From Proteromonas lacertae (taxonomy: Eukaryota; Sar; Bigyra; Opalinata; Proteromonadidae), in NCBI GenBank assembly GCA_002245135.1, contig NGBS01001174.1, forward strand, positions 1 through 64,000: 64,000 nucleotides of DNA, in the 5' to 3' direction. The first letter of the stretch is position 1, and each line of letters starts with the position of its first letter. Shown piece after piece: positions 1 to 64,000 of this stretch. The position numbers and the translations under genes were made by a program. Below the pieces are notes generated by a model. The model searched no databases, had not been told where the DNA came from, and worked only from the letters and a program-made list of their open reading frames with translations.

Positions 1-962
1 GAACAATAGATCAATTAGCAGATTATTTTGAATATTTCAAATAAAACTGACACATAATTGATACGCGAAACAAAAGTATCTGAATTACAATGGTATGGGA
101 AAACAATTTGTTTATGGCCAAAAGTAAATTATATGGTTTATTTGGTATGTATTTAGAATATCCAAAGACAGGTTCAGGTAGAAGAAAACATGTTCATTTT
201 CAAACATAAGAAACATCACAGAAGAAATAAACTTAAATTAGAGAGTATCCCACGGAGGCATCTCTTGGCTACTAAGAAATTAGGTGGTAATAGTGGTATT
301 ATACCATTAAGAGTGGGTCAAAGTGGTTGGTCCTAATGAGCATGTCATTATTACTAATCCAAGACAACAAATGTATGATGCTGCTAGTGCTGCTTATAAT
401 GGAACATCACAATTACAGCCAAGTCAAATACCAGAATATATTCAACCATATATACCAAAAGAAACTGTAGGATATGATTATAATTGGAATTATGATAAAT
501 TATTTAGTCAGGTTTGAATAGACAAGCTCGAAAAGAAGTTCAATATGCTTAACTAATAATTATGCTTCAATGTTGCCTAACAATTATCATATTAATTTTT
601 ATGATATGCTAGATCGTGAACATAAAAGGACATTTAAGAGGGAACATTCCCATTAGGCAGAATTAGATACATCTAATCCAAGAAGCTATCTTTTGAATTG
701 GCCTGAATATGTTACAGAAGCAGATGTTCAGGCATATGATAATGGAATGAATAGAGTTACAGATCCTTTGTTACAAAAATTTCCTAAATTACCAAAATTA
801 TAAAATCATTACAAGAGATATATAGAAAAGAATCCTCAATTAGCAGGCCTATAAAAATTATAGACAAGATTGGTTGACCTCAACTTGGGGATAAATTAAC
901 AGGTAATGATAAAGATGCAATAGAATATTATAACAAACTATTATTACAGCAGGAGTATTTGC
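1..962 (+). pseudogene. Decayed Polinton-like coding sequence, left part
   Basis: Plus-strand coding stretches in changing frames, each ended by stops or frame breaks: a short piece at 3-44, a piece starting at the ATG near 90 that ends in a basic stretch, an open stretch 323-517, and further pieces from about 540 to 960. Several interruptions are single in-frame TAA, TAG or TGA codons inside otherwise open sequence. No piece is recognisable alone. Position upstream of an adenain-type protease remnant and a Polinton-type integrase suggests structural or replication genes of the same element. The element runs off the left edge of the window. Confidence 0.42.
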
Positions 963-2424
963 AAAAATGAATTAGTTGATGGAGTAAGTAAGATCAATCA
1001 ATATTCAGATCCATATAATTTTGATCCGAATCGAGCTGAAAAAGTAAAAGAATATATTGCATTGAATAATCAAAAGGCACAAAGATATATGGATGATCAA
1101 GAGATATTAGAAAGATCAAAATTTTATAGATGGGCATTAGATCCAAAAAATCAAGAACTGGTGAATAGTGTTATAGATATGGGTGAAGGACAGTGTACAT
1201 GGATTAATGAAGATAAATATAGAGAGCTGAATGAAATAGCATCACAGAATAGTAGAGATTTCATTAACTTTGATTATAACAGAGAGAAGTTAGGTCACTC
1301 ACTTCCTCAAGAGTGGGTGAATGCAGATAATAAACAAAAATATGAAATAGCTATTGGTTTAGTGAAAACTGCTTGTAGTTCATGGGCACAATTTGAAAAT
1401 TCACAATTTCAAAAAGCACTTGATTCATTACGTGAATCTGATTTTATGGGTTTTGCTGGTAATTTGTTCCTGTGTGTAGAGAATGTATTTAGGATATTTC
1501 CGCAAATATACTATACAATGAAATCATATTTGGTAGGTGGAGTTACTCCTCAAATGTTTGAAGTAGATCATGCAATGAAATATGTTCGTGCAATAGTAAT
1601 GACATGTTTAGCTTATTGGTTATGGAAAAAATCTAAACTACCAACATCAGGGTTCTTGTATGTAATGTGGTACTTCATTTTCGACTACTATGAAATAATT
1701 CGTATGCTGTCAGGTGGTAGATTACCTGCTATCACTGACTTGTATTATGGTAATTCAGAAAAAGTTAAGTCAATGTTACCTGAAGCAATTCAAAAATCAT
1801 GGTTACCTGTAGACTTGTTGTATAACTTTGGTGTTTCATTTATGTTCAATACTCATCCATATGTTCGATACTTGTTTCAATTAGTTCCATTCTTCTACAA
1901 ATTTTCTAATATATGGAAATATAGATGCAAAAAATGTAGGTGATACATTAAAAACAGCAGCAACTGTAGCTGCAGCTGCAAATGGAGGTGATGCAACAAC
2001 TGCTGCAGCAGCAGTTAAAGGTATTAGTGAATTATCAAAAGCTATGCCATCAATGGCAAAAACTGCTGTTGCAGCTGATCCAACAGGTACATTACAAACT
2101 GTTGCAGGTATAGGAACAGTATTCAGTGCATTGACTGCTTGTTTTGGTTTGCTAGATGCAGGTGGTTTATTAAACTGGTTAAAACCAACACCATATCAAC
2201 ACAAGAATGCAATCAAAATGGATAACTACGTGAAACGTTCACAACAAACAATTCCAAGTTCACTCACTAATTTTGGTAGAGCAGTGAGTAATTTAGATCA
2301 AGCAAAACAACTCAGTGAAGCTATGAGTTACTTTGGAATAGGTAATGGAAATAATAAAAAAGTAAAGAAATTAATTTCACGTAGGAAAGTTTTGTATAAC
2401 AGTATCACTTCAGATGCCTTATCA
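963..2424 (+). pseudogene. Polinton-associated hydrophobic protein, frameshifted
   Basis: An open frame runs from about 963 to 1943, is broken near 1935, and continues one frame over through the stretch that holds the long frame 2044-2550. The first part has several hydrophobic segments around 1450-1900, so it looks membrane-associated. After the break comes an Ala/Thr-rich segment, then a Gly/Leu-rich hydrophobic one. The downstream frame reads without a stop into the protease remnant, so the two may once have been one polyprotein or closely coupled genes. I do not recognise a family. One frameshift would be enough to inactivate it. Confidence 0.45.
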
Positions 2425-2907
2425 AACTTTGATATAGAGTTAATTGTGAAAAATGAGTTCAATAATTTTCATGGAAAGTTCATGAGAGTGTTTTGCTGGG
2501 ACAAATTGTACTTCCTATACCCAAAAAGAAGAATCAATGGGGAATCATAATCAATACACTCACAACACAAGCTAGCCCTGATTCTATAGGTCATTGGGTG
2601 GCTTTAGTAGTTGACAATATCAAAAAGTAATTCCTGTACTATGATTCATTTGGTGAAGATCCTCAACACTTGGAAGAATTTAAAATAAATTTGAAAAAAT
2701 TAAAGAAGTATCATAATGAAATGTATGAACTTAAAATCAATGGAGTACAGAACCAAAATTCAAATACTGCCAACTGTGGTTTTTTGCTATTAATTTTTTG
2801 AAAAATATTTTGAGAGATCAGTGTAGTTTCAAAAGGCTACTGACTATAATACAATAGTGGGTGAAGCAAAAATTAGGTTAATGAAAAAACAATTTGGTTT
2901 AATATAA
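2425..2907 (+). pseudogene. Adenain-type cysteine protease remnant (Polinton PRO)
   Basis: The marks of the adenovirus-type cysteine protease found in Polintons and adintoviruses are visible in order: an N-terminal SNFDIE block followed by F-M-R, then GHWVAL with the catalytic His, then YYDSFG with the acidic residue, then NCGF with the catalytic Cys. They are split over at least three reading frames, with an in-frame TAA just before YYDSFG and frame breaks near 2545, in the T run after the catalytic Cys, and near 2840. A terminal TAA at 2905-2907 closes the last frame. In live elements this enzyme matures the capsid. This copy cannot be translated whole. Confidence 0.68.
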
Positions 2908-2952
2908 CATATAATATAAAATTATTACTTAATTATTTTTTCTTCTGTTTTG

Positions 2953-3360
2953 TTATGTGTGGTGAAATATTGTATGAGTTTCAATATATTCTATCATCTC
3001 TGTATCCATATGACTACATTTGAAGAATATTGGCATCTTACCATTAAAACATCTTTGTGGCATTCTAATGATTACTTTTTTCATTGTTGGTGTGTATGTA
3101 ACTTTCGGATAATCTCTATTTCCTAAGTCACAAGGACCTACAAACACTAATATCAAACGTTGACTCATGATCATGTTAATCATTTTGTGTGTTAACTCAA
3201 AATACCATTGATATATAGGTTTTCGATGATAAAAAAATATAAGGAATTGTAGGCTATACAAATCCAAGTAGATGTCTGGACCACTTAAATGATATTTCTT
3301 TGTTACCTTGGATTCAAGTTCTGGTAATTTATATTCAATCTGTGGTGGTAGTGTAAGCAT
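2953..3360 (-). CDS. Hypothetical 135-aa protein beside the Polinton integrase
   Basis: The frame extends upstream to 3519, but that extension overlaps a hairpin and codes a low-complexity Ile/Tyr/Phe run, so I start at the ATG at 3360 (MLTLPPQ...). The protein is soluble-looking and rich in Tyr, Ile and Met, with a Pro-rich start. It lies between the protease remnant and the integrase, in integrase orientation, so it may be an accessory gene of the element. No family recognised. Confidence 0.38.
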   Translation of the reverse strand: MLTLPPQIEYKLPELESKVTKKYHLSGPDIYLDLYSLQFLIFFYHRKPIYQWYFELTHKMINMIMSQRLILVFVGPCDLGNRDYPKVTYTPTMKKVIIRMPQRCFNGKMPIFFKCSHMDTEMIEYIETHTIFHHT

Positions 3361-3432
3361 ATATAAAAAATAATAGAATATACTATATATATATGTATAA
3401 TAAAATATTAAAAAAAAAGAAATTAAAAAAAT

Positions 3433-3517
3433 GGGATTACTAATAGTCTGTGCTAGGAATCGAACCACTAATGCCAGCTGCATGACTCTTTTTTCCTTGC
3501 ACAGTCTATCAGATCCC
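3433..3517. repeat. 85-bp imperfect hairpin carrying a pol III box B-like motif
   Basis: The outer arms (3433-3457 and 3495-3517) pair over GGGAT/ATCCC and then over CTRATAG.CTGTGC.AGG with few mismatches. On the minus strand the loop contains GGTTCGATTCC, an exact match to the tRNA T-arm/box B consensus. A canonical cloverleaf cannot be drawn: only two pairs form in the T stem and no anticodon arm is convincing. It could be a tRNA-derived repeat, the tip of a mobile element or a structured RNA. Confidence 0.45.
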
Positions 3518-3765
3518 AATTAAATTAAAAAAAGGGCATTTAGATATACCGTGCCAGGATGATTCAAGCCGAATTTCAATGGCGCAATATTAAACAACAC
3601 ATCCAAGTAGAATTATTAAACTTCCATAAATTCCTTGTGAAATTAATTTAATAAATAAATAAATAATTATAAATTAGAAACGCAGCCCTCATCGTAGCTA
3701 GTCTATCCAATGTCCAATAATAAAAAACAACATATACAATATATAGCATAATAAAAATTTATTCG

Positions 3766-5067
3766 TTACAATATTGATTTGTCTCCCTTCTTTCTCTTGG
3801 GTCTCTCCAGTATTTTTCTAAACCATGTGGTTGGTGCATCATCTTTTCTCACTAACTGTAACTCATAGTGTTTGAATCGAATTAATGAAAAACCTTGAAT
3901 GTCATTCCCATTGATATCACCTAAATTGTATGAATATCGATTTTTCTTGATTATCTTATATACATTGTCTGACCAGTATATGTTCTTATCCATTTTACGT
4001 CTTCTCTCTTTGAATCTCACCAAATCACCTACTTCGAAATTTTGACCAGTATGATCCAATTTTTCATAATTCTTTAAGTTGTAGTTAATTGATTTTTGTA
4101 ATATTTGTTTTTGTAATTCTGGACTATGGAATACCTCATTTGGGGTATATCCTTTAATTCCTGGTAATGGCTTGTTATTATAGTCATCTATCACTTCCTG
4201 TATTATACTATCGAGTTTTAATTTATAATTCATATCTGGTATAATATGCTTATCATTGTGATCAATATCTGCCATATATGTAGGTGCATCATATCCCAGA
4301 TCCACCAAGTGTTTGTACAACAATCTTTTTATCACACTCACTGATCTATCCAACAATGACTCTATTTTATGCTCTGAACCATCTTTTTCAAAATATGATA
4401 TTCCTTCAGCATCACATAACTTCTTGATATTTGAAAAACTAGCATCAGCATCTGATAGGATACTTACCACATTTTTATGTGTTTTGTTTCCATAGGCATC
4501 TGTTTCATAATACCACTTCTGAAATGCATCCAATGTAATATCACCATATTTATTAGGCATAAATATTGCCCATACTTTTCTTGAATTCATTTCGATAAAA
4601 TACAAATGTTCCATATCAGGTAAGAAAAACACAATATCCATTTGGAAGTACCCTGGCTTTTTGATAGTTGCGAATGGATTATTTTTTTTATATTTGAAAT
4701 CAACAATTTGTTTTCCAGGTTGTCTCCTTAAGTATTCACGTACTACATCTGGTGGTGGAGCTATATCATTCATACTAGACAAATGTTGTGTCATTTTGAC
4801 AAATTCATTTTCATTAAGGTAATAATATTTTTTATATAGTTCATCTAAGCGTGATCGATATTGGGCAATTTGGTTTGACATTTGGTCTTCATACGAAGGT
4901 TCTCTTGTTGGATGTGTAATATTCGGTGCTCCATGGTTAATATATGTTGCAAGTGATAAGTTACCATTTGTAGGTAACGGTTTGACAGGATATGGGTTTT
5001 GGTTGCTATATGAGCTGTATAAATGTGGATCGTAACTATTAGTGCTAAACATATGGTCCAAAAACAA
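3766..5067 (-). CDS. Polinton/Maverick-type integrase (rve/DDE fold)
   Basis: An intact 433-aa frame. Residues 1-120 are Pro/Asn-rich, then helical. The integrase core begins about residue 138 with acidic residues in the expected order: D144 in QMDIVFF, D206 in LSDAD, and E236 in HKIES followed by a basic helix (SVIKRLL). This is the D,D,E catalytic triad of retroviral-type integrases, although the last spacing (about 30) is shorter than the usual 35. A C-terminal SH3/chromodomain-like part (344-410) starts with GDLVRFK. The enzyme would join element ends to host DNA. It is intact although the protease across the strand is dead, so the element may still be mobilised in trans, or decay may be recent. 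Confidence 0.85.
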   Translation of the reverse strand: MFLDHMFSTNSYDPHLYSSYSNQNPYPVKPLPTNGNLSLATYINHGAPNITHPTREPSYEDQMSNQIAQYRSRLDELYKKYYYLNENEFVKMTQHLSSMNDIAPPPDVVREYLRRQPGKQIVDFKYKKNNPFATIKKPGYFQMDIVFFLPDMEHLYFIEMNSRKVWAIFMPNKYGDITLDAFQKWYYETDAYGNKTHKNVVSILSDADASFSNIKKLCDAEGISYFEKDGSEHKIESLLDRSVSVIKRLLYKHLVDLGYDAPTYMADIDHNDKHIIPDMNYKLKLDSIIQEVIDDYNNKPLPGIKGYTPNEVFHSPELQKQILQKSINYNLKNYEKLDHTGQNFEVGDLVRFKERRRKMDKNIYWSDNVYKIIKKNRYSYNLGDINGNDIQGFSLIRFKHYELQLVRKDDAPTTWFRKILERPKRKKGDKSIL

Positions 5068-5213
5068 AAAACAAAAGTAATAATGAAATTCATTTCATTA
5101 TGATTATTATCTAAATTAATATAGTTATATGTCTTTATAACAACATTTAAAAAAATATATACATATAACATTTGTTCATTGTTCAACGTTATTTCCCTTT
5201 CAATTCACTTATT

Positions 5214-6017
5214 ATGAGCAACTGGAAGATACTATACAAAAACAGCTTCATTAATGATCCAAATCCGAGCATATATAAAATTTTATGTGAGAATTTTAAG
5301 ACGATTGTGGAACATGAGAAAGATTTGCAACGATATAGGTATAATATATTATTATATGTCTATAGCTGGAATGGTAACTTCAGTATAAGGCGTTTCACTA
5401 CATGGTACAAAAGATTCACAGAAATTGAAAAGATTGATGTTCGACATGAAAGGTTAAAAATGTCCAGAGTGTTGATGTCTGTCCTGCTATGTAATATCAT
5501 GTATAAAGAGGATCTGGACAAAAGCATCGTATATATCCATTTAATATATATTTCAATTTTGAATCAATAGTATGATCGTATGCTTGACCATGCAATGGAG
5601 GACATGGTGGAACTGACTTGTATGTATATCATACATTTCGGTGACAACGATTTAGCAAAATGCGAAAAAGAAGAAAACAAGAATTCGAAAGGAGATATAG
5701 TTTACAGAAGTACTGCTGAAAGTATGGTAAGTAGTAAAGTCTCTATAGCATCGTTGTTTGATAACCTGGATGATGATGATTATAATGATGATGATGATGA
5801 CAACAACAAGTTGTTAAAGGTGGTATCGACAAAAAGAAAGTGCAGTACATCTAAAACTCCAAGATTCAAAAGAAAGAAAATAAATCAAAAAAACATTTCA
5901 ACCAAAAACCAAAAACAAGAAGATAGTACTACAGAGGAAGATGATGATGATAACTTCTCACAATTTATAGTAGATGATGATGATAATGAGGAGCCAGAGT
6001 ACCAAAATGATTATTAA
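5214..6017 (+). CDS. Two-exon gene for a protein with an acidic tail
   Basis: Exon 1 runs from the ATG at 5214 (MSNWK; an in-frame ATG at 5172 is also possible) to 5528; a 42-nt GTATAT...AATAG intron occupies 5529-5570; exon 2 runs to 6017. The frame is kept across the junction, giving about 253 aa. The N-terminal half is helical and aromatic. The C-terminal half alternates runs of Asp/Glu with a Lys/Arg-rich block (about residues 170-200) that could act as a nuclear signal. It is divergent from the integrase with about 150 bp between, but its host-style intron makes it more likely a host gene. No family recognised. Confidence 0.55.
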
Positions 6018-6491
6018 TCTCTGGTCCTAATTGGTTCAAATGATAGATTGTGTTGTGTGGGAGTGTTGTTTTCATAATTTACATAATTAATTAGCATTAT
6101 AACAAGTCTTATAAGAAATATCAATAATAGAAAAATAGATGCGTTTCGAGATTTGACTTGAACTCCATTTTTTTGTTTTGTTTTTTATTACATAGGATGG
6201 TCACCATATGTTGTCATATCACACAGTATGGTGGCCATCCTATCTATCATTGTTTTTTGAATTTTTTTAAGAAAATTAGATTTCGATTATGATCAGAAAG
6301 TCAAACTAAGGGCATATATGAGCCCAGCATAAATAGAGAAATCGATTGATGTATTTATTATTGTCTAATTATGTTTCTATTAACTAAAAACACATATAGG
6401 GAAATAGAACACATTGAAACGGATCTTTTTTTGGATCAAAAACACATAGGGTGAAATGGAACACTGTTCTATTTCCCTTTATTATTCATTA
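6018..6491. other. Noncoding spacer with short repeats
   Basis: No gene seen. It holds the hairpin at 6192-6243 and, at about 6388-6480, two near copies of an ACACATAGGGxxAAATxGAACAC unit followed by its partial inverse. This looks like mobile-element edge sequence between the gene on the left and the GC-rich block on the right. Confidence 0.5.
6192..6243. repeat. Perfectly spaced 17-bp inverted repeat (hairpin)
   Basis: Arms 6192-6208 and 6227-6243 match at 16 of 17 positions around an 18-nt loop. The arms (ATAGGATGGYCACCATA type) are more GC-rich than their surroundings. It could be a small MITE tip, a cruciform site or a transcription end signal for the gene ending at 6017. Confidence 0.6.
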
Positions 6492-8110
6492 TTATAACAA
6501 GGATACTCCCGATTGATTGTAGACATGGATACTTCCAAGGCCGAAGGTATCAGCTAAAGTAACGTCCTTGAGACCAGCTGCTTCTACATGTAGTCGATAT
6601 TGTAAGTGGGACTTATATAAGCTGCTCCGGCAATCTCAAAGGTGACTTCATCGCTAAGACCTGCCTTGGGAATCTCTACTCGTTTTCCTTGACTTTCAAC
6701 TAAAGGGATGAGTTGATCGAGAGCTACTAAGGGTTGCACTTCATCGATGAAGTCATGCTCTTGAGAGATGATGGAGGATGGACCATTAACCAGTCTTCCT
6801 CAGGAGGCAAATACCCGAGAGGATCATGGCAGTATAAGGGATGACGGTAATGATCAATAATAAAAGTCACTATCCTTGCTGGGAACATCGTTGAGAACTT
6901 GTTAGTCCTTGGAATGTTAAGTAAGCAGCACTACTTATCCTTCTGATCGTGTTGATTATGAACTGCCCAGTTCTGATATTCTCGGGAGATCAATAGAATG
7001 AGTTCATCTTTCACTTGGCTTCTTACTTCCTCGGGACACTCTTCTATGAACTCTTTATCATCATCATCATTGTCATCATTGTCAGTCTCTTTGGAATAGA
7101 TGATTCCTTTACCTATCCTGACTTTACTAGGAGCTGAGTCTGCTGTGTAGCTGTACTCGTTGTGCTTGTTGGAGATGATGAATCTTGAGATGCAAGGTAC
7201 ACTGCTTCAAGAACTTCATCTGCTCTAAGTACAATAACTGCGTATCAACTGATTGCTGATCTTATCGTTGAACAAGTGGATCTCTGATTTTCTTGGATTA
7301 CATTTCCCTGAACTCCATTGTCAGCTACGAGGTCTAAGTTGGTCTGTCCTCCGATCTCTAAGCTTATGCTACATACCATGGAGTTGTTCACCTCAGCTAA
7401 GCTTTTGTTGCCTGATGCTTCAATCGCGTAGTTGACAACCTCTCGATACTTCTCCTTGAGCTCCTGGACTGATATTTGATTCACCATCTTGATACTATCG
7501 GTAGTGACTTCATCGATCATAGATAGCATACCTTACTTCATCTCCATCTTATTTTAACGGTTTATCATCACGTGTAAGCTTTGCTCCAGGGGAAGAAATT
7601 GCATCTCGACTCTTAGTTGCTGAACCATTATTCTTGTAATCCTCATGTAATAATCTTGAGCACTTCCTGGGGCTGATCGGAATAGAACTAGTTGATTCTT
7701 AGACGGCTATCAGCTAAGTCATCAACTTCATCATACCACTCCTTAGATAAGTCTTCTAGTTATAAGTCATTTGATTATAGATGCTCTAGTAATATGTTTA
7801 AGGAAAAGACTCATTGCCTGTTGATTGATGGCTCCACCTCGGGCTATTCTTTGACGTCTCCCTAACCCTAACCCTAATCCTATCTTACGAGCAACGTCAG
7901 CTACTTGTTGTTGTCCTAAGGCATCAGCAGCCTTGGAGATGTTCTTATTGTCTTGTAGGTAGTCTACAGCCTTCTTACCAGTGGTAAGTAACAACACTTC
8001 TAGATAGCTTCCAGTAGTCCATCCCGTATAGAAGAAGACCCCGTAGGAGGAATCTCGTAAGTATCTTATGTATATGGGAGTGTGACTCATGTCACAGAGT
8101 TTTTGCGAGT
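6492..8110 (-). pseudogene. Higher-GC minus-strand coding remnants, element of foreign composition
   Basis: Base composition changes abruptly here to something near 45% GC, against about 25% in the neighbours. Minus-strand coding is clear (few stops, balanced codons) but breaks into at least six frames: pieces end at 6492, about 6600, 6912 (after a run of Asp codons), 7245 (94 aa from 7529), the 7560-7760 stretch, and 7767 (107 aa from 8090). The 107-aa piece has a Gly-Leu repeat followed by RRQR. I recognise no family. A similar block at 33.5-34.7 kb, on the same strand and with the same composition, suggests one element type. The block ends sharply at 8132, where it interrupts an acyltransferase gene. 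Confidence 0.5.
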
Positions 8111-8132
8111 GTTCTAGAAGTCCATTTATAAG

Positions 8133-8951
8133 TCACTAGGAGCATTTATATTGAGAATAACTCATATAAAATATAAATATGATATAAAAACAAAACCTCC
8201 TCTATTTATATCTAATTATAATGTAATTCGCAAAGAATGCTTAAATAGTGTTGTAAAACATTCTAGTATAGAGTATATAAAAGACAAAACATGGTATTTG
8301 TTAATTGGTGATTCTCATTTAATTGTATGGTCTCCATTACTCTATAAATTAGCTTTGCTTAATAACATGTACATTTTATTTATATGGACAACAATTAAGA
8401 GAATGATTGTATCTAAATATAGGAATATCGAATTAGAAAATTATTTAATTAATATATATAATATTAATAAAATATTCACAACCAATTATATAAATAGCAT
8501 TAATAATAATAGTAAAACTATTCAGAATATAATAATTGAGTGTATTAAGGAATTAAAAAAATTCACAGATAATGTATATTATATTGAAGATACACCATAC
8601 TTGAAATTCAATCCTCATTATTACATAAAGAATAATATAAATAATTCAAAATTTTCTTTACATTCAAATAAATGTATATTCTATATATATAGAATAATTA
8701 AAAGTTATTTAAATGAAAAATATTTATCATTCATTGATGTAATATGTCCAAATAATGTATGTAGTTTACTTCATTCAAATATTCTTATGTATGTAGATTA
8801 TCATCATTTATCTTATGATTTTGTAAGATTAATAAAAGATATTATTTTAAATAAGAATAAAATAATTTTAGAAATTGAATCACTTCATAGAATAAGAAAT
8901 GAAGATTATTTTCATCTACATTTCTTAAATAATACATCTAGATTTTGCTAA
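8133..8951 (+). pseudogene. 5'-truncated acyltransferase/SGNH gene (C-terminal part only)
   Basis: The frame is identical to the C-terminal 272 residues of the intact acyltransferase at 17009-18817. It has lost all ten or so acyltransferase membrane segments and starts at the junction with the GC-rich block, without a usable ATG. The retained part is the SGNH-like domain with the GDSH nucleophile motif and a C-terminal DxHHLS motif. Even if translated it would be cytosolic, so it is most likely dead. It lies 27 bp upstream of the epimerase copy. Confidence 0.8.
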
Positions 8952-8978
8952 CTAAAATTTATTTTATATTTTCTGTGA

Positions 8979-10025
8979 ATGACAATTTTAATAACAGGGG
9001 CTGCTGGCTTTATTGGTTTTCATTTAATTGATTCTTTATTAAATGATGACTATAATATTGTAGGTGTTGATTCATTATGTGATTACTATGATTTAAATTT
9101 GAAGTATAAAAGACTTGAACTATTAGGTTACAGCAAAACTGATATTGACGATCATAATTTTGTGGGTAAAAGAAAAGGTTTTACTTTTGTGCAATGCAAT
9201 ATTAAAGAAAAAGAAACAATTAAAAACTTATTCTATACATATCATATCGAATATGTTGTTAATTTAGCAGGTCAGCCAGGTGTTAGATATTCAATCGAAA
9301 ACCCTGATATCTATATTCAAGATAATATTGTGGGATTTATGAATTTATTAAACATTTGTGTAGAATGCAAGATCAAACATTTTGCGTATGCTAGTTCAAG
9401 TAGTGTTTATGGATTAAATCAGACTATGCCCTATAAAGAATGTGATTGTGCAGATCATCCTGTTAGTTTATATGCTGCAACAAAAAGATGTGATGAAATA
9501 TTAGCACATTCTTACAGCACCATATACAAACTACCTACAACTGGTCTTAGATTTTTTACTGTTTATGGACCATGGGGGAGACCAGATATGGCAGCATTTA
9601 AATTTGTTGATGCTATTTTAAATGATAAACCAATTAATATATTCAATAATGGAAATATGACAAGAGATTTTACTTATGTTGATGATATAGTGCGTGGTAT
9701 AAAATTAATAATCTTTCACCCTCCTCATGAAAGGAATAGTTTAATTGCTGATCATGATTGTTCAACTTCTTCATCTCCGTTTGAAGTATATAATATAGGA
9801 AGTTCAAATCCTATTAGTTTAATGGAATATATACATTATTTTGAAAAAATATTAAACAAAGAAGCAATTAAGAATTTTATGCCAATGCAAAAAGGAGATA
9901 TAGAAAATACATATGCTGATATTACAAAAATTAACAAACAATTACGTTATGAACCAAAAATAACAATTGAAGATGGTATTAAAAGATATATAACATGGCA
10001 TAAAGATTATTATTATGATAAATAA
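8979..10025 (+). CDS. UDP-glucuronate 4-epimerase (extended SDR), copy 1
   Basis: 348 aa. It interconverts UDP-glucuronate and UDP-galacturonate, supplying an acidic sugar donor. The Rossmann motif GAAGFIG is at residues 7-13, the catalytic pair Tyr165/Lys169 is in SLYAATK, and SSSSVYG is at 139-145. The family-typical stretches NLAGQPGVRYS and LRFFTVYGPWGRPDMA are present, which point to the GAE/CapI subgroup rather than plain GalE. The length is normal and there is no signal peptide or membrane anchor, so it should be soluble (bacterial CapI-like form). The sequence is identical to the copy at 15935-16981 in the other repeat arm. Horizontal origin is plausible but untested. Confidence 0.9.
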   Translation: MTILITGAAGFIGFHLIDSLLNDDYNIVGVDSLCDYYDLNLKYKRLELLGYSKTDIDDHNFVGKRKGFTFVQCNIKEKETIKNLFYTYHIEYVVNLAGQPGVRYSIENPDIYIQDNIVGFMNLLNICVECKIKHFAYASSSSVYGLNQTMPYKECDCADHPVSLYAATKRCDEILAHSYSTIYKLPTTGLRFFTVYGPWGRPDMAAFKFVDAILNDKPINIFNNGNMTRDFTYVDDIVRGIKLIIFHPPHERNSLIADHDCSTSSSPFEVYNIGSSNPISLMEYIHYFEKILNKEAIKNFMPMQKGDIENTYADITKINKQLRYEPKITIEDGIKRYITWHKDYYYDK

Positions 10026-10177
10026 TACTTTTACACAACCTATTATTAATTTCATTTTTATATGTATTGTAATTTATCCCCATTAACTAACATTTTAAAC
10101 TGTTGTTGTTAATGAATCTTTGAAATATACACAATAAGTTTAAATCTTATGATTTCTAATCGTATTATTTTTTCTAT

Positions 10178-11032
10178 TTATATATAGCTAAATCCATGCC
10201 AGCATATATCATTCTCTTTGTTTTCTGTTGTGATTATTTTAGCTTTTCTGTGATAATATTTATTTAATTTTTGATATTCTATACTTAGTTTTCTATAAAT
10301 GATAGCCATATGCATATCTTCTCTATAAATTATTCTTTTCTCTTTCAATAATTCTTTGTATATTTGCATTATTAAATTGCTATTTATTATAACGAATCCT
10401 CCTGCTACAAATTGTGGGAAAAATGAATAAGGATAAACTGACTTTGGTAGATATACAGATGAGTTAGTATTTCTATTTACTTTCATTTTAGGGTAGTAGA
10501 ATCCTGATATTAAAGATTTGTGTTGATAAATGTTAATATATATGTATATTAATGGAATATTGGGATATATATCATCATCTATTTTTATAATATAATCAGA
10601 TTTCAGACTATTAGTATAATAATATTTGAATATATTACATGTTAAGATTGTTAGGTTATAATAATTATCTATTACATCAACGCCAATTATATCATTATTG
10701 TTTTCTAATTTTATTTTGTCTACTATCCCTTTTGTAGCTATTATAAAATAGTAATTACATGTTAATCTTTTGCAAATGTATATCCACGTTTTCTTTATAT
10801 TTTTTCTATAATTTACATGTGCTGTAGATGATTCTATAAAAAATAATATTTTATAGAAACTATTAGTGTTGGATTTAATTGAATAATTATATAAAAAAAC
10901 ATCTTCTATTTGTTTATGATTATTGTAATTTTGATTCTTATTATCATATGTATTGTTTAATATTTTTGCTCTTGAAATAATCCATTTTATAATTACAATA
11001 AAAAAAATAACGAAATATATACTATTTGTCAA
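10178..11032 (-). CDS. GT31-type glycosyltransferase, copy 1
   Basis: 284 aa, type II membrane protein: hydrophobic anchor at residues 5-20, then a lumenal catalytic domain. GT31 (beta-1,3-galactosyl/GlcNAc transferase) marks are visible in order: ESSTAHVNYRKNIKKTW (about 67-83), DNYYNLTILT (122-131), the metal-binding DDD at 152-154, VAGGFVI near 210, and EDMHMA near 232 in place of EDVyvG. It should transfer a hexose or HexNAc in beta-1,3 linkage; the sugar cannot be told. It is convergent with the epimerase (about 150 bp between stops) and identical to the copy at 14928-15782. Confidence 0.83.
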   Translation of the reverse strand: MTNSIYFVIFFIVIIKWIISRAKILNNTYDNKNQNYNNHKQIEDVFLYNYSIKSNTNSFYKILFFIESSTAHVNYRKNIKKTWIYICKRLTCNYYFIIATKGIVDKIKLENNNDIIGVDVIDNYYNLTILTCNIFKYYYTNSLKSDYIIKIDDDIYPNIPLIYIYINIYQHKSLISGFYYPKMKVNRNTNSSVYLPKSVYPYSFFPQFVAGGFVIINSNLIMQIYKELLKEKRIIYREDMHMAIIYRKLSIEYQKLNKYYHRKAKIITTENKENDICWHGFSYI

Positions 11033-11097
11033 AATGTGTGTATTTTAAAAACTATCAAAATTTACAATTGTTTGTTAATTAGGGCTAGATCTTTTAA

Positions 11098-12261
11098 TCA
11101 TAGATGAATATTAAATAGTTTCATTACCTTTTTTATACGAGTAGTAATTAATATTTCATTTTTGCTTTTATTCTTTGTAAGTAATTTTGTATCAGGACAT
11201 CTTTTCTTTATATCGCTATTGAAATGCCTACTGTGTCTTACATATAATATATTAGACGATATATATTTCTTTACTACTTTTTGTTTTGAAAATGCTTCAT
11301 GAGAGTTTATTACTACAAATTTATTTGTATCAATCATTAAGTACTTATGATTATATCCATCAGTTGTTGGACAATATCTCATAATAGAAAATATATCTAT
11401 ATCTTTTAAAGAACTATTTTCATATATTTCTATTCTATCATATTTATTATCAATTTCAAAATCTGTTTTAAAAAAGAAAGAATGCACATAAAATAATTCT
11501 CTTCTAGGAATTGAATTAATTAATTCCTTATAATTATTTGAAATAACTGGCCATAATACCTCATCTAGATCTAAAAATATAAAGTGGTTGTACTTAGTTT
11601 TGTACTGATTAAAACAATGATTTATTTTTAAACTATGTAAATGTTTCAAACTAATATTTCTTTCTTGATGATGTAAATAAATATCAGTCTGTAGTTGATA
11701 TACATCTATAACACCAATGCTACTATAATATTTTAATATGTTCTTCACCCTTTTAGATGATGAATATAAATAAAATACTAACTTAGAAACACCAAAGAAT
11801 AAATTAGACTCTATTAAACCTATTAACAATGCTGGTCTATCAAAATTTGACATAACTGGATTGCATGAAATGAAGCTATGCTTTTTACTTCTTTTAGCTA
11901 TTTTTATCCTTACAGTCACATTGTTTATTATTATTGAAGATGGAGTCTGATTTAATTCAGTCAATATTTCCATAAAATATAATATTATATTGTCATAATA
12001 TCTATATATAATATTGCACTTTTTGTTTAATTTATAATATTGAACTACACAATTATATAGATTTAACTCTTTTCTTGTTGAATGAATTATTACTTTAATT
12101 TTTTTCTCATAATTGATATATTGAACAGATGTAATATATATTTCATTATCTAATTTATATACATGTAACTTAATTATAAATGAATTACTTTGATTAATAA
12201 TCTTTATACTAATATAAAAAATAAAAGAAATTGATAATATAATCATAACAAAATATAACAT
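11098..12261 (-). CDS. GT92 (DUF23)-family glycosyltransferase, full-length copy
   Basis: 387 aa. An N-terminal membrane anchor (residues 2-22) is followed by a stem and the GT92 domain. The hallmark is CFNQYKTKYNHFIFLDLDE at about 216-234 with DLDE as the DxD-type metal site, plus HSHE-like and RHSRHF stretches towards the C terminus. GT92 enzymes such as nematode GALT-1 add beta-1,4-galactose to fucose. Only the last 273 residues are duplicated in the other repeat arm; the first 114 lie outside it. The start codon is 37 bp from the end of the GT2 gene at 12272, on the same strand. Confidence 0.8.
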   Translation of the reverse strand: MLYFVMIILSISFIFYISIKIINQSNSFIIKLHVYKLDNEIYITSVQYINYEKKIKVIIHSTRKELNLYNCVVQYYKLNKKCNIIYRYYDNIILYFMEILTELNQTPSSIIINNVTVRIKIAKRSKKHSFISCNPVMSNFDRPALLIGLIESNLFFGVSKLVFYLYSSSKRVKNILKYYSSIGVIDVYQLQTDIYLHHQERNISLKHLHSLKINHCFNQYKTKYNHFIFLDLDEVLWPVISNNYKELINSIPRRELFYVHSFFFKTDFEIDNKYDRIEIYENSSLKDIDIFSIMRYCPTTDGYNHKYLMIDTNKFVVINSHEAFSKQKVVKKYISSNILYVRHSRHFNSDIKKRCPDTKLLTKNKSKNEILITTRIKKVMKLFNIHL

Positions 12262-12271
12262 TTTTTATTAG

Positions 12272-13060
12272 CTAACATTTACTATGAGGAATATATACAC
12301 CTAGATTATATTTGATTAATACATATTTATATTTCTTCATTATTAATCTATAATTTAATTCTGTGTCTTCAGCTCTATAATACATCCAACTTTCATTATA
12401 TTGGTTTATTTTTAATATCATTGTTTTTCCAGATAACCATGCATTATGTATAGGAAGTCTATAATTCAAATATTTGCAACACCACATCTGTTTTATTTTT
12501 TTATTCATATTTTTATAATAAGAATAGTAAATATCTATAGGAGTGTAATTATATGATATTCTATCTAATTCTAAATCATTATTGTCTGATTCATATAAAT
12601 TAGTAATGTTATAGGTGTAAGAATGTAGTATCATATCTAAATTGGTATATTTTATAAATGTATTATATATTATTTTAATTCTATATTTCGACATTAAATC
12701 GTCTGAATCAAAAAAACTAATATATTTACATTTAGATAATTGAATACCTGTATTTCTATTTTCAGCTTGATTATGTTTATGTTTTTTATAATAAATAATA
12801 TATACAACACCATAAAACCTTTTTACATGAATTGCAGCTGTATTACATTCGCTTACTACAATAATCACTTCATCTGGTTTTAAAATAGAATGGTGAATCA
12901 TTTTTTTAATTCTATTTTTACATATATTATATGTAGAGAATATAGTTGGTATAACTAGAGTAATTTTACATTTATTAAATACATAAACATATCTGAATGT
13001 AATAAGTAATACAATATTTATCATAAAGATGGAGATATATTTTATCATTAATAATAGCAA
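12272..13060 (-). CDS. GT2-family glycosyltransferase with N-terminal anchor
   Basis: 262 aa, single copy, located between the inverted-repeat arms. Membrane segment at about 6-27, then a GT-A fold beginning ITLVIPT (33-39). AENRNTGIQLSKCKYISFFDSDD (99-121) combines the family's nucleotide-binding and DxD features, and RAEDTELNYR near 232 is the usual catalytic-base region. A typical inverting GT2 that extends a glycan chain; donor unknown. The 5' end is about 65 bp from the divergent HtrL-like gene. Confidence 0.83.
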   Translation of the reverse strand: MLLLMIKYISIFMINIVLLITFRYVYVFNKCKITLVIPTIFSTYNICKNRIKKMIHHSILKPDEVIIVVSECNTAAIHVKRFYGVVYIIYYKKHKHNQAENRNTGIQLSKCKYISFFDSDDLMSKYRIKIIYNTFIKYTNLDMILHSYTYNITNLYESDNNDLELDRISYNYTPIDIYYSYYKNMNKKIKQMWCCKYLNYRLPIHNAWLSGKTMILKINQYNESWMYYRAEDTELNYRLIMKKYKYVLIKYNLGVYIPHSKC

Positions 13061-13124
13061 TATATATTATTTATTCTTCTAAAACATAAAAAATAAAGTA
13101 AAAGAATATATATTTGTAACATCT

Positions 13125-13874
13125 ATGTATTCTGGCAAATCAAAACATTCCTATAATGAGTATAAAAGATGGATAGTTAGTTTTTCCAATATTGTTAAAG
13201 ATAATGTATATATTTTTTGCAATAATGAAGGACTTAAGTTGCTAACTCCTCAATTGAGAAAATTTGTTAAAGTGATAAATAATGTATTTGATCTTGAAAG
13301 AATAAAGAATTATGAGAATAATTATAAATCTATGTGGAAAATTGATCCAGAAAGAGATTATCACAATTATCGACTATACGCTATATGGAATGGAAAAATA
13401 AGTATGTTAAAATATGTATCAGATCATGTAAAAAGTAAAATATATATATGGATCGATATTGGATCTAATAGAGAAAATAAATGGTATAAAACCTTTCCAT
13501 CCAAAACAAGAATTAACTACCTTCAAAATATTACGAAAGATTCTTCTATATATTTCTTTCTAATGAACAATTTTCCCAACACTAGTAAAACAAAAATGGA
13601 ACTAATTACAAACAATTGCATTGAAGGTGGAACATTTGGTGGATCACGAAAAGGTATCAAGAAATACTTCTATACATTTTTTTCCCTTCATGATAGATTC
13701 TATAATATGAATCAGTTTGTAGGAAAAGATCAAATATTGTATAACACTATAGCATACTATAATCTAAATAAAGTAATTCTATTCAAATATAAATCAAACT
13801 GTTGTAATAATGATAAATGGTTAAGATTTTATGATTTTTATGCTAATTTAGATTGTGCTGATGTTGTCATTTAA
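13125..13874 (+). CDS. HtrL/YibB-like putative glycosyltransferase, possibly 5'-truncated
   Basis: 249 aa from the ATG at 13125. It contains the features I associate with the HtrL/YibB family: a Lys-rich W-x-I start, YAIWNGKISMLKYV, the acidic WIDIGSNRE near residue 110, EGGTFGGSRKG, and VGKDQILYN near the C terminus. The frame is open upstream to 13083 and encodes residues (EYIFVTS) that match its paralog at 19.0-19.9 kb, but there is no ATG upstream and no membrane anchor. The annotated start therefore cuts into the first strand of the domain. It may be a truncated copy, or a first exon may be missed. Confidence 0.58.
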   Translation: MYSGKSKHSYNEYKRWIVSFSNIVKDNVYIFCNNEGLKLLTPQLRKFVKVINNVFDLERIKNYENNYKSMWKIDPERDYHNYRLYAIWNGKISMLKYVSDHVKSKIYIWIDIGSNRENKWYKTFPSKTRINYLQNITKDSSIYFFLMNNFPNTSKTKMELITNNCIEGGTFGGSRKGIKKYFYTFFSLHDRFYNMNQFVGKDQILYNTIAYYNLNKVILFKYKSNCCNNDKWLRFYDFYANLDCADVVI

Positions 13875-14029
13875 TAAAATATAATGTACAATTAAGTTAG
13901 ATTAACAATTATATTTTGGATCTAGTTTATTAAAAATGATTTAGAGATTTAAATATTAATCACCATCCATATCTTATATATTTAGAAGTTAATTATTATA
14001 CAGTAAGAAATAAACTTAGTAAATATAGC

Positions 14030-14862
14030 TAATAAACAATGTGACTGTAAGGATAAAAATAGCTAAAAGAAGTAAAAAGCATAGCTTCATTTCATGCAAT
14101 CCAGTTATGTCAAATTTTGATAGACCAGCATTGTTAATAGGTTTAATAGAGTCTAATTTATTCTTTGGTGTTTCTAAGTTAGTATTTTATTTATATTCAT
14201 CATCTAAAAGGGTGAAGAACATATTAAAATATTATAGTAGCATTGGTGTTATAGATGTATATCAACTACAGACTGATATTTATTTACATCATCAAGAAAG
14301 AAATATTAGTTTGAAACATTTACATAGTTTAAAAATAAATCATTGTTTTAATCAGTACAAAACTAAGTACAACCACTTTATATTTTTAGATCTAGATGAG
14401 GTATTATGGCCAGTTATTTCAAATAATTATAAGGAATTAATTAATTCAATTCCTAGAAGAGAATTATTTTATGTGCATTCTTTCTTTTTTAAAACAGATT
14501 TTGAAATTGATAATAAATATGATAGAATAGAAATATATGAAAATAGTTCTTTAAAAGATATAGATATATTTTCTATTATGAGATATTGTCCAACAACTGA
14601 TGGATATAATCATAAGTACTTAATGATTGATACAAATAAATTTGTAGTAATAAACTCTCATGAAGCATTTTCAAAACAAAAAGTAGTAAAGAAATATATA
14701 TCGTCTAATATATTATATGTAAGACACAGTAGGCATTTCAATAGCGATATAAAGAAAAGATGTCCTGATACAAAATTACTTACAAAGAATAAAAGCAAAA
14801 ATGAAATATTAATTACTACTCGTATAAAAAAGGTAATGAAACTATTTAATATTCATCTATGA
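14030..14862 (+). pseudogene. GT92-family gene lacking its first 114 codons
   Basis: The 273 residues are identical to residues 115-387 of the full GT92 at 11098-12261. The membrane anchor and stem are gone, and the frame enters at the repeat boundary with no native start codon; the only candidate near the break is GTG. The DLDE metal site is retained. Without an anchor it would not reach the secretory pathway, so I treat it as a duplication by-product. Confidence 0.75.
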
Positions 14863-14927
14863 TTAAAAGATCTAGCCCTAATTAACAAACAATTGTAAAT
14901 TTTGATAGTTTTTAAAATACACACATT

Positions 14928-15782
14928 TTGACAAATAGTATATATTTCGTTATTTTTTTTATTGTAATTATAAAATGGATTATTTCAAGAGCAAAAATAT
15001 TAAACAATACATATGATAATAAGAATCAAAATTACAATAATCATAAACAAATAGAAGATGTTTTTTTATATAATTATTCAATTAAATCCAACACTAATAG
15101 TTTCTATAAAATATTATTTTTTATAGAATCATCTACAGCACATGTAAATTATAGAAAAAATATAAAGAAAACGTGGATATACATTTGCAAAAGATTAACA
15201 TGTAATTACTATTTTATAATAGCTACAAAAGGGATAGTAGACAAAATAAAATTAGAAAACAATAATGATATAATTGGCGTTGATGTAATAGATAATTATT
15301 ATAACCTAACAATCTTAACATGTAATATATTCAAATATTATTATACTAATAGTCTGAAATCTGATTATATTATAAAAATAGATGATGATATATATCCCAA
15401 TATTCCATTAATATACATATATATTAACATTTATCAACACAAATCTTTAATATCAGGATTCTACTACCCTAAAATGAAAGTAAATAGAAATACTAACTCA
15501 TCTGTATATCTACCAAAGTCAGTTTATCCTTATTCATTTTTCCCACAATTTGTAGCAGGAGGATTCGTTATAATAAATAGCAATTTAATAATGCAAATAT
15601 ACAAAGAATTATTGAAAGAGAAAAGAATAATTTATAGAGAAGATATGCATATGGCTATCATTTATAGAAAACTAAGTATAGAATATCAAAAATTAAATAA
15701 ATATTATCACAGAAAAGCTAAAATAATCACAACAGAAAACAAAGAGAATGATATATGCTGGCATGGATTTAGCTATATATAA
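14928..15782 (+). CDS. GT31-type glycosyltransferase, copy 2
   Basis: Identical in sequence to the 284-aa GT31 at 10178-11032: anchor at 5-20, DDD at 152-154, EDMHMA near 232. Complete with its own ATG and about 65 bp of shared upstream sequence, so it should be as functional as copy 1. Both copies then double the dosage of this activity. Confidence 0.82.
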   Translation: MTNSIYFVIFFIVIIKWIISRAKILNNTYDNKNQNYNNHKQIEDVFLYNYSIKSNTNSFYKILFFIESSTAHVNYRKNIKKTWIYICKRLTCNYYFIIATKGIVDKIKLENNNDIIGVDVIDNYYNLTILTCNIFKYYYTNSLKSDYIIKIDDDIYPNIPLIYIYINIYQHKSLISGFYYPKMKVNRNTNSSVYLPKSVYPYSFFPQFVAGGFVIINSNLIMQIYKELLKEKRIIYREDMHMAIIYRKLSIEYQKLNKYYHRKAKIITTENKENDICWHGFSYI

Positions 15783-15934
15783 ATAGAAAAAATAATACGA
15801 TTAGAAATCATAAGATTTAAACTTATTGTGTATATTTCAAAGATTCATTAACAACAACAGTTTAAAATGTTAGTTAATGGGGATAAATTACAATACATAT
15901 AAAAATGAAATTAATAATAGGTTGTGTAAAAGTA

Positions 15935-16981
15935 TTATTTATCATAATAATAATCTTTATGCCATGTTATATATCTTTTAATACCATCTTCAATTGTTAT
16001 TTTTGGTTCATAACGTAATTGTTTGTTAATTTTTGTAATATCAGCATATGTATTTTCTATATCTCCTTTTTGCATTGGCATAAAATTCTTAATTGCTTCT
16101 TTGTTTAATATTTTTTCAAAATAATGTATATATTCCATTAAACTAATAGGATTTGAACTTCCTATATTATATACTTCAAACGGAGATGAAGAAGTTGAAC
16201 AATCATGATCAGCAATTAAACTATTCCTTTCATGAGGAGGGTGAAAGATTATTAATTTTATACCACGCACTATATCATCAACATAAGTAAAATCTCTTGT
16301 CATATTTCCATTATTGAATATATTAATTGGTTTATCATTTAAAATAGCATCAACAAATTTAAATGCTGCCATATCTGGTCTCCCCCATGGTCCATAAACA
16401 GTAAAAAATCTAAGACCAGTTGTAGGTAGTTTGTATATGGTGCTGTAAGAATGTGCTAATATTTCATCACATCTTTTTGTTGCAGCATATAAACTAACAG
16501 GATGATCTGCACAATCACATTCTTTATAGGGCATAGTCTGATTTAATCCATAAACACTACTTGAACTAGCATACGCAAAATGTTTGATCTTGCATTCTAC
16601 ACAAATGTTTAATAAATTCATAAATCCCACAATATTATCTTGAATATAGATATCAGGGTTTTCGATTGAATATCTAACACCTGGCTGACCTGCTAAATTA
16701 ACAACATATTCGATATGATATGTATAGAATAAGTTTTTAATTGTTTCTTTTTCTTTAATATTGCATTGCACAAAAGTAAAACCTTTTCTTTTACCCACAA
16801 AATTATGATCGTCAATATCAGTTTTGCTGTAACCTAATAGTTCAAGTCTTTTATACTTCAAATTTAAATCATAGTAATCACATAATGAATCAACACCTAC
16901 AATATTATAGTCATCATTTAATAAAGAATCAATTAAATGAAAACCAATAAAGCCAGCAGCCCCTGTTATTAAAATTGTCAT
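15935..16981 (-). CDS. UDP-glucuronate 4-epimerase, copy 2
   Basis: 348 aa, identical to copy 1 at 8979-10025 with the same GAAGFIG, Tyr165/Lys169 and GPWGRPDMA features. It starts 27 bp after the stop of the upstream acyltransferase on the same strand, an operon-like spacing that is striking for a eukaryote. Identity with copy 1 implies either a very recent duplication or ongoing gene conversion between the arms. Confidence 0.9.
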   Translation of the reverse strand: MTILITGAAGFIGFHLIDSLLNDDYNIVGVDSLCDYYDLNLKYKRLELLGYSKTDIDDHNFVGKRKGFTFVQCNIKEKETIKNLFYTYHIEYVVNLAGQPGVRYSIENPDIYIQDNIVGFMNLLNICVECKIKHFAYASSSSVYGLNQTMPYKECDCADHPVSLYAATKRCDEILAHSYSTIYKLPTTGLRFFTVYGPWGRPDMAAFKFVDAILNDKPINIFNNGNMTRDFTYVDDIVRGIKLIIFHPPHERNSLIADHDCSTSSSPFEVYNIGSSNPISLMEYIHYFEKILNKEAIKNFMPMQKGDIENTYADITKINKQLRYEPKITIEDGIKRYITWHKDYYYDK

Positions 16982-17008
16982 TCACAGAAAATATAAAATA
17001 AATTTTAG

Positions 17009-18817
17009 TTAGCAAAATCTAGATGTATTATTTAAGAAATGTAGATGAAAATAATCTTCATTTCTTATTCTATGAAGTGATTCAATTTCTAAAATTATTT
17101 TATTCTTATTTAAAATAATATCTTTTATTAATCTTACAAAATCATAAGATAAATGATGATAATCTACATACATAAGAATATTTGAATGAAGTAAACTACA
17201 TACATTATTTGGACATATTACATCAATGAATGATAAATATTTTTCATTTAAATAACTTTTAATTATTCTATATATATAGAATATACATTTATTTGAATGT
17301 AAAGAAAATTTTGAATTATTTATATTATTCTTTATGTAATAATGAGGATTGAATTTCAAGTATGGTGTATCTTCAATATAATATACATTATCTGTGAATT
17401 TTTTTAATTCCTTAATACACTCAATTATTATATTCTGAATAGTTTTACTATTATTATTAATGCTATTTATATAATTGGTTGTGAATATTTTATTAATATT
17501 ATATATATTAATTAAATAATTTTCTAATTCGATATTCCTATATTTAGATACAATCATTCTCTTAATTGTTGTCCATATAAATAAAATGTACATGTTATTA
17601 AGCAAAGCTAATTTATAGAGTAATGGAGACCATACAATTAAATGAGAATCACCAATTAACAAATACCATGTTTTGTCTTTTATATACTCTATACTAGAAT
17701 GTTTTACAACACTATTTAAGCATTCTTTGCGAATTACATTATAATTAGATATAAATAGAGGAGGTTTTGTTTTTATATCATATTTATATTTTATATGAGT
17801 TATTCTCAATATAAATGCTCCTAGTGATAAAGATAGTAATATTATAACATATTTATATTTCCTAATATATTTCAAGGGATATTCAATTGTATAATATGAT
17901 AATACTGAATATATGATTATAGAAAATAAATAATTTGTAACTTTCTTATATTTATTTATCACTAACAATATATAATGCCATAAATATAAAGAATATGATA
18001 CTTCTCCTGCAAATGATATTGGAAAAGAACTGATTATTCTATTAATAGAATATAAATGATTATTTGTATTATAAATGATTGGAGTTATAGAAATAAGTGG
18101 TATTAAAGGATAAAAACTTGGATATATATTATTACTATTAAATTTAAATATGAAAATGAATAATATCATTAGCCCTACTATTGATATACTATTCATATCA
18201 ACTGTTAAATATTTTTGAGAAATAAAAGTAATAATGCCAAACAAAAATTCCCATAGCCTTGCTTTTAACATAAAATAAGCCAACTGAATATATTTTCTTG
18301 AAAGTAATATAGAATATATTAAAAATATAAAAGATAATAAATAGTTTATAATATCATTACTGAATAAAAACAGCGGGAATAAGATATAGAATTGTTCTTC
18401 AACTGATAAAGACCAAAAATGTAGTATAACTGATGGAGGCTGAGATTCATACATATAATCTATATTTTTATTGTAAAATCGAATATTTGATATACCAAAT
18501 ATTGCATATCTGACATCACTCTGTATATCATCTGGATTATATTCTTTAAGATTGTTCATATTTATTAGCACATATAGCAAAACTATATAACTAATTGGTA
18601 TAATTCTTTTAATCCTATTAGAATAGAAATTGAAAATTATTGATAATTTTGTAGTGTTTTTGCTATTATAAACCATTTTCATTATATAACCAGAGATAAA
18701 GAAGAATATATCTACGCCTATATATCCTGCTATTATATATTCTTTGTTATAATGATAAAATATAACTAATAAAACAGCTATACCTCTTAAACCATCTATA
18801 TCTTTTCTGAAGTTCAT
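17009..18817 (-). CDS. Acyltransferase-3 / SGNH fusion O-acyltransferase (OafA-like), intact
   Basis: 602 aa. Residues 1-335 form the integral-membrane acyltransferase-3 domain: IDGLRGIAVLLVIFYH carries the R-x10-H motif (R11, H22), GVDIFFFISGYIM follows, and about ten membrane segments can be drawn. Residues 380-600 are an SGNH-like domain with GDSH at 389-392 and a C-terminal DYHHLS motif near 560. In bacteria such fusions O-acetylate surface polysaccharides by passing acetyl from acetyl-CoA across the membrane. A soluble epimerase follows 27 bp downstream. Its first two thirds are repeated almost exactly at 28.6-29.8 kb and its last third at 8.13-8.95 kb. Confidence 0.85.
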   Translation of the reverse strand: MNFRKDIDGLRGIAVLLVIFYHYNKEYIIAGYIGVDIFFFISGYIMKMVYNSKNTTKLSIIFNFYSNRIKRIIPISYIVLLYVLINMNNLKEYNPDDIQSDVRYAIFGISNIRFYNKNIDYMYESQPPSVILHFWSLSVEEQFYILFPLFLFSNDIINYLLSFIFLIYSILLSRKYIQLAYFMLKARLWEFLFGIITFISQKYLTVDMNSISIVGLMILFIFIFKFNSNNIYPSFYPLIPLISITPIIYNTNNHLYSINRIISSFPISFAGEVSYSLYLWHYILLVINKYKKVTNYLFSIIIYSVLSYYTIEYPLKYIRKYKYVIILLSLSLGAFILRITHIKYKYDIKTKPPLFISNYNVIRKECLNSVVKHSSIEYIKDKTWYLLIGDSHLIVWSPLLYKLALLNNMYILFIWTTIKRMIVSKYRNIELENYLINIYNINKIFTTNYINSINNNSKTIQNIIIECIKELKKFTDNVYYIEDTPYLKFNPHYYIKNNINNSKFSLHSNKCIFYIYRIIKSYLNEKYLSFIDVICPNNVCSLLHSNILMYVDYHHLSYDFVRLIKDIILNKNKIILEIESLHRIRNEDYFHLHFLNNTSRFC

Positions 18818-19026
18818 TTTTTATGCTGATCATTTTCAATTTTGAAACCTATTTCTTCAATCAAATTTATATATTTCAAATTTTAATACATATAATTCTA
18901 TGAAAATATAAACTCACTAACTGAATTATTTTTTTATTGATGCAAGGAGAACATATACTTTTTTCTGGTATATAACTTTGTTTTATATAGTTTTATCAAT
19001 AATCTAACATAATCTAAGTAGAAAAA

Positions 19027-19893
19027 ATTACTTTAAAAATTAGCTATTATAATATATTTGTTATTGTTATTAATATCATTATTATTGCTTTATATATATA
19101 CAAAAAAATAAATATTACATATCAATATGTATTTGTAACTTGCTATTATAAAGGTAAATCAAAACATAACATTAGTTCATTTAAACAATGGATAGATAAA
19201 TTTTCTACCATAGTATATAAAAATATATTCATTTTTTGTAATGAAGAAGGATATAGATTGATAAATAGTAAGTTAAAACAGCATGTAATTGTTATTAATG
19301 ATATATTTGATATGGAAAAAATTAAAGACTACAAAGAAAATTATAAAAATATGTGGAAAATAGATTCTGAAAAAAATATACATAATCATAGATTGTACGG
19401 TATTTGGAATGGAAAAATTTGCATGTTAAAATATGTTTCAGAGCATATCAATAGTAAAATCTATATATGGTTAGATATAGGATCATTCAGAGATAATAAA
19501 TCATATAATGTATTTCCATCAATAAAACGAATTCATTACCTTCAAAGTATTGTAAAAATATACTCAATGTTTTTTTTCCTCTTATACAATTTTACATATT
19601 ATAATATATCTAAAATGTCACTAATAACAGGCAACTTCATTCAAGGAGGAACATTTGGAGGATCAAAATTAGGAATAAAGAAATATTTTATACAATTCTT
19701 TAACACACATGATACATTTTTAAAGTTAGAGCAATTTGTCGGAAAAGATCAAACGTTATATAACACAATTGCTTATTATAATTTAAGTAATATAGCATTA
19801 TTGAAGTATGTTTCTAATGACTGTAACTCAAGTAGATGGAGAAGATTTTGTGATTTTTATGCAGGATTAGAATGTGCAAGAGTGAAAATATAG
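19027..19893 (+). CDS. HtrL/YibB-like putative glycosyltransferase, paralog with anchor but no ATG
   Basis: The open frame starts after a stop near 19014. It encodes a hydrophobic segment (about 19051-19100), then FVTCYYKGKSK, YGIWNGKICMLKYV, WLDIGSFRDNK, QGGTFGGSKLG and VGKDQTLYN, parallel to the gene at 13125-13874. There is no ATG before the hydrophobic segment; the first in-frame ATG lies well inside the domain, and the earlier start at 19258 is a TTG. Either a short upstream exon supplies the start or the copy is dead. It ends with TAG at 19891-19893. Confidence 0.55.
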   Translation: MTLKISYYNIFVIVINIIIIALYIYKKINITYQYVFVTCYYKGKSKHNISSFKQWIDKFSTIVYKNIFIFCNEEGYRLINSKLKQHVIVINDIFDMEKIKDYKENYKNMWKIDSEKNIHNHRLYGIWNGKICMLKYVSEHINSKIYIWLDIGSFRDNKSYNVFPSIKRIHYLQSIVKIYSMFFFLLYNFTYYNISKMSLITGNFIQGGTFGGSKLGIKKYFIQFFNTHDTFLKLEQFVGKDQTLYNTIAYYNLSNIALLKYVSNDCNSSRWRRFCDFYAGLECARVKI

Positions 19894-20615
19894 AATTACA
19901 GTGTTTTCCAGTTTGGTTGAGTAAACATTCATAAAACTTATGAATTTACTGACTAGTTTCAAAAAACAAATTATAACTTTCATAAAAGAAATATATTTAA
20001 TTCTTTTCACTAAATAAAATAAAGACGCAATAATTAGATTTTAATATTATAAATTGTAATGAAAGTGTTTTCTAAATTTCTTTGCTTTTAATTACATCTA
20101 AATGTATAAAATAATAGATATGTAGAATTTTACAGTAACATTCCTTAGGAGTTATAGTTTTGAATGATTTAGCTATTTTGTGTAAAACTTGTTCTTTATT
20201 CATATATTGTGCTTTTTCTGTATGTTTTTTTTCCAAAAAGAAAACACAGATTAAATTGGATTCATTATGTAACTGTACGTTGCGTAGAAAAGATATTTGG
20301 ATAATGTTAAATCATCTATTATACTATATAATAAATACTACATATTAAATGTAGAAATAAGTACAACATTACAAGAAAAAATATATCTAAAAAATATCTC
20401 CAAGATATAAATACTTGAGATTTTTATATCTTTTCTGAAAATAATAATTTGTTATTTGACACTGGTCACTAAATTCATAAATATTATAAATACAAACTTG
20501 AAAGCTTGAATATTTTATTGAAAGTACTCATAAGTAATATAAATGTTTTCTCATTCATACTGAAATACATTGTATAACAAATGATTTGTAGATGTGAATA
20601 TATAAATATATCTCT
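19894..20615. other. AT-rich intergenic stretch in the glycan island
   Basis: About 720 bp of low-complexity AT sequence. A 62-codon frame at 20160-20348 has no recognisable features and I do not call it. No promoter or RNA feature stands out. Confidence 0.5.
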
Positions 20616-21476
20616 ATGTTAATTATCTTAATGTTTATTAAAATATCATTTGTGTTATTATTTTTAATTTATATCTTTAATAATCTACAAAAGAATAAAT
20701 CCACTAGTATATATGCATTTATGAGAGTGAAGAATGAACAATTCACATTATATACCTCATTATCAACATTATTGCCTTATATAAACTTTGGAGTAATTGC
20801 ATCTAATGGTAATGAAGATAAAAGTGAAGCAATAATTCACAATTTTTGTAAAATACATAAAAACTATTTATATATAAAATATCCATTCTATGTAATACCA
20901 GCTAATAGCATATTGTATAAGAAAAAACAAAATTATGAAAATAGATTAGATAGTTACTACAATACAGCATTAATTAAAATACCAAATAACCATTGGATGA
21001 TTAAAACAGATGCAGATGAATTATATAATTCATATGACATTATGAATATTACAACTTGCGAAGAAAATAAAAAATATCTAATATGTTTACCTAGAATAAA
21101 TATATATCTGATAAATTGTACATTCTATTCTTTAAAAAATAACTACGTAGTTAATCCATGTGATCAATGGTTGTTTTTTAAAACTGGCAAAGAAAGATTT
21201 ATTATGGATATAAAAAATAATAGTAATGGTTATCATGCATATGAGCTTTTAAGATTTGGAAAGAAAAGAGTAATAAGCATAAATAAAATAACAATACTGC
21301 ATATAAGCCATTTTAACAAGGATATAGAAAGAAAATATTTGAATAATGATCTAATAAAATTCATAGATTTACTTAAGACGAATAATCATATTATATCAAT
21401 AAATAATCAAATTCAAACAAATTTATTACATTTAGAAAATGAATGTTTATTAAACAAAAAGGATTTTTATTATTGA
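20616..21476 (+). CDS. GT2-like glycosyltransferase with DADE motif
   Basis: 286 aa. N-terminal anchor at about residues 3-22, then IYAFMRVKNEQFTLYTSLSTLLPYI, the opening typical of a group of bacterial GT2-like transferases, then GVIASNGNEDKSEA. The metal site is KTDADELYNS at about 129-138. The order and spacing fit a GT-A enzyme of bacterial GT2/GT92-like type; donor and acceptor unknown. It may be of bacterial origin with an anchor added. Convergent with the fucosyltransferase ending at 21493, with 16 bp between. Confidence 0.7.
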   Translation: MLIILMFIKISFVLLFLIYIFNNLQKNKSTSIYAFMRVKNEQFTLYTSLSTLLPYINFGVIASNGNEDKSEAIIHNFCKIHKNYLYIKYPFYVIPANSILYKKKQNYENRLDSYYNTALIKIPNNHWMIKTDADELYNSYDIMNITTCEENKKYLICLPRINIYLINCTFYSLKNNYVVNPCDQWLFFKTGKERFIMDIKNNSNGYHAYELLRFGKKRVISINKITILHISHFNKDIERKYLNNDLIKFIDLLKTNNHIISINNQIQTNLLHLENECLLNKKDFYY

Positions 21477-21492
21477 TGGTAATAAAAAATAG

Positions 21493-22510
21493 TTAAATGG
21501 TATTATATGAAAATAAATAATGATCATAATCTAAATGATAGTCACATTTCCCTTGAATCTTTCCTCTACTTGAATAATTTAAACCATCAATTGCATAATA
21601 TTTATTCAGATTCATAATAACTGACAGAAATGTATATGTACTTGCGCAAGAACCGATAATAACATTACAATTTGACAGAATAAATTGCTCTTTAATTGAT
21701 GCCTCGTTTATTCTATGCTCTATTTTATGTGATATATTTTTTATATTTTTGCATAAACTATTTCTATACTTTTCTTTAAAAATACATTTTACTTTACTAG
21801 AGTCGGATATTATATACATATATGTTCGTCTATTACTGTACTTCTTCTTTACATATTCAATAGCTGAATAATATAATTTCTGGGTGTGATTATTAAAAAA
21901 TCTGCTGCTTTTCTCTTTGAAATCAGATAATATAGATGTTCTTATATGAATTCCTATTAATATACCATTATTTTCTTTTTTAAAAACATATAATAAATGT
22001 TGTAATTCTTCTTTTGGTTTAAGTAATTCTTTAAGTAGTCTTTTTCGTAGTTTATATATTTCATGTATTTGGTTCTTATTATATAAATCAAAATTAATGC
22101 ATTTTGTTATTTTAAGTTTACATAATTCAATACATGATTCAATTAAATCATGACATGTAGAAACATATATATTTTCTCTTATTTGAAATTTAATATAATT
22201 ATATTTTTTTATACTGGAGATGGTAATGTACTTCCCATCTGTATAATTAGTGAAGAAATAGTTCAGGTATGTTATAATATCTGCTTATTGATAAGAATTC
22301 TTTTTTAAGAGATATTTTGAAACATCTTTTCATTAGAATTGCTAAATAAACAGAGCTATAATACCCTAATATTATATTTGACATACCTCCTAATCCTTTA
22401 TAATAGTAAGTTTTATTGAAGGAAGAATAAATAACATTATAAAGTGATATATTATATACTTTTATATAAATGAACATCAATATTAATAAATATGTAGTTA
22501 TTATATTCAT
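21493..22510 (-). CDS. Fucosyltransferase-like gene (GT37/GT11 type), probably two exons
   Basis: The upstream frame (from the ATG at 22510) encodes an N-terminal anchor and YKGLGGMSNIILGYY, the donor-site opening of alpha-1,2-fucosyltransferases and plant GT37. The downstream frame has GILIGIHIRTS (the HxR motif region) and SNCNVIIGSCASTYTF. The frames differ, but removing a candidate 40-nt intron at 22284-22323 (GTTTCA...AATAAG) joins them in phase as 325 aa. A second fucosyltransferase at 29.9-30.9 kb has an intron within two codons of this place and in the same phase. The donor GTTTCA is unlike the usual GTAT, so a frameshifted pseudogene remains possible. Confidence 0.62.
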
Positions 22511-22536
22511 CTTAAAAATATTACTTAAAACTGCAT

Positions 22537-23619
22537 ATGCATGAATATATATATGTATTTTTGTTTATTTCTATCTTAATTATTCTTGTTTTTACTACCA
22601 TAGTGAATATGGAAATAATAGAAAGTATTTATCGCTTATATGATTATGAGTTGTATATAAAAGAAATAAAAAACAAGTTGTTCTTTTATGTAAAAAAATA
22701 TGCAAACTGTAAAAATTATACTGCATCTCCTTTGTATTGTGGACATAAATTCGAAGGATTTAAATTACAAAAGAAAGGATTTCATCCTCAAAGAGTATTA
22801 GTAAATCTCAGCAACTATGATAATATTAATATTTCAAAATCACCATTTTGCAGAAATGCACTAATAATTATTGGAATTGTAACTGCTCCTGAACAATTTA
22901 TGGAAAGAATATCTCTTCGCTTAGGATATAAATTATATAAAAACATAACACTTCTTTTTTTTACTGGTTTATCAGCAAATAATACATACAATTATCTACT
23001 TAAAAAGGAATATAATTATTATCATGATATAGTTATATTCAATTTCATTTCACACTATTTTAATTCAAGCTTACTTCTGATATTAGAGATGAATTGGATA
23101 TATAAAAAATGCAGAAAATTTAAGTATTTAATTTATCATACACCAGATGTTTTTTTCAACTATTACTTATTTTACAGAAAGTATATATTAAAATCTTTTA
23201 CATATCCTCTTATTGCTCAAATACTAAAGAAAAATAGAGTTTTAAGAAATAATAGAAGTAGATTCTATGTTCCTTATGAAATATACAATCATTCATACTA
23301 TCCTCCGCAACCAAATGGACCCTTAATTATATTTTCTATAAGATCAATAAGGAAAATGATTTCAAATATTCATAAAATGAAAATGACGTTTTGGATGGAT
23401 GATGTTTATCTATCTTTTTTAATGAAAGAAACTAATATTGTTGGATATAATCTAAAAAATGTTATTAGTCTTTATCCAGTACAAATCAAAAATCTACCTA
23501 ATCTATCGTTTATATTATCAAGTGTATATTATATACATTCTTTACCACCAGCTGCTATTCTCTTTTTGATAAAAAGTGCAAATAAATACTACACATATTC
23601 ATCTATAAAATATATATAA
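22537..23619 (+). CDS. GT31-like glycosyltransferase with degenerate metal motif
   Basis: 360 aa, N-terminal anchor at about 4-22. GT31 features: ALIIIGIVTAPEQFMERISLR (the usual R-x-x-IR-x-TW region, altered), YHDIVIFNFISHYFNSSLLLI (D-F-x-D-x-Y-x-N-L-T equivalent), then HTPDVFFNYYL where the DDD/DxD should be, and WMDDVYLSFLM replacing EDVyvG. The canonical DDD is reduced to a single Asp in TPDV, so catalysis may be altered or lost. Starts only 26 bp from the divergent fucosyltransferase start and abuts the next gene with no gap. Confidence 0.68.
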   Translation: MHEYIYVFLFISILIILVFTTIVNMEIIESIYRLYDYELYIKEIKNKLFFYVKKYANCKNYTASPLYCGHKFEGFKLQKKGFHPQRVLVNLSNYDNINISKSPFCRNALIIIGIVTAPEQFMERISLRLGYKLYKNITLLFFTGLSANNTYNYLLKKEYNYYHDIVIFNFISHYFNSSLLLILEMNWIYKKCRKFKYLIYHTPDVFFNYYLFYRKYILKSFTYPLIAQILKKNRVLRNNRSRFYVPYEIYNHSYYPPQPNGPLIIFSIRSIRKMISNIHKMKMTFWMDDVYLSFLMKETNIVGYNLKNVISLYPVQIKNLPNLSFILSSVYYIHSLPPAAILFLIKSANKYYTYSSIKYI

Positions 23620-24498
23620 ATGAGATTTAAAGTGATTTTTATAGCTAATAGTTTAATTTCTTTTCAATTTATTTTTATTTTTATTTATTATATAAATATA
23701 TATTATACAGAATATTTATGTATATATAATAGAATATTAGTTTCAGGAGCATCAGAAAACCATGGAAATTTGCTTATATTAATGATGTATAGAATAGAAA
23801 AGGTTGAGAATAATCTATGTTTTATAATATGGGATTTAGGTCTAAGCGTTAGTCAAAAGAATAGAGTATTTAATATAATAAATTATGTAAATAGTAAATT
23901 AAATATAAACATTTCTATTTTCTATCATATGTTTAATTATTCATATTATCCACCACATTATAATATAAAAAATAATGCTGGTTATTATTCTTGGAAACCT
24001 GCTATTATTTATGAAACGTATAAGTTATATAAAAGAACATTATTTTGGTTAGATGCTGGATGTTTTATAAATGGATCATTAAAATCAATATACCTACATA
24101 TTATTAATATGGAAGTGTTTTCTATATCTGCTGGTCATTCTATTAAAAAATATACCCACCATTCATTAATAGAATTATATAATGTAACACAACAAGTGCA
24201 GAATAAAACAATGTGTGCTGCTGGTGTTGTAGGATTTCTTTATCCTTCATTGTTTTGTATGAAAATTATCAAAATGTGGAAAGAATGTGCAATGAATAAA
24301 GAATGCATTGCACCTGAAGGATCCAATAGAAAAAATCACCGACAAGATCAAAGTGCACTATCAATAATACTCTATCAAAATGGATATCAACATAAATGTA
24401 AAATATATACAAATTTAAATATTTCATTACAATATGATGGAAAAATAAATAAATATAATAACAAAGAATATTTAAATTTTCTTAAAGAAGTTAAGTAG
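23620..24498 (+). CDS. DUF1647-like predicted glycosyltransferase
   Basis: 292 aa, anchor at about 9-30. It shows the pattern I know from the nematode-expanded DUF1647 family: VSGASENHGNLLILMM, FIIWDLGLS, YYSWKPAIIYETYKLY, FWLDAGC (acidic putative metal site at about residue 147), and AAGVVGFLYPS, RQDQSALSIIL. These resemble GT-A enzymes but biochemical function is not established to my knowledge. Its ATG follows the preceding stop directly (23619/23620), suggesting joint transcription or a very short 5' UTR. Confidence 0.66.
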   Translation: MRFKVIFIANSLISFQFIFIFIYYINIYYTEYLCIYNRILVSGASENHGNLLILMMYRIEKVENNLCFIIWDLGLSVSQKNRVFNIINYVNSKLNINISIFYHMFNYSYYPPHYNIKNNAGYYSWKPAIIYETYKLYKRTLFWLDAGCFINGSLKSIYLHIINMEVFSISAGHSIKKYTHHSLIELYNVTQQVQNKTMCAAGVVGFLYPSLFCMKIIKMWKECAMNKECIAPEGSNRKNHRQDQSALSIILYQNGYQHKCKIYTNLNISLQYDGKINKYNNKEYLNFLKEVK

Positions 24499-24975
24499 TA
24501 TTAATTATTTTGAGTTGCAAATTTTATCATATAATAATTTGCCGAAAGTTTATGGTTAAGGTGGTTGTTTCTTATCATTTTGTTGTGAATTATTACTTCT
24601 TGCAGTAAATGATTTTTGGCTATCTATTAGATGATTGTATCTTATTTTCATCATTTTCTTTTACTTCTTCTGTTGATGATATTTATATTTTTTTGGTTTT
24701 CTTCTTTTCATTGGTTGTTTTGATTTTCTTTCTTCAGCTATTTGATTGTTTATCACATACTAATCAACTATTATGGAATTATCCAATCATAGTTATATAA
24801 AGTGGAAAATGGAACATAATGGGCTATAATGGGCTATTTCTCATTCATGATATATTATATATTTCTTCAATTAATATAAAATTATTATCAGCTGGATATT
24901 TTGTCTTTTTTCCCAGAAAGTATCATCATTAAGTTACTATAATATGTGAGTTGAATCGCTAATAATAAAAATAAA
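24499..24975. other. Intergenic stretch in the glycan island
   Basis: About 480 bp. A 63-codon frame at 24609-24800 is a Phe/Leu/Ser-rich low-complexity string that I do not call a gene. A GGAACATAATGGGC-type sequence is partly repeated at 24810-24840. Otherwise nothing seen. Confidence 0.5.
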
Positions 24976-25932
24976 TTAAAAAAATAAGCAAATAGAAGGT
25001 TTGTTTTTCATTAAATTACAATAATATAGATGTAAGTAATATATTTCATTTGGAATAAGCCTATGAATCATAATAAAGTTTCTAATATTATAAATAATGC
25101 AATTTCCTTCTCCTATACTTTTATTTAAGTATTTAAAATTATATAAAGAAATATTAGCTCTTGAAGCTAATTGTCCTATATAAACATCTTCAGGATATCC
25201 ATAACAATCATGATTTATATCCCTTAATGATATATTTACTAATTGATTTAATTTATTATATGGTATAACATATCCCATTCCACTAGGAAAGTTCTTTAAA
25301 ATATAACCCCAAATATATTTACTTCCGTCATTTTTCTTATTTTGTAGATTATTTAATAAGTCAATATTAAAGAATGAATCTGAATCATGTTTTATTAACC
25401 ATTCAAAACTAATATCTGTTGAAATTGACCATAATAGCATATTGTAAGTTTGAAGTGTAAGTGAATAGTAGGATGAAAAAAATCTAAACTGTATAATATC
25501 TCTATTTAAATTACTCTCTTCTTCAATTTTTTTGTTTATAGTTATAATTTTACTCTTTCCAGTTACAAAAAGAAAAGATACATTTTTATATCTTTTATAA
25601 ATTTCTCTGAAAGTATATCTTTCATAAATCATCTCTGGTTCTGTATTTATTAGAATTAAATATTTACAATTCTTAAATAATATATGGTTAGAAATGGAAT
25701 AATTTAATCTATTTAAATGTAAATGAATTGGTTTATAACTTCTTTTTTTCATATATTTTGATGTTGTTCTTCTAATGCATGTTACTCTTCTAGTTTCAAT
25801 AAAGCATTCATTTATTTTATAGAAATCTTTTCTTAATTCTGATTTTATTTTATTCCTTACAATGGTATATTTATAAATATTATATACTATTAATATATAA
25901 ATTATATTAATTATTATGTGAAAAATAAACAT
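24976..25932 (-). CDS. GT31-family glycosyltransferase
   Basis: 318 aa, anchor at about 4-20. Good GT31 order: YERYTFREIYKRYKNVSFLFVTGKS, then NRDIIQFRFFSSYYSLTLQTYNML, the metal site KHDSDSFFNI (DxD form HDSD), and YPEDVYIGQLA close to the EDVyvG consensus. Of the GT31 proteins in this island this one is nearest the textbook pattern, so it is probably active. It overlaps nothing and ends 21 bp before the next minus-strand gene begins. Confidence 0.8.
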   Translation of the reverse strand: MFIFHIIINIIYILIVYNIYKYTIVRNKIKSELRKDFYKINECFIETRRVTCIRRTTSKYMKKRSYKPIHLHLNRLNYSISNHILFKNCKYLILINTEPEMIYERYTFREIYKRYKNVSFLFVTGKSKIITINKKIEEESNLNRDIIQFRFFSSYYSLTLQTYNMLLWSISTDISFEWLIKHDSDSFFNIDLLNNLQNKKNDGSKYIWGYILKNFPSGMGYVIPYNKLNQLVNISLRDINHDCYGYPEDVYIGQLASRANISLYNFKYLNKSIGEGNCIIYNIRNFIMIHRLIPNEIYYLHLYYCNLMKNKPSICLFF

Positions 25933-25953
25933 AATATTATAGCTAACTGACTC

Positions 25954-26853
25954 TTACTGTAACGATAAAACTTTAGAAACATAAATCTTATCATATGGAA
26001 TATAATTGAAAATACTTTTTTGCAAAGGAATAATGATTCTTTCCCATATTTTTTTAACATTTTTATTCATTTTAGGTAGATGAATATCAATAACATTATT
26101 AGTATTGAAGTGTTTATTAAATAGATTTATATTTCTATCAATTCTAGTATTAATGAAATTTCTTTCATTAAATATTACCTTTGATTGAAAGTATTTCCAT
26201 CTTCTTATTTTATCTCTCATATATACTTCATCCATATATTGATAACCTTCAAAATATTTGTATCCTTTATTCATTAAAGATATAATTATATTTACTATTA
26301 TGTCATGTATATTATTTGTGTTAAAATCATGTTGAAGTATGTCTTCCCATATACGTTCGTTAGCAGCCATGTAACACATAGCCCATCTTCCTTTATTATT
26401 GCCAAATCCATATCCATTCTTTCCAAATGATTTAATATTCAATTTGTTAATCTTGTAATTATAGAAATATATTTGTGATAAAGGTAAAATATCTGAATCT
26501 GATATATAATAAATGGTGCTATATGATGATTTTTTAATAAATTTATACCCAAATATTCTAGATATTTTTGAAGCATAATGTAATGGTATTGAACTATTAT
26601 ACTTTAATAGTATCACATCACTTCTTAGAGTTTTTAACTTGTTTTTTATGAATAGTATATCATTTGTTAGTTTATGGTACACAAGTAATACTATTGTACA
26701 ACAGCCAATTTTATTCCATGCTTTTACTACAATAGGTAAATAGATTATATAGTTATATTTCGCTGCAGATAGTTGAACGTAAATATTACATTGATTTGAT
26801 TTATTTACAAGAAGATATATATATATTATTATAAAAATCATCCATTTAGCCAT
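25954..26853 (-). CDS. Predicted GT-A glycosyltransferase with SDSD motif
   Basis: 299 aa with a hydrophobic N terminus (3-18, signal or anchor). The central STIYYISDSDILPL (about 118-131) looks like a GT-A metal site, and GYGFGNNKGRWAMCYMAANERIW and YMDEVYMRDKI follow. I cannot assign a CAZy family. Lumenal location is inferred from the N terminus and neighbours. The gene is divergent from the GT92-like gene, with 27 bp between start codons. Confidence 0.58.
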   Translation of the reverse strand: MAKWMIFIIIYIYLLVNKSNQCNIYVQLSAAKYNYIIYLPIVVKAWNKIGCCTIVLLVYHKLTNDILFIKNKLKTLRSDVILLKYNSSIPLHYASKISRIFGYKFIKKSSYSTIYYISDSDILPLSQIYFYNYKINKLNIKSFGKNGYGFGNNKGRWAMCYMAANERIWEDILQHDFNTNNIHDIIVNIIISLMNKGYKYFEGYQYMDEVYMRDKIRRWKYFQSKVIFNERNFINTRIDRNINLFNKHFNTNNVIDIHLPKMNKNVKKIWERIIIPLQKSIFNYIPYDKIYVSKVLSLQ

Positions 26854-26880
26854 ATCAATATTATAATCTATAAATTAAAA

Positions 26881-28022
26881 ATGTTATTATTCTCATTTTT
26901 TATAACTTTTAACATTATATTAACTTTATTGTTGTATTTATGTAATACAATGATAGACAAATATGAAAATTTATACTTTTTAAAAATAACTGAGAATTAT
27001 TTTGTAACATCATCATTTTATGATTATAGGATAAATTCAATTAGAATTTTATATGGAGGAACAAAACATAATAATGATAGTTTAATGATTAAAATAGATG
27101 GTAAAATAGTAAGCAATTATTTAAATGAAATTTATGATGAATGTATTAAGTTTGATAGTGACTTTGATTTAAAATATGGAAATACAATTATATTATATCA
27201 CAAGGAACCAACATATATTTCCATAAATAATATAAAAATACCATTCATACAATCAAGTAAAAAGTATAGGTACTTTTTATCTGTTTGTATAACTGCAATG
27301 TATAATTTTAAAGCTAAAATGATGTTAAAACAATTACTTGAAATATATTTAGCTCTTGGTGTTGATCATTTCACAATTTACTATACCAGCTTTAGTGAAG
27401 ATGTTCATAATATATTGAAATATTATATAATGAAAAGAATTGTAAAATTATTACACTGGGAAAGAAATAATGTGACAATTAGAATGAGAAATTATGGTCA
27501 GTATATAAAGACAAATGATTGTTTGTATAGATATTTAGGTGAATCACATTATATTATTAATACAGATTTGGATGAAATAATTATTCCATTAAATTATCAC
27601 ACCTTAATTGAACTTATAAAAGATATACATAGCAAATACCCCAACAAAACTCTTTTCTTATTTTCTAGTAAAATGTTTATTAAGAATGAAACTATAGATA
27701 CGGAAATAAAAAAAATAAAATCCATTATATGTATCAGCATCATACAACTGATGTGAATATATTCTCTATAACCAAATGCTGTTATTCATACATTTTCTAT
27801 AAAAAATATATTGTTCATACAGATGATATGATTGCATTACAAATACATTATGCATGGAAAGGTAATATTGATGTTTATAATATACCTTATAAAGATGGTT
27901 ATTCTAGACATACTAGAAGGGTTGTTAACTTTTTGGCTAAAACTTATTGTAGAAAAATTGAATATGATAATAATTTATCGAAAGTATTACCACATATATC
28001 ACTTAAGTATGTTAATATTTAA
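26881..28022 (+). pseudogene. GT92-family gene with one frameshift at an A run
   Basis: Frame 1 (26881-27756) has the anchor, ALGVDHFTIYYTSF and INTDLDEIIIP (the DLDE site); frame 2 from about 27720 to 28022 gives the expected C-terminal part (DVNIFSITKCC, HYAWKGN). The break is at 27708-27715, an 8-A run inside an A-rich stretch; one extra A would restore a single frame of about 380 codons. No GT-AG intron bridges it. It could be a true loss, an assembly error in a homopolymer, or a length-variable tract. The last base of its stop overlaps the end of the convergent acyltransferase remnant. Confidence 0.72.
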
Positions 28023-29822
28023 CAAATTACATTATTATTTATATAATGTAGATAAAATCTCTTTTTGTATTTCATTTTGTAAATATTTTTAAAGTAAAAA
28101 ATTCTTTTATTCTTATTTAAAATGATATCTTTATATAAATCAACAAAATCATAAGATAAATGATGATAATCTACATACATAAGAATATTTGAATGAAGTA
28201 AGCTACATACATTATTTGGACATATTACATCAATGAATGATAAATATTTTTCATTTAAATAACTTTTAATTATTCTATATATATAGAATATACATTTATT
28301 TGAATATACTAAACGTGGTATTACCTCTATTATCTAATATATATCTATGTGGATTAAACTTTAAAACTGGTGTATCTTCTATAAAGTATAGAATTAATGA
28401 TATTCTTTTCAGTATTTTTATATATTTAATTATCTTTCTTTGTATTTGACTATCATTACATTTTAAGCTATTTACATAATTTGAAACAAACACAGATAGT
28501 ATCTTGTATAAATTACTATTATTTAATTCATTTGCAATTGATTCATATGTTGTGCTATACATATTAATAAGCTTAACCCAAATGAATAATAAGAATACAT
28601 TATTAAGTAATGCTAATTTATAGAGTAATGGAGACCATACAATTAAATGAGAATCACCAATTAACAAATACCATGTTTTGTCTTTTATATACTCTATACT
28701 AGAATGTTTTACAACACTATTTAAGCATTCTTTGCGAATTACATTATAATTAGATATAAATAGAGGAGGTTTTGTTTTTATATCATATTTATATTTTATA
28801 TGAGTTATTCTCAATATAAATGCTCCTAGTGATAAAGATAGTAATATTATAACATATTTATATTTCCTAATATATTTCAAGGGATATTCAATTGTATAAT
28901 ATGATAATACTGAATATATGATTATAGAAAATAAATAATTTGTAACTTTCTTATATTTATTTATCACTAACAATATATAATGCCATAAATATAAAGAATA
29001 TGATACTTCTCCTGCAAATGATATTGGAAAAGAACTGATTATTCTATTAATAGAATATAAATGATTATTTGTATTATAAATGATTGGAGTTATAGAAATA
29101 AGTGGTATTAAAGGATAAAAACTTGGATATATATTATTACTATTAAATTTAAATATGAAAATGAATAATATCATTAGCCCTACTATTGATATACTATTCA
29201 TATCAACTGTTAAATATTTTTGAGAAATAAAAGTAATAATGCCAAACAAAAATTCCCATAGCCTTGCTTTTAACATAAAATAAGCCAACTGAATATATTT
29301 TCTTGAAAGTAATATAGAATATATTAAAAATATAAAAGATAATAAATAGTTTATAATATCATTACTGAATAAAAACAGCGGGAATAAGATATAGAATTGT
29401 TCTTCAACTGATAAAGACCAAAAATGTAGTATAACTGATGGAGGCTGAGATTCATACATATAATCTATATTTTTATTGTAAAATCGAATATTTGATATAC
29501 CAAATATTGCATATCTGACATCACTCTGTATATCATCTGGATTATATTCTTTAAGATTGTTCATATTTATTAGCACATATAGCAAAACTATATAACTAAT
29601 TGGTATAATTCTTTTAATCCTATTAGAATAGAAATTGAAAATTATTGATAATTTTGTAGTGTTTTTGCTATTATAAACCATTTTCATTATATAACCAGAG
29701 ATAAAGAAGAATATATCTACGCCTATATATCCTGCTATTATATATTCTTTGTTATAATGATAAAATATAACTAATAAAACAGCTATACCTCTTAAACCAT
29801 CTATATCTTTTCTGAAGTTCAT
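28019..29822 (-). pseudogene. Mosaic, frameshifted acyltransferase-3/SGNH copy
   Basis: From the ATG at 29822 to about 28612 it matches 18817-17607 almost base for base, and the match begins exactly at the ATG. From 28610 to 28307 it diverges strongly while remaining homologous. From about 28306 to 28147 it is again nearly identical to 17301-17142, then diverges to a stop at 28019. The frame breaks exactly at the second junction, near 28305, where two bases are missing, so the protein ends at residue 508 after the GDSH motif. The rest of the SGNH domain is readable in the next frame. Confidence 0.8.
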
Positions 29823-29851
29823 AATTCATAATTGAGAAAATTTTGAATATT

Positions 29852-30911
29852 TTAATTTTTAATTTTTGATTTACAGTTTATTTGTTGTTTTAATATTTCG
29901 AGATACAAAGGGTCGTATATATCTTTTGATCCATCATAGAATGTGTAATTATTTCTATTTAATAATATATTTCTTCTGTTATAAAGAATTAGTAATGAAA
30001 ATGTACTTTTTGGTGATAAAATTAAATAATTGCATTTAGAAACTACTTCAATATCTCCTATTAATTTATCATAGAATGACATAGAATAATATACATTTCT
30101 ACCAATTCCGCTACTATGATTAATATTGTATCCATCTTTATATGCTATAGCATTTTTAATATACTTCTTTATTTTTGGTAGAAAAAGAAAACTATCGCTA
30201 GATACTATTAATGTGCAATTTCTATTTTTGCATATTTCTTGATATAAATTGTAAATTCTATATATTATTTTCTTCTCCACTTTACATGATTTCTTTTTAA
30301 ACATGCATATATCACCTAATCTAATGTGGCATCCTATGCTTAATACATCTTTATTAAATTGATATGTATTTTTAAACTTAATAGTTATATACTTCAGATA
30401 TATTTTAGAGTTTATTTGAATAACTTCATCATTATGATTATAATATCTGCTATTCAAAAGATCTAATTTCCGTAATTGATTTTTTATATGATCAATTTTC
30501 AATAATTGTGGTAAAAGATCATAATGAGATATTATTTCTGTGTTTGCTGTATTTGATGATAGTATTTCTCTAATAATACCTTGAAAAGTTTTACAATATT
30601 TATATCCTGAAAATATATACAATGTATAATTTGTTTTACTAACTATTTTTTTCTCTACACGAATGTCTTTTGAAAACTTTATTACTTTTAACATTGAATT
30701 TAAGTTATATACTAATATTTTATAATTAAATTATACATATTAATTGCCTTTCACTAAGTAGCGATAGTATCAAAGCTGAACTTATTCCTAACAATTTATT
30801 TCCTAAACCTCCTGAATTAGGTTGAGTATATATACTAATTTTTTTCCCCTTATTTTTAATAATAAAGTAAATTAACAACAACATAAAAACTAAACTAAAA
30901 AAACATAACAT
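29852..30911 (-). CDS. Fucosyltransferase (GT37/GT11-like), two exons
   Basis: Exon 1 is 30737-30911, a 25-nt intron (GTATAA...TATTAG) lies at 30712-30736, and exon 2 is 29852-30711; together 344 aa in one frame. An anchor at about 2-18 is followed by SGGLGNKLLGISSALILSLLSERQL, typical of plant-type GT37 and related alpha-1,2-fucosyltransferases, then IGCHIRLGD (motif I) near residue 200 and SKCNYLILSPKSTF near 290. It would transfer fucose from GDP-fucose. The intron has the same size and ends as those of housekeeping genes in the window, which argues that this island gene is spliced by the host. Confidence 0.75.
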
Positions 30912-30921
30912 TAACGAAGTA

Positions 30922-31779
30922 TTAAAATTTTAATGGGTGGAATAATTTATTTCTACATATTTCACTTTCTAATATCTCCATCCATTTCATTTCCGTTATT
31001 GATTTACCAGCATGAAAAGTATGTCCTATATACTTCTTAGGAATTTCTTGGTATGATAAATTATGGTAAAATACTAATTCAATCGTGCTTGTTTCAGTTT
31101 GTGAATGATAATGTGAACTTAAATCTTTCATCATCTTTTTGATATAGTTCTTTGACCATCTTTGAATATATTCTCTATTTGCATATCCAAAATTTCTTTG
31201 AAAGAATTTAAATCTTCTATTCAAATACTTATCTGTTGCACAATTAAACCACACCCATTTAGGATTAATAATTCCAACACCAGATGTTATTAAATCTTTC
31301 CTATTCTTTTTAAATATTTCTATTAATTTAAATAAATTTCCTGTAAAACCTACATCTTGCTCTATAATCCAAACATATTCATATTCAATATTTAGCTTAT
31401 TATATAAAGTTATTATTGACTCAGAATGAGATATCCATAACAACATCCTACTTCTTTTAAAACTACTACAATTACCTTTTAAAGAAGATAGATAAGGAAA
31501 TTTTATCAATACATCATTAAATGGTAGAACTACATTTGTTATTTTAACCTTACTAATCAAAGAATTATTTAATTTTTGTTTTGATAGTAAAAAGAATTGA
31601 TAGTAGTGTGGAAAATATGATTTCCATTTTATATATCTATAAATTTGTTTATATGTTGGATTATCAATTCTTATTACTATGCATGATTGTAGATGATTAC
31701 TTTTTGATATAATAAAGCTTATATATATGTATATAAGTATATTATATAATCCTATAAATAGTAATAATTTGTATTTCAT
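30922..31779 (-). CDS. Predicted glycosyltransferase with EQD motif
   Basis: 285 aa, anchor at about 5-24. CIVIRIDNPTYKQ opens the domain, RSRMLLWISHS is central, and EYVWIIEQDVGFTGNLFKLI (about 134-153) is the likely metal or donor site of a GT-A-like fold; HTFHAGKS lies near the C terminus. Family not recognised with certainty. Its start lies 31 bp from the divergent gene at 31811. Confidence 0.56.
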   Translation of the reverse strand: MKYKLLLFIGLYNILIYIYISFIISKSNHLQSCIVIRIDNPTYKQIYRYIKWKSYFPHYYQFFLLSKQKLNNSLISKVKITNVVLPFNDVLIKFPYLSSLKGNCSSFKRSRMLLWISHSESIITLYNKLNIEYEYVWIIEQDVGFTGNLFKLIEIFKKNRKDLITSGVGIINPKWVWFNCATDKYLNRRFKFFQRNFGYANREYIQRWSKNYIKKMMKDLSSHYHSQTETSTIELVFYHNLSYQEIPKKYIGHTFHAGKSITEMKWMEILESEICRNKLFHPLKF

Positions 31780-31810
31780 TACATAATCATTATATGATGA
31801 ATATAATTAA

Positions 31811-32815
31811 ATGATTTATAGAAATATAATTCTACTTTACGTTTTTCTAATCTTAGTTACATTTTTATTAATATTTCTAAAAAATTATTCAAATTATCAC
31901 ATTCAATATTATAATTATCATCTAAAACATGATGAAAATAATCAAAGTTTAATACTTTCATTTGCTTTAAACTATAATTATTCATGTATTAAATATTTCA
32001 TTTGTTCTTTAAATAAAACAAAATATAAAGGTACAACAATACTTTTTACATACAGTATTACAAAACACTTTAAAAATTATCTTTTAAATAGTAACATTAA
32101 TATAATAGAAATTCAAAAAGACTATCCATTTTATCCTAGTAATCATACACAATATCCAATACAAGAGAGTGATATATTAAAAAATTTGCATTATTTCAAA
32201 GGTAAATCATTTGTAACATATAGATATTTTATATTTAGATTGTTTCTAAAATATTATGGTTGTTTATACAAATACATACTTTTTACAGATATAAGAGATG
32301 TTATATTTCAACTAGATCCTTTTAATTGGAATATAAAAAAGGGAATATATTAAGTAGAAGAATATCCTCATAGAAAAATTAAAAGCGATAAATCTAATTC
32401 AATATATGTTAAATATTATAAACCAAATGAAGCTATATATAATAGTACAATAATAAATGGAGGAATAATATTCGGTTCATATCCTGAACTTCTATTATTT
32501 TTAAATGATTTCCTGCAGTATATATGTTCATTTAATTGTAATGCAAATGATCAAGGAGGTATTAATACATTTGTTAGGAGAATGAATCTATTTATCTATC
32601 CTATTTATATTTTAAATTCATCACATTCACCTGTTAGAACATTAGCCTTATGGTTGTACGATTCTCCTAAATGCTGTTTACCTATGAACAATTATATAAA
32701 GAATCAAGATTCATCATTACCTCATATAATTCATCAATATGATAGAGCAATAAGAATTAATAACAATTATACACATAAGATTTATAGAGAATATTTGAAT
32801 TACTATTTTAAATAG
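31811..32815 (+). pseudogene. Glycosyltransferase-like gene with a single in-frame stop
   Basis: One frame runs the whole length and is interrupted only by TAA at 32351-32353, between NIKKGIY and VEEYPHR. The anchor is at about 5-24. Before the stop lies ILFTDIRDVIFQLDPF, a D-x-R-D-V-x-F-Q motif found in a group of GT-A-like proteins; after it come INGGIIFGSYPEL and NDQGGINTFV. The coding sequence is otherwise undamaged, so the nonsense change looks recent. No plausible intron removes the codon. Confidence 0.68.
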
Positions 32816-33494
32816 TATGAAAATGATTTCGACAAATTTGGTTTTTTTCGAATATTTTCCTCTTATTATCTCTTTTATGCATGTGCTATAATGTGTATTT
32901 TTTTGAATTATTATTATAACTGTTCCATATTAGCATTTAGATATAGTAACATATCTATATTTTGTCCCTTTCAATTATATTTTTAGACAAGTGTTAAGAT
33001 GAGATGTTAGACTATCAGAAAATGATAATGTAAGATGATTTGTATCTTTATATACTATAATACCATTTTTTACAAATAATATCTTTATATAAACTAAAAT
33101 ATATTAGCTGAAATAATTAGAATATAATAATTATTAGATCTTTTTATATAAAAAAAGAGAATACAGAATCAAGCCTCACTCAAGCCTATTTTTACATTTC
33201 TTTTTTTATATAGAAAGATTTAATAATTATTACATTCTAATCATTTCAGCTAATGTATTTTAGTTTATATTAGCTAAATATGCATTCAGTTTGCATCAAA
33301 AAATTCTAGAAAACAAACGGCACAAATATTCAAACTATTTATATTAACAAGACAGTATACTGCATAGTTAGGTCATATAACAAAGTAAGTATAAAAGTAA
33401 CAATTTTTCATCAAGACAAGTAAGAATATACATTTAGTTTGTTTTAAAAGTGTCTGGTAGACAAACGGCCAACTATGACAAACGGCGCACAACA
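32816..33494. repeat. Diverged copy of the element terminus, with a hairpin
   Basis: No gene. An imperfect 70-bp inverted repeat (about 33087-33157 with 33200-33271) surrounds a CAAGCCTCAYTCAAGCCTAT motif, which recurs at about 34846-34870 and 35714-35738 inside the 510-bp arms. Further right, TATRACAAAGTAAG and the ending GGCGCACAACA (to 33494) also match those arms. I read this as an older copy of the same terminal repeat, in the same orientation as the arm at 34662-35171. Confidence 0.5.
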
Positions 33495-33509
33495 AATGAG
33501 ATGATCATT

Positions 33510-34690
33510 GTCTAGGCTAAGTACAATGGACCTTACATCAGAGTATGCACTTCTATTGAACTACTCCATAGAGCACATCTTGATACGGAGGAATCGTTTA
33601 AAGAAAGTCACCTTGATAGAAATAAGACTGGCAGCTACCTTGAGTGAATCACCAATAAAGCTACTATTAGGGTCGGGCATGTTCAAGATAACATCCCAGG
33701 TTGTGTACTAAACATGAAGGATGGGATTGCCAGAGTTATCATCTTGAGTAAGTATTCTATGGATCTCATTGATCTTCGTAAGCTGGTCGGGGGAGGTAAA
33801 GTCATTGATCTGTGATAAGTGTAAGTACTTCAAGTGATGGAGATCGTTGATATTGCTTTCAAGGCCAGGGAACTTCTCTTGAATGGTATTGATCCAATTG
33901 TAAGATCGGAAGAGGATGCATTGGAGTTGTTATCATTACTACCACCTGAAGATGATAGAGTTGCCTTTATAGACTCTAAGGAAGTATATACTTTGAACAG
34001 CTTCTGGAAGACTGATTGTTGTTGTCCTTGAACTAGTGGCTCACCAAGATGCGATAAGAGTAGTGCCTGGTTCTCTAAGAGTGTAGTGTTAACCTTAGGC
34101 TTAGGAGATCCGATAAGGTGATTGATGGCTTCTAAGTTCTTGAAGACTGTGTTGTAGTTGCTACTACTATTGGAGCTGCTTCCAAGAAGATCAGTGATTG
34201 AAGAGAGATCTACGATGGATGGAATGGAGTATCCTCCTGAATAACCTCCCGAAGATGCATTACCATTGCTAGTAGTAGCTATCCACTTGCCGACCATTTT
34301 TACATCCTCGTAGATGTCCATCAAGTAGGTGAACATGCTTAGCGGCTCCTTGTACTTCTCAGGGCATGTTCCTATAACTCCATTCAAGGCAACGTGGGCT
34401 GTCACCAGATTGACAATGTGGCTACTATCGATAGAATGCTGGGGCTTCAACTCAATCTCCTTCTTAGCATTCTCGGTCGGTACATTGGGGATGAAGTAGT
34501 TAGTAATCAGGTCAACTTTATCATTGAGAGTAGGAGAGAACGCTACAGGTCGTGCAGTGCTAGAGTCTAGGTGATTGATTCCAAGAGTTGCTTCGGGTTG
34601 ATATTCAGGACCTGGGTAAGATCCTTTACTGAGATGACTTCATCGTAGAGAGTATTGGTACTGTTTTCCAAAATAGTTACGTTGGCCTAA
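33510..34690 (-). pseudogene. Second higher-GC minus-strand coding remnant
   Basis: GC again rises sharply. The minus-strand reading begins near 34690 (NSTNTLYDEV...), shifts frame near 34580, runs as the 206-aa frame 33830-34450 (Ser/Gly/Asn-rich middle), then continues in other frames to about 33500 with stops near 33708 and 33560. Family not recognised. Composition, strand and decay match 6492-8110. A partial plus-strand copy of its first codons lies at about 35306-35400. Confidence 0.5.
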
Positions 34691-35171
34691 TATCGTATAG
34701 TCGTGTTTAGGTTCCTGCACTGGAAACACTTTATATTTTTATATTATTTTAAAAGATTATAACAATAGTAAACATCGGGATAAAGGTTTTAAATAGAAAA
34801 GGAATACCTAATTATTTCATTTACCTTCTTAAAATTTATTTTGAAAAAATAGGCTTGAATGAGGCTTGAATAGATTTTTTATTTTTTCGTTTTTAAGTGT
34901 CTTAACAATTAAATATGTGTGATTTAATTACTTAAACTAATGTATTTTTAACTCTAGTAGTGATTGAAACAAAAAAATTAAAAATAAAATTATAATTGTT
35001 TTCAGTATGTTGGGATAAAATTCAAAATAATATATATCGCAGATGTAGCTTATATGACAAAGTAAGATTATATTTGCATATAACTCACCATCAAACCACA
35101 CACTATCATTTTAGAATTGAAAAAAGTCTTCTTAACGCTCAACGGCACATTTAGTTCAACGACGCACAACA
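34662..35171 (+). repeat. Terminal inverted repeat, arm A (about 510 bp)
   Basis: Reverse complement of 35413-35921 with a one-base length difference; the inner 400 bp look identical and the last 90 bp near the CGCACAACA end are more diverged. Arm A lies directly upstream of the GC-rich gene remnant on its left, consistent with a long terminal repeat of a DNA transposon. Confidence 0.85.
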
Positions 35172-35412
35172 CATGGAATTAATTAGTATTATTTTTGCTT
35201 TAACACTTAGTAAATGATATATTGCACAACAGATGAACTCAAAGGAAGTTATAGTTGCAAATTAAAAGTGTTAAAATATTGATATACTGGTTAGCAACCC
35301 CGACGATGATAATAGTACCAATACTCTCTACGATGAAGTTATCTCAGTAAAGGATATAACCCAGGTCCTGAATATCAACCAGAAGCAACTCATCCAATTG
35401 ATCGGAATCAAT
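35172..35412 (+). pseudogene. Spacer with a fragment of the GC-rich gene
   Basis: The 241 bp between the arms hold, at about 35306-35400, a plus-strand copy of the first codons of the GC-rich gene (NSTNTLYDEVISVKD, VLNIN) that otherwise sits at 34690 on the minus strand. So the spacer is itself element sequence in opposite orientation, evidence of nested or rearranged insertions. Confidence 0.6.
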
Positions 35413-35921
35413 TGTTGTGCGCTGTTGAACTAAATGTGCCATTGAGCGTTTAGAAGACTTATTCACTTCTAATATGATAGTGTGTAGTTTGATGGCGAGT
35501 TATATGCAAATATAATCTTACTTTGTCATATAAGCTACATCTGCGATATATATTATTTTGAATTTTATCCCAACATACTGAAAACAATTATAATTTTATT
35601 TTTAATTTTTTTGTTTCAATCACTACTAGAGTTAAAAATACATTAGTTTAAGTAATTAAATCACACATATTTAATTGTTAAGACACTTAAAAACGAAAAA
35701 ATAAAAAATCTATTCAAGCCTCATTCAAGCCTATTTTTTCAAAATAAATTTTAAGAAGGTAAATGAAATAATTAGGTATTCCTTTTCTATTTAAAACCTT
35801 TATCCCGATGTTTACTATTGTTATAATCTTTTAAAATAATATAAAAATATAAAGTGTTTCCAGTACAGGAACCTAAACACGACTATACGATATTAGGCCA
35901 ACGTAACTATTTTGGAAAACA
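35413..35921 (-). repeat. Terminal inverted repeat, arm B (about 509 bp)
   Basis: Begins TGTTGTGCG, the inverse of the arm A terminus, and ends at TTTGGAAAACA, where arm A meets the gene remnant. The two arms face outward with their CGCACAACA ends 241 bp apart, that is, tip to tip rather than around an element body. Confidence 0.85.
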
Positions 35922-35960
35922 AAGTGTTGATTAGTAATATTGAAGGGCCAGAGGTTACGT

Positions 35961-36028
35961 TTATGATATTAAAATTGAAAAAAGTCTTCTTAACGCTCAA
36001 CGGCACATTTAGTTCAACGGCGCACAAC
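35961..36028 (+). repeat. Extra copy of the element tip
   Basis: About 65 bp nearly identical to the last 60 bp of arm A (AAAAAGTCTTCTTAACGCTC ... GGCGCACAACAC). It marks a further solo terminus, 40 bp after arm B. Confidence 0.8.
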
Positions 36029-37172
36029 ACCTCCTATTTATGCGAGATATATGTTTGGTAAGTTAATATTTAACCTTAATTACATAATAGACTAAAATAT
36101 ATTATAACTCTTATATTATAGTATATTCAATTTTTCTATATTTGTTATCTGGTAATATACACTCTTTGCGCTTAGATTTCAAGATACTTGATATTTACGT
36201 TTGATATAAGACCTAAACACAAAACAATCTCTACATTTTAATAATATTCTTATATTACAATAATCTAAACATATACTTTTAAAATTACAAAAATAGAAAA
36301 GAGCTGAGAAAAAATTTGAAAATTGAAAAAATAATTCAAAGAGTATAATTCTTAATTCCTATATAACTGATATTTTCTTTCTTTACATCATCTAATGAAA
36401 TATTATTCTAATATGTAACATATTCACTTTATTTTAATTCTAGCACCACTCTGTCTTTGTATATTAATCATAAAACCACATAATAATATTTCTAATTCAT
36501 CTATTGAATAAGGAGCTTAAAAAATAAAAAATTTAAAATCATTAAAACTTGAGGTTTGCTTTGTGAAAATGTTTTGTTTATTTTTTCATTAAATAAACAT
36601 ATTATTACGAAAATAATTGGAGGTCCTAAATGCAGATATTATGAACTTTTGTTTGGACCTCAATTTTAAAACTAATGTCAAAATGAATTAATCATAAGTA
36701 AACGAAATTCACAGATAGTTTCAGAAACTCTTAATTACTTATCTATATCTAGAAGAAATTTAATATAAAGGCTGTAACACCACTAGAAATAGGGTGTTAA
36801 AAATTTGAACAGCCGTTCTAAAAAATAGTTTTCTGTAAATATAGTATTAGTTTAAAAGGAAAGTTTATAACTCCTTTATCGCGCAGATTTCTTTATCGCG
36901 CGTGACAGGGCACACAAAACAATAATTAAAGAAATAGTTTATTTGTTATAGACCAACATTGAATGTAATCTGTTATTGCACAACATTGTTAGAAGTGACA
37001 GTCTAGATTTAATCTAGAAGAATTATACAATCTTATTACAATTTCACTAGATTTATACTATTTATCCATAATTTTGTTGGGAGTAATTAGCCTCCAAAAA
37101 ATCAAAATCATATGGTGAATAAGAAATAAACTACATAATTATTCATACAGAAGAAAAATAATTAAGTATATA
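36029..37172. other. Intergenic region between mobile debris and host genes
   Basis: About 1.1 kb with no coding signal. A TTTATCGCGC decamer is repeated at about 36876 and 36891 in otherwise AT-rich sequence, and the island-like composition fades. I see no RNA gene. Confidence 0.5.
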
Positions 37173-40100
37173 TTAATTAACTACACTCTTCAAATTAGGT
37201 AACATCTCTTTAATTGATTTACAAATTGTTTTAAATGTTTCATTGGAGTGTTTATAATATCTCACATTAACCAAATATCCTTCATAAGCAAATCTTTCTC
37301 TTCTCTTCCAGTTTGCTTTTTCTTCCAATTGTTCATTATACTTAATATCATGAAAAATCGTTTGAATTAAATCTACAAATTCTCCTACTTTCTTTTCATT
37401 CTCACAATCTGCAATTATATATGTCAAATTGTTCCAATAAGGATATAACTTATAATTCAAATTAATTTCATTACTTTTCAATTGGAGTGATAATAAACAT
37501 CTCATTAATTTATTCTTTTCTCTTTCTGTCATTTCTGTAAGTGATAAATTAATTTGTATCTCAGAAATACATCCATTTATACACATCTCTCTATATTTAC
37601 TGTAATAAGACTTGGGATTTATATCTAATATTTTTCCACCTAATGATATTACCTATTTAAAATAATAATTATAATCTAAATATATACTTCATTCAATAGT
37701 ATTTCATATTTCTTATAATTATGCATTAATCTATGTATCTTTGTGGATATGTATTTTATATCTTCATCACATAATCCTACAGTCTTTGGATCAATATTTG
37801 TGACTATTAATAGTCTAACAATTGCTAATAATAATGATATTAAATTCTCCACTATATCAGATGATTTATCTTTACTACAAAAGTGTTCAATTAATGATAA
37901 TGTAATATTCATACTGGATTTACTAAGTTCAATACAATATGGATGATCAATTGATATTGAATGAAAATGACCTGGTAAACATTGTGGTAAACCTGAACTA
38001 AACCTCATATAACTATTTAAATAAATATGAATTAATATATACTGTATAGACAATTTCTTTAAATAATCTGTTAATGATTTAATCACATAATTCACAACAT
38101 CTGATTTTGTATCAACTTTTATATTCTCTAGAGTTAATATTTCAAATCTATTCAATTTACATAATCCACAATTCAATGACATATTTATATTATGATAACC
38201 ACAACCACTACAAGTCCAAGGTGATAGTGGAAAAATACGAATTGATTTGATTTGGACATGAATACTACGATTCTTATCAGATTCTAACTCCATTATTGGT
38301 TTGTCCAGTTTTATTGATATTTTAATACTCTTATAATCTGATATTTTAGTAGTAATGGATGTGTTTGTATTAGTGGTTGATGTTCTAGAAGTTTGAATTG
38401 GATTGTCTAAATCATCATTGTTATATATTGATATAACAACAGCATTATCATTATTTCTATATTAATGAATTAAATAAAAATAATAAATGAAGATATATAT
38501 ATATATATATATATACAATTCTTTTTGTTCTTCATCAGCAACTCCATTATTTGTAACTGTATATGATAATTCAATTTCTTCATATTTATGATCGACTGGA
38601 TATACAAACCAACCTTCAGTTTTACTACTATCTGAAAATATAGCTGTTATATCATTACATTCATCACTTTCAATATCAAAAGTGAAATCTAATCCTTCTT
38701 TAGATGATATTCTCTTATATAAAATAGTGTCAGTTACATCTTTAGATGTTTCAGTATGATGAAAAGATACTAATTGAACGGCTCTATTTCCACTATAAAA
38801 TTGAACACATGGATATAATGTTTTACCTTTCAAATCATCAAATTTACCTGGCTGTTCTTTACCATTAATACTCAGAGTTAATATACCAACAGATAAATCT
38901 AAAGTAAATGCAACTTTATCACCTTTTCTAACTTTATCACATTTTGATGATTTTTCACCACCATTATATAATTTACCATTATAACATCTAATTAACCACA
39001 TATCTTTAGTTTTTTCATAATTTGGGTCATTCACTGGAATTGAACAAACACCTAAACAAGTACATTCACTGTTTGTATCTTCAAAAAGAATAAATTCCCA
39101 CTTATAAATACCATTTGTCATTGGTTTATTAACTGCTGCATAACATGGACTACCATCACTCCATACTTCTCTTCCACCTTCTTTTATCTTTATATGTGAA
39201 GTTGAAGAGATTTTAGAATCAAACACAGCTCGGCTTGGTACAGTAACTTGTCTAGAAAGTGTGATTTGTTGTTTTGTTGATAATATTTTGTTATAGTGTT
39301 TTCTTAATTCATCAAATAATGTATTTAATCTGTTGCACTCTTCATCGGTTAATTCTCTATTAAAATCTTTCAAATACATTAGTAATGTAGCAATTCCATT
39401 ATATGTTCCATACGAAATAATGAATTTCTATTCATTTAATAATAACAACAAATATATACAATTAATGTTTCAAAAGCAATCAATTTCAATTCTTCATTTC
39501 TATTATTCATCAATATATTTTTAAATATATCAATTAATAAATCTTTACTTGCTTTTGTAGAAATTTCATTATTAGTAATAACAGGTGTAAATAATTGAAT
39601 ATATCTAATTGAATGATTAGTAAATATTTTGGAAGTAAATCCTTTCAATTCAATATAAATATGAGTAATTTCTACATTATTAAGAAATACTTTAACTCGA
39701 CTAGTATCAGGTGATTTTACTTTATATCTCAATACATATCCTTCATTTGAATTCCTAGTATAAATCTTTAATTCATCAGGAGTAATATTATCAGAAGTAT
39801 TTTTACTAAATGACAATATTAATGAATTAATAACTGTTGGTTGTGGTAATGTTAAAGTTAACCATCTATATAAACATAATAATAATATACGATGGATCTT
39901 CTTTTAATAAAGATTCCCAACTATTTGAATCATCTTTTAATATATTCTTAGATGTTCCTTTTTGGCTATTTACACTACTTGAATTTACTTCAATATTATT
40001 ATTATCTAACTCTTCTATTTGATTATACCATACTGACCATTGTTCGAAATTATCTAATGGTTTAGATTTGTCTAATTCTTCACCAATTCTATCAAGTGTT

Positions 40101-41674
40101 TCTTTTATTGTATCATCTGGTAATGACTCTATTTTCAATATATCTGTACATAAAGCTAATGCTAATTGCGTAGTACTAAGTAACTTATTAGAATCTTGAC
40201 TTTCTATAGTTACAATAACATTAAAGAAATAATAATATAATAATCATTCTTAAAAAGAAAAAAAAAAGGATATTTGAATATATATCATCTTCATAACATG
40301 GATAATCATGCCATAAACACTGAATAACACTCTATATAAATATAATAATAATAATAATATATACACTATTATAATTGACATTATCAACATATTTGAATGG
40401 TATTTCAACATTTACAACACAATCAGATTGTGCTTGAAACACATATGGAATACAATACATATTTCTTACACTACAATCACAATAAAACGTATAATTAAAT
40501 GATTTATCATTCTTTTTCTCTCCTAATACTTGTTTTTGTTTTCCAATTATATTCACTGGTATTATATCTGTAGTGTTTTCTTTAAATTCAATCATTATAA
40601 TAATATGAGTTAATCCTTCACTTCTATATAAATATAATAAGTAATATATATAATACTTTATAAATATATTCTCTTTTTCTATTGATAATACTGGTTTTCC
40701 ACTATCATATACAGTATCAGTAACACTCAATTTATATTTATCACTTGATGATGATTCTATTACTTCAGCGTCTTTATATTCTGCTAAATATCCATAGGAA
40801 TAATAAGAATAAGCTAATGGTACCCATTCTGATATTGTATTTCTATTGAAATATGTAAATGAATCATTATCATTGTCTTTATTATTATCTTTTCCTTTGA
40901 TTGTTATTATATCTCCTTCTGAAATTACATTGATTCGATAATAGGTATTAGTTACTACATTATCAGTTAATTTATTAATTGGAGATGTTATTAATGGAGT
41001 ATAATTGATGGAAATGGAAACTGGATCGTTTGAATTGGAAGGTAAATCATTTTTAGTGGAAATGCATGTAAGTAAACCTTCTTTAAGACATTTTAATTGG
41101 TTGTTGTTTGTTCCTTGTAATACTTCGAAATATTTACTCTTAATATGTTCTTGTGTATATTCTTCATGTGTTCTTTTGTAATATGTACCTGGTAATGCTA
41201 AACAAAAATAAATTAAGATAAAGATACTTGATGGTGATAAATATTCAATTATTACTCTTGAATCCGGTATTATTTTATCATCAAAATCATCATCATACAC
41301 TATATAGTATAAATCTCCTTTCTCACTTGGCAAATACGTGTAATACTATATTATATAATAATTAAAACCATACACTTTGAGTAGATAGTTTATTATTTGT
41401 ATTGGTAAATATAAATTCATGCAAACAGATAGCTTGACCAGAATAATTGTGAATAAGTATTCTGAACTTGTAATCTTTTGTTGTCTACAAGTATATAAAA
41501 ATTAATTATATATACTTGAGCAGTTATAGCAATTGCAACCATAAGATTACCTTCATCAGTGTAAATTGCTTTTCTGTTGGAATCATAAAACAGTAAGCTT
41601 TTATTCGTAGTAAATATAACATTGTTATCTGGTAAACTTAAGCACAGCACGTGATGGTTCAAAGAATGATTCAT
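37173..41674 (-). CDS. Large SPRY-domain protein with a RanBP2-type zinc finger
   Basis: Eleven exons, read as 41674-41516, 41484-41374, 41345-41228, 41197-40657, 40623-40365, 40331-40274, 40203-39891, 39865-39460, 39427-38517, 38456-37688 and 37652-37173; the sum is in frame and gives 1374 aa. Introns are 25-60 nt GT-AG, except 40204-40273, which begins ATATCC. The N-terminal part has no recognised domain. A SPRY/B30.2 domain lies at about 735-870 (GIYKWEF, CLGVC, DMWLIRCYNG, GDKVAFTLDL). A zinc finger with the pattern W-x-C-x2-C-x10-C-x2-C lies near 1040-1062. The domain pair suggests a scaffold or ubiquitin-linked protein, but no HECT or RING domain is present. Confidence 0.8.
40204..40273 (-). 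other. Candidate U12-type (AT-AG) intron
   Basis: Starts ATATCCTTTT, has TTCTTTAAT near the 3' end like a U12 branch site, and ends CTATAG. Removing these 70 nt keeps the SPRY gene in frame (exon end in phase 1) and retains the preceding 58-nt exon. The only in-frame GT-AG alternative I found would skip that exon with a 163-nt intron, much longer than any other here. Confidence 0.6.
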
Positions 41675-41831
41675 TTTTTATTCTCTCAAACCACAGAATC
41701 AAACCTATATCATTAGTTTTACATTAACAATATACATTCAAGGTCAGTATACCTTATTCTTCATATTCACTCACCGATAAACATAATACAAGAATAAAGT
41801 AAATAGAATATCAAATATTACAAATTAATTG

Positions 41832-44711
41832 TTACATTTCACTAGTTTTCGTCTTTTTGTTAGTTTTCTTCTCTTTTAAGTTCTTTAAACACCTTTGCAA
41901 ATCATGAATCAATCCTACCAATCCACCCATAGTTGGAATAGTAGAAATTGAAGGGAAATTAGTAATGAAATTGATTCTAGTACAATTGGATAATAACGGT
42001 TGTAAAAAATATGTAAATTTCGAATCACGGTAAGGTATAAAACTTGCTTTACTCAATACACTATGTAGAACATGATATAAAGAGACAAAATAAGGTGAAC
42101 CAACTGGAGTAACAGCTTTATTATTCATTAATACAAAACCTACTTTACCAGTCACATTTGTTGATTTATTATAAATTGATAATAAATAATAGATAGATGT
42201 AATCTTCTGCTTTGTGTTACTCATCTCCACTATATTGATGTTATTTGTAATAATATGGTTTACCTGCTCAAAATCTTCTAATGTTTCGAGTTTAACCGTA
42301 ATATTATTTCTATAATCAGCAATATCAGCATTCTTGATAATATCTATAGTTTGTTTGGATGAATTTAAATTCAATAAATCATAACATTTATTACCTTGTA
42401 ATGATAAAACTGATAATGTAATAACACTATCATCAGTTGATAATTTCATTAATCCTTCAAATAATGATATGAAGATATTATAACTAAGTGTAGGTGGTGA
42501 TAAATCAATACTTCCATAGTTAAATACTAATAACGATTCACCAACAATTACTCTAGAAAGACCATCAATTATATTACTTATCATATTATGTACTTCATCA
42601 ATATTGTCTAAATCATCAATTATACTGTTAGTTATAAGTCTATGTTCTTCTTTTAAATTTGGATAAATATCCGTTACATTTAATTCAGTATTGGATACTT
42701 TTGTACAGAAACTGTATGATTTTGTTTTTGGTTTGACAGCTTGTTCTACAATGATATATAATCTTGACTGAACACCTGGTGGTGGTGGTTCATATTTTGC
42801 TTTATTGTGTAATTCATAAATTTCATTAGCTGATTGTATAATACTATTTCTTTTGGTTGTAGTACTTGCCATTGACTATATATAATTAAATATATATATA
42901 TATATATATACAGCTGTATAATCAATTGTATCAAGTCTTTTATCATCTTCAAAATCATCTCTTTTACTTCGACTAACACCTGAAGTACTTCCACTCTTTC
43001 TATATTTTCTACTACTACTACTAAAATTATTATCTTCTTCACCATTCTCATCATCATTATTATTATCATCTCCTTCTTCATCATCTTCATCTGTCATATA
43101 AGATGGTCTTGGAATGTATGATATCTTATCTCTTATTGATTGATGTACAGGAGATGGTAGTTTTTGTATTGGTGTGTTTTCTCTTGACATTTTCTCTTTT
43201 TCTTCTTGCAATTTGTTGAATAATAATGTAACATCATCGAAATATTCAGATTGATAATTCTATAAATAAATATATTTCATTTGAATTATTATTATTATTT
43301 ATATATACATTTAATTCAGACATAACATCATCTCTCATTTGATTTAATTCAAAACGTAAATTCTGAATCATTCCTTTTAAAACTTCAGGTAATGCATCAT
43401 TTGATTGTAAATATTGAGATACTAATTTCTATTTTATAATAATAAAAATAAATAAATATACTGATAATGTAGTGTCTAATTCTTTATTCTCACTTCTTGA
43501 ATGTTTCAATTTCTTATTCAATTGTTTAATAATCCTTTCTAATGAAGCAATCTGTAAATCTTTATCTTTCTTCATATTATCAAAATGAATTTGTAAATTA
43601 ATCAACTCTCTTCTATCTTTCTCAAATTCTCTTTTATTAAAAGCTAATTGTTCTTGTTTATTATATTTTGCTCCTAATTCATCAGCATTGACAAACATTG
43701 GCCTACTTCTTCCTATATTTGATGATGATGATGATTTACCACCACCACTGTAATTATCATTATTTAATAGAACATTTCCTTTTGGTGGTGTTGTTAAAGA
43801 TCTTTTATTATTATTATTATTGTATAATTCATCATAATCTAGAGGTTTTGTTTTGTATAAATTCTTACTTGAACTTTTGCTTCTTTTATTATCATTTTCA
43901 TCTTTTTCATTCTTTGGTACTATTTCATATTATAATATAATAATATATGAATATACTTGGATTTCTTCTAACAACAGCTGGAACATCATAATCACTTGAT
44001 GGAAGTGAATCATTATCTTCATTATCATCATCATCTTGATTATTCTTTTTATCTTTCTTTATTTTTCTATTTTTATTATCATCATTATCATCTTCTGAAT
44101 CACTAGACATTGTTAATGTTTCAGTAACTGGAGAATGGTGTTTAAATAAGAATTTCATTGGCTTTTTTGAACCATTAGAATCAGATTTTGAAAGAGAATG
44201 GATTGGTGATGGAGTTAATGATGAATTCACTTTTTTATTGTCATTCTTATCAGCTAATTGTATATTCTTTGTTTCTAAAGGACTTGGTTTGTTATCTACA
44301 GGATTTGATGTTTGATTTGATATTTCTTGATCTATTTTTTTCTTTAACCTTACCAATTCCTAAAATTCTTATAACTAAGAATATAATACGTGTTTTGCCA
44401 TTACAGTCCACTGTTGCCACTCGCTTTTATCAGTTTCATCTCTTACTTTTCTCAATAACTACAATTTTGCTATAGTTAAAATATATACTGCAATTTCACT
44501 TTTTTCTAGCTTATCTTCTGGCCTTCTACTAAAGTTCTTCACTAATAATATGAACAATTCTTTCTTTAGATCTATTAATTCAATATAAAATGTAAATCAT
44601 TGATTATATGATTATACTACATCCTTCAGGCAATTCAATCTCTCGTTCCATAGATAAACGTTTAATAATTTCAAAAAAAGTTTGAGATTGGCTCGATAAT
44701 TCATTTTTCAT
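41832..44711 (-). CDS. C-terminal kinesin-like protein with a degenerate nucleotide site
   Basis: Eight exons (44711-44621, 44571-44489, 44458-44390, 44359-43957, 43919-43462, 43428-43309, 43259-42912, 42875-41832), in frame, 871 aa. Residues 1-520 are charged, low-complexity (Asp/Asn/Ser/Lys) with helical, coiled-coil-prone stretches. The last 310 residues keep the kinesin layout: LVFNYGS..PPT in place of the P-loop YGQTGSGKT, SLQGNKCYDLL for the EIYNE..DLL strand, no NxxSSRSH, VGFVLMN in place of DLAGSE, and IPYRDSKFTYFLQPLL, a clear match to the RDSKLT..L helix. C-terminal placement fits kinesin-14, and loss of all nucleotide motifs resembles Vik1/Cik1-type non-catalytic partners. Confidence 0.75.
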
Positions 44712-44984
44712 ATTGAATGATATGAGTGATAATAGTTGACCATTTCTTAAATACACATTTATTATGTATAATGAAATCGTTTAATTATATTACTTTGGTC
44801 ATACATTAAAAATATAGAAAAACATATAAAAATATCAATTTAAAATAGTATAATTGTTCATTTCTTTCCCAAATTGTGATAAAATATTAAAAATAACGAA
44901 ATAATATAAACAATTAATTAATTTATCTCTAGCATATCTATTCTAAAGATTTTCATCATTTACTTAAACATAAATAATATAATA

Positions 44985-45347
44985 CTATAAAGACTTCTTT
45001 TTGGGGTGTTGTTCAAAAATAAATCCACGATATAAACCAATACCAATACAAGCCAATCCAACTGCAAGCATTCCATAACGGTCAATTGGCTATAATAATT
45101 ATAAACTCATATTTACACTAAATTCATACTTTCTTCATATTTCTTCTAACAAATAATACATATCCTCCAACACCACAAAATACAACTGTACCAGTTATTC
45201 TACAACTATTTTAATAGATAAATAGCTATACAATAGACAATCTTCTTCAGTATTTCTGTTTTGATTAGCTGAATGAAGTAAATATGGTTGATTATAATTA
45301 TTTGTAAATATTAGACTCTGATAATACTTCTCACTACGCCAAAACAT
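44985..45347 (-). CDS. Small two-helix membrane protein, DMAC1/DUF4536-like
   Basis: Three exons: 45347-45232, 45205-45130, 45089-44985; introns of 26 and 40 nt; 93 aa. Pattern EEDCLFCRITGTVVFCGVGGYVLFVRR, then LAVGLACIGIGLYRGF: a Cys-x2-Cys before the first membrane helix and a second helix near the C terminus. This resembles the DMAC1 (distal membrane-arm assembly, complex I) domain; if right, the cell has a mitochondrion with complex I assembly. Similarity is by eye over a short protein. Its start is 47 bp from that of the divergent LRR/coiled-coil gene, so the two probably share a promoter. Confidence 0.58.
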
Positions 45348-45394
45348 TGAAAGAAAATCAAGCCAAAAAGCTTGAAAATGGTTATTTGAAAAAA

Positions 45395-47433
45395 ATGACT
45401 GTTAATGAAAACAGATACGACTATGGGTTGGATGCATATAGTACTCTAAGACAATCATCCTTTACATCAAGTAATATGAATTCTTCAGCCTTTTTCTCAA
45501 ACATGTCAACCGAATATTTGAAACCTATGTATTTTACACCTATTGTTTTTATTAATATAGTAATTCAGATATGAAAGAAAGGAAAATGAAACACGTATTT
45601 AAGATTTTATATATTTGTGTTACTAGTCAACTTTGTACAACGAACTCACACAGGAAGATATAGATTCTTTGGTAAAACTTGGTGGTACTTTAGATTTATC
45701 AAATAATTTCATAAGTGATGTTCATTGTCAAATGATTTATAATGCCGTGACAGCTAATCCAAAATCTTATATCTACAATATTGATTTAAGAAGTAATTAT
45801 ATACGTGAATCTGGACTTAACTATATTGCTCAAACAATATCTTTACTTCCGGATTTGAAATATTTATCATTAGAATGGAATAATTTGGGATTATGTAAAG
45901 CTGATACATTTTTTATGGCAATTAGAGAACACAAAACATTAAATAGACTGAGTTTAAGGTGTAATCATATTGGTTCTGACTGTATATCATTATTAATATT
46001 GTTTTAAAATAGTTTGTATTCGTTTGTTCAGCATGTTTGGTGAAAATGGTAATTATAAAATGAAAGATTTGGATTTAAGAGAAAATCAAATAGGAGATGA
46101 TGCTGCTGATTATATTATTGAAATATTAAAAACAAACAAATCACTTCATTCTGTATTATTGAAAGGAAATATGATAAGTCAAAATAAATTGGACAAAATA
46201 AATGAATTGTTATTGAAGAATAGAAATAATAAAACAATCATTAGAAATTATGAAGGTGATTATAATAAATTGAAATTAGATTATAACCAATTAAAAATGG
46301 AATTAGATTCATTGAAGAAAAATAAACCAGTAATAATGAAATCTGAACCATTAGAAGAATCTATGGAATATAAAAAGATAAAAATTGATAATGATCGATT
46401 AAAAGAACTGTTAAATCAACAAGAAGAAATATGGAAATCTGAAAAAGAGAAGCTGCAAGATGATTATAAGAAATTGAATGAAGATTATTTCAAATTGCAA
46501 AGCCAAAATGATGAAACAAATCAACAATTAAGTAAATTAAAACCAGAAATAGATCATTATCAATCTCTGAATGAACAATTAATTAAAGAAAAAGAAAAAT
46601 GTGTTAGTAATGTATAAATATTATTATTGTGAGATTTATATATATATGTATAGTATAAAGATGTTTTAGCAAAGAATGAAGGAATGATAAAAGAGAAATT
46701 AAAAATTGATGAAAATCACAGAAGTGAAATGAATAACTTGAAAGAAAAATATGAAAAGGAAATTGAAGATATTAAAACTGATAATATTTCACAATTACTA
46801 AATGAGAAAAAGAAAATGAATAGTCGTGAAGAAGAATTACAAAATGAGAATAGAAAAACTATTAATAAATATGAAGAAAGAATGAAAGAAATATCTCAAG
46901 AAAATGAAAATGAAAATCAAAAATTGCAAAATAAAATCAATGAACTGTCAAATGATATAAATGATTTGCAGAATAAACTATCTGAATCTAATAAAAAGAA
47001 TTCTCTTTTACAATCAAGATATGATAATCTCCAGAATGATATAAATAAATATAATGATGATATTAAAAATGAAAATAATAAAAATTGCGAATTGGAAGAT
47101 AAAATTGATAAGCTAAAGATAGAGAATCAATTAGTTGAAAATGAGAAAAATGAATTAAAAAATACAATAAGAGGATTAGAAAATAAAATATCAAATGGTG
47201 AAGATAGTTTAAAAAAACAAAAACAACAATCAGATATTGTAATAGAGGATTTGAAAGCCAAGAATTTAGAAAAAGTCAAAGAGCAAAATAGTAGAATAGA
47301 ATCCTTGCAAAACCAAATTGAACAATATAAATTGAAGTTTGATAAGCTGAAAGATGAATATCAAAAGCAATTAACACAGCTGAATGAAAAATTGACAAAT
47401 AGTATTCATGAAGCGATAAATAATTCTGTGTAA
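45395..47433 (+). CDS. LRR plus coiled-coil protein, LRRC45-like
   Basis: Five exons: 45395-45528, 45561-45594, 45627-45981, 46013-46611, 46654-47433; introns 31-42 nt; 633 aa in frame. The frame is open further upstream but has no earlier ATG. Residues about 60-250 are RNI-type leucine-rich repeats (LDLSNNFISD, IDLRSNYIRE, LSLEWNNLG, LSLRCNHIGSD, LDLRENQIGDD). From about 270 to the end is a long heptad-rich coiled coil with many Glu/Lys/Asn. Short N-terminal LRRs followed by one long coiled coil is the architecture of LRRC45, a centrosome linker and ciliary-base protein. Neighbouring SPEF1 and kinesin-like genes fit. Confidence 0.7.
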
Positions 47434-47539
47434 TTTATTTTTATTTTTATATAGTTGTTGTTTATGCAAAATAGAATTTAATGAAATAATTATCCGTTTT
47501 TTATTTTTTTAAATTTTATTTATTCTTTTCTCGTTATTT

Positions 47540-48321
47540 ATGGAAGTTGACGAAGAAACATTAAACAGAGTTTATACTTGGGTGGATGAAATTCCTCTCA
47601 GCAGACCAAAGAAGAACTTAGGAAGAGATTTCAGTGATGCAGGTATAACGATATAGTAATATTCAAATAGTATTAGCTGCTGAGGTTATAGCACATTATT
47701 ACCCTAAAATGGTAGATTTACACAACTATAATGCCGTAAATGCTGTAACTCAGAAAGTTTACAACTGGAATACTCTTAATCGTATATAAAATGTTCTATT
47801 CTATACATATAGAAAAAGTATTAAAGAAATTTGGAATGCAATTATCAAAAGACGAAATTAACTCAATAGTGTCAGTAGCTCCAATGGCAATAGAGAGATT
47901 TTTGGCAGATCTACAAATAAAGTTGAGTGAATATAAGCAGAGACAACAAGCTGTTAAAGGAAAGAATAAAGAAAGATATGAAACACCACCAAAACAACCT
48001 GGTCAGATGAAAAGAAATGGAAAACCACCAATTTCTAATAAATATAATAATAATGAAGAATATGAAGATGATGGCTATATACCTCAAAATCATCCCTATA
48101 AACAACAGCAAATATCGCCAAATAAAAGAGAATTGGATGTAGAAGCAATGAAAGAAATAGATATGGAGATACTAACAGATAAAGAAATTGAATTACAAGA
48201 ATGTAAAGAAGCAAATGAAATTATGGCTGAAAAAATACGAAAACTGGAATCATTGGTTAGAATTAAAGACGAACAAATAAAGAAATTAACACAAAAACTT
48301 AAGGCTGCTAATTTACTATAA
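47540..48321 (+). CDS. SPEF1: SPEF1/CLAMP calponin-homology protein
   Basis: Exons 47540-47642, 47671-47781, 47813-48321, introns of 28 and 31 nt, 240 aa (human SPEF1 is of similar length). The N-terminal CH domain matches the family strongly: VYTWVDEIPLSRPKKNLGRDFSDAVLAAEVI, then PKMVDLHNY and VYNWNTLNQKVLKKF. The middle is Pro/Asn-rich, and the last 45 residues form a coiled coil ending in KKLTQKLKAAN. SPEF1 binds and bundles microtubules in cilia, flagella and the central apparatus, so its presence implies a ciliated stage. Confidence 0.9.
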
Positions 48322-48371
48322 TCTATTAAATTAATTATTCTACTATTCTACATGGATTACTAAACATCAAA

Positions 48372-48895
48372 TTATAAATACCCAAAAAACACTGTGAGTG
48401 AGTTTATTGCCTCTTGCTTCAAAGCATTTCTAGTCTTTTTAATCTCATTTATATTTTGATATGAATCATCAATTGCCTTCACTTGCATATCACATTTTGC
48501 TCGCTGATGATATTGCTTTTCTAAACGCATATAAGCTTCTGTCAGTTGCTTATAATCCGAGGATAGGCTGTTATTTCTTGATTTCAACAAATTAATCTCT
48601 TCTTCCTTCATTTTATTCTCTTTCTCGCAGTATTGTTTATATTTTGAAAATTCTTCATCAAGTTTCTCTAATCTCTTTTCAAGATCTTTGCTAATATTCT
48701 GATACTGTTTATTCTATATTATATAAATCGCTGATAAAATATTTCATACATGTTCAAAATAGTTATCAAATCCTAGTGTTTCTACTTCCTCAAGATGAGC
48801 TTGTTCAGATTTATTTTCTCTATCAAAACTTTTCAATTCATTTGATTTCTAAGTAATGTTATTCAAAAAAGTACATATGATTTAGACATGTTCAT
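48372..48895 (-). CDS. Small coiled-coil protein
   Basis: Exons 48895-48875, 48848-48750, 48713-48372, introns of 26 and 36 nt, 153 aa in frame. MNMSK start, acidic N terminus, then about 110 residues of near-continuous coiled coil rich in Lys, Glu and Asn. No family can be assigned. The tail is convergent with SPEF1 (50 bp between stops), and the 5' end is about 180 bp from the next plus-strand gene. Confidence 0.65.
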
Positions 48896-49072
48896 TTCAA
48901 AAAATAACTAATCCAAAACGGATATATTTTGATTAATTTTTTGAATTTGATATTTGAAATAGTTAACATAAGGTATTTAGAATTTATAAATTTTTCTATT
49001 TTTTATAGATACATCGTTTTTCTTTTTACGCTAATTATACGTTCCTCATTTTTTAAATATAATATTTAAAGA

Positions 49073-50460
49073 ATGTCATATAAAGACACAGATTATCCAG
49101 AAACTGTAACTCCCAAAGAATCTACTCAATGGCAAAATGTTGCAAGTAATCCAGCAGTATTGAATGCAATTATAACCGAATACAATGTGAAGCATAGTGA
49201 CAATCATTTATTTACTTTGATTAATATTATATGGCATTCACCATCTCAGAAATTAGAAATCTTACAGAAAGTGAAATTACCAAAAGAATCAGTAGAATCA
49301 AAGCTATTAAATAATGTTTGCGATGATTATGCTCTTAATTTAAGTCGTATAAATAATAAATACATAAAAAATAGATTGTCATATTGGTGATAAAGGAGTA
49401 AAATACTTGAGTAATAATTTCAGATTGTTGTTATTAATAAAGAAACTTAATTTAGAAGATAATGACATTACCAATGATGGACTACTTTATCTCAGTTACA
49501 ATATTGACTTTCTCAGTTCATTAGAATCACTTAATCTCTCTCGTATTTTTACTTTTTTCATAAATAATAATCTTTAGATAATAATTTCAATAATCCTTTT
49601 AAAGGATATATTAATGAGAGAAAAATAGCACTTAACAAAGTCATTCCATTGTTTCAAGAATGGAAAACTCTCTTGGAAGATATTTCAAATCATATAAAGT
49701 CGAAAGATACAATGGATTTATATGAAAAATTGAAAATAGAAAGTATATTCTATTTAGATTGAGTTTTATTTTAATATAGAAAAAGAAGTAGCTGAAGAAC
49801 TGATAGAAAAAGCAAATTCAGTTGTTAGTAAAATACTGCCATTCATAAAAGATTTGACAGATGAATTAAAATCAGTCGAAAGTATAAAAACAAAAGGAGA
49901 AGAAGAAATAGAATTAAGTGAATTAGTTGAAGCAACAAACACAATTACCAATATTTATAAGAATATTAGTGAAGAATGTATCTCTATTTAATAGTATTAT
50001 ATTATATATTTCTTTAGATGATGTTGTTTCAAGAGAAATTGAAGAATACAGCAACTTACAGTCATTAGCATTAGAAGAGAATATGTGTATATATTTATAT
50101 TGGTTGTTAATTATTAAATATAGCAACTAATGAAATTCCTGATTTATTATACCCTAATACATCTAAAACTCAATATTACTCAAGCCAAACATTCTTATTA
50201 TTGAGAAATATTGTTGATGGATTTGGATTGTTACAATCTGTTTGTTGTAATAACCAAATTGATGATAAGAATGACCAGTCAAATAATGGATTGTTCAAAT
50301 TGTTTAATAGTTTATCTCTATTGTCAGAGATGAAGATATTAAACCTTAGTAGTATAATATATTTATTTAATAATGTCTAATTATAGATAATGACATTAAT
50401 GAAGATGATTTAAACACATATCGTGAAAAGATTTCGCATATAAAAACAATTATATTATAA
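49073..50460 (+). CDS. Leucine-rich repeat protein with helical insert
   Basis: Seven exons (49073-49346, 49375-49542, 49578-49742, 49780-49977, 50018-50086, 50124-50350, 50386-50460), introns 28-40 nt, 391 aa. Leucine-rich repeats appear as LSHCHIGDKGVKYL, LNLEDNDITNDGL, LESLNLSHNNF, then a Lys/Glu-rich helical stretch of about 100 residues, then LQSLALEENMST and LNLSNNDINEDDL. RNI-like repeats of protist type; binding partner unknown. All junctions keep frame. Confidence 0.75.
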
Positions 50461-50550
50461 AACATATTTGTAATTCACTTTATGTTTTTAAATTGTAATT
50501 TTTTGTAGGTAAAAAAATAATTCACTTTCTCACTTTTCTTTATTGTTAAA

Positions 50551-52219
50551 TTAAAAAATTACACAAACTTTTGATTTATGTTGTTGTTCCTCTCTTATCC
50601 ATTTTTCACAACCATATGTTATTATTCCGTTGCAAATTTCATTCATATCACACAATATTTGGGAAATGGGATACTTAAAGCTTAATGCTTTTAAACCATC
50701 TTCATTAATATGTTTGTTACCAAATATACTTATTCCAATAAAACCTCTTATATGATGTATTTCTTTAGCCAATAATAACATTGACTTATTATTTAACTCC
50801 ATCCCACAAAGATTCAAGTTATTATATTTGTCAATTAATAAATGTAAATATGGAAGCAATAGTTTGAATCCTTGTGGACCAATTGGATTATCTATATATA
50901 TATATATATATTATAAGAACAGAATAATATATACATGCTAAACCGACAAACTTCAATTCCATTAATGGAATTGATTTAACAAACGACTAAATGAAGCTAG
51001 AAGTAAGATTACATTTTGATAAATATAAATATTGTAGAGATGACAATTGAGAAAATAACAACCCAAATAATGGCTGATTTTCAACTGGAATTTTTATTTC
51101 TTTATAATCACCAAAGTCTAGTTTTATGATATACATCAATTTCAATATTCTAATATAAAATCTATTCCCTCTTCACACAAGCAAAAAGAGTTTGGATGGA
51201 TTATTATAGTTTCATTATCACAATCAGTATAACAATTAAATAATATATCATCTAAATAACAATTTTCATGTTTTGTACAATTATGACAAATATGTAACTG
51301 TAGTTGCTCAAATCCTGGATGCAGTTCATCATCATGTTTATACAATTTTATTATTAATAGTATTGAAAGAATCTTCTCGTTAAACGTTTTATTATATACT
51401 TTTATCAAATCATCTCGAATATCTATGTATTATTATCAATATCTATTTTATACTTTTCCAATTATTATTATCCAAATAATAATGTGATGGATATATTATT
51501 GGAAGTTTAACTATTGCACAATCATTATTAAATAAGTTACCTTTTCTCTCATTGCAGATCATTAGATTATTATTCTCATCTCTCAACATTTCACTCATAT
51601 CTATCAATTCCTTTTTCAACTCTTTTAAACTCATTCTATTTTCAGTCTTCACCTTTAACATTCTTTTTATCATTTCTTTCATTATTTCATCACATTCTAC
51701 ACTAATATTGTATTTACATTTCAATATATTCTCTTTTGTTTTATTCATATTATTATCTTCATTAAAAGGTAATTTCTTATTTATCATTTCATAAAATATA
51801 CAGCCAGTTGACCATATTACACTTCTCTCATTACATTCCAAACCACTCAACTCTTCTGGGCTTTTGAAGCAGATATCATATATTCTATTCTCACACTCTA
51901 TTCTTAAATTATCCAAGAACAAATCACATAACTTTATATCATCTTCTCCTTCATGCACTATATTACTACTCTTCAAATTACTTAATATTAAACCATATTC
52001 ACTTAATATCATCAAAATGTTACATATATTACAAATCACACAGCATATATCATTTCTTGAAATGGATTTAGCGTGAATTGCTTTTTCTAAATCTTTTACA
52101 TAGAAATCTCTCGATATTATCATATACTCATTACTATTATTCAGCGGAATCATTTTGCTAGGGTATACAAAGGATAAGTGACATTTTGATAATAACGAGT
52201 TATTCTCACGGAATTTCAA
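50551..52219 (-). CDS. Pseudokinase joined to leucine-rich repeats; one unexplained in-frame TAG
   Basis: Exons 52219-51454 (5' end not certain), 51422-51179, 51149-50935, 50891-50551; introns 31, 29 and 43 nt. The N-terminal kinase-like domain lacks catalytic residues: LILSNLKSSNIV replaces HRDLKxxN, KLCDLFLDN replaces DFG, while SPEEL (APE-like) and VIWSTGCIFYEMI are kept. A Cys-rich linker (HICHNCTKHENC) and LRRs follow (LQYLYLSKCNLT, LMELKFVGLAYNPIG). A TAG at 50987-50989 interrupts the LRR part and no intron I tried removes it, so the copy may be decaying or misread. No ATG is visible at 52219, where the first codon would be TTG; a first exon is probably upstream. Confidence 0.58.
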
Positions 52220-52552
52220 TACTTTTTTATCTATTTTTCCGTTTATATATTGATATTTTAATCATTAGTAAATCATTTTCATGTTGTACCATCAAATCTA
52301 CTTCATAACAGCTCTTTTTCCTTCTTTCTATTATCTAAAACTATAATTCAACTATTATACTTGAGTTTTAGAAGGTAATATTGAGTAAACTATACTTTCA
52401 AGAAGAGAATTTAAGGAAAACAATTTTTAGAGTAAAAAAGTAACGAATATATTTTTATTTATTGAAATAAAATTAGTTGAGTGATATGAGATTATACACT
52501 TCCACATAATACATATATAAACATTTTAATTAGAATTAATAAATAAAAATCA
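52220..52552. other. Intergenic region, possible missed first exon
   Basis: Minus-strand sequence at about 52245-52335 reads openly as a Lys/Glu-rich piece containing EVDLMVQHENDLLMIKI, perhaps an exon of the gene to its left or of something lost. The remaining sequence is low-complexity AT. Confidence 0.4.
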
Positions 52553-54006
52553 CTACTTCTTTTTCAATTTATATTTTCTATCAGGATATTCCCTTGTTTC
52601 TTCAGCCCACTCTGAAAACTCATCATAATCATTAGGTATTTTCCTTTCAATCTTCTTTGTAAAATTACTTGTACTATATATAAATATACATATTTGTATA
52701 AATACAATGAATTCTTCTTATAAGATGAAAATACTGGAACTGATGTACTTTTAGTTAATCTCAATAGAGAACCATTATCACTACTTGGTCTTGTACTTAG
52801 CTTGATTTCATACACAGCACCATCAGCAATAGTTTTCTCTAAATGACCTCCATATACATAAAAACTAGTCTATTCATAATATTATAATAATAATAAGATA
52901 TATATACTGAACCATATTTACTTGTTAATGCTAATCCACATCTTCCTGTAGGAGGAGTACCATTCACTTTTCTCACATTCCATAATAAATTCTCTATTAA
53001 TTATAATAATATATATATATATATACTCAAATCTAACATATATAATGAATTTTGATAAACTTCATCTTCATTTTTACCACCAAATATAAATATTGAATCA
53101 GGATATAACGGATGGACAAATGATACTTGTTCACATATATACATACACGATCTGTTCTTAACACTAATTTTATTCCACAGCCAAGTTTTCAAATCCAATT
53201 CCCATACTTCATTACTAATACCTTTATTTTAAAAAAAGAATAACAATTAAAGAAAAATAATATATATATATATATAAGGATATTGTATTTCCACCAATTA
53301 CATACATTTTATCATTCATAATTACACTACTATGAAACTCTCTTGGCGATGGTGATATTCCACTATTAGTATGAGCTGACCAATTCAATGTATCAAGATT
53401 CAAATCCCATAAATCATTTAATAATGTATCTTCTGCTCTTAATGATTTTAAACCACATCCTCCAAATATTATCATTCTATTTCCATATACTATTTATATA
53501 TATAGATACAAGAATAAAAGATATTAATACAAACTGATGTATGATTTCTTCTTTCTGTTGGTAAAACATTATCTGGAGGAGTTCCAACTGGTACATGGTA
53601 TATATATGTATTATTTTTAATGTCATAACTATAGACATCTCCATATATCTCACGGTTGGTTGGATCTTTGTTTGTACAGAAATCTCCTCGGAATGGACCT
53701 TCACCTCCATATATCCAAAATTTATCTTGATACAGAACCATAGTATGTCCGCTTCTTGGTGGAGGCTTACTACTATCGACATTTACAGTAAACCATCTTC
53801 TTTCTTTTGTATCGTAATAAGACAGAAAATTTGTTCTTCCCATTGTGGAAATACCTCCAAATATCCATATTTTATCATCATAATAAGACATTGTAACAAA
53901 TTCTCTATTATTTGGTATGACGGAAGAAGTTTCAAATGGCATTTGACTATATAGATGATAATAACTGTAAAAAATACAACCATGAATCAAAAGTATCTGA
54001 ACTCAT
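52553..54006 (-). CDS. Kelch-repeat protein
   Basis: Likely exons 54006-53981, 53964-53531, 53489 to about 53284, about 53222-53027, 52993-52908, 52869-52706, 52673-52553; 406 or 410 aa depending on one intron. At least five kelch blades: DDKIWIFGG, DKFWIYGG, NRMIIFGG, DKMYVIGG, DSIFIFGG, TSFYVYGG, each followed by a conserved Trp such as RRWF and LNW. It should fold as a beta-propeller adaptor. The first junction would be a 16-nt intron (53965-53980), suspiciously short, so the start is uncertain. The third intron starts either GTGG or ATATCC (see findings). Divergent from snurportin, about 80 bp apart. Confidence 0.75.
53223..53283 (-). other. Possible U12-type intron with unclear 3' end
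   Basis: ATATCCTT begins exactly at a codon boundary after YVIGGNT. Frame is kept if the intron ends at 53223 (AT-AA type), giving GGNT-GISNEVW; a GT-AG reading 53222-53294 is also in frame but removes one Gly of the conserved kelch GG pair. Both have a T-rich, branch-like 3' region. Confidence 0.35.
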
Positions 54007-54084
54007 GGAGATATAAACAAAAAACAGTTTCTAAATCAAGCTTTTGGTTTGAATTGAGAATTTTATTTTTATCATTTCACAGCT

Positions 54085-55402
54085 ATGCAAAAGAGAGAAG
54101 GCATAAAAAATGTCAACGTTGTAAACCATCAACTAGCAAGAAGACAAAGATTGAGTAATAGAATGAGTGAGAGAAGAGAAAATCTACACAAGTATAAAAA
54201 AGCATTTATAAAAAATTAAAATAGTATGCTAAGATTAGCGCATGATGATATTGCTGAAGAAGAATCTATGGAGGTTGTTGAAGAAAATACTCTTTCACCT
54301 AAACAAATGGATGAGAAAAAGCTTGAAAAACGCAAAAGTTATGCTTGCCAGTTAAATAATCCAGAATGGTTAATAGATCCACCAATGGATTTGCTTTTAG
54401 GTATATTTACTAAATTACTCTTGTTAGATTGGTATGTATTACCTCGTCCTGAAGGAATCAGATGTTTAGTAATTGCAAATCACGGGGTAACAGTTAGTAG
54501 AACCAAAAGTGGATCAGTACTTCATCGATTTAGAAGTGATTTACCAGGTGGTCATTTATTTATTCAAGGAAGAGATGCTGGTGAGGATAGATGCATATTA
54601 GACTGCATTTATTGCTATAATAACAAAGTGTATTATATATTAGATGTGTTAGAATGGAAAGAAATTTATTATTGTGAATATGAAGCTCAGTTTAGGTTTT
54701 ATTGGATAAATGCAAAGTATGATGAATTGAATTTGGGTGTTGTTAGTAAAACTAATGAATATAAATTTAGTGTATATTAATTATTCTTTATTATTATTCT
54801 TTATTATAGAAAATACCTGTATTTGATTGTGATTTAAATGGATTACAACTAGCTTATGAGAATCAATATGATTTTACAAAAGATGGATTATTATTTTACC
54901 ATAAAAAAACTGATTATCAATGTGGAAGTAGTCCATTAGTTTTAGTATGGAAAGATCCGAAGTATATAAATAAAATATTTTATTTTATTTGTTTTGAAAT
55001 AGATGTTCAATGTATTTTTTAGATACAAATGAAAAAGGAATTATTCAAGATTATATATCTGTTACTTTGGAAGTATTAGATACTGGAGATCTGACTACGT
55101 GTGATGATAATATTGTAGGTAAAATAGATCCTGAACTTGTTAGGCAGAACAATATAAAGCCAGGTGATTTAGTGAAATTCAAAATTAATGAAATGAGTAT
55201 AAACCCAGTAGATATTTTTGAATCAGCCATAACTAATATGACATTTATAAAGAAATATAATCATACTAAAATCATTCCAGATTCGTATATTCTTTGAAAT
55301 TATTATAATTATAGTTGGTCAAAGATTTTATTTCAATACAGAGCAAGAAATAACCCTGTAACTATAGATTCAATAGTAGAATCAATGAATAATGAAACAT
55401 AA
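54085..55402 (+). CDS. SNUPN: Snurportin-1 (snRNP nuclear import adaptor)
   Basis: Five exons: 54085-54191, 54225-54771, 54810-54961, 55003-55284, 55315-55402; introns 30-41 nt; 391 aa. Residues about 15-55 are an importin-beta-binding-like basic helix (LARRQRLSNRMSERRENLH then RLAHDDIAEEE). The trimethylguanosine-cap-binding domain follows: CQLNNPEWLID, DWYVLPRPEGIRCLVIA, TKSGSVLHRF, LPGG, ILDCIYCYNNKVYYILDVLEWK, FRFYWINAKYDEL, DGLLFYHKKTDY, GSSPLVLVWKD. All are snurportin signatures and the length is close to the human 360 aa. It carries m3G-capped spliceosomal snRNPs into the nucleus, consistent with a splicing-active, intron-rich genome. Confidence 0.9.
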
Positions 55403-55456
55403 TAATTTTATAATGTGTTTTTCATTTTGAATTAGCAAACTTGTTTGATTTATAAA

Positions 55457-56423
55457 ATGCAAAAATTTCAATGTAATTTAATTCGTAATGTGTCTAATAT
55501 ATCACAGAATCAAATAAAACAAGAATATATATTTGGAAAAAGAGCAGTTGAGGCTGTACTTTTTTCAAAATCTAGAAGAGTATGTTTTTGCTTATTATCA
55601 ATACAGTGTTATGAATTATACAGTACAAGGTCGTTGATTAAAAATAAAGATTATTCAAAAATATTCAATCAAGCTAAAATTCAAGGAGTGAAAGTAAAAC
55701 CCATGCAAAGATATGAAATCGATCAATTATTCGATTCTAATATGAGTACATTGTATTAATAAATATATTCTTTAATAATATGTTTTAGACATCGTGGAAT
55801 TGCTATGAAAGTATCAACAGTTTCATATTCATATCTTCCTCCTCCTTATACATTACCCGCACCTCCTCCCAAATCTACACAAACAGTCTACCTTGCATTA
55901 GATCAAATAGTAGATCCATATAATTTAGGTTCAATTATAAGAACATCATTTTATTATGGAGTAAGTGGTATTATAGTATCAGAGAAATCGCAGTCACCAC
56001 TATCTCCGCTAGTATCATCTGCTTCATGTGGAGCTATGGAGTATATGGTAGAGCAGACAAGATTATTTCAAACAAATCTTCCAGACTTTTTAAATTCCTA
56101 TTATAAGAAAGTATTTATTTAATTTCACATTATGTATTTATAGAATTGGATAATTTATAGTACTTCTTTACACACTCAACAATCTGAATATATGAAAAAT
56201 GAAGAGAAGAATAAATCAGATAAACCAAGTATTCTTGTATTGGGAAATGAAGGAAGAGGAGTATCTTATTCTGTTGCTGTATATTATAATTGCATTAATT
56301 TTTGTTTAGAAGTGTTGCAATGCAAGTTTAGTCATTGATGCTCCAATCCAAAAGAGTTCTGTTGATTCTCTAAGTGTAAATGTTGCTGCTGGTATTTTAA
56401 TTAACAAATTGTTTTGTAAATAA
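55457..56423 (+). CDS. TrmH/SpoU-family RNA 2'-O-methyltransferase (MRM1-like)
   Basis: Exons 55457-55579, 55607-55752, 55789-56110, 56144-56278, 56310-56423; introns 27-36 nt; 279 aa. An N-terminal substrate-binding part begins with EYIFGKRAVEAVL. The SPOUT domain has motif 1 ALDQIVDPYNLGSIIRTSFYYG (N and R of the SpoU fold), motif 2 ILVLGNEGRGVS and motif 3 SVDSLSVNVAAGILI, which bind S-adenosylmethionine in the trefoil knot. Architecture fits mitochondrial 21S/16S rRNA Gm methyltransferase MRM1 or bacterial RlmB. The N-terminal 25 residues could be a mitochondrial presequence, but this is a guess. Confidence 0.88.
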
Positions 56424-56549
56424 TATAATATTTTTGTTAAATTCCGTTCTGAAACGCAGAAAAGTAACATTTTAACAAAATCTTCCTAATACAGTGTATT
56501 TTGTGTAATTAGTTGTATTATCATTTAGAATTTTCTTTTTTCTTTTTAA

Positions 56550-57092
56550 ATGGCTGAACAAGTATTATTATTTATTTATTCGTAGGATTGGAATCAAGTT
56601 GTATGGGATACAACAGAAAATAATACCAAGGGTGTTAAGAAAGAAAAGATTTTAAATTCTGCACGTCAAAAGGGTGTAACTATCGTAGCAGAACAGAAAT
56701 GTATAAGCAATGATTTTTAATATCATATCATATAGATTTTGCAGGCCAAAACAAAAGTGCTCACACTAATACTGGAAAGAACCTTAAATCAATAGCTGAT
56801 GATACAGAAAATCTGAGAAATGAAACAGTATAATTATATCTGTAATATAAAAATGATAATAGGTGACATTAACATTTCGTCAAAGACTAATGAAAGCCCG
56901 TCAAGCGAAAGGTATGACGCAAAAGGATTTAGCAATTGTATAATATGTGTTTATATATTCAAATAGGCAATTGCAGAAAAACAGGGTGTTATAAACGAAT
57001 ATGAATCCGGAAAGGCAATTCCCAACCCTAATATTATCAATAAAATGGAGAAAGTCTTAGGATGCAGGTTAAGAGATCCTAAGAAGAAGTAG
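56550..57092 (+). CDS. MBF1: Multiprotein bridging factor 1 (MBF1/EDF1)
   Basis: Exons 56550-56561, 56586-56700, 56736-56827, 56863-56937, 56967-57092; introns 24, 35, 35 and 29 nt; 139 aa. MAEQDWNQVVW start is the family's N-terminal domain, with GKNLKSIADDTEN in the middle and a C-terminal helix-turn-helix: FRQRLMKARQAKGMTQKDLA ... VINEYESGKAIPNPNII. MBF1 links transcription factors to TBP and also senses collided ribosomes. Length is typical. The 24-nt first intron is the shortest well-supported intron in the window. Confidence 0.93.
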
Positions 57093-57323
57093 ATTTTCAA
57101 ATTTTTGATTTAATTAATTAGTAATTGTGAATTATTTTATTGTATTTGTTTTATTTACAACTAAAAAATATTCTGATATTGAAATATGATTTAAAATATG
57201 TAATACAGCCCATCTGTTTGGTTTTTTATTCACTTTTAAAACAAAACAGTTACAACCTCTTTATCTTGCATTTAATTTTATCAGTAGATCATTTATCTTT
57301 TAAATATTATTTGCATACTATAA

Positions 57324-60300
57324 ATGGCAGAAATACAGGTTGATATGTATGGTTTGTGTAATTATTATTGAAATTTAGAAGAAATGATATTGCTGAGAAG
57401 TTCAAATTAACTAAGTCATTAGGCAAAGGAGGATATGCTGAAGTTTTTCTTGGAGTAAGCAGTGCTACAGGTATTTAGAATTGAATTAACTTTGTGTAGG
57501 TGAACATGTTGCAATTAAGAAGATTGTCAAAGATAAAGTAGATAGAGATATTGTTCTCTATGAAGCTAACATTTTAGCATCAGTATGACTTTTTTTATTT
57601 TGAAATATCTATAGTTACATCATCCAAATATCATGTCCTACTATGGATTTTATGAAAATGGCGAATATTACTATTTAGTGACAGAATTGATGAAAGGAGG
57701 TGAATTATTTGACAGAATCATACAAAGAGAAGTATACAGTGATTTAATTTAATGATATCATAGTATTATTCTGAAGGAGATGCAAAGAAGGTAATAACCT
57801 TAATATTGCAAGTTTTACAATATTTACATTCAAATCATGTTATTCATCGAGATTTAAAACCAGAAAATATATCCTTTTAGTCTATATATAGTATATAATT
57901 TGTAGTTTTTTTAATATCGTGAGTTATACATTTTATTAAAGAATCATGATGATGAAAGTAGTTTAACACTCTCAGATTTTGGATTTGCAGTAAGAATAAA
58001 AGAGAATCAAAAACTAACAGACAGATGTGGTACACCTGAATATGTAGCGCCAGAAATATTAGAAGAAAAAGAATATGATTATGATGTGGATATGTGGTCA
58101 TTCGGTGTTATTTGTTATATATTATTATGTGGATATCCACCCTTTGGAGGTGGTAGTGATAATGATGGGAATAAGAGATTGTTTTATGCAATAAGACATG
58201 GTATATATGAATTTGATAGTCCTTTTTGGGATAAAGTGAGTGAAAATGCTAAGGATTTTATCAGAAAGTTGTTGAATATTAAAGGAACAGAGAGAATGAA
58301 AGCTGATGAAGCATTATTACATCCTTTTATTACAGATGAAGCTAATAACATTCAATTGAATGATAATCTAAAAGCATTCAAGAGATATATTGCTAGAAGA
58401 AAATTGAAAAAAGTATATGTATATATATATTCTTTCAGACATTTAATACTGTAAGAGCAGTTATTAAATCAAAGATATTAATGGCTGCTGCACTTCAAAG
58501 AGGCAGATCCAATTCCTCTGTAGATGATTCAACTTCCTCATCTCCAATGCCTATCACTCCCCTATCTTCCTCTTCATCATCACCATCATCAGCAAAACCA
58601 CAACAAAAGCTACAACAACATAGTGAAATATACTCAAAACAGAATGAATCAACAATAACAACAACAAGTGATAAAGTATATTCACATTTAAATAGAATAA
58701 GTAATAACGATAATAATAATAATAATAATGAAAAATCACAGTCTTTATCAACTACTCCAAAGAACCAAGCAGATTCTTATAGAACATTACCAAAGAAAAC
58801 AGTTAAGAAACAAACAAAAACATTAACAACTAATGAAGTAAAAAGGCCACTTCCTTTGACAAGTGTTTCAACATCAAATTTTTCATCACCCAAATCTTCG
58901 CCATATCAATTCACAGCCTATAGAAAGAAGTATGATTCTAATGATTCAGTAACAAATATTTCATCAAAAGATTCAAACTCAAAAGTAATGAAGACTGCAT
59001 TTAGATTAAGAAGTTATACAACTGATAATCCAACACCTCCTCCTGTATTACAGTCAAATTCATCATCCTTAAACACTACTCCATCTTATAATATACCAAA
59101 GTTTACATCGCCAACAATAAAGACAGGAATAATAGCAACACCACCAACTGCATATAGAAGTTTATATTCATCTTCATCTAATTCAACAACTCCAAATTCA
59201 ACACCAAAAATGTCTATTAGTAGGAATAGGATAAGAGGATTTAAGAAAGCAAGTAATAGTGATATATCTTCACCATATTCGTCAATGTATGATATTCATA
59301 TTTATTTATTTTTACATAGGAAAGAAAGTATTAAGAAACTGTTAAAATCAGATTTTAAGTTACTTGAAAAGTTATGGGATCATTCTAATTATGATGCATT
59401 CAAAAGTGTAAATCAGAATAATAATGAGATTTATTATATTGAAAGAACACTAAGATTTCCAAATTTGTTAAATAATGTGTTGAAGACAATATATTATTTA
59501 TCGCATGTATAAATTATTCTTTATTATTTGCATAAAATAGTTGAATCATAAAGGAATCAGCAAATATGAATGTTGTTTAGAAGATACAAGTTATTATTAT
59601 ATTGTAAGTGAATCTATAGATTGTGAATTGAACAGTTATTTTATAAAAAGTCAAGTTTCTGAAAATACAATTAGAATGATTTTAAAGAGTATATTAGAGA
59701 TAGTAGAGTACATTCATGACAAGGATTTGATATATAGAACATTGTGCTTAGAAAATATATCATTTTATTTATTCATATTTATCTTGATTTCTTTAATCTC
59801 ATAGTTTTACTTATATCTACATAATAAAAATGATCCATCAACTATAAAGATAAACAATTTCACTTTCACTCATCCGAAAGAGGAAATGATTTATTTATCA
59901 GATTCAAGTACATTATCAAGTTCATCTTATTTGCAATATACAAGTCCAGAGATATTAGAACAGAAAGAATACAATAATAAAGTTGATGTTTGGTCTTTAG
60001 GTGTTATTGCATTTACTTTATTATGTGGTTATAATCCTTTTAAGAATGGAAAAGATGGCAATAAAGAACTGTTTTATTCTATAAGACATGGTGTGTATAG
60101 TTGTGAAGGCAGTAATTGGGATAGAATAAGTGAAAATGGAAAGAGATTTGTGAAACATTTACTTGTTGTAGATCCAAATAGAAGATATTCTGTTTCTAAT
60201 GCTTTGAAAGATGAGTTTATATTAAATGAAGGTAATAAATTGCCATTGAAAATGGATATTAAAAAAGAGAAGGAAGTTAATCAATTTCCTAAATCTTCAA

Positions 60301-60386
60301 GCTATTCAAAACCAACAACAAGTAACACTACAAACACTAGTAAATCGTTAAGTGTTTTAGATATAATATCATCGTTAAAACGCTGA
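57324..60386 (+). CDS. Tandem CaMK-type kinase and pseudokinase in one protein
   Basis: Ten exons: 57324-57346, 57379-57470, 57500-57582, 57615-57731, 57764-57868, 57930-58412, 58439-59286, 59320-59506, 59541-59756, 59811-60386; in frame, 909 aa. Kinase 1 (about 12-280) is complete: GKGGYAEVF glycine loop, VAIKK, HRDLKPEN, SDFGFA, GTPEYVAPE, then a CaMK-like regulatory helix (RRKLKKTFNTVRAVIKSKI). A Ser/Thr/Pro/Asn-rich linker of about 270 residues follows. The second domain (about 590-860) has no glycine loop, YRTLCLEN in place of HRDLKPEN and NNFTF for DFG, but keeps TSPEILEQKEYNNKVDVWSLG: a pseudokinase that may regulate the first. Two introns start ATATC. Confidence 0.88.
57869..57929 (+). 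other. U12-type AT-AC intron in kinase domain 1
   Basis: Begins ATATCCTTTT, matching the U12 5' splice-site consensus, and ends GTTATAC after a TTTTTTTAAT branch-like stretch; 61 nt, phase 0. Removal joins HRDLKPEN directly to ILLKN, the normal kinase sequence. I found no GT-AG pair that keeps frame here. Confidence 0.78.
59757..59810 (+). other. U12-type AT-AC intron in the pseudokinase domain
   Basis: Begins ATATCATTTT (one change from the consensus), contains TTCTTTAAT close to the U12 branch-site consensus and ends TTTTAC; 54 nt, phase 0. Removal joins LCLEN to LYLHNKN. The position is the same as that of the AT-AC intron in the first kinase domain. Confidence 0.72.
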
Positions 60387-60489
60387 TTATTTGTGTTATT
60401 TTTTTTGGATGTAAAATTTACATTTTCTGTAATTTACAATCATTTACTGTAATTTTGGTAATTTCATTGTAATTTCAATAATTTTCGAA

Positions 60490-62676
60490 ATGAAAGTCAT
60501 TAATGAAAGTATTACTGAGATCGGGTATAAATCATATTATTTATACTTAATGTAGACTAGGCAGAGTGTTTGCTAAGGAGGGTTTTACTGATTTAAAAGT
60601 AATTGTTGGGGGTGAAGAAATAATGTGTGCAAAGGCTGTATTAATGAGTGAAAATGACACATTTAGAAGAATACTAGAGGATGATAAATTCCAGGGTGAT
60701 TTAGAAATATTTGAAGAATGTAGCATTGGTGGATTTTTAGAATTAGAAAAATTCTATAGCGGGAGTTATATTGATATAAACGTCAACAATGTAATTGATA
60801 TAATGTCTATTTGCTTATATTATGATGAGAAAAGAATTATTCCATTTGTTTTGAAATTCATCTATAATCACCTGAATGATGAATTAATGATTAAGATTCT
60901 TGATGTAATTCATTTATTGTCTAACAAAAATTTAGTTGAGATAAAGGATTTTACTGCAAATTATCTATTACATAATGGATATAGAATGATAAGAAATGGT
61001 ATTTACAATTTATACTAATTATCATTTTTATAGACAATTATCTCTTTCAAATGAAAATTGAAGATTTGTATTTGATTTTAACAACACCAAAATTATTGAT
61101 TGAAAATGAAAATTGGTTACTAGAGCTACTATACAAGTGGTATTGTTGTAAGGTTGATGATCTTAATGATGAGGATGAAAAGAAGAAATTGGAGATAGAG
61201 TTTACTAAATTGTTACAGGAAACAATCTTATTCAAGAAGATAAATGGTGAAAAATTGTCACAAAATACAAAGAAATTTATTCAAGATAAAGCTGAAGAGA
61301 TGAATATAAACAAATGTTTATATGATTGTTCAAATGTTAGTAATGAACATGTTGCTGTTGATTTAAGTATGATTGAAGATATAGATCTTCAGAAAATGAT
61401 ATTAAAGTATTACATTGACGATGATGATAATAAGTTAGAATATATTGATATCGAAGATATAATTGTGTTACAGAAACATGATTTGAAAGATGCATTGATC
61501 AAATTGATCAACACTAAATACACAAAATTAGCAATCATTTGTATGTTGATGATTATAGATTGTGGAGGTGAAATTGATCGTATAAATATTTATATATATA
61601 TATAATAATATAATGATTATATAGTAAGTGAAACACCGCAATTGTTAGGAAACTTATGTAATGAATATAGAAAGAATCCTTCTCATTTGTATATCAAATG
61701 CATTAGTTATTATATGAAATGTAAAGAGTATGTTGGAATAGTCAAGACATTATGCAGTTATAAGGTGTTACTGCAATCATTAAAATTCAGCTATTTACTT
61801 GCTGATGATTCACTAGAAACAGTAGCATCTATCTTAAGAGAAATTAAATTGTCAGAAAATGAAGAAAACGATTTGATTGAAATAATTAAATATGATGATA
61901 GAGTAAAGAAATACATCAAAGAAGTTTCAATATATACTTATCCTACTTCTAAATGTTGTTATAATGGAGCAATAAGAATAAAGCCTACTTTTAAAGGAGA
62001 TTATTGTAAATTCTCACTTACTCCAAATAACAACTTAATCCAGATTAATGAAGAGAATGGTGAAATTTATAGTGTAATTAAAGATCATGATAAGATAGAA
62101 GAAAGAAAGGAATATAGTAACTATACATTAAAATGCTCCAATATGATTAACAGTAAATCGTATAGCTTGGATATGAAATATAAAGCAATATCATTTTCAA
62201 ATGAAGATTGCAATGAAAACGTTACTATTAGTGATAATGGAATGACTATTACTTCAACAGAATTTAAACTTGATAAATCATATAGCTGCTATTTAAATAA
62301 GAAAATACACAAAAATAAATATTATATAAGATTTAAATGCAATAGAAAAGGGTGTTTTGTGTTTGGATTGTCAACAGAAAGGAATGATGAAGGAAAAAAG
62401 TTTAAATACATAGTTGACAAGAATATAAATGGTAGAATTGATAGTGACATAGGTAAAGTTGTTAATATCAGTCCGAACTTCTCATTTAATAACGAAAGTG
62501 ATTGTTATGAAGCTATCATTGATATGAAGAATATGCAATTGTTGATGAGTCAAAATGATTCAGATCCTGTGCTTCTTGTGAAAGAATTACCTCCATTATT
62601 GCATTTATTCTTTGATTTACGTGAAAATGGAATTTCAGTTGAATTATTGTCTGTAGCTATATTCAAGGAAAATTAA
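60490..62676 (+). CDS. BTB-domain protein with long C-terminal beta-rich region
   Basis: Exons 60490-60524, 60556-60998, 61034-61579, 61625-62676; introns 31, 35 and 45 nt; 691 aa. BTB fold at about 15-115: EGFTDLKVIVGGEEIMCAKAVLMSENDTFRRIL, LELEKFYSG. A BACK-like helical region follows (LLIENENWLLELLYKWYC). From about 440 the protein turns Asn/Lys/Ser-rich with short strands, perhaps Ig-like or SPRY-like, with GCFVFGLSTE. BTB proteins commonly recruit substrates to cullin-3 ligases, but this is only a family inference. Confidence 0.78.
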
Positions 62677-62866
62677 AGTGCTATAAGAACAGCCAATGAA
62701 CTGAATTATTTTGTTATTTTATTAATGTAGGCTTGATTCTTTTTATCAAGCTATCACTTTTAATACAATAACTAATCACTAAATGATTATTTTTAAATCA
62801 TTTTACTATTGTTGTTTATTTTGTTTTTAGCTATTAAGCCATTTACTAAAAAAAAACTAAACCAAG

Positions 62867-63265
62867 ATGAGAATGTGGAGTTTTGATCCAAAATACTTGG
62901 ATACGAAAGGATTTGTTGCAGAATGGAGAGAATCGTTGTTAGCTAGAGCAGTGTTGGAAGGTAAAACAAAAGGATATACAAAACATCCTCAGTTAAACAG
63001 ATTCAGGCAAGCTAAAGATCCAGTAAGCTTTATTAACAATTATCTCAAATATGTTTATTTGGAAAGTAAAAAAAGAAACTTTAATTTTGATGAATCTAAA
63101 CTAGTGGAAGCCACCACCATAGAGACTGTAAAAATAGATAAAAATGATCTTAAAGAAGAATGGAAAGTGTATTTAAACAAAATTCGTATAAGAGCTCCTG
63201 AATTATATAAAAAGTACAAAAATATAAAGAATCCAAAGTTACATCCATGTTTTAGAACAAATTAA
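62867..63265 (+). CDS. Pyrimidine-dimer DNA glycosylase-like protein (endonuclease V family)
   Basis: 132 aa, intronless. The start MRMWSFDPKYLDTKGFVAEWRESLLARAVLEG and then YTKHPQLNRFRQAKDP, YLKYVYLESKKRNFNFDESK follow the bacterial/phage Pyr_excise (T4 endonuclease V-related) family closely, with the Trp-Arg-Glu helix and HPQLxRF block. Known members cleave the glycosyl bond at UV-induced cyclobutane dimers; the T4 enzyme uses an N-terminal threonine, absent here, so catalytic detail is open. A short single-exon gene of a mainly bacterial family between intron-bearing genes suggests horizontal acquisition. An AT-rich 190-bp spacer precedes it. Confidence 0.78.
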   Translation: MRMWSFDPKYLDTKGFVAEWRESLLARAVLEGKTKGYTKHPQLNRFRQAKDPVSFINNYLKYVYLESKKRNFNFDESKLVEATTIETVKIDKNDLKEEWKVYLNKIRIRAPELYKKYKNIKNPKLHPCFRTN

Positions 63266-63289
63266 TATACTAATTATCAAGTTATAATC

Positions 63290-64000
63290 TAATATCATCC
63301 AATGAACTTAGATTAAAGTCATTAATTATATTAAGACAGTAAAAGATGTTGGTGTACGAATTAGCATTGATTACTTTATCCAAATATGATTTAATCTAAA
63401 ATAGTAATATATGTAATTTAATAAATACTTCTTTGAAATGTGGTTTATATTTCTTAATACACTTCAAAAAAGACATAGCAAACAATAAATGAACATGTAT
63501 ATACTCAATACCGCAATTTGGATGATGATGAATATGTGAATGAGATTTATAAATACTCTATAAAATCAGTATATATGTTTGAGTAATTATATACGACAAT
63601 GTATTTATAACATTTCAATACTATCTTCTGTATTAATTCATGGATATGTTTTGACTTTATTTTCTGTTTCTTATCAATCAAACACAAAAACTTACAATTT
63701 CCTATAATAAACAATTCGCATATATTTCTCTAAAGAATATAATAAAAGAGTATAACAAAAATTAATAAATATACTAATATAATTCTTGTATCATTTATTT
63801 CTTCATCAATCAATAATACATTACACTTTGGTTTAAAGTACAAGAAATATCGATGTATTAACTTTTCTAATGTATAATTAGTATAATCTTTAGAGATTGT
63901 ATTTGAAATTGGAACTGAAAAATATCTCTCATGATTATTGTTTATAGACAAATCATCAATATTTACTATCAAACCACACCATGCTAAATATTTATTAATA
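63290..64000 (-). CDS. 3' part of a multi-exon gene running off the right edge
   Basis: Minus-strand coding enters at the window edge and continues through an exon ending at 63775 (DDLSINNNHERYF, LIHRYFLYFKPKCNVLLIDEE), a 45-nt GTATAT...TTTAG intron at 63730-63774, and further exons to about 63290 with short HHHPNCGIEYIHVHLLF and KKYKPHFKEVFIKLH pieces. The HPxxGxExxxxH context recalls the Cys/His linker of the pseudokinase-LRR gene at 50551-52219, so it may be a paralog. Exon boundaries in the last 400 bp are not resolved. Confidence 0.45.

Follow-up and report, generated by a model that had tools for sequence, protein, structure and literature searches.

A dense, capsule-like cluster of glycan-synthesis genes, one of many in the genome of the protist Proteromonas lacertae, with palindromic and mosaic gene copies

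Known clusters and how this one compares

In eukaryotic genomes the enzymes of glycan synthesis are usually scattered. Bacterial capsule and O-antigen (cps and wb*) loci are quite different: unrelated glycosyltransferases are densely packed there with enzymes for nucleotide-sugar synthesis and for O-acylation or O-methylation, and their content is modular and locus-specific. Among eukaryotes, subtelomeric variable families (VSG, var, EPA/FLO) are known for mosaic genes and ectopic recombination, and the ampliconic palindromes of sex chromosomes for near-identical inverted arms that carry gene families and can undergo arm-to-arm conversion. The Leishmania SCG/SCA genes are an expanded set of transferases acting on a surface glycan. 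These side-chain transferase families are reported to occur both in internal clusters and at telomeres (PMC6787982).

The window considered here, 64,000 nucleotides of contig NGBS01001174.1, contains at 8133-32815 an island that resembles the bacterial loci in its dense and modular mix of unrelated glycosyltransferases with nucleotide-sugar and sugar-modifying enzymes. It differs in lying on a eukaryotic chromosome, in having type-II anchored enzymes, in using both strands, in its palindromic arms, and in being one of many such loci in the genome. The likeness to a capsule locus claimed in the first-pass annotation thus holds for the dense content and not in the strict sense, for no flippase, polymerase or exporter was found among the 20 island frames scanned (Pfam, E <= 0.1). 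Nor is the setting a bacterial chromosome or plasmid, as two contigs link the island to genes of eukaryotic type and sister clusters have TTAGGG telomeres. Compared with SCG/SCA there is the same expansion of eukaryotic transferases, partly telomeric and with a probable surface-glycan role, but here many unrelated families are mixed with an epimerase, acyltransferases and methyltransferases, and palindromes are present. With the VSG, var and EPA/FLO families are shared the telomeric position of some clusters, mosaic genes and likely ectopic recombination; however, these are enzymes under purifying selection rather than surface antigens, and not all are subtelomeric. With sex-chromosome palindromes are shared the near-identical inverted arms with gene families and possible conversion between arms, but the palindromes here occur in a protist, at some nine or more loci, and their genes are for glycan synthesis. 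Searches of the open-access literature found no report of such clusters.

The island and its genes

The island is a genuine gene cluster of 22 genes and gene pieces with a coding fraction of 0.902, i.e., about 90%. The dense packing described at first sight is therefore real, with a median intergenic gap of 29 bp, though the range of 0-50 bp then given for the gaps is true for just over half of them (12 of 21 are <=50 bp) and seven of the others span 150-722 bp. GC content is about 22% within the island, 31-38% to its left and 24-34% on the right flank.

At its left edge is the C-terminal part of an AT3-SGNH acyltransferase (8133-8951, +; SGNH E 1.8e-12), cut by the junction 8132/8133 and identical to the C-terminal part of the full, 602-residue AT3-SGNH gene at 17009-18817 (-), where the OafA-type order of Acyl_transf_3 (E 2.7e-24) then SGNH (E 1.6e-11) is present with both domains above cut-off. 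Then come a UDP-glucuronate 4-epimerase-type gene (8979-10025, +; Epimerase E 2.5e-53), a GT31-type transferase with a DDD motif (10178-11044, -; Galactosyl_T E 3.7e-20), a full GT92-type copy (11098-12261, -; Glyco_transf_92 E 4.8e-16) and a GT2-type transferase (12272-13066, -; Glycos_transf_2 E 4.8e-9). The transferase-like gene at 13083-13874 (+) has no Pfam match and belongs to a family, GTx13, whose second member at 19018-19893 (+) it matches at 60%; that second member has only four relatives at E <= 0.001, at 55-61%, and structure prediction for GTx13 gave a pLDDT of 43.8, too low for a structure search. Between the two GTx13 genes, and before the full AT3-SGNH gene, are mirror copies: a truncated GT92 (14030-14862, +), a GT31 (14916-15782, +; 100% to 10178-11044) and an epimerase (15935-16981, -; 100% to 8979-10025).

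The right-hand half starts with a CgtA-type transferase (20616-21476, +; CgtA E 8.1e-21) and a frame-split gene (21493-22516, -) with NodZ at E 0.005, below cut-off, and an HIR motif in its translation, which we take to mark it as fucosyltransferase-like. Two GT31-type genes (22537-23619, +, E 3.8e-18; 24976-25932, -, E 1.1e-14) enclose a type-II transferase-like gene of no Pfam family with an N-terminal hydrophobic stretch (23620-24498, +), and are followed by a transferase-like gene that has a DSD motif and likewise no Pfam family (25954-26853, -). Next are a frame-split GT92-type gene (26881-28022, +; E 2.8e-26), whose relative on contig C447 has one open frame, and a second AT3 gene (28033-29822, -). 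The last three are transferase-like genes of no assigned family: one with an HIRLGD motif, no clear N-terminal anchor and relatives on C445 and C340 (29852-30694, -), and two of type II, the first matching a C445 gene at 54% (30922-31779, -) and the second having an in-frame stop and an intact allele on C880 (31811-32815, +). A partial copy of an inverted-repeat element of about 650 bp, element E, marks the right edge (33087-33495; 87-92% to copies on C974, C981 and C584), and a repeated inverted-repeat, element R (34662-36042), with many copies genome-wide, separates the island from host genes.

How well do the family names given at first reading stand up? The curated Pfam cut-off was passed by 11 of the 20 frames scanned, a set without mirror copies and small fragments: SGNH, Epimerase, GT31 three times (three distinct genes, DxD seen in two), GT92 in two distinct genes, GT2, CgtA and AT3 twice. 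The epimerase, OafA-type, GT31, GT92 and GT2 labels are so borne out, the fucosyltransferase-like one is weak, and those of HtrL and DUF1647 were not recovered, with no such Pfam match at E <= 0.1 among the 20 frames. For seven of ten proteins NCBIfam gave no match, and for the remaining ones only generic epimerase or acyltransferase models; PDB sequence searches with the AT3 and CgtA frames found nothing. As to N-terminal anchors, a hydrophobic stretch (19-residue Kyte-Doolittle mean >= 1.8) is present in 12 of 15 distinct transferase frames; in 10178-11044 and 19018-19893 it precedes the first in-frame ATG, and these two may have a non-ATG start or a short 5' exon. Only AT3 and one frame-split gene have a further hydrophobic region of note. 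At least four genes are broken, the fucosyltransferase-like gene, the GT92 gene at 26881-28022 and the second AT3 being frame-split and 31811-32815 having its stop; these breaks may be sequencing error rather than real damage. In two further gene copies it is an end of the inverted repeat that truncates the gene.

Inverted repeats and mosaic genes

The repeat in question, 8133-11930 against 14030-17827, is 3798 bp long and 100% identical. Its outer end coincides exactly with the left edge of the island, and the ends of its right arm cut AT3 at codon 331 and GT92 at codon 111. The second AT3 gene is a mosaic: its N-terminal part is identical to 17607-18817, an exact tract of 1211 bp common to the two genes that begins at the ATG and ends within the gene, and its C-terminal part is divergent and frame-split.

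Such mirroring is not confined to the island. Among GT31, GT92 and AT3 matches, pairs of equal score on the same contig are inverted in 16 cases, on 10 contigs, and direct in one; in a kinase control of 131 matches, the best-scoring of a larger family, there was one inverted pair and no direct one. Matches in inverted pairs number 32 of 364 versus 2 of 131 for kinases (Fisher p 0.004), and 24 of 342 (p 0.022) once the window's contigs and one duplicate locus are left out; the test assumes independent matches, although the mirrored pairs stem from about nine loci. In the stretches read, the near-identical arms are 3.8 to about 9.5 kb long. Growth by duplication, as the first-pass annotation had it, is borne out by the palindrome and these inverted pairs, and its copy shuffling by the mosaic gene, the palindromes and the differing gene sets of the loci read.

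Clusters across the genome

The island had at first been viewed singly; it exists, but is one of many. Across the 50.2-Mb assembly, 142 contigs carry matches to three of its families: GT31 at least 150 times (listed from a total of no fewer than 152), GT92 at least 112 times and AT3 at least 102 times. At 15 kb spacing they fall into 171 clusters, of which 58 have at least two of GT31, GT92 and AT3 and hold 219 of the 364 matches. Clustering is above chance, since 38 of 102 AT3 matches are within 5 kb of GT31 or GT92, versus 3.9% of the genome in that span. Many of these genes are nevertheless dispersed, as 93 of the 171 clusters hold one match alone, and because the island is one of many, its GT31 and GT92 genes can in part be viewed as members of dispersed host families. 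Among about eight independent loci read, gene content differs by family label, and some sister loci add GT10, GT15, GT61 and a TylF-type O-methyltransferase.

TTAGGG repeats adjoin clusters on C974, C981, C310, C971, C150 and C189, some of them within about 4 kb. Subtelomeric position was weighed as a general rule but not adopted, as, among the matches listed (100 of 350), only two of seven telomere-bearing contigs, chosen irrespective of genes, have a match to GT31, GT92 or AT3 no more than 25 kb away, and clusters also lie interior to the long contigs C994 and C1066.

Are the clusters, then, just a fixed repertoire? They could be a by-product of local duplication serving fixed structural glycans of scales or a cyst wall, with neutral palindromes and no adaptive shuffling. 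In keeping with that, dN/dS is 0.11-0.54 gene-wide in 13 of 13 pairs, which is purifying selection, the estimates being rough for the several pairs with dS > 1; gene-wide dN/dS in these 13 pairs gives no sign of the diversifying selection that would point to antigenic diversity, the possible role put forward in the first-pass annotation. The many single, dispersed copies also fit, as do paralogues that look old because one AT3 is nearer to a metagenomic relative than to two other AT3 genes of the same genome, in a weak tree that joins two long branches (C950, C952). However, the recent exact tracts, the near-identical arms and the varying composition of the loci read are not what it would lead one to expect, and we consider a static repertoire a serious though rather unlikely alternative.

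Assembly, mobile elements and origin

Distinctly less probable is that the palindromes and the 8132/8133 join are fold-backs or mis-joins, the true locus being single-copy with other flanks. On C867 the left arm is followed by a complete AT3 and the GTx13 gene rather than by the 8132 junction, so that this contig has the flipped or a longer form; C584 terminates within a palindrome arm and has broken frames, and one kinase pair is mirrored too. Against this, the two arms on C184 carry one AT3 gene in different states, the pairs on C865 have centres about 128 bp apart, an offset that pure fold-back would not give, the palindromes on C283, C865 and C932 are internal to contigs, C340 independently has an arm with different outer sequence, and the right-hand side is present on two contigs, C308 and C880. 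The left junction itself may be a mis-join.

To the left of the island is a multi-copy, possibly virus-like element (1-6496). Of 24 other contigs with a copy of it, 14 lose similarity at 6495-6504. Ten flank frames, nine left of the island and one at 33830-34639, had no Pfam match, whether to the polB, integrase, ATPase and capsid expected of a Maverick/Polinton or to any other family. That the islands were brought by, and move with, such viral or large-transposon elements would suit their low GC, density and few introns, and a GT31, GT92 or AT3 match lies within 10 kb in 6 of 25 element-bearing contigs versus 8% of the genome (p 0.013), the six including the window as well as C436 and C888, whose GT31 matches are equal and which might represent a single locus. 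But 19 of the 25 element copies have no such match within 10 kb, and we regard the cargo idea as improbable. A PDB sequence search with the integrase-like ORF found nothing. IMG/VR scans, weak tests in which a single protein sees close relatives only, confirmed no relative for the integrase-like ORF, for a GT92 alignment, or for the epimerase alone, which missed ones that the epimerase alignment found; that alignment gave matches at 36-50% only (80 kept of 189). The giant-virus origin proposed at the outset, and a viral origin of island genes generally, so gained no support.

Transfer from bacteria, also proposed then, is plausible on sequence grounds in two cases, the epimerase and the AT3-SGNH proteins: among the matches listed, the closest relatives that bear a name are bacterial. 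The epimerase, with GxxGxxG and YxxxK (SDR motif) stretches and no NCBIfam model at its cut-off, is at 50-54% to the listed bacterial-type proteins, some of them named UDP-glucuronate 4-epimerase in the source; trees were built solely from matches of our own searches (55 of 120 listed for the epimerase, 45 of 120 for AT3). That the GC-poor islands come from a contaminating organism, as the 22% GC against 31-38% on the left and the two proteins with bacterial relatives might suggest, is very improbable given that C880 (99.6%) joins island genes to the same eukaryotic-type flanking genes, one with a SPRY domain, that TTAGGG telomeres occur at clusters, and that the right flank is likewise about 25% GC from 37 kb onward.

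What the clusters may do

We favour, with somewhat better than even confidence, a reading in which the genome has a large repertoire of surface-glycan clusters, this island among them, whose diversity arose through inverted duplication and conversion. The clusters would combine sugar-modifying enzymes with differing sets of glycosyltransferases that come from unrelated families and are anchored in a membrane, probably that of the Golgi. The predicted UDP-GlcA 4-epimerase would yield UDP-GalA, and sugars would be modified by the O-acyltransferases of AT3-SGNH type and, where sister loci encode them, by methyltransferases. Together these enzymes most likely assemble and modify a complex cell-surface polysaccharide with O-acyl groups and uronic acids, which could belong to the glycocalyx, to scales or to a cyst wall. 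The clusters would grow and change by inverted duplication, with palindromes as its traces, by gene conversion or recombination within genes, and by rearrangement at some chromosome ends, and with such reshuffling the glycan may change also. A bolder proposal, which we put forward tentatively and think rather doubtful, is of combinatorial coats: partly bacterial-founded clusters, amplified as invertible palindromes, would swap enzyme modules by conversion, and cells or strains would thereby differ in the polysaccharide coat that defends them from grazers, viruses or hosts.

The dense capsule-like clusters may let surface sugars change quickly. With dozens of mixed-family clusters of this type, it becomes testable whether a protist varies its sugar coat by shuffling gene content, as bacteria do. 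The clusters are also a source of candidate enzymes for new linkages, and their palindromes and mosaic genes could be used to date the process.

Content and setting of the island

The window is the initial 64 kb of C308 (142,029 bp), one of the 1181 contigs of a 50.2-Mb assembly. Packed into its island, 8133–32815, are 22 genes or gene pieces, with 90% of the sequence coding, a median intergenic gap of 29 bp and a GC content of ~22%, versus 31–38% to the left. Eleven of the 20 frames scanned gave Pfam matches above cut-off, namely epimerase, AT3 (the OafA-type acyltransferase, with SGNH), GT31, GT92, GT2 and CgtA, while most of the remaining frames have the size and N-terminal anchor of Golgi transferases with no family match; the HtrL and DUF1647 labels proposed in the first-pass annotation were absent from the Pfam results for these 20 frames.

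The genes of the right flank are of eukaryote type, with above-cut-off matches to SPRY, kinesin, snurportin, kinase and BTB domains. C880, another copy of the locus, carries 27582–35160 and 35667–41651 at 99.6%, with island and flanking genes on one contig; the interval between these matching blocks is ~2.7 kb longer there than on C308. The right side of the island is firmer than the left. Its edge is formed by part of an inverted-repeat element ~650 bp long (33087–33495), then comes the inverted-repeat element R (34662–36042), which has at least dozens of genomic matches among those listed. Farther on, at 36406–36829, lies a relative of the ~120-bp tandem repeat present in long arrays on C624 and C411. 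To the left, 1–6496 is part of an element present on at least 25 contigs including the window's (25 of 397 candidates scored) and 95–99% identical elsewhere; similarity ends at 6495–6504 in 14 of the 24 other contigs. The impression is of a Maverick-like element. One of its ORFs, at 3766–5067, looks integrase-like by eye, and Pfam and PDB searches with it gave no match. Between element and island lies a GC-rich (~38%) stretch, 6497–8132, of which an 84-base piece has a match on C434 close to a further copy of that element. Elsewhere on C308, the host part has an ORF of >2700 codons that extends past the stretch read (101757–109999), and the far end (138973–140536) has an AT3-related fragment and a frame akin to one beside the C340 cluster.

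Mirror-image copies

The left third of the island is a palindrome with arms of 3798 bp, 100% identical, and a spacer of 2099 bp; it ends outwardly in codon 331 of an AT3 gene and inwardly in codon 111 of a GT92 gene. What adjoins the left arm? In the window it is joined to GC-rich DNA at 8132/8133, unlike C867, a further copy of the locus, where it is followed by a complete AT3 gene and a member of the transferase-like family GTx13. That the two contigs continue the arm differently leaves three explanations: a spacer present both ways round, a longer palindrome, or a mis-join in one of the contigs.

Genome-wide, marker matches (GT31, GT92, AT3) of equal score and length on the same contig formed 16 inverted pairs, on 10 contigs, versus 1 direct; C72 and C950 being one locus twice, the inverted pairs come from ~9 loci. 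Among the 131 kinase matches listed (94 contigs), the same rule picked out a single inverted pair, on C248, and zero direct pairs. Inverted pairs thus hold 32 of 364 marker matches versus 2 of 131 kinase matches (Fisher p 0.004), or 24 of 342 when C950, C71 and the window's contigs are left out (p 0.022), p-values that are optimistic because matches are non-independent. Are such pairs purely fold-back artefacts? Several of the palindromes sit inside contigs, away from ends, and the paired arms of C865 and of C184 are imperfect copies, both of which argue against this.

Two AT3 genes within the island also have sequence in common: counted from the start codon, their first 1211 bp form an identical tract, beyond which identity is 56–64% (300 columns), 91–92% (200) and then 66%; by sequence, their acyltransferase halves are alike and their SGNH halves mostly different. 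The tract starts exactly at the ATG (18817 and 29822), and the upstream regions lack similarity.

Related clusters and chromosome ends

Marker matches, in counts that take in haplotype copies, occur on 142 contigs: at least 152 for GT31 (150 of 188 candidates scored, 150 listed), 112 for GT92 and 102 for AT3. Linkage at 15 kb yields 171 clusters, 93 of them single matches; 58 have at least two families and account for 219 of the 364 matches. AT3 lies within 5 kb of GT31 or GT92 in 38 of 102 cases, versus 3.9% of the genome. Stretches of 13 further contigs, picked for matching the island, were read. Two of them, C867 and C880, carry the window locus again, and in a third, C624, the stretch read contained no transferase frame; the others plus the window represent ~8 independent loci whose mixes differ by family label. 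GT10, GT15, GT61 and a TylF-type methyltransferase are above cut-off in these sister loci, another methyltransferase match being below it. The 152-kb C445 has different glycan clusters at its two ends, the right one also present on C952 and C447 at 99.7–99.8%.

TTAGGG arrays adjoin clusters on C974 and C981, and the position of the C974 array corresponds to the interior of a fucosyltransferase-like gene in C981, so that the C974 end looks like breakage followed by healing. On C974 (1–520) telomere repeats directly meet the broken gene; the homologous C981 end retains the gene and a further ~3.6 kb before the telomere. Gene order in two near-identical chromosome ends flips around a ~650-bp palindromic element (4365–5006 of the C974 stretch, 6185–6832 of the other, L013), a difference that may reflect either a genuine inversion or mis-joining at the repeat. 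C310 and C971 start with telomere repeats, their AT3 matches beginning at 3537 and 1557 respectively; among 20 contig starts read, two were telomeric and one was all N. From a gene-blind telomere list (100 of 350 matches listed), two of the initial seven array contigs, C150 and C189, have a marker within 25 kb, and C139, C170, C216, C366 and C367 have none within that distance, a count that can miss clusters since those of C974 and C981 escape all three marker families. The AT3 closest to the telomere on C189 has internal stops. A telomere-side position is established for some clusters rather than in general.

Selection and origin

All 13 pairs compared gave dN/dS of 0.11–0.54, values that are rough because several pairs have dS >1, with the broken AT3 highest. 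Among the 120 of 8000 epimerase matches listed, the five closest relatives are at 65–72% and the next at 50–54%, the latter bacterial wherever an organism is given; identity to bacterial genomes is at most 51%. The three own copies included in the tree and the five closest relatives form a single clade (100/100). AT3 has two close relatives (50% and 39%), other listed proteins covering at least 90% being at most 30% identical and bacterial wherever an organism is given. With a comparison set free of eukaryotic outgroups, bacterial transfer is likely, short of proof. Scans for viral relatives, which are weak tests, were negative or gave generic matches only.

A possible surface-glycan system

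In content the island resembles a bacterial capsule locus, from which it differs in its host and in having no exporter or polymerase among the 20 frames scanned. The nearest eukaryotic precedent found is the side-chain transferases of Leishmania, which are families of one kind, whereas P. lacertae has mixed-family clusters. Going by what is known of their families, the island enzymes would yield UDP-GalA, and the transferases would link sugars in the Golgi into a product that would be O-acylated or O-methylated and destined for the cell surface. By recombining with one another, inverted copies would gain and lose such enzymes and combine them anew.
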